From Candidatus Hydrogenedentota bacterium (GTDB lineage: Bacteria > Hydrogenedentota > Hydrogenedentia > Hydrogenedentales > SLHB01): a stretch of 37,379 bases of DNA. Positions 1 to 37,379 of the stretch are shown one piece after another (the stretch's first letter is position 1; every line of letters starts with the position of its first letter). Location: positions 1 through 37,379 of the forward strand of contig JACRLJ010000102.1 in the NCBI GenBank assembly GCA_016215105.1. The letters are read 5' to 3'. The notes under the pieces are model-generated. The model had not been told where the DNA came from and made no database searches. It was given only the letters and a program-made list of their open reading frames with translations. The translations under genes and the position numbers were made by a program.

Positions 1-449
1 ACGAATTCCCCGCCGTGGGAGATCGCCCCGCCGTGACTCTGACCTGGTGGGACGGCGGGCTGATGCCTCCGCGTCCGGAAGAACTCGAACCAGACCGCAA
101 GTTCGGCGGCGGCGACGGTATGCTTTACATCGGTGACAAAGGGAAGATACTCGATCACCGCCTCATCCCGGAATCCCGAATGAAGGAGTACGGAACTCCC
201 CCGGTCAAGCTTCCCCGGTCGCCCGGCCACGGCAAAGAGTGGGTCAATGCTTGCAAGGGAGGCGAGCCAGCGGGGTCCAATTTCGACTTCGCGGGACCGC
301 TAACCGAAGTTGTCCTGCTCGGCAACGTCGCCATTCGCACGGGCAAGAAACTGCTTTGGGATGGACCAAACATGACCGTAACCAATGTTCCCGAAGCAAA
401 CCAGTACATCAACCCGCCCTATCGGGAAGGTTGGAAGCTGGAAGCGTAG
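1..449 (+). CDS. Gfo/Idh/MocA-family oxidoreductase, C-terminal part (cut by window edge)
   Basis: The reading frame is open from the first bases, so the true start lies to the left of the window. About 148 C-terminal residues are present. They match the C-terminal domain typical of planctomycete-type Gfo/Idh/MocA proteins: a WWDGG segment, a PPRPEEL segment, GDKGKI, a run ending KEWVNACKGG, then LTEVVLLGNVAIRTGKKLLWD and a closing NQYINPPYREGW. In this family an N-terminal Rossmann domain binds NAD(P) and the C-terminal domain binds a sugar or inositol-like substrate. The Rossmann half and catalytic lysine are not visible, so substrate and cofactor cannot be judged. Many relatives in these bacteria are secreted with a Tat signal, which also cannot be checked here. 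The family call is firm from the conserved tail. Confidence 0.85.
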   Translation, partial: EFPAVGDRPAVTLTWWDGGLMPPRPEELEPDRKFGGGDGMLYIGDKGKILDHRLIPESRMKEYGTPPVKLPRSPGHGKEWVNACKGGEPAGSNFDFAGPLTEVVLLGNVAIRTGKKLLWDGPNMTVTNVPEANQYINPPYREGWKLEA

Positions 450-484
450 GACACGAGGCAGAGGTTAGCGCGCTAAAAGATACC

Positions 485-510
485 TGGAGGCCTTCTGGCC
501 GCGCCTCTAG
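485..510. repeat. CTAG-bounded repeat, short/partial copy 1
   Basis: The segment ends in ttctggccgcgcctctag, the same terminus as the copies at 13.3 kb and 28.4 kb (reverse orientation). Only this end and the preceding ggaggcc are recognisable; the left boundary is unclear. The terminal CTAG (507-510) contains, on the minus strand, the TAG stop codon of the PIN-domain gene. Confidence 0.6.
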
Positions 511-992
511 CGCCTTTGCCGGAGTTCCTGATACCGCTTGAGTCGTTCGTCAAGCAGCTCGTGCGATATCCAGAAGTCGCTCTGCTTTAGCCGTGTGAAC
601 GCGTTCTGCAAGTCCAGCAAACCCCGATCTGCGGCCAATTCAAGCACGCCGACCGTGCCCGTAAACGGAATCTTCCGCGCTGCGGCAGCTCTTCTGCCAC
701 GCGCCTCATCAATCAGCAAGAGACCGTCTTTCAACTCGCGGGCGAGACTGATCGCTGCGCGTTCTCCCGCATGCAGCGCCGGGATTGACTCGATTACCGT
801 TGGCGTCCGTTCCAACAGCCAACCGGGAGGCGCCGAAATGAAATCACGCACAGCCTCGGGCCGATTCATCTGACGGAGTTCGCACGATACTTCGGGGGGA
901 ACGATGACTTGGCCGAACAGGCGTGGCAGCACGGCAATCTGCTCAATATTGACCAACACGATGAGCGGTGACGAGTCCGCGACAACCAGCAT
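507..992 (-). CDS. DUF3368-type PIN-domain protein (probable VapC-like toxin)
   Basis: A 161-residue PIN-like protein. The N-terminal VVADSSPLIVL carries the first acidic residue (Asp5). A central LLLIDEARGRRAA supplies further acidic residues, and the C-terminal GTVGVLELAADRGLL is the usual DUF3368 ending. PIN domains are Mg-dependent RNases, and in toxin-antitoxin pairs they cut tRNA or rRNA. The start codon overlaps the stop of the upstream antitoxin gene by one base (TAATG), which indicates translational coupling and a two-gene operon read leftwards. The stop codon is the TAG inside the CTAG terminus of a repeat element, so the element abuts the gene without truncating it. Toxin activity is inferred from family and gene order. 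Confidence 0.85.
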   Translation of the reverse strand: MLVVADSSPLIVLVNIEQIAVLPRLFGQVIVPPEVSCELRQMNRPEAVRDFISAPPGWLLERTPTVIESIPALHAGERAAISLARELKDGLLLIDEARGRRAAAARKIPFTGTVGVLELAADRGLLDLQNAFTRLKQSDFWISHELLDERLKRYQELRQRR

Positions 993-1270
993 TAACGCGT
1001 ATTCTCAAACACGCGGCTAAGAGTCTCCCGGTCCGCGTCCAGATCCGCCATCGTCAGCGACCCTTCCAAGACGTGGTGACGCTTGAGATAGGCGTCCATC
1101 TCCATACGGTCCAGGCCAAGAATTGAGGCAAGCTCGTAGTGGCTGAGACTGCCTCTTCGGAAAAGCTCGACCGCATATGCCTCGCGGACGTCTGCGTCGA
1201 GATTCGTGATTTCCCGCCGCAGTCTTTCCTCTAAGTCTGGCGGTAAGCTAAGGGTAACGTTCAGTGGCAT
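992..1270 (-). CDS. UPF0175-family antitoxin
   Basis: A 92-residue protein beginning MPLNVTLSLPPDLEERL. The central AYAVELFRRGSLSHYELASILGL is characteristic of UPF0175, a small helical DNA-binding-type family regularly encoded just upstream of DUF3368 PIN proteins. I chose the ATG at 1270 because a GAGG ribosome-binding site lies seven bases before it and because a longer version would add a low-complexity Arg-rich leader unlike the family. The gene overlaps the PIN gene by one base. It probably neutralises the PIN toxin and represses its own promoter; both are family inference. A leader of roughly 100 bases with a direct repeat lies upstream. Confidence 0.82.
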   Translation of the reverse strand: MPLNVTLSLPPDLEERLRREITNLDADVREAYAVELFRRGSLSHYELASILGLDRMEMDAYLKRHHVLEGSLTMADLDADRETLSRVFENTR

Positions 1271-1337
1271 CGGGCGCCTCACTAGACTCCTTGTCCGAAT
1301 TCTCCGCGCATGAAGCGAGACTACCGCGGACTGCGAA

Positions 1338-1391
1338 GTCAATTGTCACGTCAATTGATTCGAACCGTCCTGCTTTGTCCGCATTATACCA
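1338..1391 (-). promoter_or_regulatory. Extended -10 promoter and GTCAATTG direct repeat for the UPF0175/PIN operon
   Basis: On the minus strand TGGTATAAT (1391-1383) is a full extended -10 element with no good -35. It would start RNA near 1376, about 106 bases before the antitoxin ATG. Two copies of GTCAATTG, 12 bases apart start to start (1338-1345 and 1350-1357), lie just downstream of the predicted start. They are a possible antitoxin operator. Sequence pattern only. Confidence 0.4.
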
Positions 1392-1522
1392 TGGAAGCCC
1401 CTGACTCCGTCTGTGTCTTGTTTCCACTTGCCGTCCTTCGTGTTGTATCGTTACGTGTCGGCCAGTGGGATCGGAATCCGCGGCGTGGCCGCTCTGGAAG
1501 CAATTCAATAAGGAAATACGGA

Positions 1523-2755
1523 ATGCGAACAGTTCTTCTTCTCGCGCTGGCGGGAGTATGTGTTGGAAGCGTGGCCATGGCCGGGGAATCGCCCCAGTTT
1601 CGCGGGCCGCATCGCGATGGACGGTTTGACGAGCAGAACTTGTTGAAGTCGTGGCCCGAAACCGGCCCGCCGCTCCTGTGGATGACCAAGGGTTTGGGCA
1701 AAGGATATTCCTCTCCATCCATTGCGGGCGGGAAGATCTACGTTCCCGGCATGATTGACGACAAGACCGCCGGCATCTTCGTTATCAATCTGAAAGGCGC
1801 CATCGAACGCACGATACCTGTGGGCGCGGAGACGACCGACGCCCAGGCGTCCGGGCCACGCTCGACGCCGACCATCGACGGTGACCGCATGTACATGCTC
1901 TCCGGACTAGGCGAGGCCTACTGCATCGATATTGCCTCCGGAAAGAAGATCTGGAGCGTAAATATCCTCGAACGCTTCAAGGGTCCCAATATCATGTATA
2001 CCCTTGCCGAATCGCTGCTGGTGGATGGCCCGCGCGTCATCTGCACGCCGGGCGGGCCGGACGCCGGACTCGCCGCGCTGGACAAACTCACCGGGAACAC
2101 GGTCTGGGCCACGAAGGGATACAGCGATCCCGCGTCGTATTGCGCGCCCATTATCTACACGCACAACGGACGCCGTCTGCTTGTGACCGACTCGGCAAAC
2201 TGCCTCGTTGGCGCCGACGCCGACACCGGACAGTTTCTGTGGAAGTTCGAACACCTAACCCGGGACGGTATCCACGTGACCACGCCGCTCTATCAGGACG
2301 GGCTTGTTTACTACAGCGGCGGCTACAAGTCCGGCGGTGGCGCGCTACGGCTCTCAAAAGACGGCAGCCAAGTCGAAAGCGCATGGACCGACCTGACGCT
2401 CGACTGTCAGCATCACGGCGTGGTGCTCGTCGACGGCTACATCTACGGGACGAGCCACATGAATGGTAATCACCTGGTCTGTCTCGAAATGAAGACCGGA
2501 AAAGTGATGTGGACGGAAGAAGAAGTCAAACAAGGCGTGACCGAATACGCGGACGGTATGCTGTACGTGTATGAGGGTCCCAAGCGCGGCATTGTCCATC
2601 TGGTGAAACCGTCTCCCGAGCGTTGCGAACGCAAAGGGCAATTCACCGTAACAGAGGGCACCGGCAATCACTGGGCGCACCCGGCTATATCCAACGGCGT
2701 GCTGTACATCCGCCACGGCGATACCCTGCTCGCGTACGACGTGCGCGCCAAATAG
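1523..2755 (+). CDS. Secreted PQQ-type beta-propeller protein
   Basis: A 410-residue exported protein. The signal peptide covers residues 1-20 (MRTVLLLALAGVCVGSVAMA, cut before GES). The mature start QFRGPHRDGRF is the FRGP-DG motif seen at the N terminus of many planctomycete PQQ-like/BamB-like propellers. Repeated blades follow, with motifs such as IASGKKIW, KLTGNTVW, DTGQFLWKF and KTGKVMW, each the tryptophan-docking end of a PQQ-type repeat. I chose the ATG at 1523 because AAGGA sits eight bases upstream and the signal peptide begins there; a longer in-frame version would add an unlikely Arg-rich leader. No catalytic dehydrogenase signature is visible, so it may bind a ligand or act as a scaffold. 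A second, independent propeller of the same type lies about 4.7 kb downstream. Confidence 0.88.
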   Translation: MRTVLLLALAGVCVGSVAMAGESPQFRGPHRDGRFDEQNLLKSWPETGPPLLWMTKGLGKGYSSPSIAGGKIYVPGMIDDKTAGIFVINLKGAIERTIPVGAETTDAQASGPRSTPTIDGDRMYMLSGLGEAYCIDIASGKKIWSVNILERFKGPNIMYTLAESLLVDGPRVICTPGGPDAGLAALDKLTGNTVWATKGYSDPASYCAPIIYTHNGRRLLVTDSANCLVGADADTGQFLWKFEHLTRDGIHVTTPLYQDGLVYYSGGYKSGGGALRLSKDGSQVESAWTDLTLDCQHHGVVLVDGYIYGTSHMNGNHLVCLEMKTGKVMWTEEEVKQGVTEYADGMLYVYEGPKRGIVHLVKPSPERCERKGQFTVTEGTGNHWAHPAISNGVLYIRHGDTLLAYDVRAK

Positions 2756-2782
2756 GTGGCGTCGCAACAGATGCCAAACGAT

Positions 2783-4708
2783 TCAGAGGTTATCGGCGCC
2801 ATCCGTCAACCAAGCCAGTGAGAAGCGGACGAAACGAATCCACTGGCGGCGGTGCTTTTCGCCGCCCTCGAACAGCAGCCCGATATTGCCATCGGGAAGC
2901 CGCACCATCGTGGAATACGACGACGGGCCGGCGTGAATGAGTCTCTTGACAGGCCACGTCTTTCCCTCGTCATAACTCAGTCTGACGGTCATCCTCGTGC
3001 GCTCCAATATCCCGAACTTCTCGCCCGCGTTGTCCGGATTCGCGAAGAGCAGCCGGTCCTTCTTGTCTTGCGTGGCGAGGCTGTAGCGAACAATACTCGC
3101 CTGGCAAGGGCATTCATTTAGCGCACGATCCCAATGAAAGCTGGACCAAGTCTCGCCGCCATTCTCGCTGATGGCCACTCCCCGGCAGCTCATGCCCATG
3201 TTGCCGCGCATGTTCAACATCAGCTTTCCGTCCGCGAGTTCCACCACCTGGCTCTCATCCGATAGCTGTGCCACCCGCGCTCCCAGTGTCCAGGTCTTTC
3301 CATGGTCGTCGCTGTAGAGCACACGGGAATGCCAATTCTCGTCGGTCTCGTCGTTGGTTTCCCCGGTATATCCCGGTACAACCAAGCGCCCGCTTCGCAG
3401 TTGGATGCCGACACCCGGGCCGGCATTGAAGCTGTCGTCGTAGTTCGTCGTGCGCGCCTTGATATCCACCGGCTCGGACCATGTCGCGCCGTTATCGCGG
3501 CTCTCCAATTGAAAGTGCTGGTTGTGCCCCTCGCCGAACTTGTTCGCTTTATCGCATAGCAGAATGATGGCGTTGTTTTCGCGATCGACGACGGGGCACG
3601 GGTTCATGAGCGCCTCTTTTCCCACGCCATGCACCAACGCTTGCATAGGCAGCCACGTGCGGCCGCAATCAAGACTCCGCCGCAGGACCATGTCCGTCGG
3701 GCTCGCGTCCGCGCCGGACTCCTTGCGGGCCTCGCAGAAGACCAGCAATGAACTATCGGGCGCGAGGAGCATCCCGGGGATGCGGAACGTGTTCACCCCG
3801 CCTTGCCCGGCCACGAACACGTCGTTGAACTCCGGCGCGCCGCCCTGCTCCTCCGGCGCGGGACCGCAAACGACGCGGAATCCGATGTCACTGTGTGCCG
3901 CGGACGGTACATCGTGATTACGGCGCGACGACCGGCAGTAACCACCGACGCTGAGCCAACTGCCGCCGCGCAACACGCGGTGTTCCGCAATTGACGGTCC
4001 CGTCGGGTTGGTCGCGTGACCATCGGTGTAATACCCATGCCAATCCTGGCACCATTCAGAAACGTTCCCGCTCATGTCGTACAAACCCCACGGATTCGGA
4101 GGCATCGCGCCCACCGGCCGCGCGCATTCGCGCTCCGTAATCTGCGCGTTTCCCCGCCACCACGCGCGTCGACTGATTTCCTCGTAGTGCGGATCGTCAC
4201 CCCAATTGAACCGCGTCGTCGTCCCGGCGCGGCACGCGTATTCCCACTCCGCCTCCGTCGGCAGGCGGAACTCTTTTCCGGTAACGCCTTTCAACTTCGC
4301 GATAAACGCCTGCGCGTCGTCCCACGTGACATATACGGCAGGGCTCTTCGGGTCATCGCTCACGTACCGTTTGCCAACCCACGGCGTCGTCCCCATCACC
4401 GCCCGCCATTGTTCCTGCGTGACTTCATACCTCCCCAACCAGAACCCACGCGACAAGGTCACCCGATGTCGCGGGGTCTCCTTATTGGGATAAGCGTCCT
4501 GCTCGTTCGCGGTCTGGCCCATCATGAATGTCCCGGCGGGAATCCAAGTCAACGCGATTGCCGCGTTGCCGGGCAGTGCGACTGTCTCGCTTCCGCCGCT
4601 CTCCCCCACGGCCGCGCCGGGACGGCGCTCCAAATGATTGCATCCTCCCGCGAGCAGCGCGTTGCACAGTAAAAATAGACCACAAAGAATTCGCGTCCTG
4701 GTCCCCAT
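2783..4708 (-). CDS. Formylglycine-enzyme-like (SUMF1) plus sialidase fusion lipoprotein
   Basis: A 641-residue two-domain protein. Residues 1-23 form a lipoprotein-type signal with Cys23 in LLAGGC, suggesting membrane anchoring. Residues ~45-282 are an FGE-sulfatase domain: WIPAGTFMMG, GRYEVTQEQW, FRLPTEAEWEYACRAG, NPWGLYDMSGNVSEWCQDW, RVLRGGSW and IGFRVV. Residues ~295-640 are a sialidase-type six-bladed propeller, with the Arg-Ile-Pro motif at 309-311 and at least five Asp boxes (SLDCGRTW, SRDNGATW, SDDHGKTW, SENGGETW, SYDEGKTW). True formylglycine-generating enzymes use two cysteines five residues apart after RGGS; here the first position is Ser253 and only Cys258 remains, so sulfatase activation is doubtful. 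A glycan-related role outside the cytoplasm is inferred. I chose ATG 4708 over the adjacent GTG because of the GGAG site upstream. Confidence 0.88.
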   Translation of the reverse strand: MGTRTRILCGLFLLCNALLAGGCNHLERRPGAAVGESGGSETVALPGNAAIALTWIPAGTFMMGQTANEQDAYPNKETPRHRVTLSRGFWLGRYEVTQEQWRAVMGTTPWVGKRYVSDDPKSPAVYVTWDDAQAFIAKLKGVTGKEFRLPTEAEWEYACRAGTTTRFNWGDDPHYEEISRRAWWRGNAQITERECARPVGAMPPNPWGLYDMSGNVSEWCQDWHGYYTDGHATNPTGPSIAEHRVLRGGSWLSVGGYCRSSRRNHDVPSAAHSDIGFRVVCGPAPEEQGGAPEFNDVFVAGQGGVNTFRIPGMLLAPDSSLLVFCEARKESGADASPTDMVLRRSLDCGRTWLPMQALVHGVGKEALMNPCPVVDRENNAIILLCDKANKFGEGHNQHFQLESRDNGATWSEPVDIKARTTNYDDSFNAGPGVGIQLRSGRLVVPGYTGETNDETDENWHSRVLYSDDHGKTWTLGARVAQLSDESQVVELADGKLMLNMRGNMGMSCRGVAISENGGETWSSFHWDRALNECPCQASIVRYSLATQDKKDRLLFANPDNAGEKFGILERTRMTVRLSYDEGKTWPVKRLIHAGPSSYSTMVRLPDGNIGLLFEGGEKHRRQWIRFVRFSLAWLTDGADNL

Positions 4709-4894
4709 CACTCAACACTCCAAAATAGTAACTTCGGTTCAATTCTCAATAGTGCTTGACTCCGTGCGCCCAGAACAAATCGCCGAAACCGTGTGCCGCC
4801 GTTAAGACATTGGCACGCCACCCGAAGAATCGCCTGTTTATCGTATCGGCTTGGCCGCTTCGGTATACTTTGTCCGAATTGGAGCGACTACCAC

Positions 4895-5710
4895 ATGCCC
4901 GAAAATCCGCACGACTTCTCCGGTAACATCGAACGATTCAGCGGGTTCGCCGGAATATACGATAAGTACCGCCCCGAACCGCCATCCGTGATCGGATCAC
5001 TGCTTACGCGTCTAGCGCAAGCCACCTTCCCCGAACTTGTCGTCGACCTGGGCAGTGGAACGGGTCTTTCGACTCGCTACTGGGCGGATAAGGCTCGCGC
5101 CGTCATCGGCGTCGAGCCGACCGCCGATATGCGTCGCGAAGCCGAATCGCAGACCTCCGCGACGAACGTCACGTACAGAGACGGATTCTCCCATCAAACC
5201 GGACTTCCCGACCGATGCGCAGACATCGTCACGTGTTCTCAATCCCTTCACTGGATGGAGCCCCAGACAACCTTCCAGGAGGCCCAACGTATTCTGCGGC
5301 CCGGCGGCGTTTTCGCGGCGTTCGACTATGACTGGCCGCCCACGACCGACTCGTGGGAAGCGAATGACGCTTACACGCACTGCATAAAGCGCGTATATGA
5401 CTTCGAAAGAAGCGCCCGTCCTGCCAAGGCCCTTAAAGAATGGGACAAGAGTCAACACGTCACTCGCATGAAAGCCAGTGGGTGCTTTCGCTACGTCACG
5501 GAGGTCGTCGCGCACCACAATGATCGAGGCAACGCCGAAAGGCTCGTGGGCATTCTACTAAGTCAGGGCGGCGTGATGACCCTCCTCAAAAACGGCGTCA
5601 CGGAAGAGCAGGTAGGTATCGACGTGTTCCGCAGCGCCGTCCACCGTTTCCTGGGCTCCGAGTTGAAGCCGTGGCACTGGAGTTCGCGCATTCGCTTCGG
5701 CATTGTATGA
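4895..5710 (+). CDS. Class I SAM-dependent methyltransferase
   Basis: A 271-residue protein. Motif I (VVDLGSGTGLSTRYW) is the glycine-rich SAM-binding loop, followed by the acidic VIGVEPTADM, a DIVTCSQSLHWM motif IV region and LRPGGVFAAFDYDW. The opening FSGFAGIYDKYRPEPP is common in the UbiE/Trm9-like branch where an early Tyr-Arg-Pro precedes motif I. The ATG at 4895 is preceded by GGAG ten bases upstream, while the longer frame adds a basic leader without a binding site. The substrate cannot be told from sequence. It is divergent from the sialidase fusion gene and isolated downstream by a long non-coding, hairpin-rich stretch. Confidence 0.85.
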   Translation: MPENPHDFSGNIERFSGFAGIYDKYRPEPPSVIGSLLTRLAQATFPELVVDLGSGTGLSTRYWADKARAVIGVEPTADMRREAESQTSATNVTYRDGFSHQTGLPDRCADIVTCSQSLHWMEPQTTFQEAQRILRPGGVFAAFDYDWPPTTDSWEANDAYTHCIKRVYDFERSARPAKALKEWDKSQHVTRMKASGCFRYVTEVVAHHNDRGNAERLVGILLSQGGVMTLLKNGVTEEQVGIDVFRSAVHRFLGSELKPWHWSSRIRFGIV

Positions 5711-6130
5711 CAACGGATTTCCAAGAGGAGCTTATATTTTCCTCTCGAAAACGTGACTGCTAACGTGCCATTCTAAGCCGAGAGCTCCGGGACGGAGCGG
5801 TTTGAAAGGAAACACCGGGTGAAGGCGCCGTGGCCGGGAGGGCGAATGTCCTCATTCGCCGGTCTGGGCGCATCACCCCGTGCCGTTTTGCGGCCAATCA
5901 TATGCTTGAGACCTCACCCAGCCGGGTGGATCAGCATGGAACTAGAGTAGCGACCTACAAATAGGCCGGCTTGTCCCCCTGCACGAAGCGCGAGTTTAGC
6001 CCCGGTTAGGGGCGGAAGACGGTAGCCCACGGCGTGAGCCGTGGGACCAGACCACAGCCAAACGCCAGCCCCGTAGGGGCGAAAGAGCTTTCGTCCCATA
6101 TCGGCCAGGGGCGCCGCGTCAAGAAGCCCA
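5711..6130. repeat. Hairpin-rich intergenic region
   Basis: There is no plausible gene here. The stretch holds a string of short inverted repeats: AGAGGA/TCCTCT (5724-5745), GCTCCG/CGGAGC (5784-5798), GGCGAATG/CATTCGCC (5841-5860), GCCCC/GGGGC (5999-6013), CCCACGGC/GCCGTGGG (6026-6045) and GCCCC/GGGGC (6068-6080). The first may terminate the methyltransferase transcript. The others look like REP-type palindromes of several different families gathered in one place. Confidence 0.6.
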
Positions 6131-6150
6131 CTTTCTGGCCGAATTCCTAG
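6131..6150. repeat. CTAG-bounded repeat, half copy 2
   Basis: ctttctggccgaattcctag is the inverse complement of the left terminus of the element (CTAG-GAATTC-GGCCAGAAAG). The opposite half is not clearly recognisable. It lies 58 bases before the start of the second propeller gene. Confidence 0.5.
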
Positions 6151-6208
6151 CTTGAAAGCTTGCGGTGCGGCGACCGGACATGACATGCTCTGCAAAAAAG
6201 GATCGCCC

Positions 6209-7567
6209 ATGAGAAACTGGTTCTTGAAAGTCCGTTCGACATTTCCGTCCATTCTAGCCACGCTGCTGGCCTCATACCTTTTTTCCGGCGCGGCGCCCGC
6301 CGCCGCTGCCGGCGCGCAGCCCAACTGGCCGGAATTCCGCGGCCCCACGGGCGATGGCCACGCAGCCAAGCCGAACGACGCCACCCCGATCGGACTACCG
6401 CTCCAATGGAGTGAAACGGAGAACGTCAAATGGAAGACTCCGATTCCTCTGCAGGGCTGGTCCACTCCGGCCGTTCTGGGCGGGCAAGTCTGGATGACTA
6501 CGGCGACCCCTGACGGCCATGAATTCTATGTCATCTGCGTCGATGCCGAAACCGGACACATTCGATTCAACGAAAAGTTGTTCCACTGTGACAATCCGGA
6601 AGATCTAGGCAACAACGTAAATTGCTATGCCTCTCCATCCCCCGTGGTCGAACCCGGCCGCGTGTACGTCCATTTCGGAAGTTACGGAACCGCCTGTCTC
6701 GATACGGTTACGTGCAAAGTCATCTGGAAGCGCTCCGATCTTCCCTGCCGCCATTATCGAGGCCCAGGCTCATCCCCAATCGTATTCGGCGATCTACTGA
6801 TCCTTACCTTTGACGGCGCAGACCTGCAATATCTGGCCGCGCTCGACAAGAAATCTGGAAAGACGGTCTGGAAGACCGACCGCGCCACGGTGTGGAACGA
6901 TCTCGATGAAGCGGGAAAACCAAAACGAGAAGGGGACTTCCGTAAGGCATTCACCACCCCACTGATGATCGAAGCCGCCGGAACGGCGCAACTCATTAGC
7001 CCCGGCTCGTCCTCGGCCTACTCCTACGACCCGTGGACCGGTCAGCAGATCTGGATGACCCGCATGACGGGATACACCCCCGCCACATGTCCCGTGTTTG
7101 GAAATGGCCTCGTATTCATCACTTCCGGACGTGGAAAATCCGAACTCATGGCCCTGCGCGTCGATGGACATGGCGATGTGACGGACACGCACCTCGCGTG
7201 GAAAGCGGACGGTCCTGTCGTGCCGCAAGAGCCGTCACCGATTTGGGTGGACGACTTGCTCTACCTCGTCACGAACAACGGTACGGTTACGTGCTTCGAG
7301 GCGAAAACCGGCAATCAGGTTTGGAGCGAACGAATCGGCGGAAACTACTTGTCGTCTCCGGTCTACGCCGATGGCCGGCTCTATTTCCAAAGCACACAAG
7401 GCAAGTCCACGGTTCTTCGGCCCGGCCGTACGTACGAAGTGCTCGCTACGAACACGCTCGAAGCCAGTTTCATGGCCTCGCCCGTGGTTGTAGGCAAATC
7501 GCTCTTCTTGCGCTCCAAGACGCACCTCTATCGAATCGAGGAAACCGCGCCAGCCCCAAAATCGTAG
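6209..7567 (+). CDS. Secreted PQQ-type beta-propeller protein, second copy
   Basis: A 452-residue exported protein. The signal peptide runs to about residue 35 and ends in an alanine-rich cleavage zone (AAPAAAAGA). The mature start NWPEFRGPTGDGHA is the canonical FRGP-DG motif. Blade motifs include DAETGHIRF, TVTCKVIWKR, KKSGKTVW, DPWTGQQIW and EAKTGNQVWSER, and the fold closes with FLRSKTHLYRIE. I chose ATG 6209 because AAGGA lies seven bases upstream and it opens the signal peptide. The closing PQQ-like half matches BamB-like proteins, but the partner and ligand are unknown. It is only distantly like the 410-residue propeller upstream, so the two are paralogues of a broad family rather than a recent duplication. 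Confidence 0.88.
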   Translation: MRNWFLKVRSTFPSILATLLASYLFSGAAPAAAAGAQPNWPEFRGPTGDGHAAKPNDATPIGLPLQWSETENVKWKTPIPLQGWSTPAVLGGQVWMTTATPDGHEFYVICVDAETGHIRFNEKLFHCDNPEDLGNNVNCYASPSPVVEPGRVYVHFGSYGTACLDTVTCKVIWKRSDLPCRHYRGPGSSPIVFGDLLILTFDGADLQYLAALDKKSGKTVWKTDRATVWNDLDEAGKPKREGDFRKAFTTPLMIEAAGTAQLISPGSSSAYSYDPWTGQQIWMTRMTGYTPATCPVFGNGLVFITSGRGKSELMALRVDGHGDVTDTHLAWKADGPVVPQEPSPIWVDDLLYLVTNNGTVTCFEAKTGNQVWSERIGGNYLSSPVYADGRLYFQSTQGKSTVLRPGRTYEVLATNTLEASFMASPVVVGKSLFLRSKTHLYRIEETAPAPKS

Positions 7568-7599
7568 AATGAATCTGCGCGCTACGGCCGCCAATGCGC

Positions 7600-7785
7600 C
7601 TACATCGTTCCATTGTGTTCAGGTACGTTGGCAACGGAGTGCGCGTCCTTGCCATCCACGGTCATCACATAGATCCGCCGGGTGCCCGTTTTATTCGATC
7701 CGTATGCTAACCACCCGCCGTCAGGCGGCAATTTTGGATGACAGTGCAACACTCCCGCCTTCGAATGCGTGAGCTGCTCCGACAC
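7600..7785 (-). pseudogene. Remnant of a TolB/PD40-type propeller protein
   Basis: About 60 residues in one frame read like a PD40 blade and linker: QLTHSKAGVLHCHPKLPPDGGWLAYGSN followed by TGTRRIYVMTVDG and a stop. Upstream in the same frame, after an in-frame TGA near 7800, a further stretch (VHWTLVEEDGIEASPKRHEIVEHG) looks coding too. A full-length propeller is absent, so this is most likely the decayed C-terminal end of a gene read leftwards. The rest of 7568-8016 holds nothing I can recognise. The call rests on residue pattern alone. Confidence 0.4.
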
Positions 7786-8016
7786 CTTCCGCCGTCAGCC
7801 ATGTTCGACAATTTCGTGGCGCTTCGGTGACGCTTCGATCCCATCTTCTTCCACCAGCGTCCAATGGACTGCACCGCAAGACGGGCGGTATTGTGATTCA
7901 ATCTTCCTTATGGAGGCCGCATCTTGCATGACCCCGCCACATATCAAATGCACAAAAAGGCGACGCTATTTTGATGCGGCTCCCAAGAGCGTCAAGCATG
8001 CCAAGACGTCAAGTCC

Positions 8017-8769
8017 TTACACTGCTCCCGTAAGATTGCCGCAATACTCGTCTATCGCCTCCAGCAGGAATTCCGGCAACGTCGGATGCATGCTCCGGAA
8101 CTTTGCGGCGAAGTCCGGGTGCTCACTGTAGAATTGTCCCAGTCCTCGCATCCCCTCCACGCTCGGCTCGTAGAAATACCGAAGGTTCTGATGCCACCGC
8201 GCGACGATCTGCTGAACCTCCGCGCTGCGCGGATCGTGATCGATCTTCTCCACGAAGTCGCGATAGATTGATTCGATCTCCGCCCTAATCGCGGCCTGCT
8301 GCTCCGGCGTGTAAGAACTCCAGTCTGTGCAACCTTCAAACGCCTTGTCTCCAAACCGCTGTCGAATCTCCTCAGCGTACTTCCGCTGCTTTTCCTCGCT
8401 GAAATTCTCGAAGTACTCCTTGTGGCTCATATTTCGCTTTCCTTCCAGATGCAGTATCGTTTTGTCAATCGTCACAATCAACCGTTCGAGCCGGCTTCTT
8501 TGTTGTCGCATCGCCTTCTTGTGCGCCCGGAGCGCGGCGATCACGTCAAAATCCGGGCTTCCGACGATCTCCTTAATCTCCTCCAAAGAGAAGTCCAGTT
8601 CCCGGTAAAACAAAATCTGTTGCAGCCGCAACAGCGACTCATTGCTGTAATAGCGATAACCGTTCTCGCCACACGACGCCGGCTTCAGAAGTCCAATCGC
8701 ATCATAGTGGCGCAACGTGCGCGGGCTGACTCCCGCCAAGTCCGATAATTGCTTAACCGTGTATGCCAT
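8017..8769 (-). CDS. MerR-family regulator with TipAS ligand-binding domain
   Basis: A 250-residue regulator. Residues 1-70 are a MerR winged helix: YTVKQLSDLAGVSPRTLRHYD, then a GYRYYS wing and a LQQILFYRELDFSLEEIK helix. A coiled-coil dimerisation helix follows, then a TipAS domain (~115-245) with WHQNLRYFYEPSVEGMRGLGQFYSEHPDF. TipA-like proteins bind drug-like ligands and activate their promoters by untwisting an overlong spacer. Such a promoter, with a 19-bp spacer, sits immediately upstream on the same strand, so the gene very probably controls itself. No transporter is next to it, so the ligand and other targets are unknown. The divergent neighbour is an MBL-fold hydrolase. Confidence 0.93.
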   Translation of the reverse strand: MAYTVKQLSDLAGVSPRTLRHYDAIGLLKPASCGENGYRYYSNESLLRLQQILFYRELDFSLEEIKEIVGSPDFDVIAALRAHKKAMRQQRSRLERLIVTIDKTILHLEGKRNMSHKEYFENFSEEKQRKYAEEIRQRFGDKAFEGCTDWSSYTPEQQAAIRAEIESIYRDFVEKIDHDPRSAEVQQIVARWHQNLRYFYEPSVEGMRGLGQFYSEHPDFAAKFRSMHPTLPEFLLEAIDEYCGNLTGAV

Positions 8770-8807
8770 AGCGTCCTATTCCCAACGGATTCCGTCCACA
8801 TATCCGA

Positions 8808-8838
8808 CTTATACGGCATGACGTAACGTCAATGTCAA
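8808..8838 (-). promoter_or_regulatory. MerR-type promoter with 19-bp spacer and operator palindrome
   Basis: Minus-strand TTGACA (8838-8833) and TATAAG (8813-8808) are separated by 19 bp, the overlong spacing typical of MerR-activated promoters. The spacer holds a perfect inverted repeat TGACGT-T-ACGTCA (8819-8831). It drives the TipA-like gene beginning 39 bases further on. Confidence 0.75.
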
Positions 8839-8897
8839 GCAGTTTGACTCGCCCCCGGCAAGCGGCTAGCATCAGTACGAAAAAAGAAGGGAAGACC

Positions 8898-9512
8898 GTG
8901 GAAATCCTGCCGTTTCAGATGACGCCGTTCTTCATGAATTGTTACGTGATCCGCGATCACGGCGAGGCTTTGGTCATCGATCCCGGTGAGGCGACGGACG
9001 AGTTGAAGCGCAGCGTGGACGGTTTCAAAGTGCGCGCCATCGTGAATACGCATTGCCACTGTGACCACTGCGGCGGCAACGCCGGCATGGCCGCCTACAC
9101 CGGCGCCGAGCTGGTATGTCACAAAGACGATTTGCCCTTGCTCAGCATAGTCGAGCAACAAGGCGCGATGTTCGGGTTTCAGTGCCCCTCATCGCCGCCG
9201 CCGAACCGTTACCTGAGCGAGGGTGATACGGTGGTTGTCGGAAAGGTGACGTTGAACGTGTTGCATACGCCGGGCCACGCGCCCGGCCACATTGTCCTCG
9301 TTGGCGATGGGTTCGTGATTGCGGGAGACGTGCTTTTCGCCGGTTCGATTGGACGCACGGACCTGCCGGGCGGATCATACGAGCAATTGTTGGAGTCCAT
9401 CCGGACGAAGCTGTTGCCGCTGCCGGACAACACGGTCGTATACAGCGGGCACGGGCCGTCCACAACCATTGGGATTGAACGGCGCTCCAATCCGTTCTTG
9501 GTGGGACTATGA
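8898..9512 (+). CDS. MBL-fold metallo-hydrolase (glyoxalase II-like)
   Basis: A 204-residue metallo-beta-lactamase-fold protein. NTHCHCDHCGG is the HxHxDH zinc motif. A downstream LHTPGHAPGHIVL provides the next histidine, VIAGDVLFAGSIGRTDLPGG the bridging aspartate, and VYSGHGPSTTIGIER the last histidine. Length and layout match the YcbL/glyoxalase II-like group that hydrolyses thioesters such as S-lactoylglutathione. I chose GTG 8898 because AAGGGAAG lies just upstream and the protein then starts at EILPFQMTPF as in relatives; an ATG at 8832 would overlap the MerR promoter region. The stop overlaps the next start (ATGA), so translation is coupled to the 656-residue secreted protein. Confidence 0.88.
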   Translation: MEILPFQMTPFFMNCYVIRDHGEALVIDPGEATDELKRSVDGFKVRAIVNTHCHCDHCGGNAGMAAYTGAELVCHKDDLPLLSIVEQQGAMFGFQCPSSPPPNRYLSEGDTVVVGKVTLNVLHTPGHAPGHIVLVGDGFVIAGDVLFAGSIGRTDLPGGSYEQLLESIRTKLLPLPDNTVVYSGHGPSTTIGIERRSNPFLVGL

Positions 9513-11479
9513 ACATCCTCGGAACCCTGCTAGTGCTGTGGGGCGCGGCTGCGGTGAACATCCAGTTGGCGCCCGATCAACCCATTCCCTACGTCTACGT
9601 CGATGAACCCCTCATCGTGGAATTCAAATCCGAAGAGCCGCTCACGACCCCGGTCCACGTCGAAATCGAAGGCGAACACCGCGCAACCGTCCCGCTCGAT
9701 CTCGCGCCCGTGTCGTTGCGCAGTCACGGGACCTACTGGCAGACCATTGACGGCGCGCCCGTGGATCGCGGCTTGTACCGCGTGAAGATTGTGCTCGTGG
9801 CGAGCAACCAAGAGCAGCAGCTCTCGTTCTGCCGCGTTGACCGTCCCGCGCCTTCCGGAAAGTCGCCTTGGGGCATCGATGTGACCGCGCTGGATGCGCC
9901 GATGCTCGCGGCGATGGCGGCGCTCCCCGCGCGGGCCATTCATTTGGATGGGGCCGCGCCCGGCGCTGAGGCGGCCGCAAGTCGAGCCGCCGCCGCCGGT
10001 TTCCAGGTGAGTCTCATTGTCGATGCGGCTGGTCAAGGCGCCGACGCGCTGGCCGAAACGCTCTCCAAAAAGCTAATCGATCGCGTAACCCGCTGGGATG
10101 TGATATCGCCCGCAAATGGCGATAAGGTAAGCGCAGTTGCCCAGGCAATCCAGCGCGGCGGATCGCGGTCGCCGGTGGCGCTGGTTACCGATGACGCAAA
10201 ATCGTTGGGGACCGCCCTGACTGCCGGAGCCGGGCAATTCGTGAGTGGCATCGTTGTCCGCTGCGGAACAGGCAAAGCGGATTTGGCTTTGTTCCGCGAC
10301 GCCGCCGAGCTGGCCGGGTACGAAGCCCTTCCCATCGTCGTGTGGGAAAAAGAGCCCGGGGCGAATACTCGGGAGGATCAGGCGTTTGAACGCCTTCAGG
10401 TGGAGTACCTGTCCGAAGGCGCGAGCGAATCGGTGTTCGGCGGCGCGGGACTGTTTCGTGACAACGCGTTTCAACCGGCGTTCCCCCACATGAACGCGCT
10501 GGGGCTCCAACTGAGCGGCGCGGTGTACGTGGGCGATGCGCCGGTCGAGGATGGAGTATCGGCGCACGTGTTCCGGAAAGGGAACGCCTGGCTAGTCGTT
10601 TTCTGGAGCGGATCGGCAATAGAGATCAAATTGCCTGTAGGTGACGCCGCCGGCCTCGCGCTTTCCGATGGAGTGAACAATCCGCTGACCGCCCCAGAAG
10701 TGAAGGACGGCGCCGTATCACTAACCGTTGAGCCGGGGTTGAGCTTCTTGCGCGGAGTGGGGGGCACAGTGCTTGGCCAGGCGGCGCACCGCGCGTCGCG
10801 TCAAGCGGCCAAAGCGCTGAACGAAAACAACGCCATCCAGAAGATCATGACGAAAGAGTATGTGGAAGTCGTTAAGACGATTGCCCAACTCGACGCCGGA
10901 AAATCGTCCCGCATGGAGTACCTCGCGCTGCTGCGGGGATTCACCATGCTCGAGGAGCAGTGGCACGCCGGTAAGGTGGCGCGCGCCTCGGCGGTACCGG
11001 CCCTGGCGTCACTGTCGCGCTTGTCGCGAAGCCTGTGCGCGCTCCAGCAGGAAGGCGGAGAACCCTTCGTTGAGCCGCTCCGGAAGACGCTGGCCCGCTG
11101 CGGCGAATATCAATCGCAATACCTCACGAGTTCTGGCGGCGCCCAGGGCGCGCGCGAACGGGGCGACTGGTTGTCGCAGGAGGTCAGCCGGCTCACGGCC
11201 GAGGCTGAGGCCCTCGACAAGGATGGACGCGGCATTGAGGCGGCTGCGGTGGCCGCGATGGCGGAATGGCGGGCGCGTTCGCTCGAGTTCGCCGCAAAGG
11301 CGGCTCCGTTGAGCAAGCCCGATCCCTTCGCTCACCTCTCCGTGCCCGATGACGAAGATTCAAACGGCGGAGACAAGGCCGAAACCAAGAAGTCAGACGA
11401 CAAGAAGAAAGCAACGGGCGCGAAACCGGGCGCGAAAAAGCAGTCCGCGCCAGCGCCAAACAAGTCGAAGAAACAGTAA
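9509..11479 (+). CDS. Secreted protein of unknown function with Lys-rich tail
   Basis: A 656-residue protein I do not recognise. A short hydrophobic N terminus (MNILGTLLVLWGAAAV) looks like a signal peptide. Residues ~20-110 read as a beta-rich domain (YVYVDEPLIVEFKSEEPL, HVEIEGEHRATVPLDL). The middle (~115-420) has alternating beta/alpha segments resembling a degenerate TIM-barrel glycoside-hydrolase scaffold (AAAGFQVSLIVDAAGQ, RVTRWDVISPANG, PIVVWEKEPG) ending in a beta segment with AHVFRKGNAWLVVFWSG. Residues ~430-610 are helical, and the last ~50 are Lys/Asp/Ala-rich and probably disordered. It overlaps the MBL-hydrolase gene by four bases and lies 53 bases before phosphofructokinase. No catalytic residues can be assigned. 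Confidence 0.8.
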   Translation: MNILGTLLVLWGAAAVNIQLAPDQPIPYVYVDEPLIVEFKSEEPLTTPVHVEIEGEHRATVPLDLAPVSLRSHGTYWQTIDGAPVDRGLYRVKIVLVASNQEQQLSFCRVDRPAPSGKSPWGIDVTALDAPMLAAMAALPARAIHLDGAAPGAEAAASRAAAAGFQVSLIVDAAGQGADALAETLSKKLIDRVTRWDVISPANGDKVSAVAQAIQRGGSRSPVALVTDDAKSLGTALTAGAGQFVSGIVVRCGTGKADLALFRDAAELAGYEALPIVVWEKEPGANTREDQAFERLQVEYLSEGASESVFGGAGLFRDNAFQPAFPHMNALGLQLSGAVYVGDAPVEDGVSAHVFRKGNAWLVVFWSGSAIEIKLPVGDAAGLALSDGVNNPLTAPEVKDGAVSLTVEPGLSFLRGVGGTVLGQAAHRASRQAAKALNENNAIQKIMTKEYVEVVKTIAQLDAGKSSRMEYLALLRGFTMLEEQWHAGKVARASAVPALASLSRLSRSLCALQQEGGEPFVEPLRKTLARCGEYQSQYLTSSGGAQGARERGDWLSQEVSRLTAEAEALDKDGRGIEAAAVAAMAEWRARSLEFAAKAAPLSKPDPFAHLSVPDDEDSNGGDKAETKKSDDKKKATGAKPGAKKQSAPAPNKSKKQ

Positions 11480-11532
11480 TCGCAATTAAACGGGCGGGGA
11501 CCAGCATCTTGAACACCGGCAGGAGGGGAGCC

Positions 11533-12504
11533 ATGAAACGCATTGCTGTGTTGACGAGCGGTGGAGATTCGTCGGGTATGAATGCGGCGATTCGCGCGGT
11601 CGTGCGCACCGCCGTCTATCACGGCGCCGAGGTATTCGGCATCGAGCGCGGCTATTCAGGCTTGATCGCCGGCCAAATCCGGCCCATGGGCGCGCGGTCC
11701 GTCAGCGGCATCATCAACCGCGGCGGCACCATTCTGCGGACCGCACGGTGCGCCGAATTCCTCCAGCCGGAGGGCCGCGCTAAAGCCGCCGCGCAATTGA
11801 AAGAGCACGGCATCGAGGGACTCGTGGTCATCGGCGGTGATGGTTCCTACCGCGGCGCGATGCTGTTGCACAAGGAACACGGCGTGCGCTGTATCGGCGT
11901 TCCCGGCACCATAGATAATGACATCGGCGGAACGGATTTCACGATCGGCTACGACACCGCGCTCAATGTGGCGATGGACGCCATTGATCGAATCCGCGAC
12001 ACGGCGGATTCCCACGATCGGCTCTTCTTCATCGAAGTGATGGGACGCCGCAGTGGGTACCTTGCGATGATGAGCGGTATTGCTGGTGGCGCCGAAGAAA
12101 TTCTGATTCCCGAGTCTCCAACCGATCTGGGCAAGCTAATCGAGTCGCTGCGGTCCGGACGCGGCGCCGGAAAAGCGTCATCCATCGTGATCGTCGCCGA
12201 AGGAGATGAATTCGGCAACGCCTACGAGATCGCCAAGAGAGTGGGGGAGCAATCCGAGTTTACGGACTCGCGCTGCGTCGTCATCGGCCACCTGCAACGC
12301 GGCGGTTCGCCGACGGCCTTTGACCGCGTGCTCGCCAGCAGGCTCGGCTTACTCGCGGTGGAAGCCCTTCTCGATGGCGAAACCGGCAAGATGGCCGCGC
12401 TGGTGAGCTCGACCCCGGTCCTAAGGCCCCTTTCCGAAGCCTGGGAAACCCGCAACCAATTCGACCCATCCCTCCTGCGCGTGGCGCATATTCTGGCGGT
12501 ATAA
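11533..12504 (+). CDS. pfkA: ATP-dependent 6-phosphofructokinase
   Basis: A 323-residue enzyme phosphorylating fructose 6-phosphate to fructose 1,6-bisphosphate in glycolysis. Visible motifs are the N-terminal ATP loop VLTSGGDSSGMNAAIR, GGDGSYRGA, the catalytic GTIDNDIGGTDFTIGYDTAL with the base Asp, MGRRSGYLA and HLQRGGSPTAFDR. Gly in GGDGS and Gly before TIDND are the residues that mark ATP-using enzymes; PPi-using forms have Asp and Lys there. The start is fixed by AGGAGGGG (11521-11528), a near-perfect ribosome-binding site. It probably shares a transcript with the two genes before it, and a membrane protein follows after 75 bases. Confidence 0.95.
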   Translation: MKRIAVLTSGGDSSGMNAAIRAVVRTAVYHGAEVFGIERGYSGLIAGQIRPMGARSVSGIINRGGTILRTARCAEFLQPEGRAKAAAQLKEHGIEGLVVIGGDGSYRGAMLLHKEHGVRCIGVPGTIDNDIGGTDFTIGYDTALNVAMDAIDRIRDTADSHDRLFFIEVMGRRSGYLAMMSGIAGGAEEILIPESPTDLGKLIESLRSGRGAGKASSIVIVAEGDEFGNAYEIAKRVGEQSEFTDSRCVVIGHLQRGGSPTAFDRVLASRLGLLAVEALLDGETGKMAALVSSTPVLRPLSEAWETRNQFDPSLLRVAHILAV

Positions 12505-12579
12505 AGTGGCAAGACCGCTGTGTCACAAGTAGGTGATCGCAAGAAGAGCTGACCCGAAGGTTTGGAGGCACGGAAGCGT

Positions 12580-13260
12580 ATGAGGGATGGCCAGCGATCT
12601 CGCATGATCGAACGCGTCGAGGCGCACTTGCGCTATGCGCACTCTCCACGGATGCACATGGCGGCTATCGTCTTGGTGACGGGCCTGGCGGGGTTCTGGT
12701 TCTCGTATGCGTTACTTCAAGCGGGACTCGACGCCATGTGGCTGAGGTACCCCATCGCGGTCGCGCTGGCCTACGGTGTCTTTCTCGCGCTGCTGCGGAT
12801 TTGGCTGACCTGCCAACTCGCCCTATTCAACCGCGAGCATCGAGACCGGGGCTTCGACCTATCCGATATTCCGGTGGACCTTCTCTTCGACGGCGGTGGC
12901 GGCGCTGGTGGCGGCGGCGAGGCCGCGTCCGCTACGGACGTTTTCGATCTGGACGACGCTGTCTTCCTCGTGGTGGCGATTGCCGCGTTGCTGGGCGCTG
13001 TGTTAGCGGTATTCTATATAGTCTACGCGGCGCCGGCCCTGTTCGCGGAAGTCTTCGTAGACGGGGTTTTGGTCACGGGGCTGTACCGGTGCCTCAGAAA
13101 AGAGAATCCGCGCCATTGGATGTACGGCGCGCTTCGGCGTACCTGTGTGCCCGCGTTGATTACCGCGCTGCTGTTCGGCCTCGCCGGTTTCGCAATGCAG
13201 CAGTTCGATCCTGGAGCCAAGTCGATAGGTCACGTCTGTCAGCGTCTCATGCGGTACTGA
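12580..13260 (+). CDS. Multi-pass membrane protein of unknown function
   Basis: About 226 residues. Hydrophobic segments near residues 25-50, 55-80, 130-160 and 195-215 suggest four membrane spans. Between spans two and three is a glycine-rich linker (GGGGAGGGGEA) after a FDLSDIPVDLLF segment. Near the end comes a RKENPRHWMYGALRRT loop. The pattern occurs in uncharacterised bacterial membrane proteins, but I cannot name the family with confidence. ATG 12580 is used because GGAGG and GGAAG lie upstream; an ATG eight codons later is also possible. It follows pfkA and precedes a repeat copy. Confidence 0.7.
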   Translation: MRDGQRSRMIERVEAHLRYAHSPRMHMAAIVLVTGLAGFWFSYALLQAGLDAMWLRYPIAVALAYGVFLALLRIWLTCQLALFNREHRDRGFDLSDIPVDLLFDGGGGAGGGGEAASATDVFDLDDAVFLVVAIAALLGAVLAVFYIVYAAPALFAEVFVDGVLVTGLYRCLRKENPRHWMYGALRRTCVPALITALLFGLAGFAMQQFDPGAKSIGHVCQRLMRY

Positions 13261-13274
13261 ACCATTGCGCTTGC

Positions 13275-13316
13275 CTGGAATTCGGCCAGAAAGCCGGCTT
13301 CTGGCCGCGCCTCTAG
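13275..13316. repeat. CTAG-bounded repeat, minimal unit (copy 3)
   Basis: About 42 bp: a degenerate left end followed by ggaattcggccagaaagcc and ggcttctggccgcgcctctag. This is the simplest form of the family, an almost perfect GGCCAGAAAGCC/GGCTTTCTGGCC hairpin (one T missing) with asymmetric GAATTC and GCGCCT shoulders and a terminal CTAG (13313-13316). It sits between the membrane-protein gene and the gdhA promoter. Confidence 0.7.
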
Positions 13317-13401
13317 AGCGGACACTCGTGAGATAGGCGGCGCCAGATTCCCCTGAGTCCCGACCGGTTCCCGACGCCCCGGGATCGGCTATACAAAACC
13401 C

Positions 13402-14815
<1,414 letters not shown>

Positions 14816-14894
14816 CGGCCGCGCGGGAAACGGTTCTGCGTCCAGTACCTTGCGGTTCGTGGCAGTAGGACGGTTGTTGGTCCGCTAGAACGTA

Positions 14895-14919
14895 GGTCTG
14901 CGCTCGACGAGCGCAGACC
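14895..14919. terminator. Strong hairpin downstream of gdhA
   Basis: GGTCTGCGCT and AGCGCAGACC form a perfect 10-bp stem with a CGACG loop, 80 bases after the gdhA stop. No T-run follows, so it may be an RNA-stabilising hairpin or a REP-type palindrome rather than a classical terminator. Confidence 0.45.
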
Positions 14920-14997
14920 GCCGGAACGTGATTCACTCAGTGCTCGGCGCCTGCTGCGGTTGGCGCCGTCGCCATGGGTGAATTAGGAGGCGCGGTG

Positions 14998-15504
14998 ATG
15001 GAGTCCCGCCGCATTCTTCACCGTATCCGTTTCCTGCTCATCGTCTTCACCGTTGCGCTGGCGTTGAGCGGGCTGACGGCCTTTCCGCTAGCGTGGGAGA
15101 CCGCCGTGCTGGACAGTTGGCTCGGGCAAGGCACAGCGGTCGAGGCCTACTCGCCCGCGTTGGCCCAATGGATCTCGCGCGTACACCCGGCGCTCTCGGA
15201 GACCTACGCCAAGTACCCCTTCATTGCCTACGGCACCGACTGGCTCGCGTTCGCCCACATCGTGATCGCCATCGCATTCTTGGGTCCGATTCGGGATCCC
15301 GTCAAGAACCGTTGGGTGATCGAATTCGGCATGATCGCGTGTGTGCTCGTAATCCCGCTGGCCCTGATCTGCGGCCCCCTGCGCGGTATACCTCTGTATT
15401 GGCGCGTAATCGACTGTTCATTTGGCGTGCTCGGCGTCGTGCCCCTGTGGCTGGCGAGGCGCTATACCCTACGCTTGGAGAAGTTGACGAGCGGAGAGGC
15501 GTAA
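14998..15504 (+). CDS. Small membrane protein of unknown function
   Basis: 168 residues with four likely membrane spans: near residues 8-30 (IRFLLIVFTVALALSGLTAF), 80-100 (DWLAFAHIVIAIAFLG), 113-133 (GMIACVLVIPLALICG) and 140-158 (FGVLGVVPLWLA). The conserved-looking segment TYAKYPFIAYGTDWLAFAH and the following GPIRDPVKNRW recall uncharacterised membrane proteins of Bacteroidetes and planctomycetes. I cannot assign a function. The start is set by AGGAGG (14985-14990), seven bases before the ATG. Confidence 0.75.
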   Translation: MESRRILHRIRFLLIVFTVALALSGLTAFPLAWETAVLDSWLGQGTAVEAYSPALAQWISRVHPALSETYAKYPFIAYGTDWLAFAHIVIAIAFLGPIRDPVKNRWVIEFGMIACVLVIPLALICGPLRGIPLYWRVIDCSFGVLGVVPLWLARRYTLRLEKLTSGEA

Positions 15505-15683
15505 CGCGACGAGTTCCACCCCTCGCGTCCGAAAACAGGCGCTCCCGGCCCTCTTTCGCAACTCCCTTCGCCCCATTGACTTATCCCCCCTTCCCCCTTG
15601 TTTCGAAAACCTGCGCAGTACGCGCCCTCGCCCAGATTCTCCCGCCGACCAGCGTTCCCCCATCATCACGATCAAACGCAGCT

Positions 15684-15719
15684 ATCCCATCCATCCCATA
15701 GCTCCCATTACTCCCATCG
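15684..15719. repeat. Four tandem nonamers in a long intergenic region
   Basis: Units of nine bases with core TCCCAT: atcccatcc, atcccatag, ctcccatta, ctcccatcg. The surrounding gap (15505-15943) contains no convincing gene, is C-rich in its first third, and otherwise shows nothing I can identify. Confidence 0.6.
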
Positions 15720-15943
15720 GACAGCCCTATACCCGAAACAAGTGCCCACATGTATAGAGGGTATTTGGCGAATCGCCTCGAATCGGCGAACTGCCGGGTA
15801 TCACCCGAAAAGCGATCCGAGCGGCGCGATCGGCAAACTTGATTCTCCTGCGCCATCCTCATAGACTCCGCATCATTCGCGATCACCTCCATGGAATCGT
15901 TTCCCATGGAGCAAAGAAGTTCCTCGGTCCGTCACGATGGGGT

Positions 15944-15972
15944 TTGTTTGAATCGGACAACGGCGGTACAAT
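15944..15972 (+). promoter_or_regulatory. Promoter of the amidoligase cluster
   Basis: TTGTTT (15944-15949), 17-bp spacer, TACAAT (15967-15972). The expected start point is about ten bases before the ATG of the C39-like gene, and no ribosome-binding site is visible, so that gene would be translated from a very short or leaderless message. The -35 box is identical to that of gdhA. Confidence 0.55.
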
Positions 15973-15989
15973 TTTCACCATAACGAATC

Positions 15990-16700
15990 ATGGAAACGCG
16001 ACTACAATTCGAGATTCTTCGCCAACCGGACGGCACGACATGCGGCCCGACGTGTCTGCACGCAGTGTACGCATTCTACGCCGACAAAATCGGCTTGCCG
16101 GAGGTCATCGAGGAAACGCACACTCTGGAAGAGGGCGGCACCTTGGCCGCTTTCCTCGGCTCGCACGCCTTACGGCGCGGCTACGCCGCTACCATGTACA
16201 CGTACAACCTGCAACTCTTCGATCCAACGTGGTTCAACGCCAAGCCAGTTGACCTGCGGGCTAAGCTCGAAGATCAACTCGAACACAAGAAAGATCGCAA
16301 GTTGCGCAAGGCCACGCGCGGTTACCAGGAGTTTCTGAGCCTAGGCGGGGAAGTCCTGTTCGAGGACTTGAACGGCCGGCTGATTCGCTCCTATCTCGAC
16401 AAGGGTATTCCCATACTGACCGGTCTGAGCTCGACGTTCTTGTATCGTGGCGCCCGCGAATTCGGAATGGACGCCGAAGACGACGACGTGCGCGGCGAGC
16501 CGTCGGGCCATTTTGTTGTCTTGTGCGGCTACGACCGAAAGACGCGCGAGGTCCTGGTCGCCGATCCGCTCTATCCAAACCCGTTCGCGGACAATCATTT
16601 GTACGCCGTTTCGATTGACCGGGTTATCTGCTCGATACTGCTGGGTATCCTAACCTACGACGGCAATCTCTTGATTATCGAACCGCGCCGGAAACCATAG
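15990..16700 (+). CDS. C39-like (papain-fold) peptidase of an amidoligase cluster
   Basis: A 236-residue cytoplasmic protein with no signal peptide or membrane span. The N-terminal LRQPDGTTCGPTCLHAVYAFY carries the catalytic cysteine in a QxDxxxCGP context typical of peptidase family C39. The C-terminal GEPSGHFVVLCGYDRKTREVLVADPLYPNP supplies the catalytic His and Asp. In the family these domains cut double-glycine leaders, but stand-alone forms next to RimK-like ligases probably process or recycle the ligation product. It is the first gene of a four-gene run: eight bases separate it from the ATP-grasp ligase. All three catalytic residues are present, so it should be active. Confidence 0.85.
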   Translation: METRLQFEILRQPDGTTCGPTCLHAVYAFYADKIGLPEVIEETHTLEEGGTLAAFLGSHALRRGYAATMYTYNLQLFDPTWFNAKPVDLRAKLEDQLEHKKDRKLRKATRGYQEFLSLGGEVLFEDLNGRLIRSYLDKGIPILTGLSSTFLYRGAREFGMDAEDDDVRGEPSGHFVVLCGYDRKTREVLVADPLYPNPFADNHLYAVSIDRVICSILLGILTYDGNLLIIEPRRKP

Positions 16701-16708
16701 GACACACC

Positions 16709-18187
16709 ATGCCGATTCTGATCGTGGTTAACAATCCCCAAAGCTGGCCGCTCCAAATTCCCGGCGGCGAGGTCATCTCCGCGCGAACCTACCTCACCGA
16801 GCCGGCCTATTCGGACATGCGCAACGCCAAGGTGTTCAATCTGTGCCGCTCCTATAGCTACCAGAGCATCGGCTATTACGTGTCGCTGCTGGCCATGGCG
16901 CGCGGTCACAAACCCCTGCCCAGCATTTCGACCATTCAGGACCTGAAGTCCCTGTCCATCATCCGAACGGTTGGAGACGAGTTGGAGGAATTGATCCAGC
17001 ACAGCCTCCGCCCGATCCAGTCCGACTCGTTTACGTTGAGTATCTATTTCGGACGTAACGTCGCCAAACGCTACGACCGGCTCAGTTCGCATTTGTTCAA
17101 ACTGTTTCAGGCCCCATTCTTGCGCGCTGAGTTCCGCTACGACAAGGACGACCAGCTCTGGACGCTGCATAACATCAGTCCCATTTCCGCCAACGAAATT
17201 CCGCAGGAGCTTTTCCCGTTCTTGATCGAGGCGGCGACGGAATACTTCGAGAGTTCGCGATGGAGCGTGCGCAAGAAGTCCATGCCCCGCTATGACCTGG
17301 CGATCCTCACCAATCAGGATGAGGAAGAGCCTCCATCCGACGAACGCGCGCTGCAATACTTCGTGCGGGCCGCTAAGAAGCTGGGCCTCGGAGCTGAATT
17401 CATTGACAAGGAAGATTACGGGCAGCTTCCTCAGTTTGACGCGCTGTTTATTCGCGAAACCACCCAAGTCAACAACCACACTTACCGTTTCGCCCGGCGC
17501 GCGGCGGCGGAAGGTTTGGTGGTCGTGGACGACCCCGAGTCCATCGCCAAGTGTACCAACAAGGTGTATCTGGAGGAGTTGCTTGGCCGCTACGATGTGC
17601 CCAAACCGAGGACCTTAATCGTCCACCGCGATAACATCGACGCCATACCCGAGCAGGTCGGACTGCCGTGCATCTTGAAGGAGCCGGACAGTTCATTCTC
17701 GCAGGGGGTCTACAAGGCCGAGGATGATTCGAGCCTGCGCACCATCGTGTCTCAGTTACTCGACGAATCCGAACTGATTATCGCCCAGGAATTCATGCCC
17801 ACTCCCTACGATTGGCGGGTCGGCATTTTTGACCGTCAGCCCATGTACGTGTGCAAGTACCACATGGCTCCGAAACACTGGCAGATACAGCGGACCGATC
17901 ACGTCGGAAAGATTCACTTCGGAAAGGTCGAAACGTTCCCATTGGACAAGGCGCCCGCCCAAGTGGTGCGAACGGCATTGCGCGCCGCCAACTTGATCGG
18001 TGACGGACTCTACGGCGTGGACCTGAAACACATTGGGCGGAAAACCTATGTCATCGAGATTAACGACAATCCGAGCATTGAAGCCGGTGTGGAAGACGCG
18101 GAACTGAAAGACGAACTGTACATGCGCATCATGTCGGTGTTCCTCAAGCGCATCGAACAACGCAAAGAAGCCCGGAACGGCCGATGA
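16709..18187 (+). CDS. RimK-like ATP-grasp ligase with N-terminal RLAN domain
   Basis: A 492-residue amide ligase. Residues ~1-190 match the RLAN domain that precedes a subset of RimK-like ligases (PILIVVNNPQSWPLQIPGGEV, an ARTYL segment, RVCN-like FNLCRSYSYQSIGYYVSLLA). Residues ~200-480 are ATP-grasp: KCTNKVYLEELL, PCILKEPDSSFSQGVYKAED for nucleotide binding, IAQEFMPTPYDWRVGIF, and the metal-binding YVIEINDNPSIEAG. Relatives join an amino group to a carboxylate, often glutamate, using ATP. AGGA lies six bases before the ATG. Its stop overlaps the start of the next ligase gene (ATGA), so the two ligases are made together. The actual substrates are unknown. Confidence 0.92.
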   Translation: MPILIVVNNPQSWPLQIPGGEVISARTYLTEPAYSDMRNAKVFNLCRSYSYQSIGYYVSLLAMARGHKPLPSISTIQDLKSLSIIRTVGDELEELIQHSLRPIQSDSFTLSIYFGRNVAKRYDRLSSHLFKLFQAPFLRAEFRYDKDDQLWTLHNISPISANEIPQELFPFLIEAATEYFESSRWSVRKKSMPRYDLAILTNQDEEEPPSDERALQYFVRAAKKLGLGAEFIDKEDYGQLPQFDALFIRETTQVNNHTYRFARRAAAEGLVVVDDPESIAKCTNKVYLEELLGRYDVPKPRTLIVHRDNIDAIPEQVGLPCILKEPDSSFSQGVYKAEDDSSLRTIVSQLLDESELIIAQEFMPTPYDWRVGIFDRQPMYVCKYHMAPKHWQIQRTDHVGKIHFGKVETFPLDKAPAQVVRTALRAANLIGDGLYGVDLKHIGRKTYVIEINDNPSIEAGVEDAELKDELYMRIMSVFLKRIEQRKEARNGR

Positions 18188-19416
18188 CCGAAACCAAACC
18201 CCTGGGCCTATTCGAGCGGATCGGCGTTGAAATTGAATATATGATCGTGGACCGGTCTACGCTGGCCGTACGTCCAATCACCGACAAAGTCATCTGGAGC
18301 GTTGCCGGCGAGTATCTCAATGAGGTTGAACGCGGCGTCATCTCGTGGTCAAACGAACTGGTGCTTCACGTCATCGAATTGAAGACCACCAATCCGGTCC
18401 CTTCCACCGCCGGCCTGACCACCGCGTTTCAGAAGAGCGTCGCCGAGATCAATGCGCTGCTGGCCCCTCTTGACGCCTGCCTGATGCCGACCGCCATGCA
18501 CCCCTGGATGGACCCCTTCCGCGAAATGGTCTTGTGGCCGCACGACGCGAACGAGATCTATGACGCGTTCAATCGCATCTTCAATTGCCAGGGACACGGT
18601 TGGTCCAACCTGCAAAGTGCGCATCTGAATCTTCCCTTCGCGAACGACGAGGAGTTTGCCCGGCTGCACGCCGCCATCCGTTTGGTCTTGCCCATCCTGC
18701 CCGCTTTGGCCGCGAGTTCTCCCGTGGTCGAGGGACGGCGGACCGGCCTGATGGATAACCGCCTCGAAGCCTATCGCACCAATTCCCAGCGGATTCCCTC
18801 GATCACGGGAAGAGTGATTCCGGAGCCGGTTTTTTCCATGGCCGGCTATCAGAAGCTCATCCTTCAACGCATGTTCGCCGATATTGCTCCCTATGATCCC
18901 GAGGGCGTCCTCCAGTATGAATGGCTCAATGCCCGTGGCGCGATTGCCCGCTTCGAACGCAACACGATCGAGATCCGCGTGCTGGACACGCAGGAATGCC
19001 CCGAGGCCGATCTGGCGATCATCGAAGTCATCATCGCGCTGCTCAAGGCGCTGACGGAGGAACGCTGGGTTTCCCTTGACGAGCAGAAGGCGTGTACCGT
19101 CGAGTCACTCGAAACCATCTTTCTTCAAACCGTCGAGGACGCCGATGCGGCCGTCATTCATGATCCGGCTTACCTGCGCGTATGCGGATTGCCTGAAACG
19201 AAGGCATGTACCGCAGGTGAATTGTGGCGGGATCTTGCGAAGCGCCTGTTCGCGCACAATGGGATTTCGCCCGCGCTGACACGCGTGCTCGAGCACGGCT
19301 CCCTTGCGCGGCGTATAGTCGAGGCCCTGAATAACGAAGGCTCGAACGACAGGATGAATGCGGTTTATGGAGAGTTGTGCGCTTGTCTTGCCGAAGGAAA
19401 GATGTTCCTCGCCTAG
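18184..19416 (+). CDS. GCS2-type glutamate-cysteine-ligase-like carboxylate-amine ligase
   Basis: A 410-residue member of the glutamine-synthetase-fold GCS2 group. FERIGVEIEYMIVD is the first glutamate-rich metal motif, and LKTTNPVPS, HPWMDPFREM, the histidine-bearing NCQGHGWSNLQSAHLNLPF and NTIEIRVLDTQECPEAD follow. These enzymes ligate an amino acid to a glutamate carboxyl using ATP. The gene is translationally coupled to the RimK-like ligase, so a product with at least two amide bonds is a fair inference. Its TAG stop lies inside the CTAG terminus of a repeat element, which separates it from the amidohydrolase. It is not assigned as gshA because no glutathione synthase gene lies next to it and its partner is a RLAN ligase. 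Confidence 0.9.
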   Translation: MTETKPLGLFERIGVEIEYMIVDRSTLAVRPITDKVIWSVAGEYLNEVERGVISWSNELVLHVIELKTTNPVPSTAGLTTAFQKSVAEINALLAPLDACLMPTAMHPWMDPFREMVLWPHDANEIYDAFNRIFNCQGHGWSNLQSAHLNLPFANDEEFARLHAAIRLVLPILPALAASSPVVEGRRTGLMDNRLEAYRTNSQRIPSITGRVIPEPVFSMAGYQKLILQRMFADIAPYDPEGVLQYEWLNARGAIARFERNTIEIRVLDTQECPEADLAIIEVIIALLKALTEERWVSLDEQKACTVESLETIFLQTVEDADAAVIHDPAYLRVCGLPETKACTAGELWRDLAKRLFAHNGISPALTRVLEHGSLARRIVEALNNEGSNDRMNAVYGELCACLAEGKMFLA

Positions 19417-19509
19417 AGGCGCGGCCAGAAAGCCTCCGCTTACCAAAACCCGACAAAAGCGAGCGCCGGTGTTAAATAACTTACAGGTGCTTTCTCGCCG
19501 AACTCCTAA
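19413..19509. repeat. CTAG-bounded repeat, long form (copy 4)
   Basis: 97 bp. It starts CTAGAGGCGCGGCCAGAAAG and ends in a decayed tttctcgccgaactcctaa. The first 83 bp match the copy at 28352 with six differences, all transitions. The left CTAG provides the stop of the GCS2 gene. The last part overlaps the likely start region of the amidohydrolase. Confidence 0.85.
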
Positions 19510-20203
19510 GGGGAATCGTCTGATTCTCACCTGCGAGCACGGCGGCAATCGGATACCATCCGCCTACGCCGATCTCTTTTCTAAAGCGGGCGCGGAGTTG
19601 ACGAGCCATCGCGGCTATGATCCCGGCGCCCTCGATCTTGCCAAGGCGCTCGGAAGCGCGTTGCGAGCGCCTCTTGTCTTCTCAACGGTATCGCGGCTGC
19701 TGGTCGAGTTGAACCGGACTGCGCGTCATCCCGCCTTGTTTTCGGAGTTCACCCGAGGCCTGACTCCCGCTGAAAAGGACAAGCTGCTTCGCCGGTACTA
19801 TTGGCCGCACTGGCGCATGATCGAAAGCCTGATCGCTGAATCTCTTGCTCAAGGCATGCGCGTGACACACATCGGTGTGCATACGTTTACACCGGTCCTT
19901 CACGGCGTCGAACGAACGGCGGATATCGGGCTGCTATACGACCCTGCCCGGCCGCGGGAGAAGGCATTCTGCGTGCGCTGGCAGGAGGCCCTGCGCAAGT
20001 CCGGGCTCGAGCTTCGCGTTCGGCGCAACGACCCCTATCGCGGAGCCGCCGACGGTCTGACCACACACCTGCGCAGACACTTCGGTTCCAGCCGCTATAT
20101 CGGTGTCGAACTCGAAGTGAACAACCGATTTGCCGTTGATGACGCGCCAACGTGGCGAGCGATCCAACGCGCCATTACTCAAAGCCTTGATTCGCTACTG
20201 TAA
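19487..20203 (+). CDS. N-formylglutamate amidohydrolase-like zinc enzyme
   Basis: About 238 residues. LILTCEHGGNRIPSAYADLF is the hallmark N terminus with zinc-binding Glu/His. It is followed by HRGYDPGALDLAKAL, LVELNRTARHPALFSEFTRGL, the HIGVHTFTPVL histidine motif and GVELEVNNRF. Family members hydrolyse N-formyl- or N-acyl-glutamate and related amides; here it may process or degrade the ligase product. The start is uncertain. GTG 19487 used here lies inside the repeat element with no ribosome-binding site, another GTG is at 19469, and a CTG at 19520 directly before ILTC has AAGGGGA six bases upstream and gives the family-like start. The element has apparently replaced or moved the original start region. 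Confidence 0.85.
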   Translation: MLSRRTPKGNRLILTCEHGGNRIPSAYADLFSKAGAELTSHRGYDPGALDLAKALGSALRAPLVFSTVSRLLVELNRTARHPALFSEFTRGLTPAEKDKLLRRYYWPHWRMIESLIAESLAQGMRVTHIGVHTFTPVLHGVERTADIGLLYDPARPREKAFCVRWQEALRKSGLELRVRRNDPYRGAADGLTTHLRRHFGSSRYIGVELEVNNRFAVDDAPTWRAIQRAITQSLDSLL

Positions 20204-20313
20204 GCAGGAACAGGCAGGCGGCCTTTCGACGCGGGAAAATGGTATGATAGCGCTTCGGAGCGTCTATCGACGGCGCTGCGATTGTGATGGTGGCAACTGG
20301 TTGGGAGTAGTTC

Positions 20314-20673
20314 ATGCGGCCCGAAGATTTCTGGAGAGACTATGTTGGGGGATTGAGTGTGCGGGATTTTCTTGGGCCCGAACCTCCTGACTCCATCGAG
20401 GTCCTCCATGCCAAAGTCCAGCGGCACATCGCCCAATTGCCGGCGCTGTACGGCCTCACGTTGCAGGGCGGGTCCTGGAAGAAGACCTGTACCGGATTCG
20501 GGCACAACTCCGAACAGGTCGCCGATGGCATAATCTGCTATCTGGAAGCCCGATCCGCCGATTGGGAGAACCGTCCCGCGACGCCTCTTGTCTCCGTCAG
20601 GACTGCGCCCCCGCTTGACTCCGCAGTCGCCAGTGACGAACCCAGCGTGCCTGTGGAAACACCGCAGGTCTGA
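20314..20673 (+). CDS. Small hypothetical protein
   Basis: 119 residues, not recognised. It starts MRPEDFWRDYVGGLSVRDFLG, has a cysteine-containing CTGFGHNSEQVADG segment, and ends in an acidic, proline-rich tail that is probably disordered. No signal peptide or membrane span is seen. GGGAG lies eight bases before the ATG, and a hairpin (GCGCTTCGGAGCG) lies in the short leader. It sits between the amidohydrolase and the thioesterase on the same strand. Evidence for coding is an open frame with a good start; function unknown. Confidence 0.5.
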   Translation: MRPEDFWRDYVGGLSVRDFLGPEPPDSIEVLHAKVQRHIAQLPALYGLTLQGGSWKKTCTGFGHNSEQVADGIICYLEARSADWENRPATPLVSVRTAPPLDSAVASDEPSVPVETPQV

Positions 20674-20703
20674 ACGTGGTCTTTCCAACGCAGCAGATGC
20701 GGA

Positions 20704-21162
20704 ATGTCGCTTCCCATGCCTGACTCGACAACGCCATCCCTCGAAGACTTTGAGATCGTTACCCGGCACATGGTCATGGAAAAGGATCTCAACCCGTTCG
20801 GCAATCTCTACGGCGGCATGATGCTCAGTTGGCTTGATGAAGGAGCGGCGCTGTATGTGATGGAGAAGATCGGATACGCGAATTTCGTCACGGTCAGCCT
20901 GGACAATGTGAATTTCAAAGCGCCCGGTCACCGGGGAGACGCCATCGTGTTGTACTGCCGTGTCCTGCGGACGGGGCGGTCGTCAATCGTCGTTCAGTCG
21001 AAGGCTCTGGCGCACGAGCCCATCACTGGCGCCAAGCGGGACATTATCACGTGCCAAATCACCTACGTTTGCCTGATGAATGAACGGCCCTACCCCTATT
21101 TCCAAAGTGCGGAGTACGCTGAGTGGCGCACTCGGAGCGCCGCGGAGAATCCAGCCCTCTAA
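20704..21162 (+). CDS. Hotdog-fold acyl-CoA thioesterase
   Basis: 152 residues, a normal length for single-hotdog acyl-CoA thioesterases of the YciA/ACOT type, which release free fatty acid and CoA. The motif MEKDLNPFGNLYGGMMLSWLDEGA is the conserved N-A/N-x-x-G-x-x-GG-x-x-x-x-x-x-D catalytic helix region with the essential Asp. VTVSLDNVNFKAPGHRGD is the second conserved strand pair. A methionine four codons later is an alternative start. The stop overlaps that of the convergent coiled-coil gene by two bases, so the two transcripts meet end to end. Confidence 0.88.
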   Translation: MSLPMPDSTTPSLEDFEIVTRHMVMEKDLNPFGNLYGGMMLSWLDEGAALYVMEKIGYANFVTVSLDNVNFKAPGHRGDAIVLYCRVLRTGRSSIVVQSKALAHEPITGAKRDIITCQITYVCLMNERPYPYFQSAEYAEWRTRSAAENPAL

Positions 21163-22889
21163 CTTACCGACGCCGCGTCCGCGGATTGAGGGTAGACGCG
21201 CGCAACGGCGGCTGCCACATCCGATGGGGTTGCGACGACTGGCTCGACAGTGCGCCCACTGGCGCGTTCGACGTCTTCGATCGCAATCAGGTCCAACGGA
21301 TTGGCCATCGCTAGAACCAGGAAGTCGCCCGTGGCGCGAATGGGGATGCACGTGTGCAACTGGACTAGACGCGGTGTAACCAGTCCGGCAGCGCTCGGAT
21401 CAACGTTCTGCGCGGTGAGCCGGACGAAATCCAGCTTGCATTGATTCGCCAGCGCTTGCGCAACAATCTCTTCGCTGACGTACCCATTCTCCACCAGGAG
21501 GCTTCCCAAGTGCCGTTGAGGCGACTTCCGCTGCTCTTCAAGCGCGTTTTCGAGCTGCTCTTGGTCGATGTGGCCGGCGCTCAGCAGCAATGTGCCCAGT
21601 TGTTGCTTCTTCATATCGCGCTCGAAACTGAGCCCGCCGCCCGCCGGCGTGTCCGAAACGCCGCCCGACGGCGGCCTCGGCGGCGCGGCCTCGGCGCGGC
21701 GAAGCGAGTCCACCTCGGCGCGCAGTTGCGCTAGTTCTCTCTGCGCCGCTTCGGTGTCTTTCAGCGCCTCCGCCAATTGTAGCGCGAGCGTCGATTTTGC
21801 GCCTCGCGAGGTCTCTTCCGTGAGCCGCGTCTCCAACATGTTCGCTCGTGTCGCTTCGCTTTGCAGGCGCATCCGGAGATCGTCCGCATCGCTGGATGCG
21901 GTCTTCGAGGCCTCCAACGCCGCTTGGGCCTTGGCCAAATCCGCGCGCGCGATCTCCAGTTCCCACGCTGATGCGCGTTCGGATGTGGCCGCCTCATCCG
22001 CGCGCGTCTTGGCGGCCGCCAAATCCTCGCGTAACGCGGCCGCCTCCTGCTCGATAAGTTTGGCCCGTTCCAGCGCCTCCTGCGGCGCCTTCGCGGCTTC
22101 TACTTCCTTCTCCAATGCTTCAATGCGCCGTTGCGCGGTTTCGTGGTTCGCTGTGTGCTTTGATACCTCGGCCTCCAGCTCCGCAATACGCGCCCGAAAG
22201 CTCTCGGCGCCCGTAGCGTGTTCCGTCAGCTTCGCCTCGAGCTCGGCGGTGCGGTTCTGAGCCGCTTGGGCGGATGCCGCTGATTCGGCGAGAGCCTGCT
22301 CCAGTTGCGCTACCCGCTGCTTGGAAGCCTGCGCCGTCTCGGTGCGTTCCGTAAATGTCTGCTCGAGTTGCGCAATGCGATCCTGAGCGGCGCCCGCCTT
22401 TTCCTGGAGTTCCTTGGTAAGCTGATCGAGCGAGGCTGCTTTCTGCTGCGCCGCCTGCAACGCGTCTGCCCGCTCCGCCAGAGTCCGCTGAAGCAGTAGT
22501 TCGCGCTCTTTGGCGCTCGCCAGCGCTTGCGCGTTTTCGGACTGATTCTTCTCGATGACGCCAAGTTGCTGTCTTACTTGCTCGATGGCCTCGTTGCGTT
22601 CATCCAACAGCCGCTCCAACTGGGTGACGCGCTGCTTCGATTCGACTTGGGATTCCTCGCCCTTCTGAAGGGATTGCTTGATCGAACCCAGAGACTCCAA
22701 CGCAGCGTCCAGCGCGGAATCATCTCGAGCAAAGCGCGCCGCGACATCAGCGGCGAGTGAGCGCATTTCCTGCCGTGCGCGCGTGATCCGCGCCTCGAAC
22801 GCCTCTCGGGCGCCTGCCGTATCGCTGCGCCACTGAGCGATCTTGGATTCTACGTTCGTAATTGCGTCGTTGCTGGCCGCGTCAGTCAT
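21159..22889 (-). CDS. Long coiled-coil protein with C-terminal MshEN (GspE N-terminal) domain
   Basis: 576 residues. Residues ~10-410 are almost uninterrupted coiled coil in repeating blocks of roughly 28 residues (for example RIAQLEQTFTERTETAQ, RVAQLEQALAESAASAQ, RTAELEAKLTEHATGAE). A short Pro/Gly linker (PPRPPSGGVSDTP) leads to a MshEN-type domain at ~430-570: QLGTLLLSAGHIDQEQLENAL, LGSLLVENGYVSEEIVAQALA, and LVLAMANPLDLIAIEDVERASG. MshEN domains often bind cyclic-di-GMP and normally head type II secretion or pilus ATPases; here no ATPase follows. A cytoplasmic scaffold or second-messenger sensor is inferred. A strong promoter lies upstream. Confidence 0.88.
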   Translation of the reverse strand: MTDAASNDAITNVESKIAQWRSDTAGAREAFEARITRARQEMRSLAADVAARFARDDSALDAALESLGSIKQSLQKGEESQVESKQRVTQLERLLDERNEAIEQVRQQLGVIEKNQSENAQALASAKERELLLQRTLAERADALQAAQQKAASLDQLTKELQEKAGAAQDRIAQLEQTFTERTETAQASKQRVAQLEQALAESAASAQAAQNRTAELEAKLTEHATGAESFRARIAELEAEVSKHTANHETAQRRIEALEKEVEAAKAPQEALERAKLIEQEAAALREDLAAAKTRADEAATSERASAWELEIARADLAKAQAALEASKTASSDADDLRMRLQSEATRANMLETRLTEETSRGAKSTLALQLAEALKDTEAAQRELAQLRAEVDSLRRAEAAPPRPPSGGVSDTPAGGGLSFERDMKKQQLGTLLLSAGHIDQEQLENALEEQRKSPQRHLGSLLVENGYVSEEIVAQALANQCKLDFVRLTAQNVDPSAAGLVTPRLVQLHTCIPIRATGDFLVLAMANPLDLIAIEDVERASGRTVEPVVATPSDVAAAVARVYPQSADAASVS

Positions 22890-22938
22890 GCGTCACTCCG
22901 TCGTTTCCAAGACGATACGAACTCCCCTGACTAGGCGT

Positions 22939-22967
22939 ATTCTAGGCAGTTTTCGGAAATGTGTCAA
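22939..22967 (-). promoter_or_regulatory. Sigma70 promoter of the coiled-coil/MshEN gene
   Basis: Minus-strand TTGACA (22967-22962), 17-bp spacer, TAGAAT (22944-22939). It is close to the consensus, with the ATG about 43 bases beyond the expected start point and GGAG six bases before it. Confidence 0.75.
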
Positions 22968-23108
22968 CAGCTATCTTGCGCGGGGTTCCCTTTAGCCCCT
23001 TTTTCAGCGGCCACACCCAAACTACTGGTGGCAATGCGCATACGAATGTTCTAGAATATCGCGGGCTCGGCTTTACCTTGTACAAACAACGCTCGGGAGA
23101 CGGTTTTC

Positions 23109-23823
23109 ATGTTCCGTGGTTCGCTGGTTGCGCTCGCAACACCCTTCAAGACCAATTTCGACATCTCCCGTGATCGCCGGTACGGGCTCCAATAGCACAC
23201 GTGAGGCGCTCGCCCTTACCAAGCACGCCAAGGCCGTCGGCGCCGACGGAGCGCTGCTGATTACCCCGTACTACAACAAGCCAACCGCTGCCGGACTGCT
23301 CGCCCACTATCGGACGATCGCCGAAGGCGTGGACATACCCATCATGCTCTACAACGTGCCGAGCCGGACGGGGATCAATGTAGCTCCGGAGACGGTAGCC
23401 GAGCTCCACAAGATCCGAAACATCGTTTGTATCAAGGAAGCCGCCGGAAACGTGGACCAGGTTTCTCAAATTCGATCGCTGTGCGGCATCACAGTGCTGT
23501 CCGGTGACGACAGTCTGACCCTGCCTATGATGTCGGTCGGAGCGGTCGGCGTCGTGTCGGTGGCGGCCAACGTCGCGCCTGCGAAGGTTGCGGCCTTGTG
23601 CGCTCGGTTCGCCGCTGGCGATCTTGCGGCGGCCCAGGAGATTCACTATCAATTGATGCCGTTGTTCAAAGGCTTGTTCATTGAGACGAATCCCATGCCG
23701 GTCAAGGCTGTTCTGGCGCGTATGGGGCTCATTGAAAATGTGCTGCGTCTCCCACTTACATCGGCACAGCCGGCGACAGTCGCCAAACTCGAGCCGATCA
23801 TTAAGCAACTCGGTATCATCTGA
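23109..23823 (+). pseudogene. dapA: 4-hydroxy-tetrahydrodipicolinate synthase with internal deletion
   Basis: The frame opening at ATG 23109 gives MFRGSLVALATPFKTNFD, the standard DapA N terminus, preceded by GGGAGA. It then runs into a stop at 23193. In the next frame, from about 23167, the rest of DapA continues: PVIAGTGSNSTREAL, ITPYYNKPT, IMLYNVPSRTGINV with the catalytic Tyr, and VCIKEAAGNVDQV with the Schiff-base Lys. Compared with the ~292-residue E. coli enzyme about 52-56 residues are missing, including the GTTGES loop whose threonine belongs to the catalytic triad. A deletion not divisible by three is the simplest reading. A functional enzyme cannot be made from this copy unless the gap is an assembly error. 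dapB follows after 45 bases. Confidence 0.85.
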
Positions 23824-23868
23824 TCCCAAATTGACGCGGATGCGAAGCGGAGACAAGGACTAATAGTC

Positions 23869-24663
23869 ATGAAGATTTGTATGGCGGGCGCCTGTGGACG
23901 TATGGGACGCCGAATTCTCGAGATGACCGCGGAAGCCAGTGACCTCGATATTGGCGGCGCCTTTGATATCCCGGCGCTGGCGGGAACGGAAATCGTCATT
24001 AGCCAACGGGGACACTCGAGCGTACTGCGCGTCTCGGGTGAACCGGCCGCGGAGATCGCGAACTCCGACGCGCTGATTGACTTCACGATTGCGAACGCGT
24101 GTGTGGCCAATGCGCGCGTCGCCGCAGGCCTGGGCAAACCCTGCGTTATCGGGACGACCGGATTGGACGACGCGCAGAAGAAAGAATTGAAGACACTTGC
24201 GCAACGCATTGCCATCGTTCACGCGCCCAACATGAGCGTAGGAGTCAACCTGCTGTTCAAGCTGACCAGTCAGGTTGCCGCCGTTCTCGGGCTGGACTAC
24301 AACGTCGAAATTGTCGAAACGCACCACAATCTAAAGAAAGACAGTCCGAGCGGTACCGCGGTTCGGTTGGCGGAGCGCGCGGCGGAGGCGCTGGGTCTGA
24401 AGTACGATGAGGACGTCACGCACGGCCGCGAAGGGCTGGTGGGCGAGCGTCCGCGGCGTCAGATTGGTATGCACGCCTTGCGAGGCGGCGACGTAGTCGG
24501 CGATCACACCGTGAGTTTTATCGGGCCCGGCGAACGTATCGAGCTGACGCACCGCGCCCACAACCGCGATAACTTCGCTCGAGGCGCGCTCATCGCCGCC
24601 CGGTTCGCGGTCAAAGCGCAGCCTGGCATTTACGATATGCAGGATGTGCTTGGCCTCAAGTAG
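23869..24663 (+). CDS. dapB: 4-hydroxy-tetrahydrodipicolinate reductase
   Basis: A 264-residue enzyme of the diaminopimelate/lysine pathway, reducing the DapA product with NAD(P)H. The N-terminal GACGRMGRRI is the nucleotide-binding loop. LIDFTIANA and CVIGTTGLDD follow, then VETHHNLKKDSPSGTA, which is the catalytic signature with His-His, Lys and the SGTA substrate loop. HALRGGDVVGDHTV and an RAHNRDNFARGAL ending are also typical. The length is normal and the gene appears intact, in contrast to the broken dapA just before it; the pair was evidently one operon. Confidence 0.95.
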   Translation: MKICMAGACGRMGRRILEMTAEASDLDIGGAFDIPALAGTEIVISQRGHSSVLRVSGEPAAEIANSDALIDFTIANACVANARVAAGLGKPCVIGTTGLDDAQKKELKTLAQRIAIVHAPNMSVGVNLLFKLTSQVAAVLGLDYNVEIVETHHNLKKDSPSGTAVRLAERAAEALGLKYDEDVTHGREGLVGERPRRQIGMHALRGGDVVGDHTVSFIGPGERIELTHRAHNRDNFARGALIAARFAVKAQPGIYDMQDVLGLK

Positions 24664-24731
24664 GCCGGCGCGCGGCTTCCTTGTCAGCAATGGCTTCGCG
24701 AATGACATAGGAGTTGCTGACAGAAGTCTCT

Positions 24732-25889
24732 ATGGACCGCATCTACCTCGATCATAGCGCCACCACCCCCATACGCGCCGAAGTGTACACCGCGATGGAG
24801 CCATACCTCCGCGATTGTTACGGAAACGCCGGCTCTGTCCACTGGTTCGGCCGGCTGTGCCGCAAGGCCGTGGACGAGGCCCGGGACCAAGTGGCCGCGC
24901 TAATTCACGCCGATCCCCGGGAAATCGTCTTCACGTCGGGCGGAACCGAATCGAACAATCTGGCCATACGTGGAATAGCGGATGCGGCGCCGCGTCCGGG
25001 ATTGCGGATCGTTACCAGCGCCATCGAGCACCACGCGGTGTTGCATGCGGCTTACTACGTTCGTGACCACTCGGGAGCGGACGTCCAGGTAGCGCGGGTG
25101 AATGCGACGGGGCTCGTTGACCCGGCGGAAATCGGCGAGCTGATCAACGGCAACACGGCGCTTGTGTCGCTGATGCACGCCAACAACGAGACCGGCGTGA
25201 TACAGCCCATCGAAGCGGTCGCCGAACTGTGCGCCGCGCGCGGCGTTTGCTTTCACTCGGACACCGTTCAGTCGGTCGCGAAGATTCCCATCGACGTGCG
25301 CGCCGTTCCAATCGGCCTGCTAGCCATTTCCGGACACAAACTCTACGCGCCAAAGGGCGTCGGCGCGTGTTATGTCCGTACTGGTGTCCAGCTCGTCCCG
25401 CAAGCCGTCGGCGGAGCGCAGGAGCGTGGACGCCGCGCAGGCACGGAGAACGTCGCGGGCATCGTGGCGTTGGGCATGGCCTGCGAACTCGCGCGCGCGG
25501 ACATGGAAGCCGAGGCTACCCGGCACCGCGCGCTAAGGGATGCGTTGGAGCGGCGGATTCTCGACGAGATTCCTGGCGCGTTTCGCAACGGTCACGCGGA
25601 ACGCCGCCTGCCGCATCTGCTGAACATAGGGTTTCGCGCGATCGAGGGCGAATCCATCGTTCTCGGCCTGGATACCGAAGGCATCGCGGTGTCGAGCGGT
25701 TCCGCCTGTACCTCGGGGTCGCTCGAGCCGTCGCACGTGCTGCTCGCGATGGGACTGTCGCAAGCCGACGCTCAAAGCGCGGTCCGATTTAGCCTCGGCC
25801 GCGCGACAACAAGCGCCCAGATCGAACGCGTCTGTGATGTCCTGTCGAAGCTGACCAAGCGCCTCCGCGAAACGCGCCTCGCCCCCTAG
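24732..25889 (+). CDS. Cysteine desulfurase (NifS/IscS-like)
   Basis: A 385-residue PLP enzyme that takes sulfur from cysteine for Fe-S clusters or tRNA thiolation. Visible are YLDHSATTP, GNAGSVHWFGR, FTSGGTESNNLAIRG, EHHAVLHA, MHANNETGVIQPI, SGHKLYAPKGVGACYVR with the PLP lysine, and GSACTSGSLEPSHVL with the catalytic Cys in a short NifS-type loop. ATG 24732 gives the usual MDRIYLDHSATTP start; the preceding TTG at 24714 is less likely. No scaffold gene (iscU/nifU) follows. It is downstream of dapB on the same strand with a 68-base gap, so co-transcription is possible. Confidence 0.94.
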   Translation: MDRIYLDHSATTPIRAEVYTAMEPYLRDCYGNAGSVHWFGRLCRKAVDEARDQVAALIHADPREIVFTSGGTESNNLAIRGIADAAPRPGLRIVTSAIEHHAVLHAAYYVRDHSGADVQVARVNATGLVDPAEIGELINGNTALVSLMHANNETGVIQPIEAVAELCAARGVCFHSDTVQSVAKIPIDVRAVPIGLLAISGHKLYAPKGVGACYVRTGVQLVPQAVGGAQERGRRAGTENVAGIVALGMACELARADMEAEATRHRALRDALERRILDEIPGAFRNGHAERRLPHLLNIGFRAIEGESIVLGLDTEGIAVSSGSACTSGSLEPSHVLLAMGLSQADAQSAVRFSLGRATTSAQIERVCDVLSKLTKRLRETRLAP

Positions 25890-25949
25890 CCGCCGCGGAA
25901 TGTGTGTGACCGAAACGCACTCCGGTATCACAGGTGCAGTTTATTGTAC

Positions 25950-27146
25950 TCATTTATCGCTAGCGGTCGGCTTGGCGTTGCCCTCATCTGCGACGTCGGT
26001 GTTCTCGATGACTGGCATGGGGGCTTGTCCGTGCCACAGCAGGGCAAGGCGCTTAGTGACCGGGTCGAACGCGCATATCTGTTCATCACCCAGTTGAAAC
26101 AGGGCTATGTCTGACGGCAGATGCACCGCGTTTCGGACTCTCCACGATACAAACGGAGTTTCGTAAGCGAAGTGAAATCGTTCTCCGGTCTTCTTGTTTA
26201 TGGTCAGCAGTCCTTCGCCCGCCCAGAAATTAACCTGGAATTTCCAGGGGCTTTCTTGATGGGCGCCGAGCTCTGGCGCTTCACCGAAGTTGAACCACCT
26301 CTCCTCGGACTGGCGGGGATCGGCGCTGTAGATCTGGAAGCGCGGCGCTGCTTCGATAGAAAGGTTTGTCTTTATGACTTCGAACCGTGGATTCTTGTAG
26401 TCGCCGGTTTCAAGTCGGGCGGCTAAATCCCAGCGGTTCGAATCCGACGGGTTCCGCCGTAGGAACAGGACGTCGCCACGACTTGTTGATCCCAAATCGT
26501 AAACCTTCTGCGCGGTTCCTCCCGTCAAAGGGCGTGAGTAGGCATTGCCATCGTCCGGATCTATGTAGTAGACAGTAACCGAATTTGGCAGCGGCAGTTC
26601 CGCCGCCGCGACAATGGTGGTGTTCGTGAAGAGCGAAGCGCCGCTGGGCAGCCAGTACCAACCGAACAAGAGAACATACGACGCACTCTGAACCGCGAAA
26701 GACGCTAGCACGCTCCGTCCTAGCCAGTTCTTTCTGCCGCGGAAACACCACGCGATGAACGGCCATTCCGATGCGAGTGTCATGCAATAGGCAAGAAATA
26801 CCATGCTCCAGAGCCACCGCAACCCGTTGTTCAGGTCCATCGGTAGCATGGGCACGATCCACTCACTTATGACGAACATGCCCAACCAAGCGGAAAAATA
26901 GTTGGCGGGAATCATTACCAGAATGCTTTTGGCCTTTGGGAGCTCAAACAGCCGGGCAAGTAGCAGTCCCTCGCCAATGCCGATTAGTGTGTTCCCGAAC
27001 AGTAAGTGTAAGATGCCCGCCCACATCAGCGGCGTTCCAGAGTTCGCCCAAGCGAGCGGAGACAAAGCAAGGACCGCTAAGACAAAAACTGATGAACGGG
27101 ATTTTGCGCCATACCTTCCGCCGTGGATAATCTGGAAGTGATCCAT
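25950..27146 (-). CDS. Membrane protein with soluble C-terminal domain, unknown function
   Basis: 398 residues. The first ~180 hold five or six hydrophobic spans (SSVFVLAVLALSPLAWA, GILHLLFGNTLIGIGEGLLLARLF, ILVMIPANYFSAWLGMFVIS, LRWLWSMVFLAYCMTLA, SASYVLLFGWYWLPSG). The remaining ~215 residues form a beta-rich soluble part with VTVYYIDPDDGNAY, GDVLFLRRNP, RFQIYSADPRQSEERWFNFGEAP and ALFQLGDEQICAFDPVTKRLALLWHG, the last resembling a propeller blade. I do not recognise the family. GGGGAGA lies about ten bases before the ATG. It is convergent with the cysteine desulfurase. Confidence 0.75.
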   Translation of the reverse strand: MDHFQIIHGGRYGAKSRSSVFVLAVLALSPLAWANSGTPLMWAGILHLLFGNTLIGIGEGLLLARLFELPKAKSILVMIPANYFSAWLGMFVISEWIVPMLPMDLNNGLRWLWSMVFLAYCMTLASEWPFIAWCFRGRKNWLGRSVLASFAVQSASYVLLFGWYWLPSGASLFTNTTIVAAAELPLPNSVTVYYIDPDDGNAYSRPLTGGTAQKVYDLGSTSRGDVLFLRRNPSDSNRWDLAARLETGDYKNPRFEVIKTNLSIEAAPRFQIYSADPRQSEERWFNFGEAPELGAHQESPWKFQVNFWAGEGLLTINKKTGERFHFAYETPFVSWRVRNAVHLPSDIALFQLGDEQICAFDPVTKRLALLWHGQAPMPVIENTDVADEGNAKPTASDK

Positions 27147-27193
27147 GACGCGCTTATCTCCCCTTCAATCCGGCAATCGTTACCGCACGATCC

Positions 27194-27898
27194 CTACCGC
27201 AGTTCCTTGACCTTGAGATTGCGGAATTCGATGCGGTAGCCCTCGCCCTCGAGGCCCACCAAGCCCTTGGGATTGCCGCAGTCTTTGACCTCGCACGTGA
27301 CGGCGCCGTTGACCCACAAAGTCAAGGTGGCGCCGCGCGCCGTGATCTCGAGCGTGTTCCATTCGCCCGCGGGCTTCACGCGGCCGTCCGTCACTTCCTT
27401 CGTGGTGGTGAAGAACTTCTTCTTTCCATCTGGACCAGGCGTTTCCCCGAAGAGATAGCCGCCATTGCCGTCGCCGATCTGGGCCTGATGCCAAAGGGAG
27501 CCGTCCTTGTTGTTTCGCGCGTAGACACCGCTGTTGTACCCGGACTTTCCCTCCACCTTGGTGTAGCGGAATTCGCAGTGAAATATGGCGTCGCCGAACT
27601 CGCGGTCGCACAACAGCATGTCGTGCCCGCCGTCGCCTTCGCAAACCAGCAGCTTGCCGGACTCTTCGACGCGCCACTGCTGCTTACCGAGCGGAGCGCC
27701 GGGTGGGACTGGCACGCGCGACCAGCCTTTCAGACTGGCGGGCGGCATGATGTCTACCCACCCTTTCGAATCCGCCTCAAGGGCGCTCGGCGCCGGGTCC
27801 GCCGCATCCGCGCTTCCCATCATCAAAACGGTTAGCAGTAGCCCCGCAAGGCCCCACCGGCCAAACCCACGACTTGCTGTACGGCGCAAAGTTTCCAT
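27194..27898 (-). CDS. Secreted DUF1080 (3-keto-disaccharide hydrolase-like) protein
   Basis: 234 residues. A signal peptide covers residues ~1-32 with a twin-arginine-like start and a GSADA cleavage zone. The DUF1080/LamG-like jelly roll follows: GWVDIMPPASLKGWSR, QWRVEESGKLLVCEGDGG, FHCEFRYTKVEGKSGYNSGVYAR, QIGDGNGGYLFGE, EWNTLEITARGATLTLWVNG and GEGYRIEFRNLKVKEL. This family is abundant in planctomycete-type genomes, and characterised members act on 3-keto sugars. ATG 27898 was chosen because it opens the signal peptide; a start 20 codons earlier is possible but would mask it. The ribosome-binding site is weak. The gene is single and close to the decayed doc toxin gene. Confidence 0.85.
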   Translation of the reverse strand: METLRRTASRGFGRWGLAGLLLTVLMMGSADAADPAPSALEADSKGWVDIMPPASLKGWSRVPVPPGAPLGKQQWRVEESGKLLVCEGDGGHDMLLCDREFGDAIFHCEFRYTKVEGKSGYNSGVYARNNKDGSLWHQAQIGDGNGGYLFGETPGPDGKKKFFTTTKEVTDGRVKPAGEWNTLEITARGATLTLWVNGAVTCEVKDCGNPKGLVGLEGEGYRIEFRNLKVKELR

Positions 27899-27967
27899 GC
27901 AGCACGTTAGCCCGGTAAGCGCTGCAAAGTCAATCCGCTTCTGTTTCGTCGCCATCAACAGCGCACG

Positions 27968-28352
27968 TTACTTCGTCTGGATGTGGCGCGCCAGCCATTC
28001 GGCAAAGTCGTCGCGTCTCATACCGCCCGAGGCCACGCGGAGAATCACTTCTTCCTGCTCACCAACCTCTGCTGCGATCTCGAAACCGTTGAGGTCAAGA
28101 AACACTTCCGTGGCCGCGTGCCCAGTTCTTTTGTTGCCATCCACAAAGGGATGATTGCAGATAAGGGAATGGCCGAGGGCAGCGGCTTTCGCGGCGAGGG
28201 AGGGATATAAGTCATTTCCATCGAACGTTGCGAATGGCTGCGCCAATGCGGATTTCAACGCCGTCAAGTCCAGCAGTAGCGATTGGTCCACCGGACACGG
28301 TCATGACGCCTCGGTGCAGTTCCAGAACTTCGGCGAGAGAAAGGTAGCGCAC
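27968..28352 (-). pseudogene. doc: Death-on-curing (Doc/Fic) toxin with frameshift
   Basis: The N-terminal part ([22 protein letters not shown]) lies in one frame from GTG 28352. The rest ([22 protein letters not shown], then [20 protein letters not shown] with the Fic motif, and [21 protein letters not shown]) lies in another. The switch is near 28285-28293, in the sequence tccggtggacca. Removing one base would restore a full ~128-residue Doc, which phosphorylates or otherwise modifies EF-Tu in known systems. As read, the gene is inactive unless a recoding or sequencing error is involved. The start codon overlaps a CTAG at the end of the repeat element. The antitoxin lies on the other side of the element. 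Confidence 0.85.
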
Positions 28353-28478
28353 TAGAGGCGCGGCCAGAAAGCCTCCGCTTACCAAGACCCGGCAAGAGCG
28401 AGCGCCGGTGCTAAACAACTTACAGATGCTTTCTGGCCGCGCCGCGCCAGATAGCCGGCTTTCTGGCCGGACTCCTAG
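28352..28478. repeat. CTAG-bounded repeat, composite long form (copy 5)
   Basis: 127 bp counting both CTAG ends. It holds the same 83-bp block as the copy at 19413, followed by a second hairpin unit (gcgccagatagcc/ggctttctggcc) and a terminus ggactcctag. It lies exactly between the antitoxin stop and the doc start. One CTAG gives the antitoxin TAG, the other overlaps the doc GTG. Confidence 0.88.
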
Positions 28479-28672
28479 GCAAGCCGCCGGTATAACTCAG
28501 CGTTCTTCCTGAGGACCCTCTCCATCGCGTCGGTGAAGGCCTCGTCATGATGTGCGAGCAAGTCGTCTATCCCGGCTTGGGCCAGGTCCGCTGGCGCGAT
28601 GTTGAGTTGTTCAGCCATTCGCTTGAGTTGATCCAGGCGGCCCCCGCTGAGATTGATCGTCAAGGTTTCCAT
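28475..28672 (-). CDS. Antitoxin of the Doc-type toxin
   Basis: 65 residues: METLTINLSGGRLDQLKRMA, then IAPADLAQAGIDDLLAHHDEAF and the ending ERVLRKNAELYRRLA. This is the short helical antitoxin type that regularly precedes doc genes whose proteins begin with RYLSLAEVLEL. The C-terminal KKNAELYRRLA-like tail is the conserved part and probably contacts the toxin. GGAG lies just before the ATG. The last codon is followed by TAG inside the CTAG of the repeat. Before the insertion, the stop and the doc start would have overlapped as TAGTG. The antitoxin is intact while its toxin is broken. Some 180 bases upstream (28673-28858) show nothing identifiable. Confidence 0.8.
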   Translation of the reverse strand: METLTINLSGGRLDQLKRMAEQLNIAPADLAQAGIDDLLAHHDEAFTDAMERVLRKNAELYRRLA

Positions 28673-28858
28673 GAGAGTCTCCTTGGAGAAAGTTTACCAT
28701 TGAAAGCCGCTGGCGCCCAAACATGTAGCAAACTCTACTCCCTGCTTTGGCGAATCGCTCTCTGGAAAACTTCTGCAAACGCGCTATGGGTAGCGTCTCC
28801 AGCGTTGCGCCTACTCGCGCGCCGACGCTCGGCCCGCGCTGGAAGCCCTCGCGCCCTC

Positions 28859-30463
28859 CTACTCCGTCCAGAACGCATAAAGCGATGCGCGCGACAGGTA
28901 GATCTTTAGCGACACCAACCGACCCGCGAGGGCGCTTACGCTGGCGTCGGCTTTCCACCGCACGGGCAGGCGCACCGCGTCCCCTTGAGCAGGCAGCGCA
29001 TCCTCCCGCGTGAAGCCTGGCACGGGGCTGCCCTTTTCGTCGAGGACCTCGACGGACGCCGAGCCTTGGGAAGCAGTCAGATTGAGGAACAGGAGATTGC
29101 CGTTCATCTTTAGCGGATTCGTGACGACGTATCCATCCGCCTCGGCGTCCAGCGAGATGAATCCGTCACGGCGCAGGACGGCCAGGCATGCCGCGCCCCA
29201 GCCGTCAGCAATTTCGGCGCGCTCTTCGTCGCCGAGCGTCGCCGGATCTCGCGGCGTGCCGTCCGCATTCACCTCGTTCGGCAAGGATCGCCACTTCAGA
29301 CCCGAGTAGTAGAACCAGAGTTCGTCTCCGTGCTCGATGGGGCGATTGGTGACGCACAGCTGCATGCGGTCGTACACGCCACGGCGCCCTTCTTCCTTGG
29401 GCGACGGGCCGATGAACGGCTGACGATTGCCCAAACGGGTCCAGGTGACCAAGTCGCGCGTCATCGCCAATTGGATGAGATGAAACCCGTCCGTGTTCGC
29501 GCGCGACGGCAACTCGGTTCCCGTGGGGTAATACATTTGCGGAAGTCCGATGTATACGCCCTCATACGGGAACACCGCGATGTTGTAGCATTCGGCGCGC
29601 CACGTAGGCTGGTAGCCTTCCGGGCGTTTCCAACCCGTGTCGGGATCGGGTTCGACAAAGACCGGCTTGGCCAGCGCAGGATCCGCCAGGCGTTTGCGAA
29701 TGAACTCGCGGGCCAGCGGCTGGTCCTCCGCGTCGGCGCCGTACAGGAAGCGGTTTGGCGTCCAATGCGCGAAGTCTTCGCTGGTGGCGATGTTGAAGGC
29801 TCGGCCGTACTCATTGCTCGTCTTGAGCGTCGCCATGAACCGGCGTTTGTCTTGGTCGTACACCAACTGCGCCTCGTCACTCGATGGGATCGCCGGCGCA
29901 TCCAGTTTAGTCCAGTGAATGCAGTCCGCGCTCACCACCGGCGCCCGGCCAATGGCGCCCGCTAGCCCCTTATAGCGGCGCGCAGGATCCGGATCGCCGG
30001 CATCGTATACGACGTTCTCGAGACCGTTGTTCGGCGGGGGAAAGTCGATCACGATCCGGTTATTGTCCTTCGAGCCGTGCACGCTCATCTGGCCGAGCGA
30101 AGGTTTCTCCCAATGGAGGCCGTCTTTGGATACGGCCAGCGCCGGGCCAGTCTGGTTCTTCTCGTCCAGCCCGTAGGCGAGATAGAGCAGCTTGTAGATG
30201 TTCTCGCCTGGTATCCACATCGGCGCGGAACGGATCTGTATGAGGTTGCCATCGGAGGGTATGTCCGGCTTCAGCACGGCCCCGCGCTTCTCCGGAGTAT
30301 GCATCACCCGATTCAGGCCCGCGACCTCACGCACGGCGTAATCATCGAGGAAAAGCTGCTTGTGGCCCGGAACCAATTCGATGGGCTCAGCCGCCATCGC
30401 CGTCCCGGTGCAGAGCAGCGCCCCGCCAATCAATGCCACGAAAAACGTTGTCTGGTTCGGCAT
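28859..30463 (-). CDS. Secreted five-bladed-propeller glycosidase-like protein
   Basis: 534 residues. The signal peptide (residues 1-24, cut after GTAMA) is followed by LVPGHKQLFLDDYAVREVAGLNRVMHTPEK, a start common to large planctomycete proteins related to glycoside hydrolase family 32/43-type propellers. Blade-like segments follow: PALAVSKDGLHWEKP, APVVSADCIHWTKLD, NIATSEDFAHWTPN, LAMTRDLVTWTRLG and ELWFYYSGLKW. A C-terminal beta domain (VTNPLKMNGNLLFLNLTASQGSASVEVLDEKG) resembles a carbohydrate-binding sandwich. Catalytic acids cannot be fixed by eye. AGGAGG just before ATG 30463 settles the start. It is transcribed away from the HigBA-like pair. Confidence 0.83.
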   Translation of the reverse strand: MPNQTTFFVALIGGALLCTGTAMAAEPIELVPGHKQLFLDDYAVREVAGLNRVMHTPEKRGAVLKPDIPSDGNLIQIRSAPMWIPGENIYKLLYLAYGLDEKNQTGPALAVSKDGLHWEKPSLGQMSVHGSKDNNRIVIDFPPPNNGLENVVYDAGDPDPARRYKGLAGAIGRAPVVSADCIHWTKLDAPAIPSSDEAQLVYDQDKRRFMATLKTSNEYGRAFNIATSEDFAHWTPNRFLYGADAEDQPLAREFIRKRLADPALAKPVFVEPDPDTGWKRPEGYQPTWRAECYNIAVFPYEGVYIGLPQMYYPTGTELPSRANTDGFHLIQLAMTRDLVTWTRLGNRQPFIGPSPKEEGRRGVYDRMQLCVTNRPIEHGDELWFYYSGLKWRSLPNEVNADGTPRDPATLGDEERAEIADGWGAACLAVLRRDGFISLDAEADGYVVTNPLKMNGNLLFLNLTASQGSASVEVLDEKGSPVPGFTREDALPAQGDAVRLPVRWKADASVSALAGRLVSLKIYLSRASLYAFWTE

Positions 30464-30634
30464 GATGCCTCCTGTATGGGTCATCTGACCCGTCAATTGC
30501 GGTCGCGTATGTAGCTCGTGTCTTCCGGCATGCGCACGATTGTCGTCCCGAATGGATCGCAATGAGTAAGGAAAACTGCCGAAGAGACAACCGTATCGCC
30601 GATGCGCCATTGCAGCTGTACGCAAATTGAATCG

Positions 30635-30661
30635 TTGAAATTATGTCGAATATGATATAAT
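30635..30661 (+). promoter_or_regulatory. Promoter and operator-like palindrome of the HigBA-like pair
   Basis: TATAAT (30656-30661) matches the -10 consensus, with TTGAAA 15 bp upstream (short spacing). An inverted repeat, ATTATGTC-gaatat-GATATAAT (30640-30661, one mismatch), covers the -10. This suits autorepression by the HTH antitoxin. Confidence 0.55.
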
Positions 30662-30672
30662 CTAACTACAGC

Positions 30673-31005
30673 ATGAGTATCAAGTCAAAGCCGCTGGTAT
30701 GGCTGCGCGGCGAGGTAAAATCGCCGCCGTTTTCCTTGGCGGCGCGCCTTGAAGCGGGATTCCTTTTGCGTCGACTGCAAGAGGGCGAAACGTTGGGCAT
30801 GCCTCAGTCTCGTCCAATGCCATCGATTGGGGCGCGGTCCCACGAATTGCGGATAAAGGATGAGGAAGCAGAATGGCGCATCGTCTACCGGAACGATATC
30901 GACGCTATCGTTATCTTGGCTGTCTTCCCGAAGAAGACACGGGAGACGCCAAGGCAGATTATTGAAACGTGCAGACAACGGCTGCGAGACTATGATTCTG
31001 AGTAA
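30673..31005 (+). CDS. RelE/HigB-type toxin (phage Gp49-like family)
   Basis: 110 residues. PLVWLRGEVKSPPFS and ARLEAGFLLRRLQEGE form the N-terminal helices. Then come SIGARSHELRIKDEEAEWRIVYR and AIVILAVFPKKTRETPRQIIETCRQRL, the beta-sheet core and C-terminal helix of Gp49/HigB-like RelE-superfamily proteins, which cleave mRNA on the ribosome. The conserved arginine in RIVYR and lysines in FPKKT are present. The gene precedes an XRE-type antitoxin by 24 bases, the toxin-first order typical of hig loci. A leader-short promoter with a palindrome lies upstream. Whether it is active is unknown, but the gene looks complete. Confidence 0.88.
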   Translation: MSIKSKPLVWLRGEVKSPPFSLAARLEAGFLLRRLQEGETLGMPQSRPMPSIGARSHELRIKDEEAEWRIVYRNDIDAIVILAVFPKKTRETPRQIIETCRQRLRDYDSE

Positions 31006-31029
31006 TAGCGCCCCGAATGGGAGAGAGTG

Positions 31030-31344
31030 ATGGAAACGGCAAAACGCAAACGCCTTGAAGCGAAGGGGTGGAAAGTCGGCGATGCCGCTGAGTGGCTGAA
31101 ACTTGCGCCCGAAGAGGCGGCGTACATTGAACTGAAGCTGTCGCTGTGCCGCGCACTTCGGGAGCGGCGGATTCGCAAGAAGTTAACTCAGCAGGACATC
31201 GCGCGGATTCTGGGGTCCAGCCAGTCACGCGTCGCGAAAATGGAGGCGGGCGATCCGAGCGTGACGCTGGACCTGTTGGTCCGCTCGCTGTTGGCCTTGG
31301 GCAGCCCGAAGAAGAAGCTGGAGCACGCGCTATTGCAGGTGTAA
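31030..31344 (+). CDS. HigA-like XRE-family antitoxin
   Basis: 104 residues. A helical N-terminal part (ETAKRKRLEAKGWKVGDAAEWL, then LAPEEAAYIELKLSLCRALRERR) is followed by the HTH: KLTQQDIARILGSSQSRVAKMEAGDPSVTLDLLVRSLLALG. This arrangement is the usual antitoxin partner of Gp49-like toxins. It binds DNA as well as toxin, and the palindrome over the upstream -10 is its probable operator. GGGAGAGA sits directly before the ATG; a GTG one codon earlier is equally possible. The 31345-31510 stretch after it holds no recognisable gene. Confidence 0.9.
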   Translation: METAKRKRLEAKGWKVGDAAEWLKLAPEEAAYIELKLSLCRALRERRIRKKLTQQDIARILGSSQSRVAKMEAGDPSVTLDLLVRSLLALGSPKKKLEHALLQV

Positions 31345-31510
31345 CGTGGCGAGCGGGAATTATGTCCGTGATCAGCCCGCTGAACTGGGCGCCGTGACGG
31401 CAGGTCTGCTGGCGTATCAGACGCGCAGATTCGGTGCTCGTGCGCCGGGGGAGTCTTCGAGGAATACGCCCAACTACCGGCGTAGGCCAGCATTTGATTG
31501 CCGTCCGCAT

Positions 31511-32191
31511 TTATTCCTCAACGCTTTGGCCGGTTGGCCCGCTCTTACCGGGCCACGCATAGGTTCGGATGATCTCCTCCTCGCGTCCCTCGCTTCCGCC
31601 GCTGATCGTCTTTTTGTAGCTAAGGTCGTAGCCGTCGTCCGTGCGCGCGTATTGGTAGGGCATTCCGTCGAATGGATTCACGGGCAAATGTCCACCAAAC
31701 GCGGGCGCGAGCGCATCTAGCCCCGCCGGATAGTCTCCGTCCTGACTACGCGACTTCTCTAACAAGATAGCGAAACGCGTCAAGTCAATGGTTGCCTCGG
31801 TATATGCCCGGCTGCCGAAACGCTCGTGGACGACCGTCGAGATGGCGTACCAGCCGGGTTCACGCTTCCAAATGGGCAATTCCCACGGTGTGGGAATATT
31901 GAACTGCGCCCGAATTTCCTCAAGCCTCGGTTTGGCTTCGTAGTAGGGTAGTGACGCCAGTTGAAGCAGCTTTGTCATGACTTCGCCGAAGACCCGCTCA
32001 TTCTCGTTCATCAGTGGCGTCGCCGCGTACCTATAGATCCACGCCTCGGCGTGTGCCCACGGCGCTGTGACAATACTACGCTGTCCACTGTGCCGGTTGC
32101 TGTACGGGAGATCTCGGTACCATTCGAGCCGCAGCGCGGCCTCGCGCGCCCACGCATCCGCGAACAACGCGTGATCGCGGCAGGCGTTCAA
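31511..32191 (-). CDS. C-terminal half of a protein split by an in-frame TGA
   Basis: Up to 226 residues from the first ATG after the stop, in exactly the same frame as the upstream 232-residue piece. It has helical segments (AWAREAALRLEWYRDLP, NENERVFGEVMTKLLQLASLPYYEA) and ends in a domain like the C-terminal part of pseudopilin-type or planctomycete proteins: EKSRSQDGDYPAGLDALAPAFGGHLPVNPFDGMPYQYART. The sequence between the TGA and this ATG (NVSPETWDRFLLALNACRDH) also reads as good protein, so the original was continuous at about 473 residues. No ribosome-binding site precedes the ATG. Separate translation is therefore doubtful. Confidence 0.6.
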   Translation of the reverse strand: MNACRDHALFADAWAREAALRLEWYRDLPYSNRHSGQRSIVTAPWAHAEAWIYRYAATPLMNENERVFGEVMTKLLQLASLPYYEAKPRLEEIRAQFNIPTPWELPIWKREPGWYAISTVVHERFGSRAYTEATIDLTRFAILLEKSRSQDGDYPAGLDALAPAFGGHLPVNPFDGMPYQYARTDDGYDLSYKKTISGGSEGREEEIIRTYAWPGKSGPTGQSVEE

Positions 32192-32230
32192 TGCTAGCAG
32201 GAAGCGATCCCAGGTTTCCGGCGAGACATT

Positions 32231-32929
32231 TCAGCTGGACAAGGCGTCACGAATCACGTACAGGTTGCTGGACCCTGTCGTAAAAGGAAATTCCTCATAG
32301 GGATCCATGACGCTGACTCTCGCTTCGGAAGTGAGCCTTTGGATGGCGTCGTCGTACCGGGTGTTCGCCGCATCGAACAACACCTGCGAGGATAGCAGTG
32401 TATCGAGCACCCAGAAGCGGCACAATTTCTTGTGGGTGTGGCAGGGACAAGCGGGTATGTCCGGCTGCGTCAATGCGGCAATCTCATCCAGCATATCGCT
32501 GTTTTCGTCGAGAAGCGTCGCCAGAACTGTCAGGTCGTGTGGGGTGAGTTTGTCGTAGGCCTTCTTTCCCCAGCGCACGAAGAGCGGTATCCGCATGGCC
32601 TGGTACGCCGCACTCCTGTCGTCCGCGAGCGGATCTTCGCCAAACCGTTGTTCCGACAGCATGAAGAGCCGCTGCCAGCGGGACTCGGCATCCCCATCGC
32701 CGGCTGTTTTCTCAGGTTCGGCGCGCGGTTGCGTTTGGATTGGAGGAGCGAGGCCGGGCTGCGACGACGCAATGTTCCGTTGCGCGAGTTGCCGCTCGAG
32801 TTGCGTGACCGCGGCGTCCTTTCCAGATTGAGTCAGCGAAGTGAGGAGCGCGCTGATGGCTACGAGCAAAACAATCGCCGCGCCAGAGCAGAATGTGAAC
32901 CATTTCGCGAATCTTGTCATACTGTCCAT
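32231..32929 (-). CDS. N-terminal half of the split protein, membrane-anchored
   Basis: 232 residues. One N-terminal span (FCSGAAIVLLVAISALLTSL) is followed by a Gln/Pro-rich linker (ERQLAQRNIASSQPGLAPP), then a helical domain with LTVLATLLDENSDMLDEIAALTQ, a cysteine cluster ACPCHTHKKLCRFWVLDTLL, and STDD-like TTGSSNLYVIRDALSS before TGA. GGGGGA lies just upstream; ATG 32929 or the one three codons later can serve. The frame stays open after the stop, so the piece is either truncated by a nonsense mutation or ends the protein prematurely. Function unknown; similar modular proteins with a C-terminal YPAGLDALAP domain occur in planctomycete-type genomes. Confidence 0.65.
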   Translation of the reverse strand: MDSMTRFAKWFTFCSGAAIVLLVAISALLTSLTQSGKDAAVTQLERQLAQRNIASSQPGLAPPIQTQPRAEPEKTAGDGDAESRWQRLFMLSEQRFGEDPLADDRSAAYQAMRIPLFVRWGKKAYDKLTPHDLTVLATLLDENSDMLDEIAALTQPDIPACPCHTHKKLCRFWVLDTLLSSQVLFDAANTRYDDAIQRLTSEARVSVMDPYEEFPFTTGSSNLYVIRDALSS

Positions 32930-33001
32930 TCCCCCACGCCAGGCGCCGCTTATTGAGCACGCAGGTCATAGTAATTGCTTGCTGTCATCGTCTATCCCCC
33001 C

Positions 33002-34159
33002 TCACAGTTCCACGAGATGCATGAATTTCCGGGAAAGTTTCTCGACTCCGGTCTTGGTGACGCGGACGCCGTTTTCCCAGCGGAGGCCGAAATCTTTGTC
33101 CTGGAAGAACGTGTCCACCTGGAACGTCATGTTTTCCTGGAGGGCGTAGGTCGAGGTGGATTCGAGCCAGGGGCGTTCGACTTCCATCATGCCGATGCCA
33201 TGGCAGGGGCCGTAGAGCATGAATTGCTTGAAACTGCGGCGCTGGACGAACGCCTCGTATTCGCGCACGACCTCGGCGGCGGGCTTGCCCGCGCGCATTA
33301 GTTCGGCGGTCTTGATGTGCGCCTCGAGGCCGAACTCGACCAGCCGTTTCTTGCGGGCGGGCAGCTTGCCAATCGAACACGGCAGGCCCACGCTGGACGA
33401 GTATCCACCGACGCGCGCGCCGATGTTGAGCTGGATGATCTCGTTGCGTTTGATGGTGTTGTGCGTAGGGCGGGAAATGGCGTGTTTGGTGCCGGGGCCG
33501 TAGAAACAATACAGCGCATGGCCCTCATATTCGCCGCCGTGTTTGTAGATCTCGCGCTGCGCAATGCCGATGACTTGAAGTTCGGTCATGCCGGGCTTGA
33601 TCTCGCCGAGGATAGCGTCGATGGCCAATTCGCTGATCTTGTACGCCTTCTTCATCAACTTAATCTCGTTCGCGCTCTTGATCGTGCGCAGGCGCGTCAG
33701 CGTGTCGTCGGCCTTGATCAGTTCCACACCGGGCAACTCCAGTTGCAGGCTGAAATAGACCGGAAGCGGCATAATCGAGAATCCGGCCAACCCGAGTTTC
33801 TTGAGCGGGCGTCCGCGCAGGGCGGTTCGGACGACGTCGGGAAAATGGGCGACGGGTATGCCGGGATAGTCCGGCTCAGCCGACTCGCGGTACTCGACCA
33901 TCTTCGCGATGCGCGGGATAACGCTGCGTCCCTGGGCATAGGCTTCGCTCTCAGGGCCGATGATGAGCACCGGCGCGCCCTTCGCGGGGACGAACACCCC
34001 CGCCGATTCAAACGTGGGCCAGTATTCCGTGAGATAGCGGACGTTGGCAAAATCAGACTCATTGGAATGCACGAGGACCGCGTCCAGCCCCGCCTCGCGG
34101 ATGTTGCGTTGAAACTTCTTGATCCGTTCTTCGTACTCCTTCCGGGGAATCGTCTGCAT
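33002..34159 (-). CDS. M24-family (Xaa-Pro peptidase/creatinase-like) protein with altered metal site
   Basis: 385 residues, a usual length. The N-terminal creatinase-type domain (~5-150) contains AVLVHSNESDFANVRYLTEYWP and GAPVLIIGPESEAYA. The C-terminal pita-bread domain begins RTIKSANEIKLMKKAYKISE. Of the five metal ligands of M24 aminopeptidases, His320 (GPCHGIGMMEV) and Glu362 (RWENGVRVT) are in place. The first two Asp positions are Asn245 (QLNIGA) and Ser256, and the next Glu is Asp349 (FQVDTFF). Metal-dependent peptidase activity is therefore unlikely; creatinase, which lacks the metals, is the closest functional precedent. AAGGAG lies eight bases before the ATG. No neighbour suggests a substrate. 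Confidence 0.88.
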   Translation of the reverse strand: MQTIPRKEYEERIKKFQRNIREAGLDAVLVHSNESDFANVRYLTEYWPTFESAGVFVPAKGAPVLIIGPESEAYAQGRSVIPRIAKMVEYRESAEPDYPGIPVAHFPDVVRTALRGRPLKKLGLAGFSIMPLPVYFSLQLELPGVELIKADDTLTRLRTIKSANEIKLMKKAYKISELAIDAILGEIKPGMTELQVIGIAQREIYKHGGEYEGHALYCFYGPGTKHAISRPTHNTIKRNEIIQLNIGARVGGYSSSVGLPCSIGKLPARKKRLVEFGLEAHIKTAELMRAGKPAAEVVREYEAFVQRRSFKQFMLYGPCHGIGMMEVERPWLESTSTYALQENMTFQVDTFFQDKDFGLRWENGVRVTKTGVEKLSRKFMHLVEL

Positions 34160-34408
34160 GTGATGTCTCCTTCGCTAAGTGTCAAATCGGTCCGTATTCT
34201 ACGCCGCAAGGAAGGACCACGCCAATCGCCGCGGAGGTCCAGCGCCAGGGCCTCCAACGTAACGGCGAGACGGCGCTGTGCTTTCGCGCGAGGGTTGCAG
34301 CGCGCAATGAATCCCCATCGGGTAGGTTCTATAGTCATCTTCTCGTTACCGAGTGCTATTCGTGACGCTATTGGGTTGCGTCTGCCGTGGTCCTGAAAAG
34401 TACTGGCA
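34160..34408. other. Intergenic region without recognisable gene
   Basis: About 250 bases between the M24-like gene and the promoter of the dockerin gene. Short open frames exist on both strands, but none has a ribosome-binding site or a family-like pattern. It continues as an untranslated leader to 34650. Confidence 0.5.
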
Positions 34409-34437
34409 TTGCTGACGTCAGCAAGGACGAATATAAT
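34409..34437 (+). promoter_or_regulatory. Promoter with a perfect 16-bp palindrome over the -35
   Basis: TTGCTG (34409-34414), 17-bp spacer, TATAAT (34432-34437). The palindrome TTGCTGACGTCAGCAA (34409-34424) contains the -35 box, a classical repressor or activator site position. The predicted start near 34444 leaves a leader of about 200 bases before the dockerin/ELWKSDGT-repeat gene. Confidence 0.6.
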
Positions 34438-34650
34438 GATTGGCGTGGGACCTGGGGTGGCCGCGGGCTGGCTCATATGTGATATGTCGGCCAGGGTCAC
34501 GAGAACCGGAAGGACAAGCATACGCAACCCGGTGAGTGAGGTCCCAGACGGGGTACCCGATGTCTTGCATTGCGACCACATGGCCGACTGACTTGGAAAC
34601 GGGGATTGAGCGCTGGGGACAGTTCCGTGTTCAACGGAAGGAAGGGCATT

Positions 34651-36504
34651 ATGATCACGCTGAGGTTCGGTAGTTGTTTCCTGTTCTTTGCCTCCTGCTT
34701 TCAGATTCTTAGTTTAGCTTCGGCCCAACCGGTAGCAGGCGACGCAAACAGTGACGGCGCGGTCGATGCTGTTGATGTGCAGACAGTCATAAACAATGCT
34801 CTGGGCATCGATTCTGGCGGGCACTGCGACATTGATTATTCACAAGATGTGAATGCCGTGGACGTACAGCTGCTTATTAATGCCGCGCTTGGAATTCCGA
34901 TTGACTCTGACAACGACGGCCTCGGTGATGCCGCTGAGGCGAACCTAGGCACAAACCCCGGACTCGGAGACACTGACGGGGACGGTATTGGCGATGGCCA
35001 AGAGATGCTGAACGGCACAGACCCACTCAGTCCACCGGTGGAATACACGCTTAGTCTGTCCATTCAAGGAAATGGTTCGATTTCGTTGGACCCGCCAGGT
35101 GGCGCCTATGCTTCCGGTACCGTGGTCACACTGACCCCGAATCCAAACGCGGATTCCCGTTTTGAAGTCTGGGGCGGCGATCTTCTAGGGACCAAGAAAC
35201 CAGCCACGATCACCATGGACGGAAACAAATACGTGAACGCCTACTTCATGCCCAAGCTGTTCACGAACTTCTATCCGAGCAATTTGTGCGCGGTGGGTTC
35301 AACGTTATACTTCCTGGGCACGGGCGCCTATTCCGGCCAGGAATTGTGGAAGAGTGACGGCACGTTCGAAGGAACCGTGCTTGTCAAAGACATTGCCCCG
35401 ATACACGACAGTCCGGGAGCCAGCTTCCTTACCAACCTGAACGGCACGCTCTATTTCTTTGCCCAATGGGGCGGCTACGGCCTGTGGAAAAGCGACGGAA
35501 CGGAAGACGGCACAGTGCTAGTCGCTCAGCTTGGTAGCTCTTTCCCCGCGTTGGCCCCCGTCAAAGTGGGGACGAAACTCTATTGGAGCGCCATCGGCAC
35601 GGGGGGTGGTGAATTGTGGTCCTCCGACGGCGCTGGCGCGGGCACAGGTATCGTGAAATCCTTCGGGACGTTAACGGGCGCCAATCCCAACATGCTGACC
35701 AACGTGGACGGCGTACTCTACTTCAACAACGTCACCGCGATCGAACCCATCACTCTGATCAGAACCTTCACGCTTTGGAGGAGCGACGGGACCGAAGCCG
35801 GTACAGTCCCCATCTACAACGCCGGGTCGCTCAGTGAGATTGCCAGCCTCAACGGACAGGTGTTTTTCTATTCGGGTACCGCCACTATGCCGCCTAACAA
35901 TTCGCTGTACACCACGGATGGTACCCCGGCCGGCACGCACAAAATGAGCGATTTCGACTTTGGCCCCGGTGATCTCACGCGTTCGGGCAGCTTGTTGTAC
36001 TTCGCCGCCGCGAGCCTGGATTTGTACAACACCCGGGTGTGGGCGACCGATGGCGCCACGGTATACAGGGTAGATAACGATGCGTACAGGCCGTGGGACC
36101 TGATCGATCTGAACGGCACGTTGTTGTTCGAAGCGCTTTACGATGTGGCCAGCGTGCCCCATTGCGGCTTATTCGCCACGACGGGGTCCGGCGCGGCTCT
36201 AGTGAAAGAGATCAATCCGACGCTGTTCTACGGCGTCGAATCGTATCACGTGGTCATCAACGACACCCTGTATTTTGCGGCGGAAAACAGTTACGGCGGC
36301 CTCGGCCTGTGGAAGAGCAACGGCACAACCGCCGGGACCGTCCTCGTCAGTGACATCAATGCCACCGGTCTCGGCCCCTATTACCTGACCAACGTGAATG
36401 GTGCCCTGTTCTTCGCTGCCCAGGATGATGCGCATGGCTACCAGTTGTGGAAGAGCAATGGTACGCTTGCAGGAACGCTGCCCATCAGTTGCCCGACGCC
36501 CTGA
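34651..36504 (+). CDS. Secreted dockerin / TSP3 / InlB-like / ELWKSDGT-repeat protein
   Basis: 617 residues. The signal peptide (~1-25) ends SLASAQP. Two dockerin-like EF-hand units follow (GDANSDGAVDAVDVQTVINNALG and CDIDYSQDVNAVDVQLLINAALG). Thrombospondin type 3-like calcium repeats come next (DSDNDGLGDAAE, DTDGDGIGDGQE), then an InlB-like divergent repeat (YTLSLSIQGNGSISLDPPGG, ATITMDGNKYVNAYF). The remainder, from about residue 210, is some nine repeats of about 45 residues built on xLWKSDGTxxGTVLVxDI plus LxxVNGxLYFxA, probably a propeller. GGAAGGAAGGG sets the start. No cohesin is seen, so in this lineage the dockerin is more likely a calcium-stabilised spacer at the cell surface. Expression is probably set by the palindrome-bearing promoter upstream. 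Confidence 0.9.
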   Translation: MITLRFGSCFLFFASCFQILSLASAQPVAGDANSDGAVDAVDVQTVINNALGIDSGGHCDIDYSQDVNAVDVQLLINAALGIPIDSDNDGLGDAAEANLGTNPGLGDTDGDGIGDGQEMLNGTDPLSPPVEYTLSLSIQGNGSISLDPPGGAYASGTVVTLTPNPNADSRFEVWGGDLLGTKKPATITMDGNKYVNAYFMPKLFTNFYPSNLCAVGSTLYFLGTGAYSGQELWKSDGTFEGTVLVKDIAPIHDSPGASFLTNLNGTLYFFAQWGGYGLWKSDGTEDGTVLVAQLGSSFPALAPVKVGTKLYWSAIGTGGGELWSSDGAGAGTGIVKSFGTLTGANPNMLTNVDGVLYFNNVTAIEPITLIRTFTLWRSDGTEAGTVPIYNAGSLSEIASLNGQVFFYSGTATMPPNNSLYTTDGTPAGTHKMSDFDFGPGDLTRSGSLLYFAAASLDLYNTRVWATDGATVYRVDNDAYRPWDLIDLNGTLLFEALYDVASVPHCGLFATTGSGAALVKEINPTLFYGVESYHVVINDTLYFAAENSYGGLGLWKSNGTTAGTVLVSDINATGLGPYYLTNVNGALFFAAQDDAHGYQLWKSNGTLAGTLPISCPTP

Positions 36505-36610
36505 AGACCTATGGCCCGCCGGTCGCGGGAGATCGGCGATACCACTCGCGGGGTGAGCCTGAATGAATGGCGCCTGATCGCACGCGGTGATGGTAGAACA
36601 ACTTTAGTGC

Positions 36611-36663
36611 CCTCGTTCCCGAGTTGCACTCGGGAACGCACTTGCCCAAAAGTTGAACTTTGT
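36611..36663. repeat. REP unit, left flank of the RAYT gene
   Basis: 53 bp with a perfect 10-bp hairpin CGTTCCCGAG-ttgca-CTCGGGAACG (36614-36638). The unit is inverted relative to the one at 37234 (51 of 53 bases identical). A 13-bp direct repeat, gatggtagaacaa (36589-36601), lies just outside and recurs at 37225-37237. Confidence 0.88.
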
Positions 36664-36676
36664 ACGGCGGCGCTCC

Positions 36677-37219
36677 TCAGCTCCAGCCCGGAATGGCGTC
36701 AACCTCCATGAGGGGGCGTTCGCCGGGTACGAAGTTTCGCGCTGAGGAGTATAGCCAGTGCTCCGGCGCCTCGACCCAACCCCGGCGTACGGGGTTGTTG
36801 TGGATGTAGGCTATCTTCTGACGCAGCATCTCGTCACCGGTAATCAGTTGGGGATGACTGCCTTCTTGCCAAACCTGATGTTTGCTCTCGTGGTTGTACT
36901 TCTTGCGGCAATAGGCGAACTGGTTCAGGATCCACTCATGACGGTTGGCCTCCTCCGCACGGATGCGTTCGCCCGCCGTGTGCCGTTTGAAGGACTGCAT
37001 CACGCCGCTCAAATCGGGCGCCTCGGCGACGAGGTGGAAATGGTTCTCCATGATGACGTACGCGTAGAGCTTGAGTCCCTTGTCACGGCGGCAATATGCG
37101 AGGGAGTCGAGGAGGACGTCGCGGTCGGGCTTGTTGATGAACGCGGGAAGCCATTCCACGACGGTGCAGGTGAGGAAGTAGATGCCTTCGGAATCGACTA
37201 TGCGGTAGCGGGATCGCAT
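36677..37219 (-). CDS. REP-associated tyrosine transposase (RAYT, TnpA_REP)
   Basis: 180 residues of the Y1 transposase/HUH superfamily related to IS200. FLTCTVVEWLPAF is the N-terminal strand. LKLYAYVIMENHFHLVAEAP carries the metal-binding HUH motif (His-Phe-His). A basic SFKRHTAGERIRAEE segment follows, and QKIAYIHNNPVRRGWVEAPEHWLYSSARNF bears the nucleophilic tyrosine. RAYTs recognise and mobilise REP hairpins rather than an insertion sequence. Here matching REP units flank the gene in opposite orientation. I chose ATG 37219; a longer frame would run into the right REP unit. All catalytic residues are present, so it could be active. Confidence 0.92.
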   Translation of the reverse strand: MRSRYRIVDSEGIYFLTCTVVEWLPAFINKPDRDVLLDSLAYCRRDKGLKLYAYVIMENHFHLVAEAPDLSGVMQSFKRHTAGERIRAEEANRHEWILNQFAYCRKKYNHESKHQVWQEGSHPQLITGDEMLRQKIAYIHNNPVRRGWVEAPEHWLYSSARNFVPGERPLMEVDAIPGWS

Positions 37220-37233
37220 GGGACGATGGTAGA

Positions 37234-37286
37234 ACAAAGTGCAACTTTTGGGCAAGTACGTTCCCGAGTGCAACTCGGGAACGAGG
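37234..37286. repeat. REP unit, right flank of the RAYT gene
   Basis: Inverted partner of the left unit, with the same hairpin CGTTCCCGAG-tgcaa-CTCGGGAACG at 37259-37283. It lies directly upstream of the transposase start and so covers its promoter region. Confidence 0.88.
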
Positions 37287-37344
37287 ACTGGGGGCGGTTC
37301 GTGCAGCGCGGGCCGTAGTGGGTGGCTGCCCCGAGTTCTCTACT

Positions 37345-37369
37345 CGTTCCCAGGCTGCACTTGGGAATG
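37345..37369. repeat. Degenerate REP hairpin at the window edge
   Basis: cgttcccag-gctgcac-ttgggaatg resembles the RAYT-associated hairpin with several changes. It is probably a third, decayed unit; the window ends ten bases later. Confidence 0.5.
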
Positions 37370-37379
37370 CGCATTCTTC

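Follow-up and report, generated by a model that had tools for sequence, protein, structure and literature searches.

A family of short repeats, here called E, is dispersed through the genome from which the window (the whole 37,379-nucleotide stretch of DNA analysed) was taken. It is a new MITE family, of a kind already known among MITEs. E was probably mobilised in trans by an insertion sequence of IS1182 type that used CTAG as its target, the target probably being duplicated on insertion. In a relative, an IS1182-type transposase is situated between ends of the same kind as those of E. The earlier note had proposed a small non-autonomous element at CTAG, lacking an attached transposase, and this proposal is supported.

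Structure and copy number of E

The genome has a size of 6.68 Mb and is assembled into 171 contigs at 95% completeness. The sample analysed amounts to 2.50 Mb (37%) and consists of the window, 1.45 Mb of tiles partly picked for containing matches, and a second tile set of 1.02 Mb that for the most part follows the order of the contigs. As the earlier note had suggested, a profile was built, here from full copies, and scanned across the sample. It gave 108 matches, at which the CTAG boundaries recur. The second tile set holds 26 of the 108, from which a total of roughly 171 copies per genome is extrapolated. The palindrome of E, allowing at most one mismatch, has 198 + 230 matches in the genome versus 37 + 34 for the reversed pattern, well in excess of chance. 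The end pattern CTAGN6GGCCAGAAAGCC has, with the same tolerance, 92 + 93 matches versus 0 + 0 for its reversed control.

The profile consensus is 127 nt long and is composed of CTAG, the tip AGGCGC, GGCCAGAAAGCC, 54 nt, GCTTTCTGGCCGCGCC, GCGTCAAAAAGCCGGCTTTCTGGCC, the tip GGATTC and CTAG, in this order. The length is exactly 127 nt in 66 of 75 two-ended copies, giving a uniform, dispersed family without coding capacity, as is characteristic of MITEs. The terminal inverted repeats, 12-nt copies of GGCCAGAAAGCC at both ends, lie behind six unequal nucleotides and are thus subterminal. The mean pairwise identity is 0.80 (65 copies aligned of 73 near-full ones). Copies of about 44 nt, in which the two tips flank a single palindrome, escape the profile; one pattern located six of them in the tiles, all absent from the 108 matches. 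These short copies and the internally shortened ones seem to have arisen by deletion between the repeated palindromes.

All five window sites that the earlier note had assigned to one family contain members of E, which differ in completeness. The full-length copy of 127 nt (28352-28478, plus strand) has CTAG at 28352-28355 and 28475-28478 and is among the aligned copies. The copy at 19413-19509 (97 nt, plus strand) is internally shortened, with CTAG on the left and CTAA on the right. The minimal copy of 43 nt, which extends over 13274-13316 (minus strand) rather than 13275-13316, has one palindrome between a right-type and a left-type tip, with CTAG at 13313-13316 and CCTG at 13274-13277, and is missing from the 108 profile matches. 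The remaining two sites are fragments: a right end at 6111-6150 (plus strand; previously placed at 6131-6150) with CTAG at 6147-6150, and a left end at 485-510 (minus strand) with CTAG at 507-510. CTAG is therefore found at six of the eight ends present rather than at each of them, the exceptions being the CTAA and CCTG mentioned above.

The TAG of a terminal CTAG is the exact stop codon of three called genes in the window, as had been noted earlier. The DUF3368 gene (507-992, minus strand), whose product we take to be PIN-type, and the GCS2-family ligase gene (18184-19416, plus strand) each end with their own TAG stop in this way. The third is a 65-amino-acid open reading frame (28475-28672, minus strand), the stop of which is the TAG of the right end of the full-length copy. 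It had been called a Doc antitoxin. Neither Pfam nor NCBIfam gives a match to it at an E-value of 0.01 or less, and the name is based solely on its position upstream of the Doc/Fic toxin gene (27968-28291, minus strand), which lies downstream of the full E copy. The Pfam domain coverage reaches to within seven positions (GCS2) and one position (DUF3368) of the profile end, showing that these two domains are uncut. The GCS2 protein extends 115 amino acids beyond its domain, and the 65-amino-acid frame has no domain.

Target site and stop codons

CTAG forms the end tetranucleotide of E in 53 of 86 cases on the left and in 41 of 93 on the right; 25 of 74 copies have it on both sides. The word is rarer in this genome than its tri- and dinucleotides predict, with 1,769 sites observed versus about 3,036 expected. 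Beyond the end CTAG, the flanks of the sampled copies have no clear consensus. CTAG is its own reverse complement; among the 17 copies with two non-CTAG ends, the two tetranucleotides are equal, as expected of a direct repeat, in only two, and reverse-complementary in two.

The duplication of CTAG, which the earlier note had regarded as directly visible in the 28.4-kb copy, agrees with the presence of CTAG at both ends of that copy, but a comparison of occupied and empty sites gave no empty site for 105 copies of E. Both flanks of these copies were searched separately against the tiles; a match to outside sequence was found for 38 copies and on both sides for seven, at one place for none. Where E abuts another repeat, one tetranucleotide is shared at all seven junctions (CTAG in four, CTGG-type in two and CTAA in one), as repeated insertion with duplication predicts. 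The partner is a second family, X, in five cases, once with a shortened X end, and a repeat Y in two. On the basis of these junctions and of the published relative MITEPsy1, insertion of E was probably accompanied by a 4-bp duplication of CTAG.

Genes were called with a codon-usage gene caller made for this analysis, which gave 1,968 genes and 85% coding sequence. After exclusion of four profile matches near tile ends, 104 copies of E could be scored, single-palindrome copies being missed. Twenty-seven of them end exactly in the stop codon of a gene, 70 are intergenic, five overlap a called gene start and two are intragenic. The 1,637 other CTAG sites comprise 153 gene stops, 550 intergenic and 934 intragenic sites. 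The association of E with stops thus exceeds that of all other CTAG sites (27/104 versus 153/1,637, p = 2e-6). Of the 26 copies in the second tile set, 5 are located at stops. In a frame test independent of the gene caller, the reading frame closed by the end TAG was open for at least 150 codons at 30 of 176 ends, versus 6 and 8 ends for the two alternative frames, in agreement with an exact coincidence with stops.

The excess over all CTAG sites is no longer demonstrable when the comparison is restricted to CTAG sites outside gene bodies (27/97 versus 153/703, odds ratio 1.4, p = 0.19), nor for the full copies alone against the same sites (16/68, p = 0.76). Accordingly, the view that E provides genes with stops, or favours stop sites more than its CTAG target explains, is not upheld; the stops were probably inherited with the target. 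Selection of E for a position at stops, where it would provide the gene with a stop codon or with a terminator-like hairpin, is unlikely, as is a targeting of stops in addition to CTAG. The excess over all CTAG sites and the frame test would fit such selection, and the odds ratio is still compatible with a small excess, but the comparison outside gene bodies demonstrates none, and the long stem of E lacks compensatory changes in all 16 pairs.

The simpler reading is that the stop pattern results from the targeting of CTAG together with the loss of insertions that break genes. Since CTAG contains TAG and is rarely found within genes, a gene would keep its own stop when E inserts at a CTAG at its end, while gene-breaking insertions of E would be lost. 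E is rarely intragenic (2 of 104 copies versus 934 of 1,637 other CTAG sites), and the suggestion of the earlier note that it can enter without truncating the upstream protein agrees with the uncut GCS2 and DUF3368 domains.

Related ends and transposases

The end pattern CTAGN6GGCCAGAAAGCC, with at most one mismatch, matches in 12 of 99 other genomes, ten of which have a single match. Single matches mean little, because the reversed control has one or two matches in 18 of 100 genomes. The clear cases are two relatives of the same family, G011 (7 + 13 matches) and G008 (2 + 2), in both of which the control has none at this tolerance. Searched exactly, CTAGN6GGCCAGAAANCC matches five of the order's 68 genomes, the window's own included, and its control matches none of the 68. 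The counts are 43 + 42 in the window's genome, 6 + 13 in G011, 1 + 2 in G008 and one each in G017 and G042. The tips of the relatives' ends differ (GGGTCC, AAGCCC), and the left tip of E, AGGCGC, is unlike them; the layout is the same as in E. The element itself was found in one of 59 other relatives, as a 24-nt piece in G038 (E-value 7.9e-4). An exact 19-mer of E occurs in two records of genome_contigs, neither of them a full E, and two patterns had no match in viral_contigs.

Facing pairs of E-type ends, each end with one mismatch to CTAGN6GGCCAGAAAGCC, enclose 265 bp twice in G011 and 1,974 bp in G008 (C483:1287-3260). The G008 pair contains a Pfam DDE_Tnp_1 match (E-value 8.4e-9) and, at C483:1491-3050 between the two ends, a match to the NCBIfam IS1182 model NF033551 (E-value 1.2e-70). 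The transposase is a 616-amino-acid open frame that covers model positions 36-483 of 488. A second match to NF033551, at G042:C94:6077-7639 (E-value 2.3e-68), is situated beside an E-type end at 7826-7847; this is the one end of the G042 element that was matched, the second having no match to the pattern. The scores of 239 (G008) and 231 (G042) bits are below the NCBIfam cut-off of 270 bits, so that "IS1182-type" is meant broadly. The IS1634 model matches neither transposase. The likeness between E and the IS1182-type elements consists of the 22-nt end patterns and the placement of the transposase, with both ends in G008 and one in G042.

NF033551 has no match in the window's genome at an E-value of 0.001 or less (171 contigs, 95% complete), and for this reason E looks orphaned. 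Among the relatives, G011 is the richest in E-type ends; no IS1182 match is found on the contigs that carry its 20 ends, and its sole IS1182 match above the cut-off is on a contig (C111) without an E-type end. Four of the G011 ends are at most 94 nt from a contig start, with the element inside cut off, and longer E-type copies may be unassembled there.

The DDE transposase of an IS1182-type insertion sequence would have recognised the ends of E through the GGCCAGAAAGCC inverted repeats behind the 6-nt tips and would have placed the element at CTAG, probably with a 4-bp duplication. With the parent absent from the assembly, the copies of E would be fossils, diverged to about 80% identity and often lacking one CTAG.

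The closest published MITE found is MITEPsy1 of Pseudomonas syringae. It is 100 nt long, has the ends GGAAGGTCTGAAAAAGCC and GTATCCTCTGAAAAAGCC, and duplicated a 4-nt target, CTAG or YTAA, in vivo (PMC3189936). It resembles E in carrying no gene, in its divergent outermost six nucleotides, in the conserved inner 12 nt ending in AAAGCC and in the CTAG target. It differs in core sequence, in host and in number, with 6 copies in strain 1448A versus roughly 170 for E. The parent proposed by its authors is ISPsy2, of the IS5 family and not of IS1182 (PMC3189936). The layout, the inner AAAGCC and the CTAG target that the two MITEs have in common would suit an IS5-group parent for E, but such a parent is improbable: DUF772 has no match in the window's genome, none of its five DDE_Tnp_1 loci has E ends, and, of the IS1182 and IS1634 models, the bracketed transposase of G008 matches the former.

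The IS1182 family is linked to E by the G008 transposase, which matches its model and is enclosed by E-type ends; E itself has no transposase. For ISPse1, an IS1182 member, a value of 4 is tabulated, read here as the length of the target repeat (PMC3281130). ISPsy36, also of IS1182, has the palindromic target GGCC. A CTAG-targeting IS1182 member was not found in the accessible portions of the literature looked at. Searches of an open-licence library yielded nothing on E or on a CTAG-specific insertion sequence at stop codons.

REP/BIME elements, which are spread by RAYT (HUH, Y1) transposases, are likewise short intergenic palindromes and carry a tetranucleotide at the hairpin foot. That E is of this type, with CTAG replacing GTAG at the hairpin foot, is improbable. 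As single-stranded DNA, the window copy forms two hairpins and folds better than shuffles (z = -3.7 and -4.6 for the two strands); the tetranucleotides face outward; there are more than 100 copies, mostly intergenic; and a GTAG REP mutated to CTAG is still cleaved in vitro with reduced activity (PMC8266576). The genome also has 13 Y1_Tnp genes, one of them in the window at 36677-37273. However, around the 13 loci (1.9-3.3 kb each, several cut by contig ends) one half copy of E was found, 1.1 kb away from its Y1_Tnp gene, none at the other 12, and a full copy at none. The five Y1_Tnp loci that were read and the Y1_Tnp locus in the window carry palindromes other than E. The known REP systems differ from E in using GTAG and an HUH transposase, and no such gene was found linked to a full E. 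Ends of the E kind bracket a DDE transposase in G008.

An RNA function is argued against by the long stem, in which none of 16 pairs has compensatory changes (65 of 73 near-full copies aligned), and by the lack of an Rfam match at the gathering score, the best sub-threshold E-value being 0.04. E is not a structured RNA and is probably not a REP.

CTAG as a landing site

In the tiles, away from E, CTAG ranks first of the 256 tetranucleotides for location outside gene bodies, with 42.1% of 1,637 sites versus a mean of 14.6%, followed by TTAG and CTAA. In eight 50-kb stretches (400 kb) of E. coli K-12, for which a simpler, retrained version of the gene caller was used, CTAG is again first (21 of 52 sites versus a mean of 12.8%). 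Only CTAG tops both genomes, since CTAA is 6th and TTAG 22nd in E. coli K-12.

The second family, X, has a model of 166 positions, 45 copies, of which 15 are near full length, and ends reading CTAG-TGTAGTG. Its end CTAGTGTAGTGNNTCA is present in 13 of 68 genomes, including the window's own, and the control matches in 2 of 68. In G065, a DDE_3 (IS630-type) transposase lies within the 1,174 bp between two facing X ends. The window's genome has no DDE_3 match, and when long X elements were sought by their ends in its tiles, the distances were mostly scattered. A preference of IS630 for CTAG has long been known and is named in the title of Tenzen and Ohtsubo (1991), cited in PMC2170065. ISPsy32, also of the IS630 family, has a CTAG target. 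This preference fits family X and not E, to which the IS630 ends are unrelated.

This one genome therefore seems to contain CTAG-sited orphans of two unrelated transposase types. Tentatively, CTAG might be a convergent low-damage landing site for unrelated DDE transposases, IS1182-type for E and IS630-type for X. If this is true, a TAG inside the target duplication keeps the stop of the gene, and orphan MITEs could reach more than 100 copies. The puzzling coincidence with stop codons is accounted for by the choice of target and the probable loss of harmful insertions. The first rank of CTAG outside gene bodies, in 2.50 Mb here and 400 kb of E. coli K-12 and thus in two genomes only, provides a measured reason why it is a good target. 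Low-damage targeting as an evolved trait would then become testable across families of insertion sequences.

Short and terminal copies of E

The profile built from full copies of E, the 127-nt MITE-like repeat, misses a class of copies of about 44 nt in which a single palindrome lies between both tips. Such copies are found at position 13274 of the window and elsewhere in the same genome (stretches with L-numbers) at L017:13707, L033:3114, L049:11921, L050:27, L062:4481 and L130:17913. The start of L051 and the ends of L056 and L034 fall inside or at E copies. Because some contigs start or stop in this way, the copies at contig ends may have been undercounted.

Called start codons within E

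At window position 19469 and at L121:8277, L174:4603, L019:7808, L028:8940 and L029:18032, the gene caller lets a gene start within an E copy, 53-60 nt in; both orientations of E are represented. These starts may be an artefact of the gene caller or may mark N-termini encoded by E.

Other repeats of the genome

A REP-associated tyrosine transposase (NF047646, 102 bits) is situated on the minus strand at window 36677-37273, enclosed by 53-nt inverted repeats (36611-36663 and 37234-37286) whose palindrome differs from that of E. In the own-genome tiles, CTAGACCCTAGA recurs 11 times and CTAGGGTCTAGG 10 times; neither word is related to the ends of E or of two further repeat families, X and Y. Family Y, about 97 nt long (L160:1435-1537, L029:10421-10522), has 34 copies, and its right end is GACAAAGAAG, with CTAT, CTAA or CTAG most often next to it on the outer side. 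Family X is an IS630-type MITE with CTAG-TGTAGTG ends (L016:8502-8657, L056:9386-9551, L051:6684-6849), and its parent is probably a 1,174-bp element in a genome of the same order (G065:C22).

An E fragment at window 6111 adjoins an Acido-Lenti-1 RNA (5998-6045, minus strand; Rfam, 46.3 bits). Sequence that matches window 5981-6090 also flanks four further E copies (in L019, L049, L052 and L130), showing that the Acido-Lenti-1 stretch is itself a repeat, often close to E.

Follow-up and report, generated by a model that had tools for sequence, protein, structure and literature searches.

What do two ligases of different folds and two hydrolases, encoded side by side, make together, and which of them form the core of the system? 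The question is raised by four open reading frames that lie nearly abutting on one strand at 15990-20203(+) of the window, by which we mean the whole 37,379-nucleotide stretch analysed, a complete contig of a 6.7 Mb genome in 171 contigs. A preliminary description had placed a four-gene cluster here, and the reading frames, their strand and their families agree with it, as all four products pass the Pfam gathering scores. The parts are:

15505..15989, no strand: upstream intergenic region (485 nt without a recognised gene), without a conserved small ORF and without a sigma-70-type promoter match on the + strand
15990..16700, + strand: C39-like (papain-fold) cysteine peptidase, 236 aa (Pfam Peptidase_C39_2/Peptidase_C39; conservation; AF2; Foldseek)
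16709..18187, + strand: RLAN-RimK ATP-grasp ligase, 492 aa (Pfam RLAN 8e-47, RimK 4e-9; AF2; Foldseek)
18184..19416, + strand: GCS2-type carboxylate-amine ligase, 410 aa (Pfam GCS2 5.5e-28; ATGA coupling; conserved columns)
19469..20203, + strand, probable GTG start: FGase-family amidohydrolase (Pfam FGase 5.5e-25; 2odf; start codon reading)

The stop codon of the RLAN-RimK gene overlaps the start codon of the GCS2 gene in an ATGA at 18184-18187, read directly from the sequence, as the preliminary description had also noted; its claim that the cluster has its own promoter is not supported, no sigma-70-type site having been found on the + strand of the intergenic region. The FGase reading frame as opened at ATG 19358 encodes 281 aa and overlaps the GCS2 gene by 59 nt. 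This frame is probably over-extended, and GTG 19469 is the likelier start, since the related proteins start a little ahead of the TCEHGG motif and the resulting length fits better.

All four enzymes are apparently active, as judged from catalytic residues that are at least 95% conserved across the 40-94 relatives scored for the four proteins, in keeping with the earlier reading of intact motifs: Q12/C18/H174/D192 in the C39-like peptidase, K285/K324/R370/D438/E450/N452 in RLAN-RimK, E16/E18/E65/H106/R193/E263 in GCS2 and H61/H171/H175/E251/E253 in the FGase. The C39-like peptidase has no signal peptide evident by eye. Its AF2 model (pLDDT 93.7) has the C39 fold with the Q-C-H-D active site of double-glycine leader peptidases, which head its Foldseek matches, followed by pseudomurein endoisopeptidase and the primitive phytochelatin synthase Alr0975. 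The peptidase is a stand-alone protein with neither an ABC transporter fusion nor a double-glycine substrate peptide, and no transporter or small ORF recurs nearby; it has no Pfam match to the Phytochelatin family (C83), and the fold likeness to Alr0975 is weak. The solved chain nearest to the FGase is 2odf, the uncharacterised Atu2144. Though above the Pfam FGase threshold, this protein gave no match at E 0.001 to any NCBIfam model, and so none to a named one for HutG-type N-formylglutamate amidohydrolase.

The RLAN-RimK ligase carries an RLAN domain at about residues 25-167 (159 bits, cut-off 25) and a RimK ATP-grasp domain at about residues 284-459 (36.7 bits, cut-off 21). With the whole model as the Foldseek query, RLAN and RimK domains together (pLDDT 90.6, pTM 0.69), the best matches were RimK, ArgX, LysX and D-Ala ligases. 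RimK, ArgX and LysX attach amino acids of the glutamate family to a carboxylate, which speaks for the peptide-making reading given below. In Pseudomonas aeruginosa RimK, R64, R189 and N262 contact poly-glutamate, and R8 is another such contact (PMC10092738). R64, R189 and N262 align with the conserved R249, R370 and N452 of RLAN-RimK, which suggests glutamate as a substrate; as R189 and N262 take part in ATP-grasp catalysis generally, the match does not prove glutamate specificity. The alignment made for structure modelling held window and genome loci only, with plasmid-record sequences left out. By eye, R8 seems to have no conserved counterpart, its position falling outside the computed alignment.

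The preliminary description had named ordinary S6-modifying or glutathione activity of the two ligases as a finding that would count against it, and by curated cut-offs neither ligase is such an enzyme. RLAN-RimK reaches 24.5 bits against the NCBIfam S6 ligase model (cut-off 331) and 21.4 against the glutathione synthase model (cut-off 272), and RLAN stands where RimK has the pre-ATP-grasp domain Rimk_N. The GCS2 protein (98.6 bits in Pfam, cut-off 21) aligns with YbdK and plant glutamate-cysteine ligase with matching motifs, and it scores 59.7 against its best NCBIfam match, TIGR02050 (cut-off 176.4), below the cut-offs of every named subfamily and glutamate-cysteine ligase. Window-type GCS2 proteins have the signature C-x-G-H-G-W-x-N-L-Q-S-x-H-L-N. 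Neither GSH-S_ATP nor Glu_cys_ligase is matched in the window genome, which also lacks a second GCS2, and a strong glutathione synthetase (over 130 bits) occurs in 7 of 26 genomes with RLAN-GCS2 clusters. Being found both with and without glutathione synthetase, the module appears independent of glutathione and no simple replacement for it.

Relatives were found by an alignment-based scan with one genome per species, a single-protein query having given none. There were at least 587, and the best 80, from which phyla were read, span more than ten: Planctomycetota, Verrucomicrobiota, Bacteroidota/Balneolota, Desulfobacterota, Nitrospirota, Pseudomonadota, Acidobacteriota, Spirochaetota, Sumerlaeota, Omnitrophota and Ignavibacteriota are among them. 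Co-occurrence had been set beforehand as a test of the cluster. Of the 65 loci whose flanks are long enough to be fully covered, 38 carry the complete set, with order and strand unchanged, and 16 have C39-RLAN-GCS2 without FGase, so that the first three genes are present in 54, far beyond chance; RLAN stands alone in five and in other combinations in six. Because the loci were picked by RLAN protein similarity, these proportions describe that clade rather than all RLAN proteins. The median gaps between genes are 2, -4 and -4 nt, and the opposite orientation was found in none. In a mirror-tree comparison, the distance matrices obtained for the four proteins resemble one another (r=0.57-0.69; permuted maximum 0.24), a correlation that partly reflects shared species history and so backs co-inheritance rather than interaction. 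On these data, the four genes form a genuine module with wide conservation.

Its members are not equal, and the genes form a hierarchy, RLAN > GCS2 > C39, with FGase optional. Genomes with a solitary RLAN gene lack window-type GCS2 and C39 genome-wide, one RLAN+GCS2 carrier lacks C39 genome-wide, and many C39-RLAN-GCS2 carriers, including members of the window's own family, lack a window-type FGase genome-wide; two other C39-RLAN-GCS2 carriers encode the FGase elsewhere in the genome. At fully covered loci, FGase lies beside RLAN only where GCS2 is present (39/59 versus 0/6, Fisher p=0.003). From these absences and this association, the ligases are the core, C39 is their usual partner and FGase is an accessory tied to the GCS2 form. 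In the sample of the host phylum, RLAN occurs in 9 of 68 genomes; besides the window genome, four of the nine carry C39-RLAN-GCS2 with 57-66% identity, a fifth relative has RLAN-GCS2 with the C39 end at the contig edge, and three more distant relatives have RLAN-GCS2 only. FGase is present in three of the 68, the window genome included, and is absent from the window's nearest relatives. A family-member genome without an RLAN gene (G064) encodes an FGase 47% identical to that of the window, at L018:48-746(-). The preliminary description had taken two makers and two breakers of amide bonds to suggest a regulated cycle, for instance of a storage or tag molecule. All four enzymes are indeed there, and the symmetry of such a cycle is weakened by the accessory status of both hydrolases.

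The two ligases are joined outright in some bacteria. In a fusion search of 294 genomes from the phylum of Blastopirellula marina (Planctomycetota), 75 of which have RLAN, the RLAN-RimK and GCS2 proteins form one open frame of 972-993 aa without internal stops in four genomes, all from this one phylum sample:

L136:4387-7368, - strand: RLAN-RimK-GCS2 fusion, Planctomycetota genome
L137:4053-7034, - strand: RLAN-RimK-GCS2 fusion, Planctomycetota genome
L138:2439-5357, + strand: RLAN-RimK-GCS2 fusion, Planctomycetota genome
L139:5751-8675, + strand: RLAN-RimK-GCS2 fusion, Planctomycetota genome

Pfam finds RLAN, ATP-grasp and GCS2 in that order in two of the four, those scanned in the right frame. 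The presence of both ligases in a single polypeptide argues that they catalyse consecutive steps on one substrate, and is the strongest evidence for a shared substrate. In the fused proteins the Cys of the CxGHGW signature is replaced by T or V.

At other loci the RLAN ligase lies beside GNAT acetyltransferases, some of them fused to DUF3335, a C39-like domain. It seems from these arrangements that the amine-acylating enzyme is swapped (GCS2 versus GNAT) while ligase and peptidase stay. The neighbourhood expected of RLAN-RimK ligases, a papain-like peptidase with either GCS2 or GNAT, is thus what surrounds the gene. At L141:5753-7447(+) and L142:5168-6817(+), RLAN and the RimK-like ATP-grasp are two separate adjoining genes, followed at L142 by a GNAT gene.

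No recurrent fifth gene was found among the neighbourhoods of the relatives; the flanking genes are random, with no family recurring more than two or three times in 59 loci. The preliminary description had asked for a short peptide gene nearby, and no convincing conserved small ORF or peptide gene was found flanking or upstream of the operon. This lack of a recurrent neighbour indicates that the operon is not accompanied by a gene for a dedicated substrate, be it a protein or a ribosomal peptide. A 21-locus cluster of short upstream ORFs was considered as a peptide precursor and set aside, as it looked like low-complexity chance.

We infer the chemistry, the substrates, the nature of the product (a small molecule and not a tag on a protein) and the roles of both hydrolases as follows. 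The two ligases would probably make one small peptide step by step. GCS2 would form an amide between a glutamate-type carboxylate and the amine of a small substrate, and RLAN-RimK would add an amino acid to a carboxylate of the same substrate, in either order; that both act on one molecule is suggested by their occurrence as one polypeptide in some bacteria. The cytoplasmic C39 enzyme may then cleave or transpeptidise the ligase product, and the FGase, where present, may hydrolyse an amide of the N-acyl-glutamate type and so release a terminal glutamate. A small gamma-glutamyl-type peptide is favoured because such a pairing, in which ligases of two folds work on the same substrate, one of them GCS2-type and the other adding an amino acid to a carboxylate, follows the logic of glutathione synthesis. 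We therefore lean, with about even confidence, towards a self-contained non-ribosomal peptide module of glutathione-like logic, whose short product, probably with a gamma-glutamyl cap, is processed by C39 and, where present, by FGase. The solitary RLAN ligases in genomes without GCS2 and C39 count against this explanation, as they imply that an RLAN ligase is able to act without these partners.

The main rival is protein tagging: the two ligases would attach an amino acid or a peptide to some protein whose gene lies elsewhere, much as RimK does with ribosomal protein S6, and C39 and FGase would take this tag off again. Among solved structures RimK stands closest to the ligase domain, and its poly-glutamylation of RpsF is countered by the protease RimB (PMC12239564), a precedent for a writer and an eraser; two hydrolases of unrelated folds would suit the latter role. 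Against tagging stand the score far under the S6 ligase cut-off, the replacement of Rimk_N by RLAN, the frequent genome-wide absence of FGase, the carrier without C39 and the lack of a conserved protein gene nearby, and we regard it as rather unlikely. Another reading is an alternative route to glutathione or another known low-molecular-weight thiol. GCS2 would then act as glutamate-cysteine ligase and RLAN-RimK as glutathione synthetase, and C39 would be a transpeptidase resembling phytochelatin synthase. This would suit the window genome, which has a single GCS2 and neither of the usual glutathione families, as well as the Alr0975 match and the alignment of GCS2 with YbdK and the plant enzyme. 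This route is distinctly improbable in our judgment, given the GCS2 scores far under every glutamate-cysteine ligase cut-off, the seven of 26 cluster genomes that also hold a strong glutathione synthetase, and a C39 fold that matches double-glycine peptidases better than phytochelatin synthase.

By analogy, the product might be a compatible solute or nitrogen-storage peptide made with a logic like that of N-acetylglutaminylglutamine amide, its cap being gamma-glutamyl here and acetyl in the GNAT variant. As to role, this is a special case of the gamma-glutamyl peptide module; the pairing of RLAN with GCS2 or GNAT is the swap of amine-acylating partners it would call for, but no osmotic genes recur nearby, and we hold it to be highly improbable. 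Hardly likely at all is a ribosomal-peptide (RiPP, graspetide-like) cluster, with C39 cutting off a leader peptide and the ligases introducing cross-links. In fold, C39 comes closest to double-glycine peptidases, and ATP-grasp enzymes are described as makers of graspetides (PMC8939145); set against these are the lack of a conserved small ORF upstream and of a recurrent transporter or other fifth gene.

The gamma-glutamyl peptide module can also be placed among known systems. RimK with RimB has the ATP-grasp fold and some poly-glutamate contacts in common with it (R249, R370 and N452 here) but differs in its Rimk_N domain, whereas the window ligase has RLAN, lies far under the S6 ligase cut-off and is partnered by GCS2 and C39 rather than RimB. 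Glutathione biosynthesis, by GshA/GshB or by GshF as a fusion, likewise pairs a gamma-glutamyl-type ligase with an ATP-grasp ligase, sometimes in one protein; the window enzymes come from other families, and in the RLAN fusions the ATP-grasp comes first. The co-occurrence of the module with true glutathione synthetase likewise indicates a separate pathway. YbdK, EgtA and plant GCL share the GCS2 fold and the motifs GxELE, ELxT, HP and SP...R with the window GCS2, which differs in falling under all named subfamily cut-offs and in having its own signature. In the GNAT-DUF3335 and RLAN-RimK pairs of Azospirillum and others, RLAN-RimK adjoins a C39-like domain as it does here, and a GNAT acetyltransferase occupies the place of GCS2.

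Iyer et al. in 2009 reportedly described gene neighbourhoods in which the same RLAN ligase family stands with GCS2 and a papain-like peptidase, and predicted that they make small peptides; the order of the four genes, FGase as an option and the fusion of RLAN-RimK with GCS2 may or may not feature there. In the literature searched we found no paper on an RLAN-RimK/GCS2/C39/FGase cluster, experimental work included. The cluster belongs to a known, uncharacterised kind, to which the fusions and the gene hierarchy are added here. Compact, kept from Planctomycetota to Bacteroidota and needing no fifth gene, the operon offers a well-defined way in to a bacterial metabolite, and the fusions, together with the accessory status of FGase and C39, single out the ligases as the enzymes of first interest, with a shared intermediate predicted. 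More tentatively, and with less than even confidence, the product may be new in its chemistry and shared across phyla: a peptide with a gamma-glutamyl cap that acts as a cofactor, stress metabolite or small tag, made by two consecutive ligases or, in some bacteria, by a single bifunctional synthetase, with GNAT- and gamma-glutamyl-capped versions of one RLAN scaffold.

Elsewhere in the window, an NADP-specific glutamate dehydrogenase is encoded upstream of the operon at 13472-14815(+); it was considered as an operon partner and rejected, as such a gene is near only 2 of 96 loci. A defence system was likewise set aside, with no PADLOC match. An Acido-Lenti-1 RNA (Rfam RF01687, 46.3 bits), which hints at the lineage of the host, lies at 5998-6045(-), and a gene at 21159-22889(-) encodes a long coiled-coil protein with an MshEN (c-di-GMP-binding type) domain at its end.
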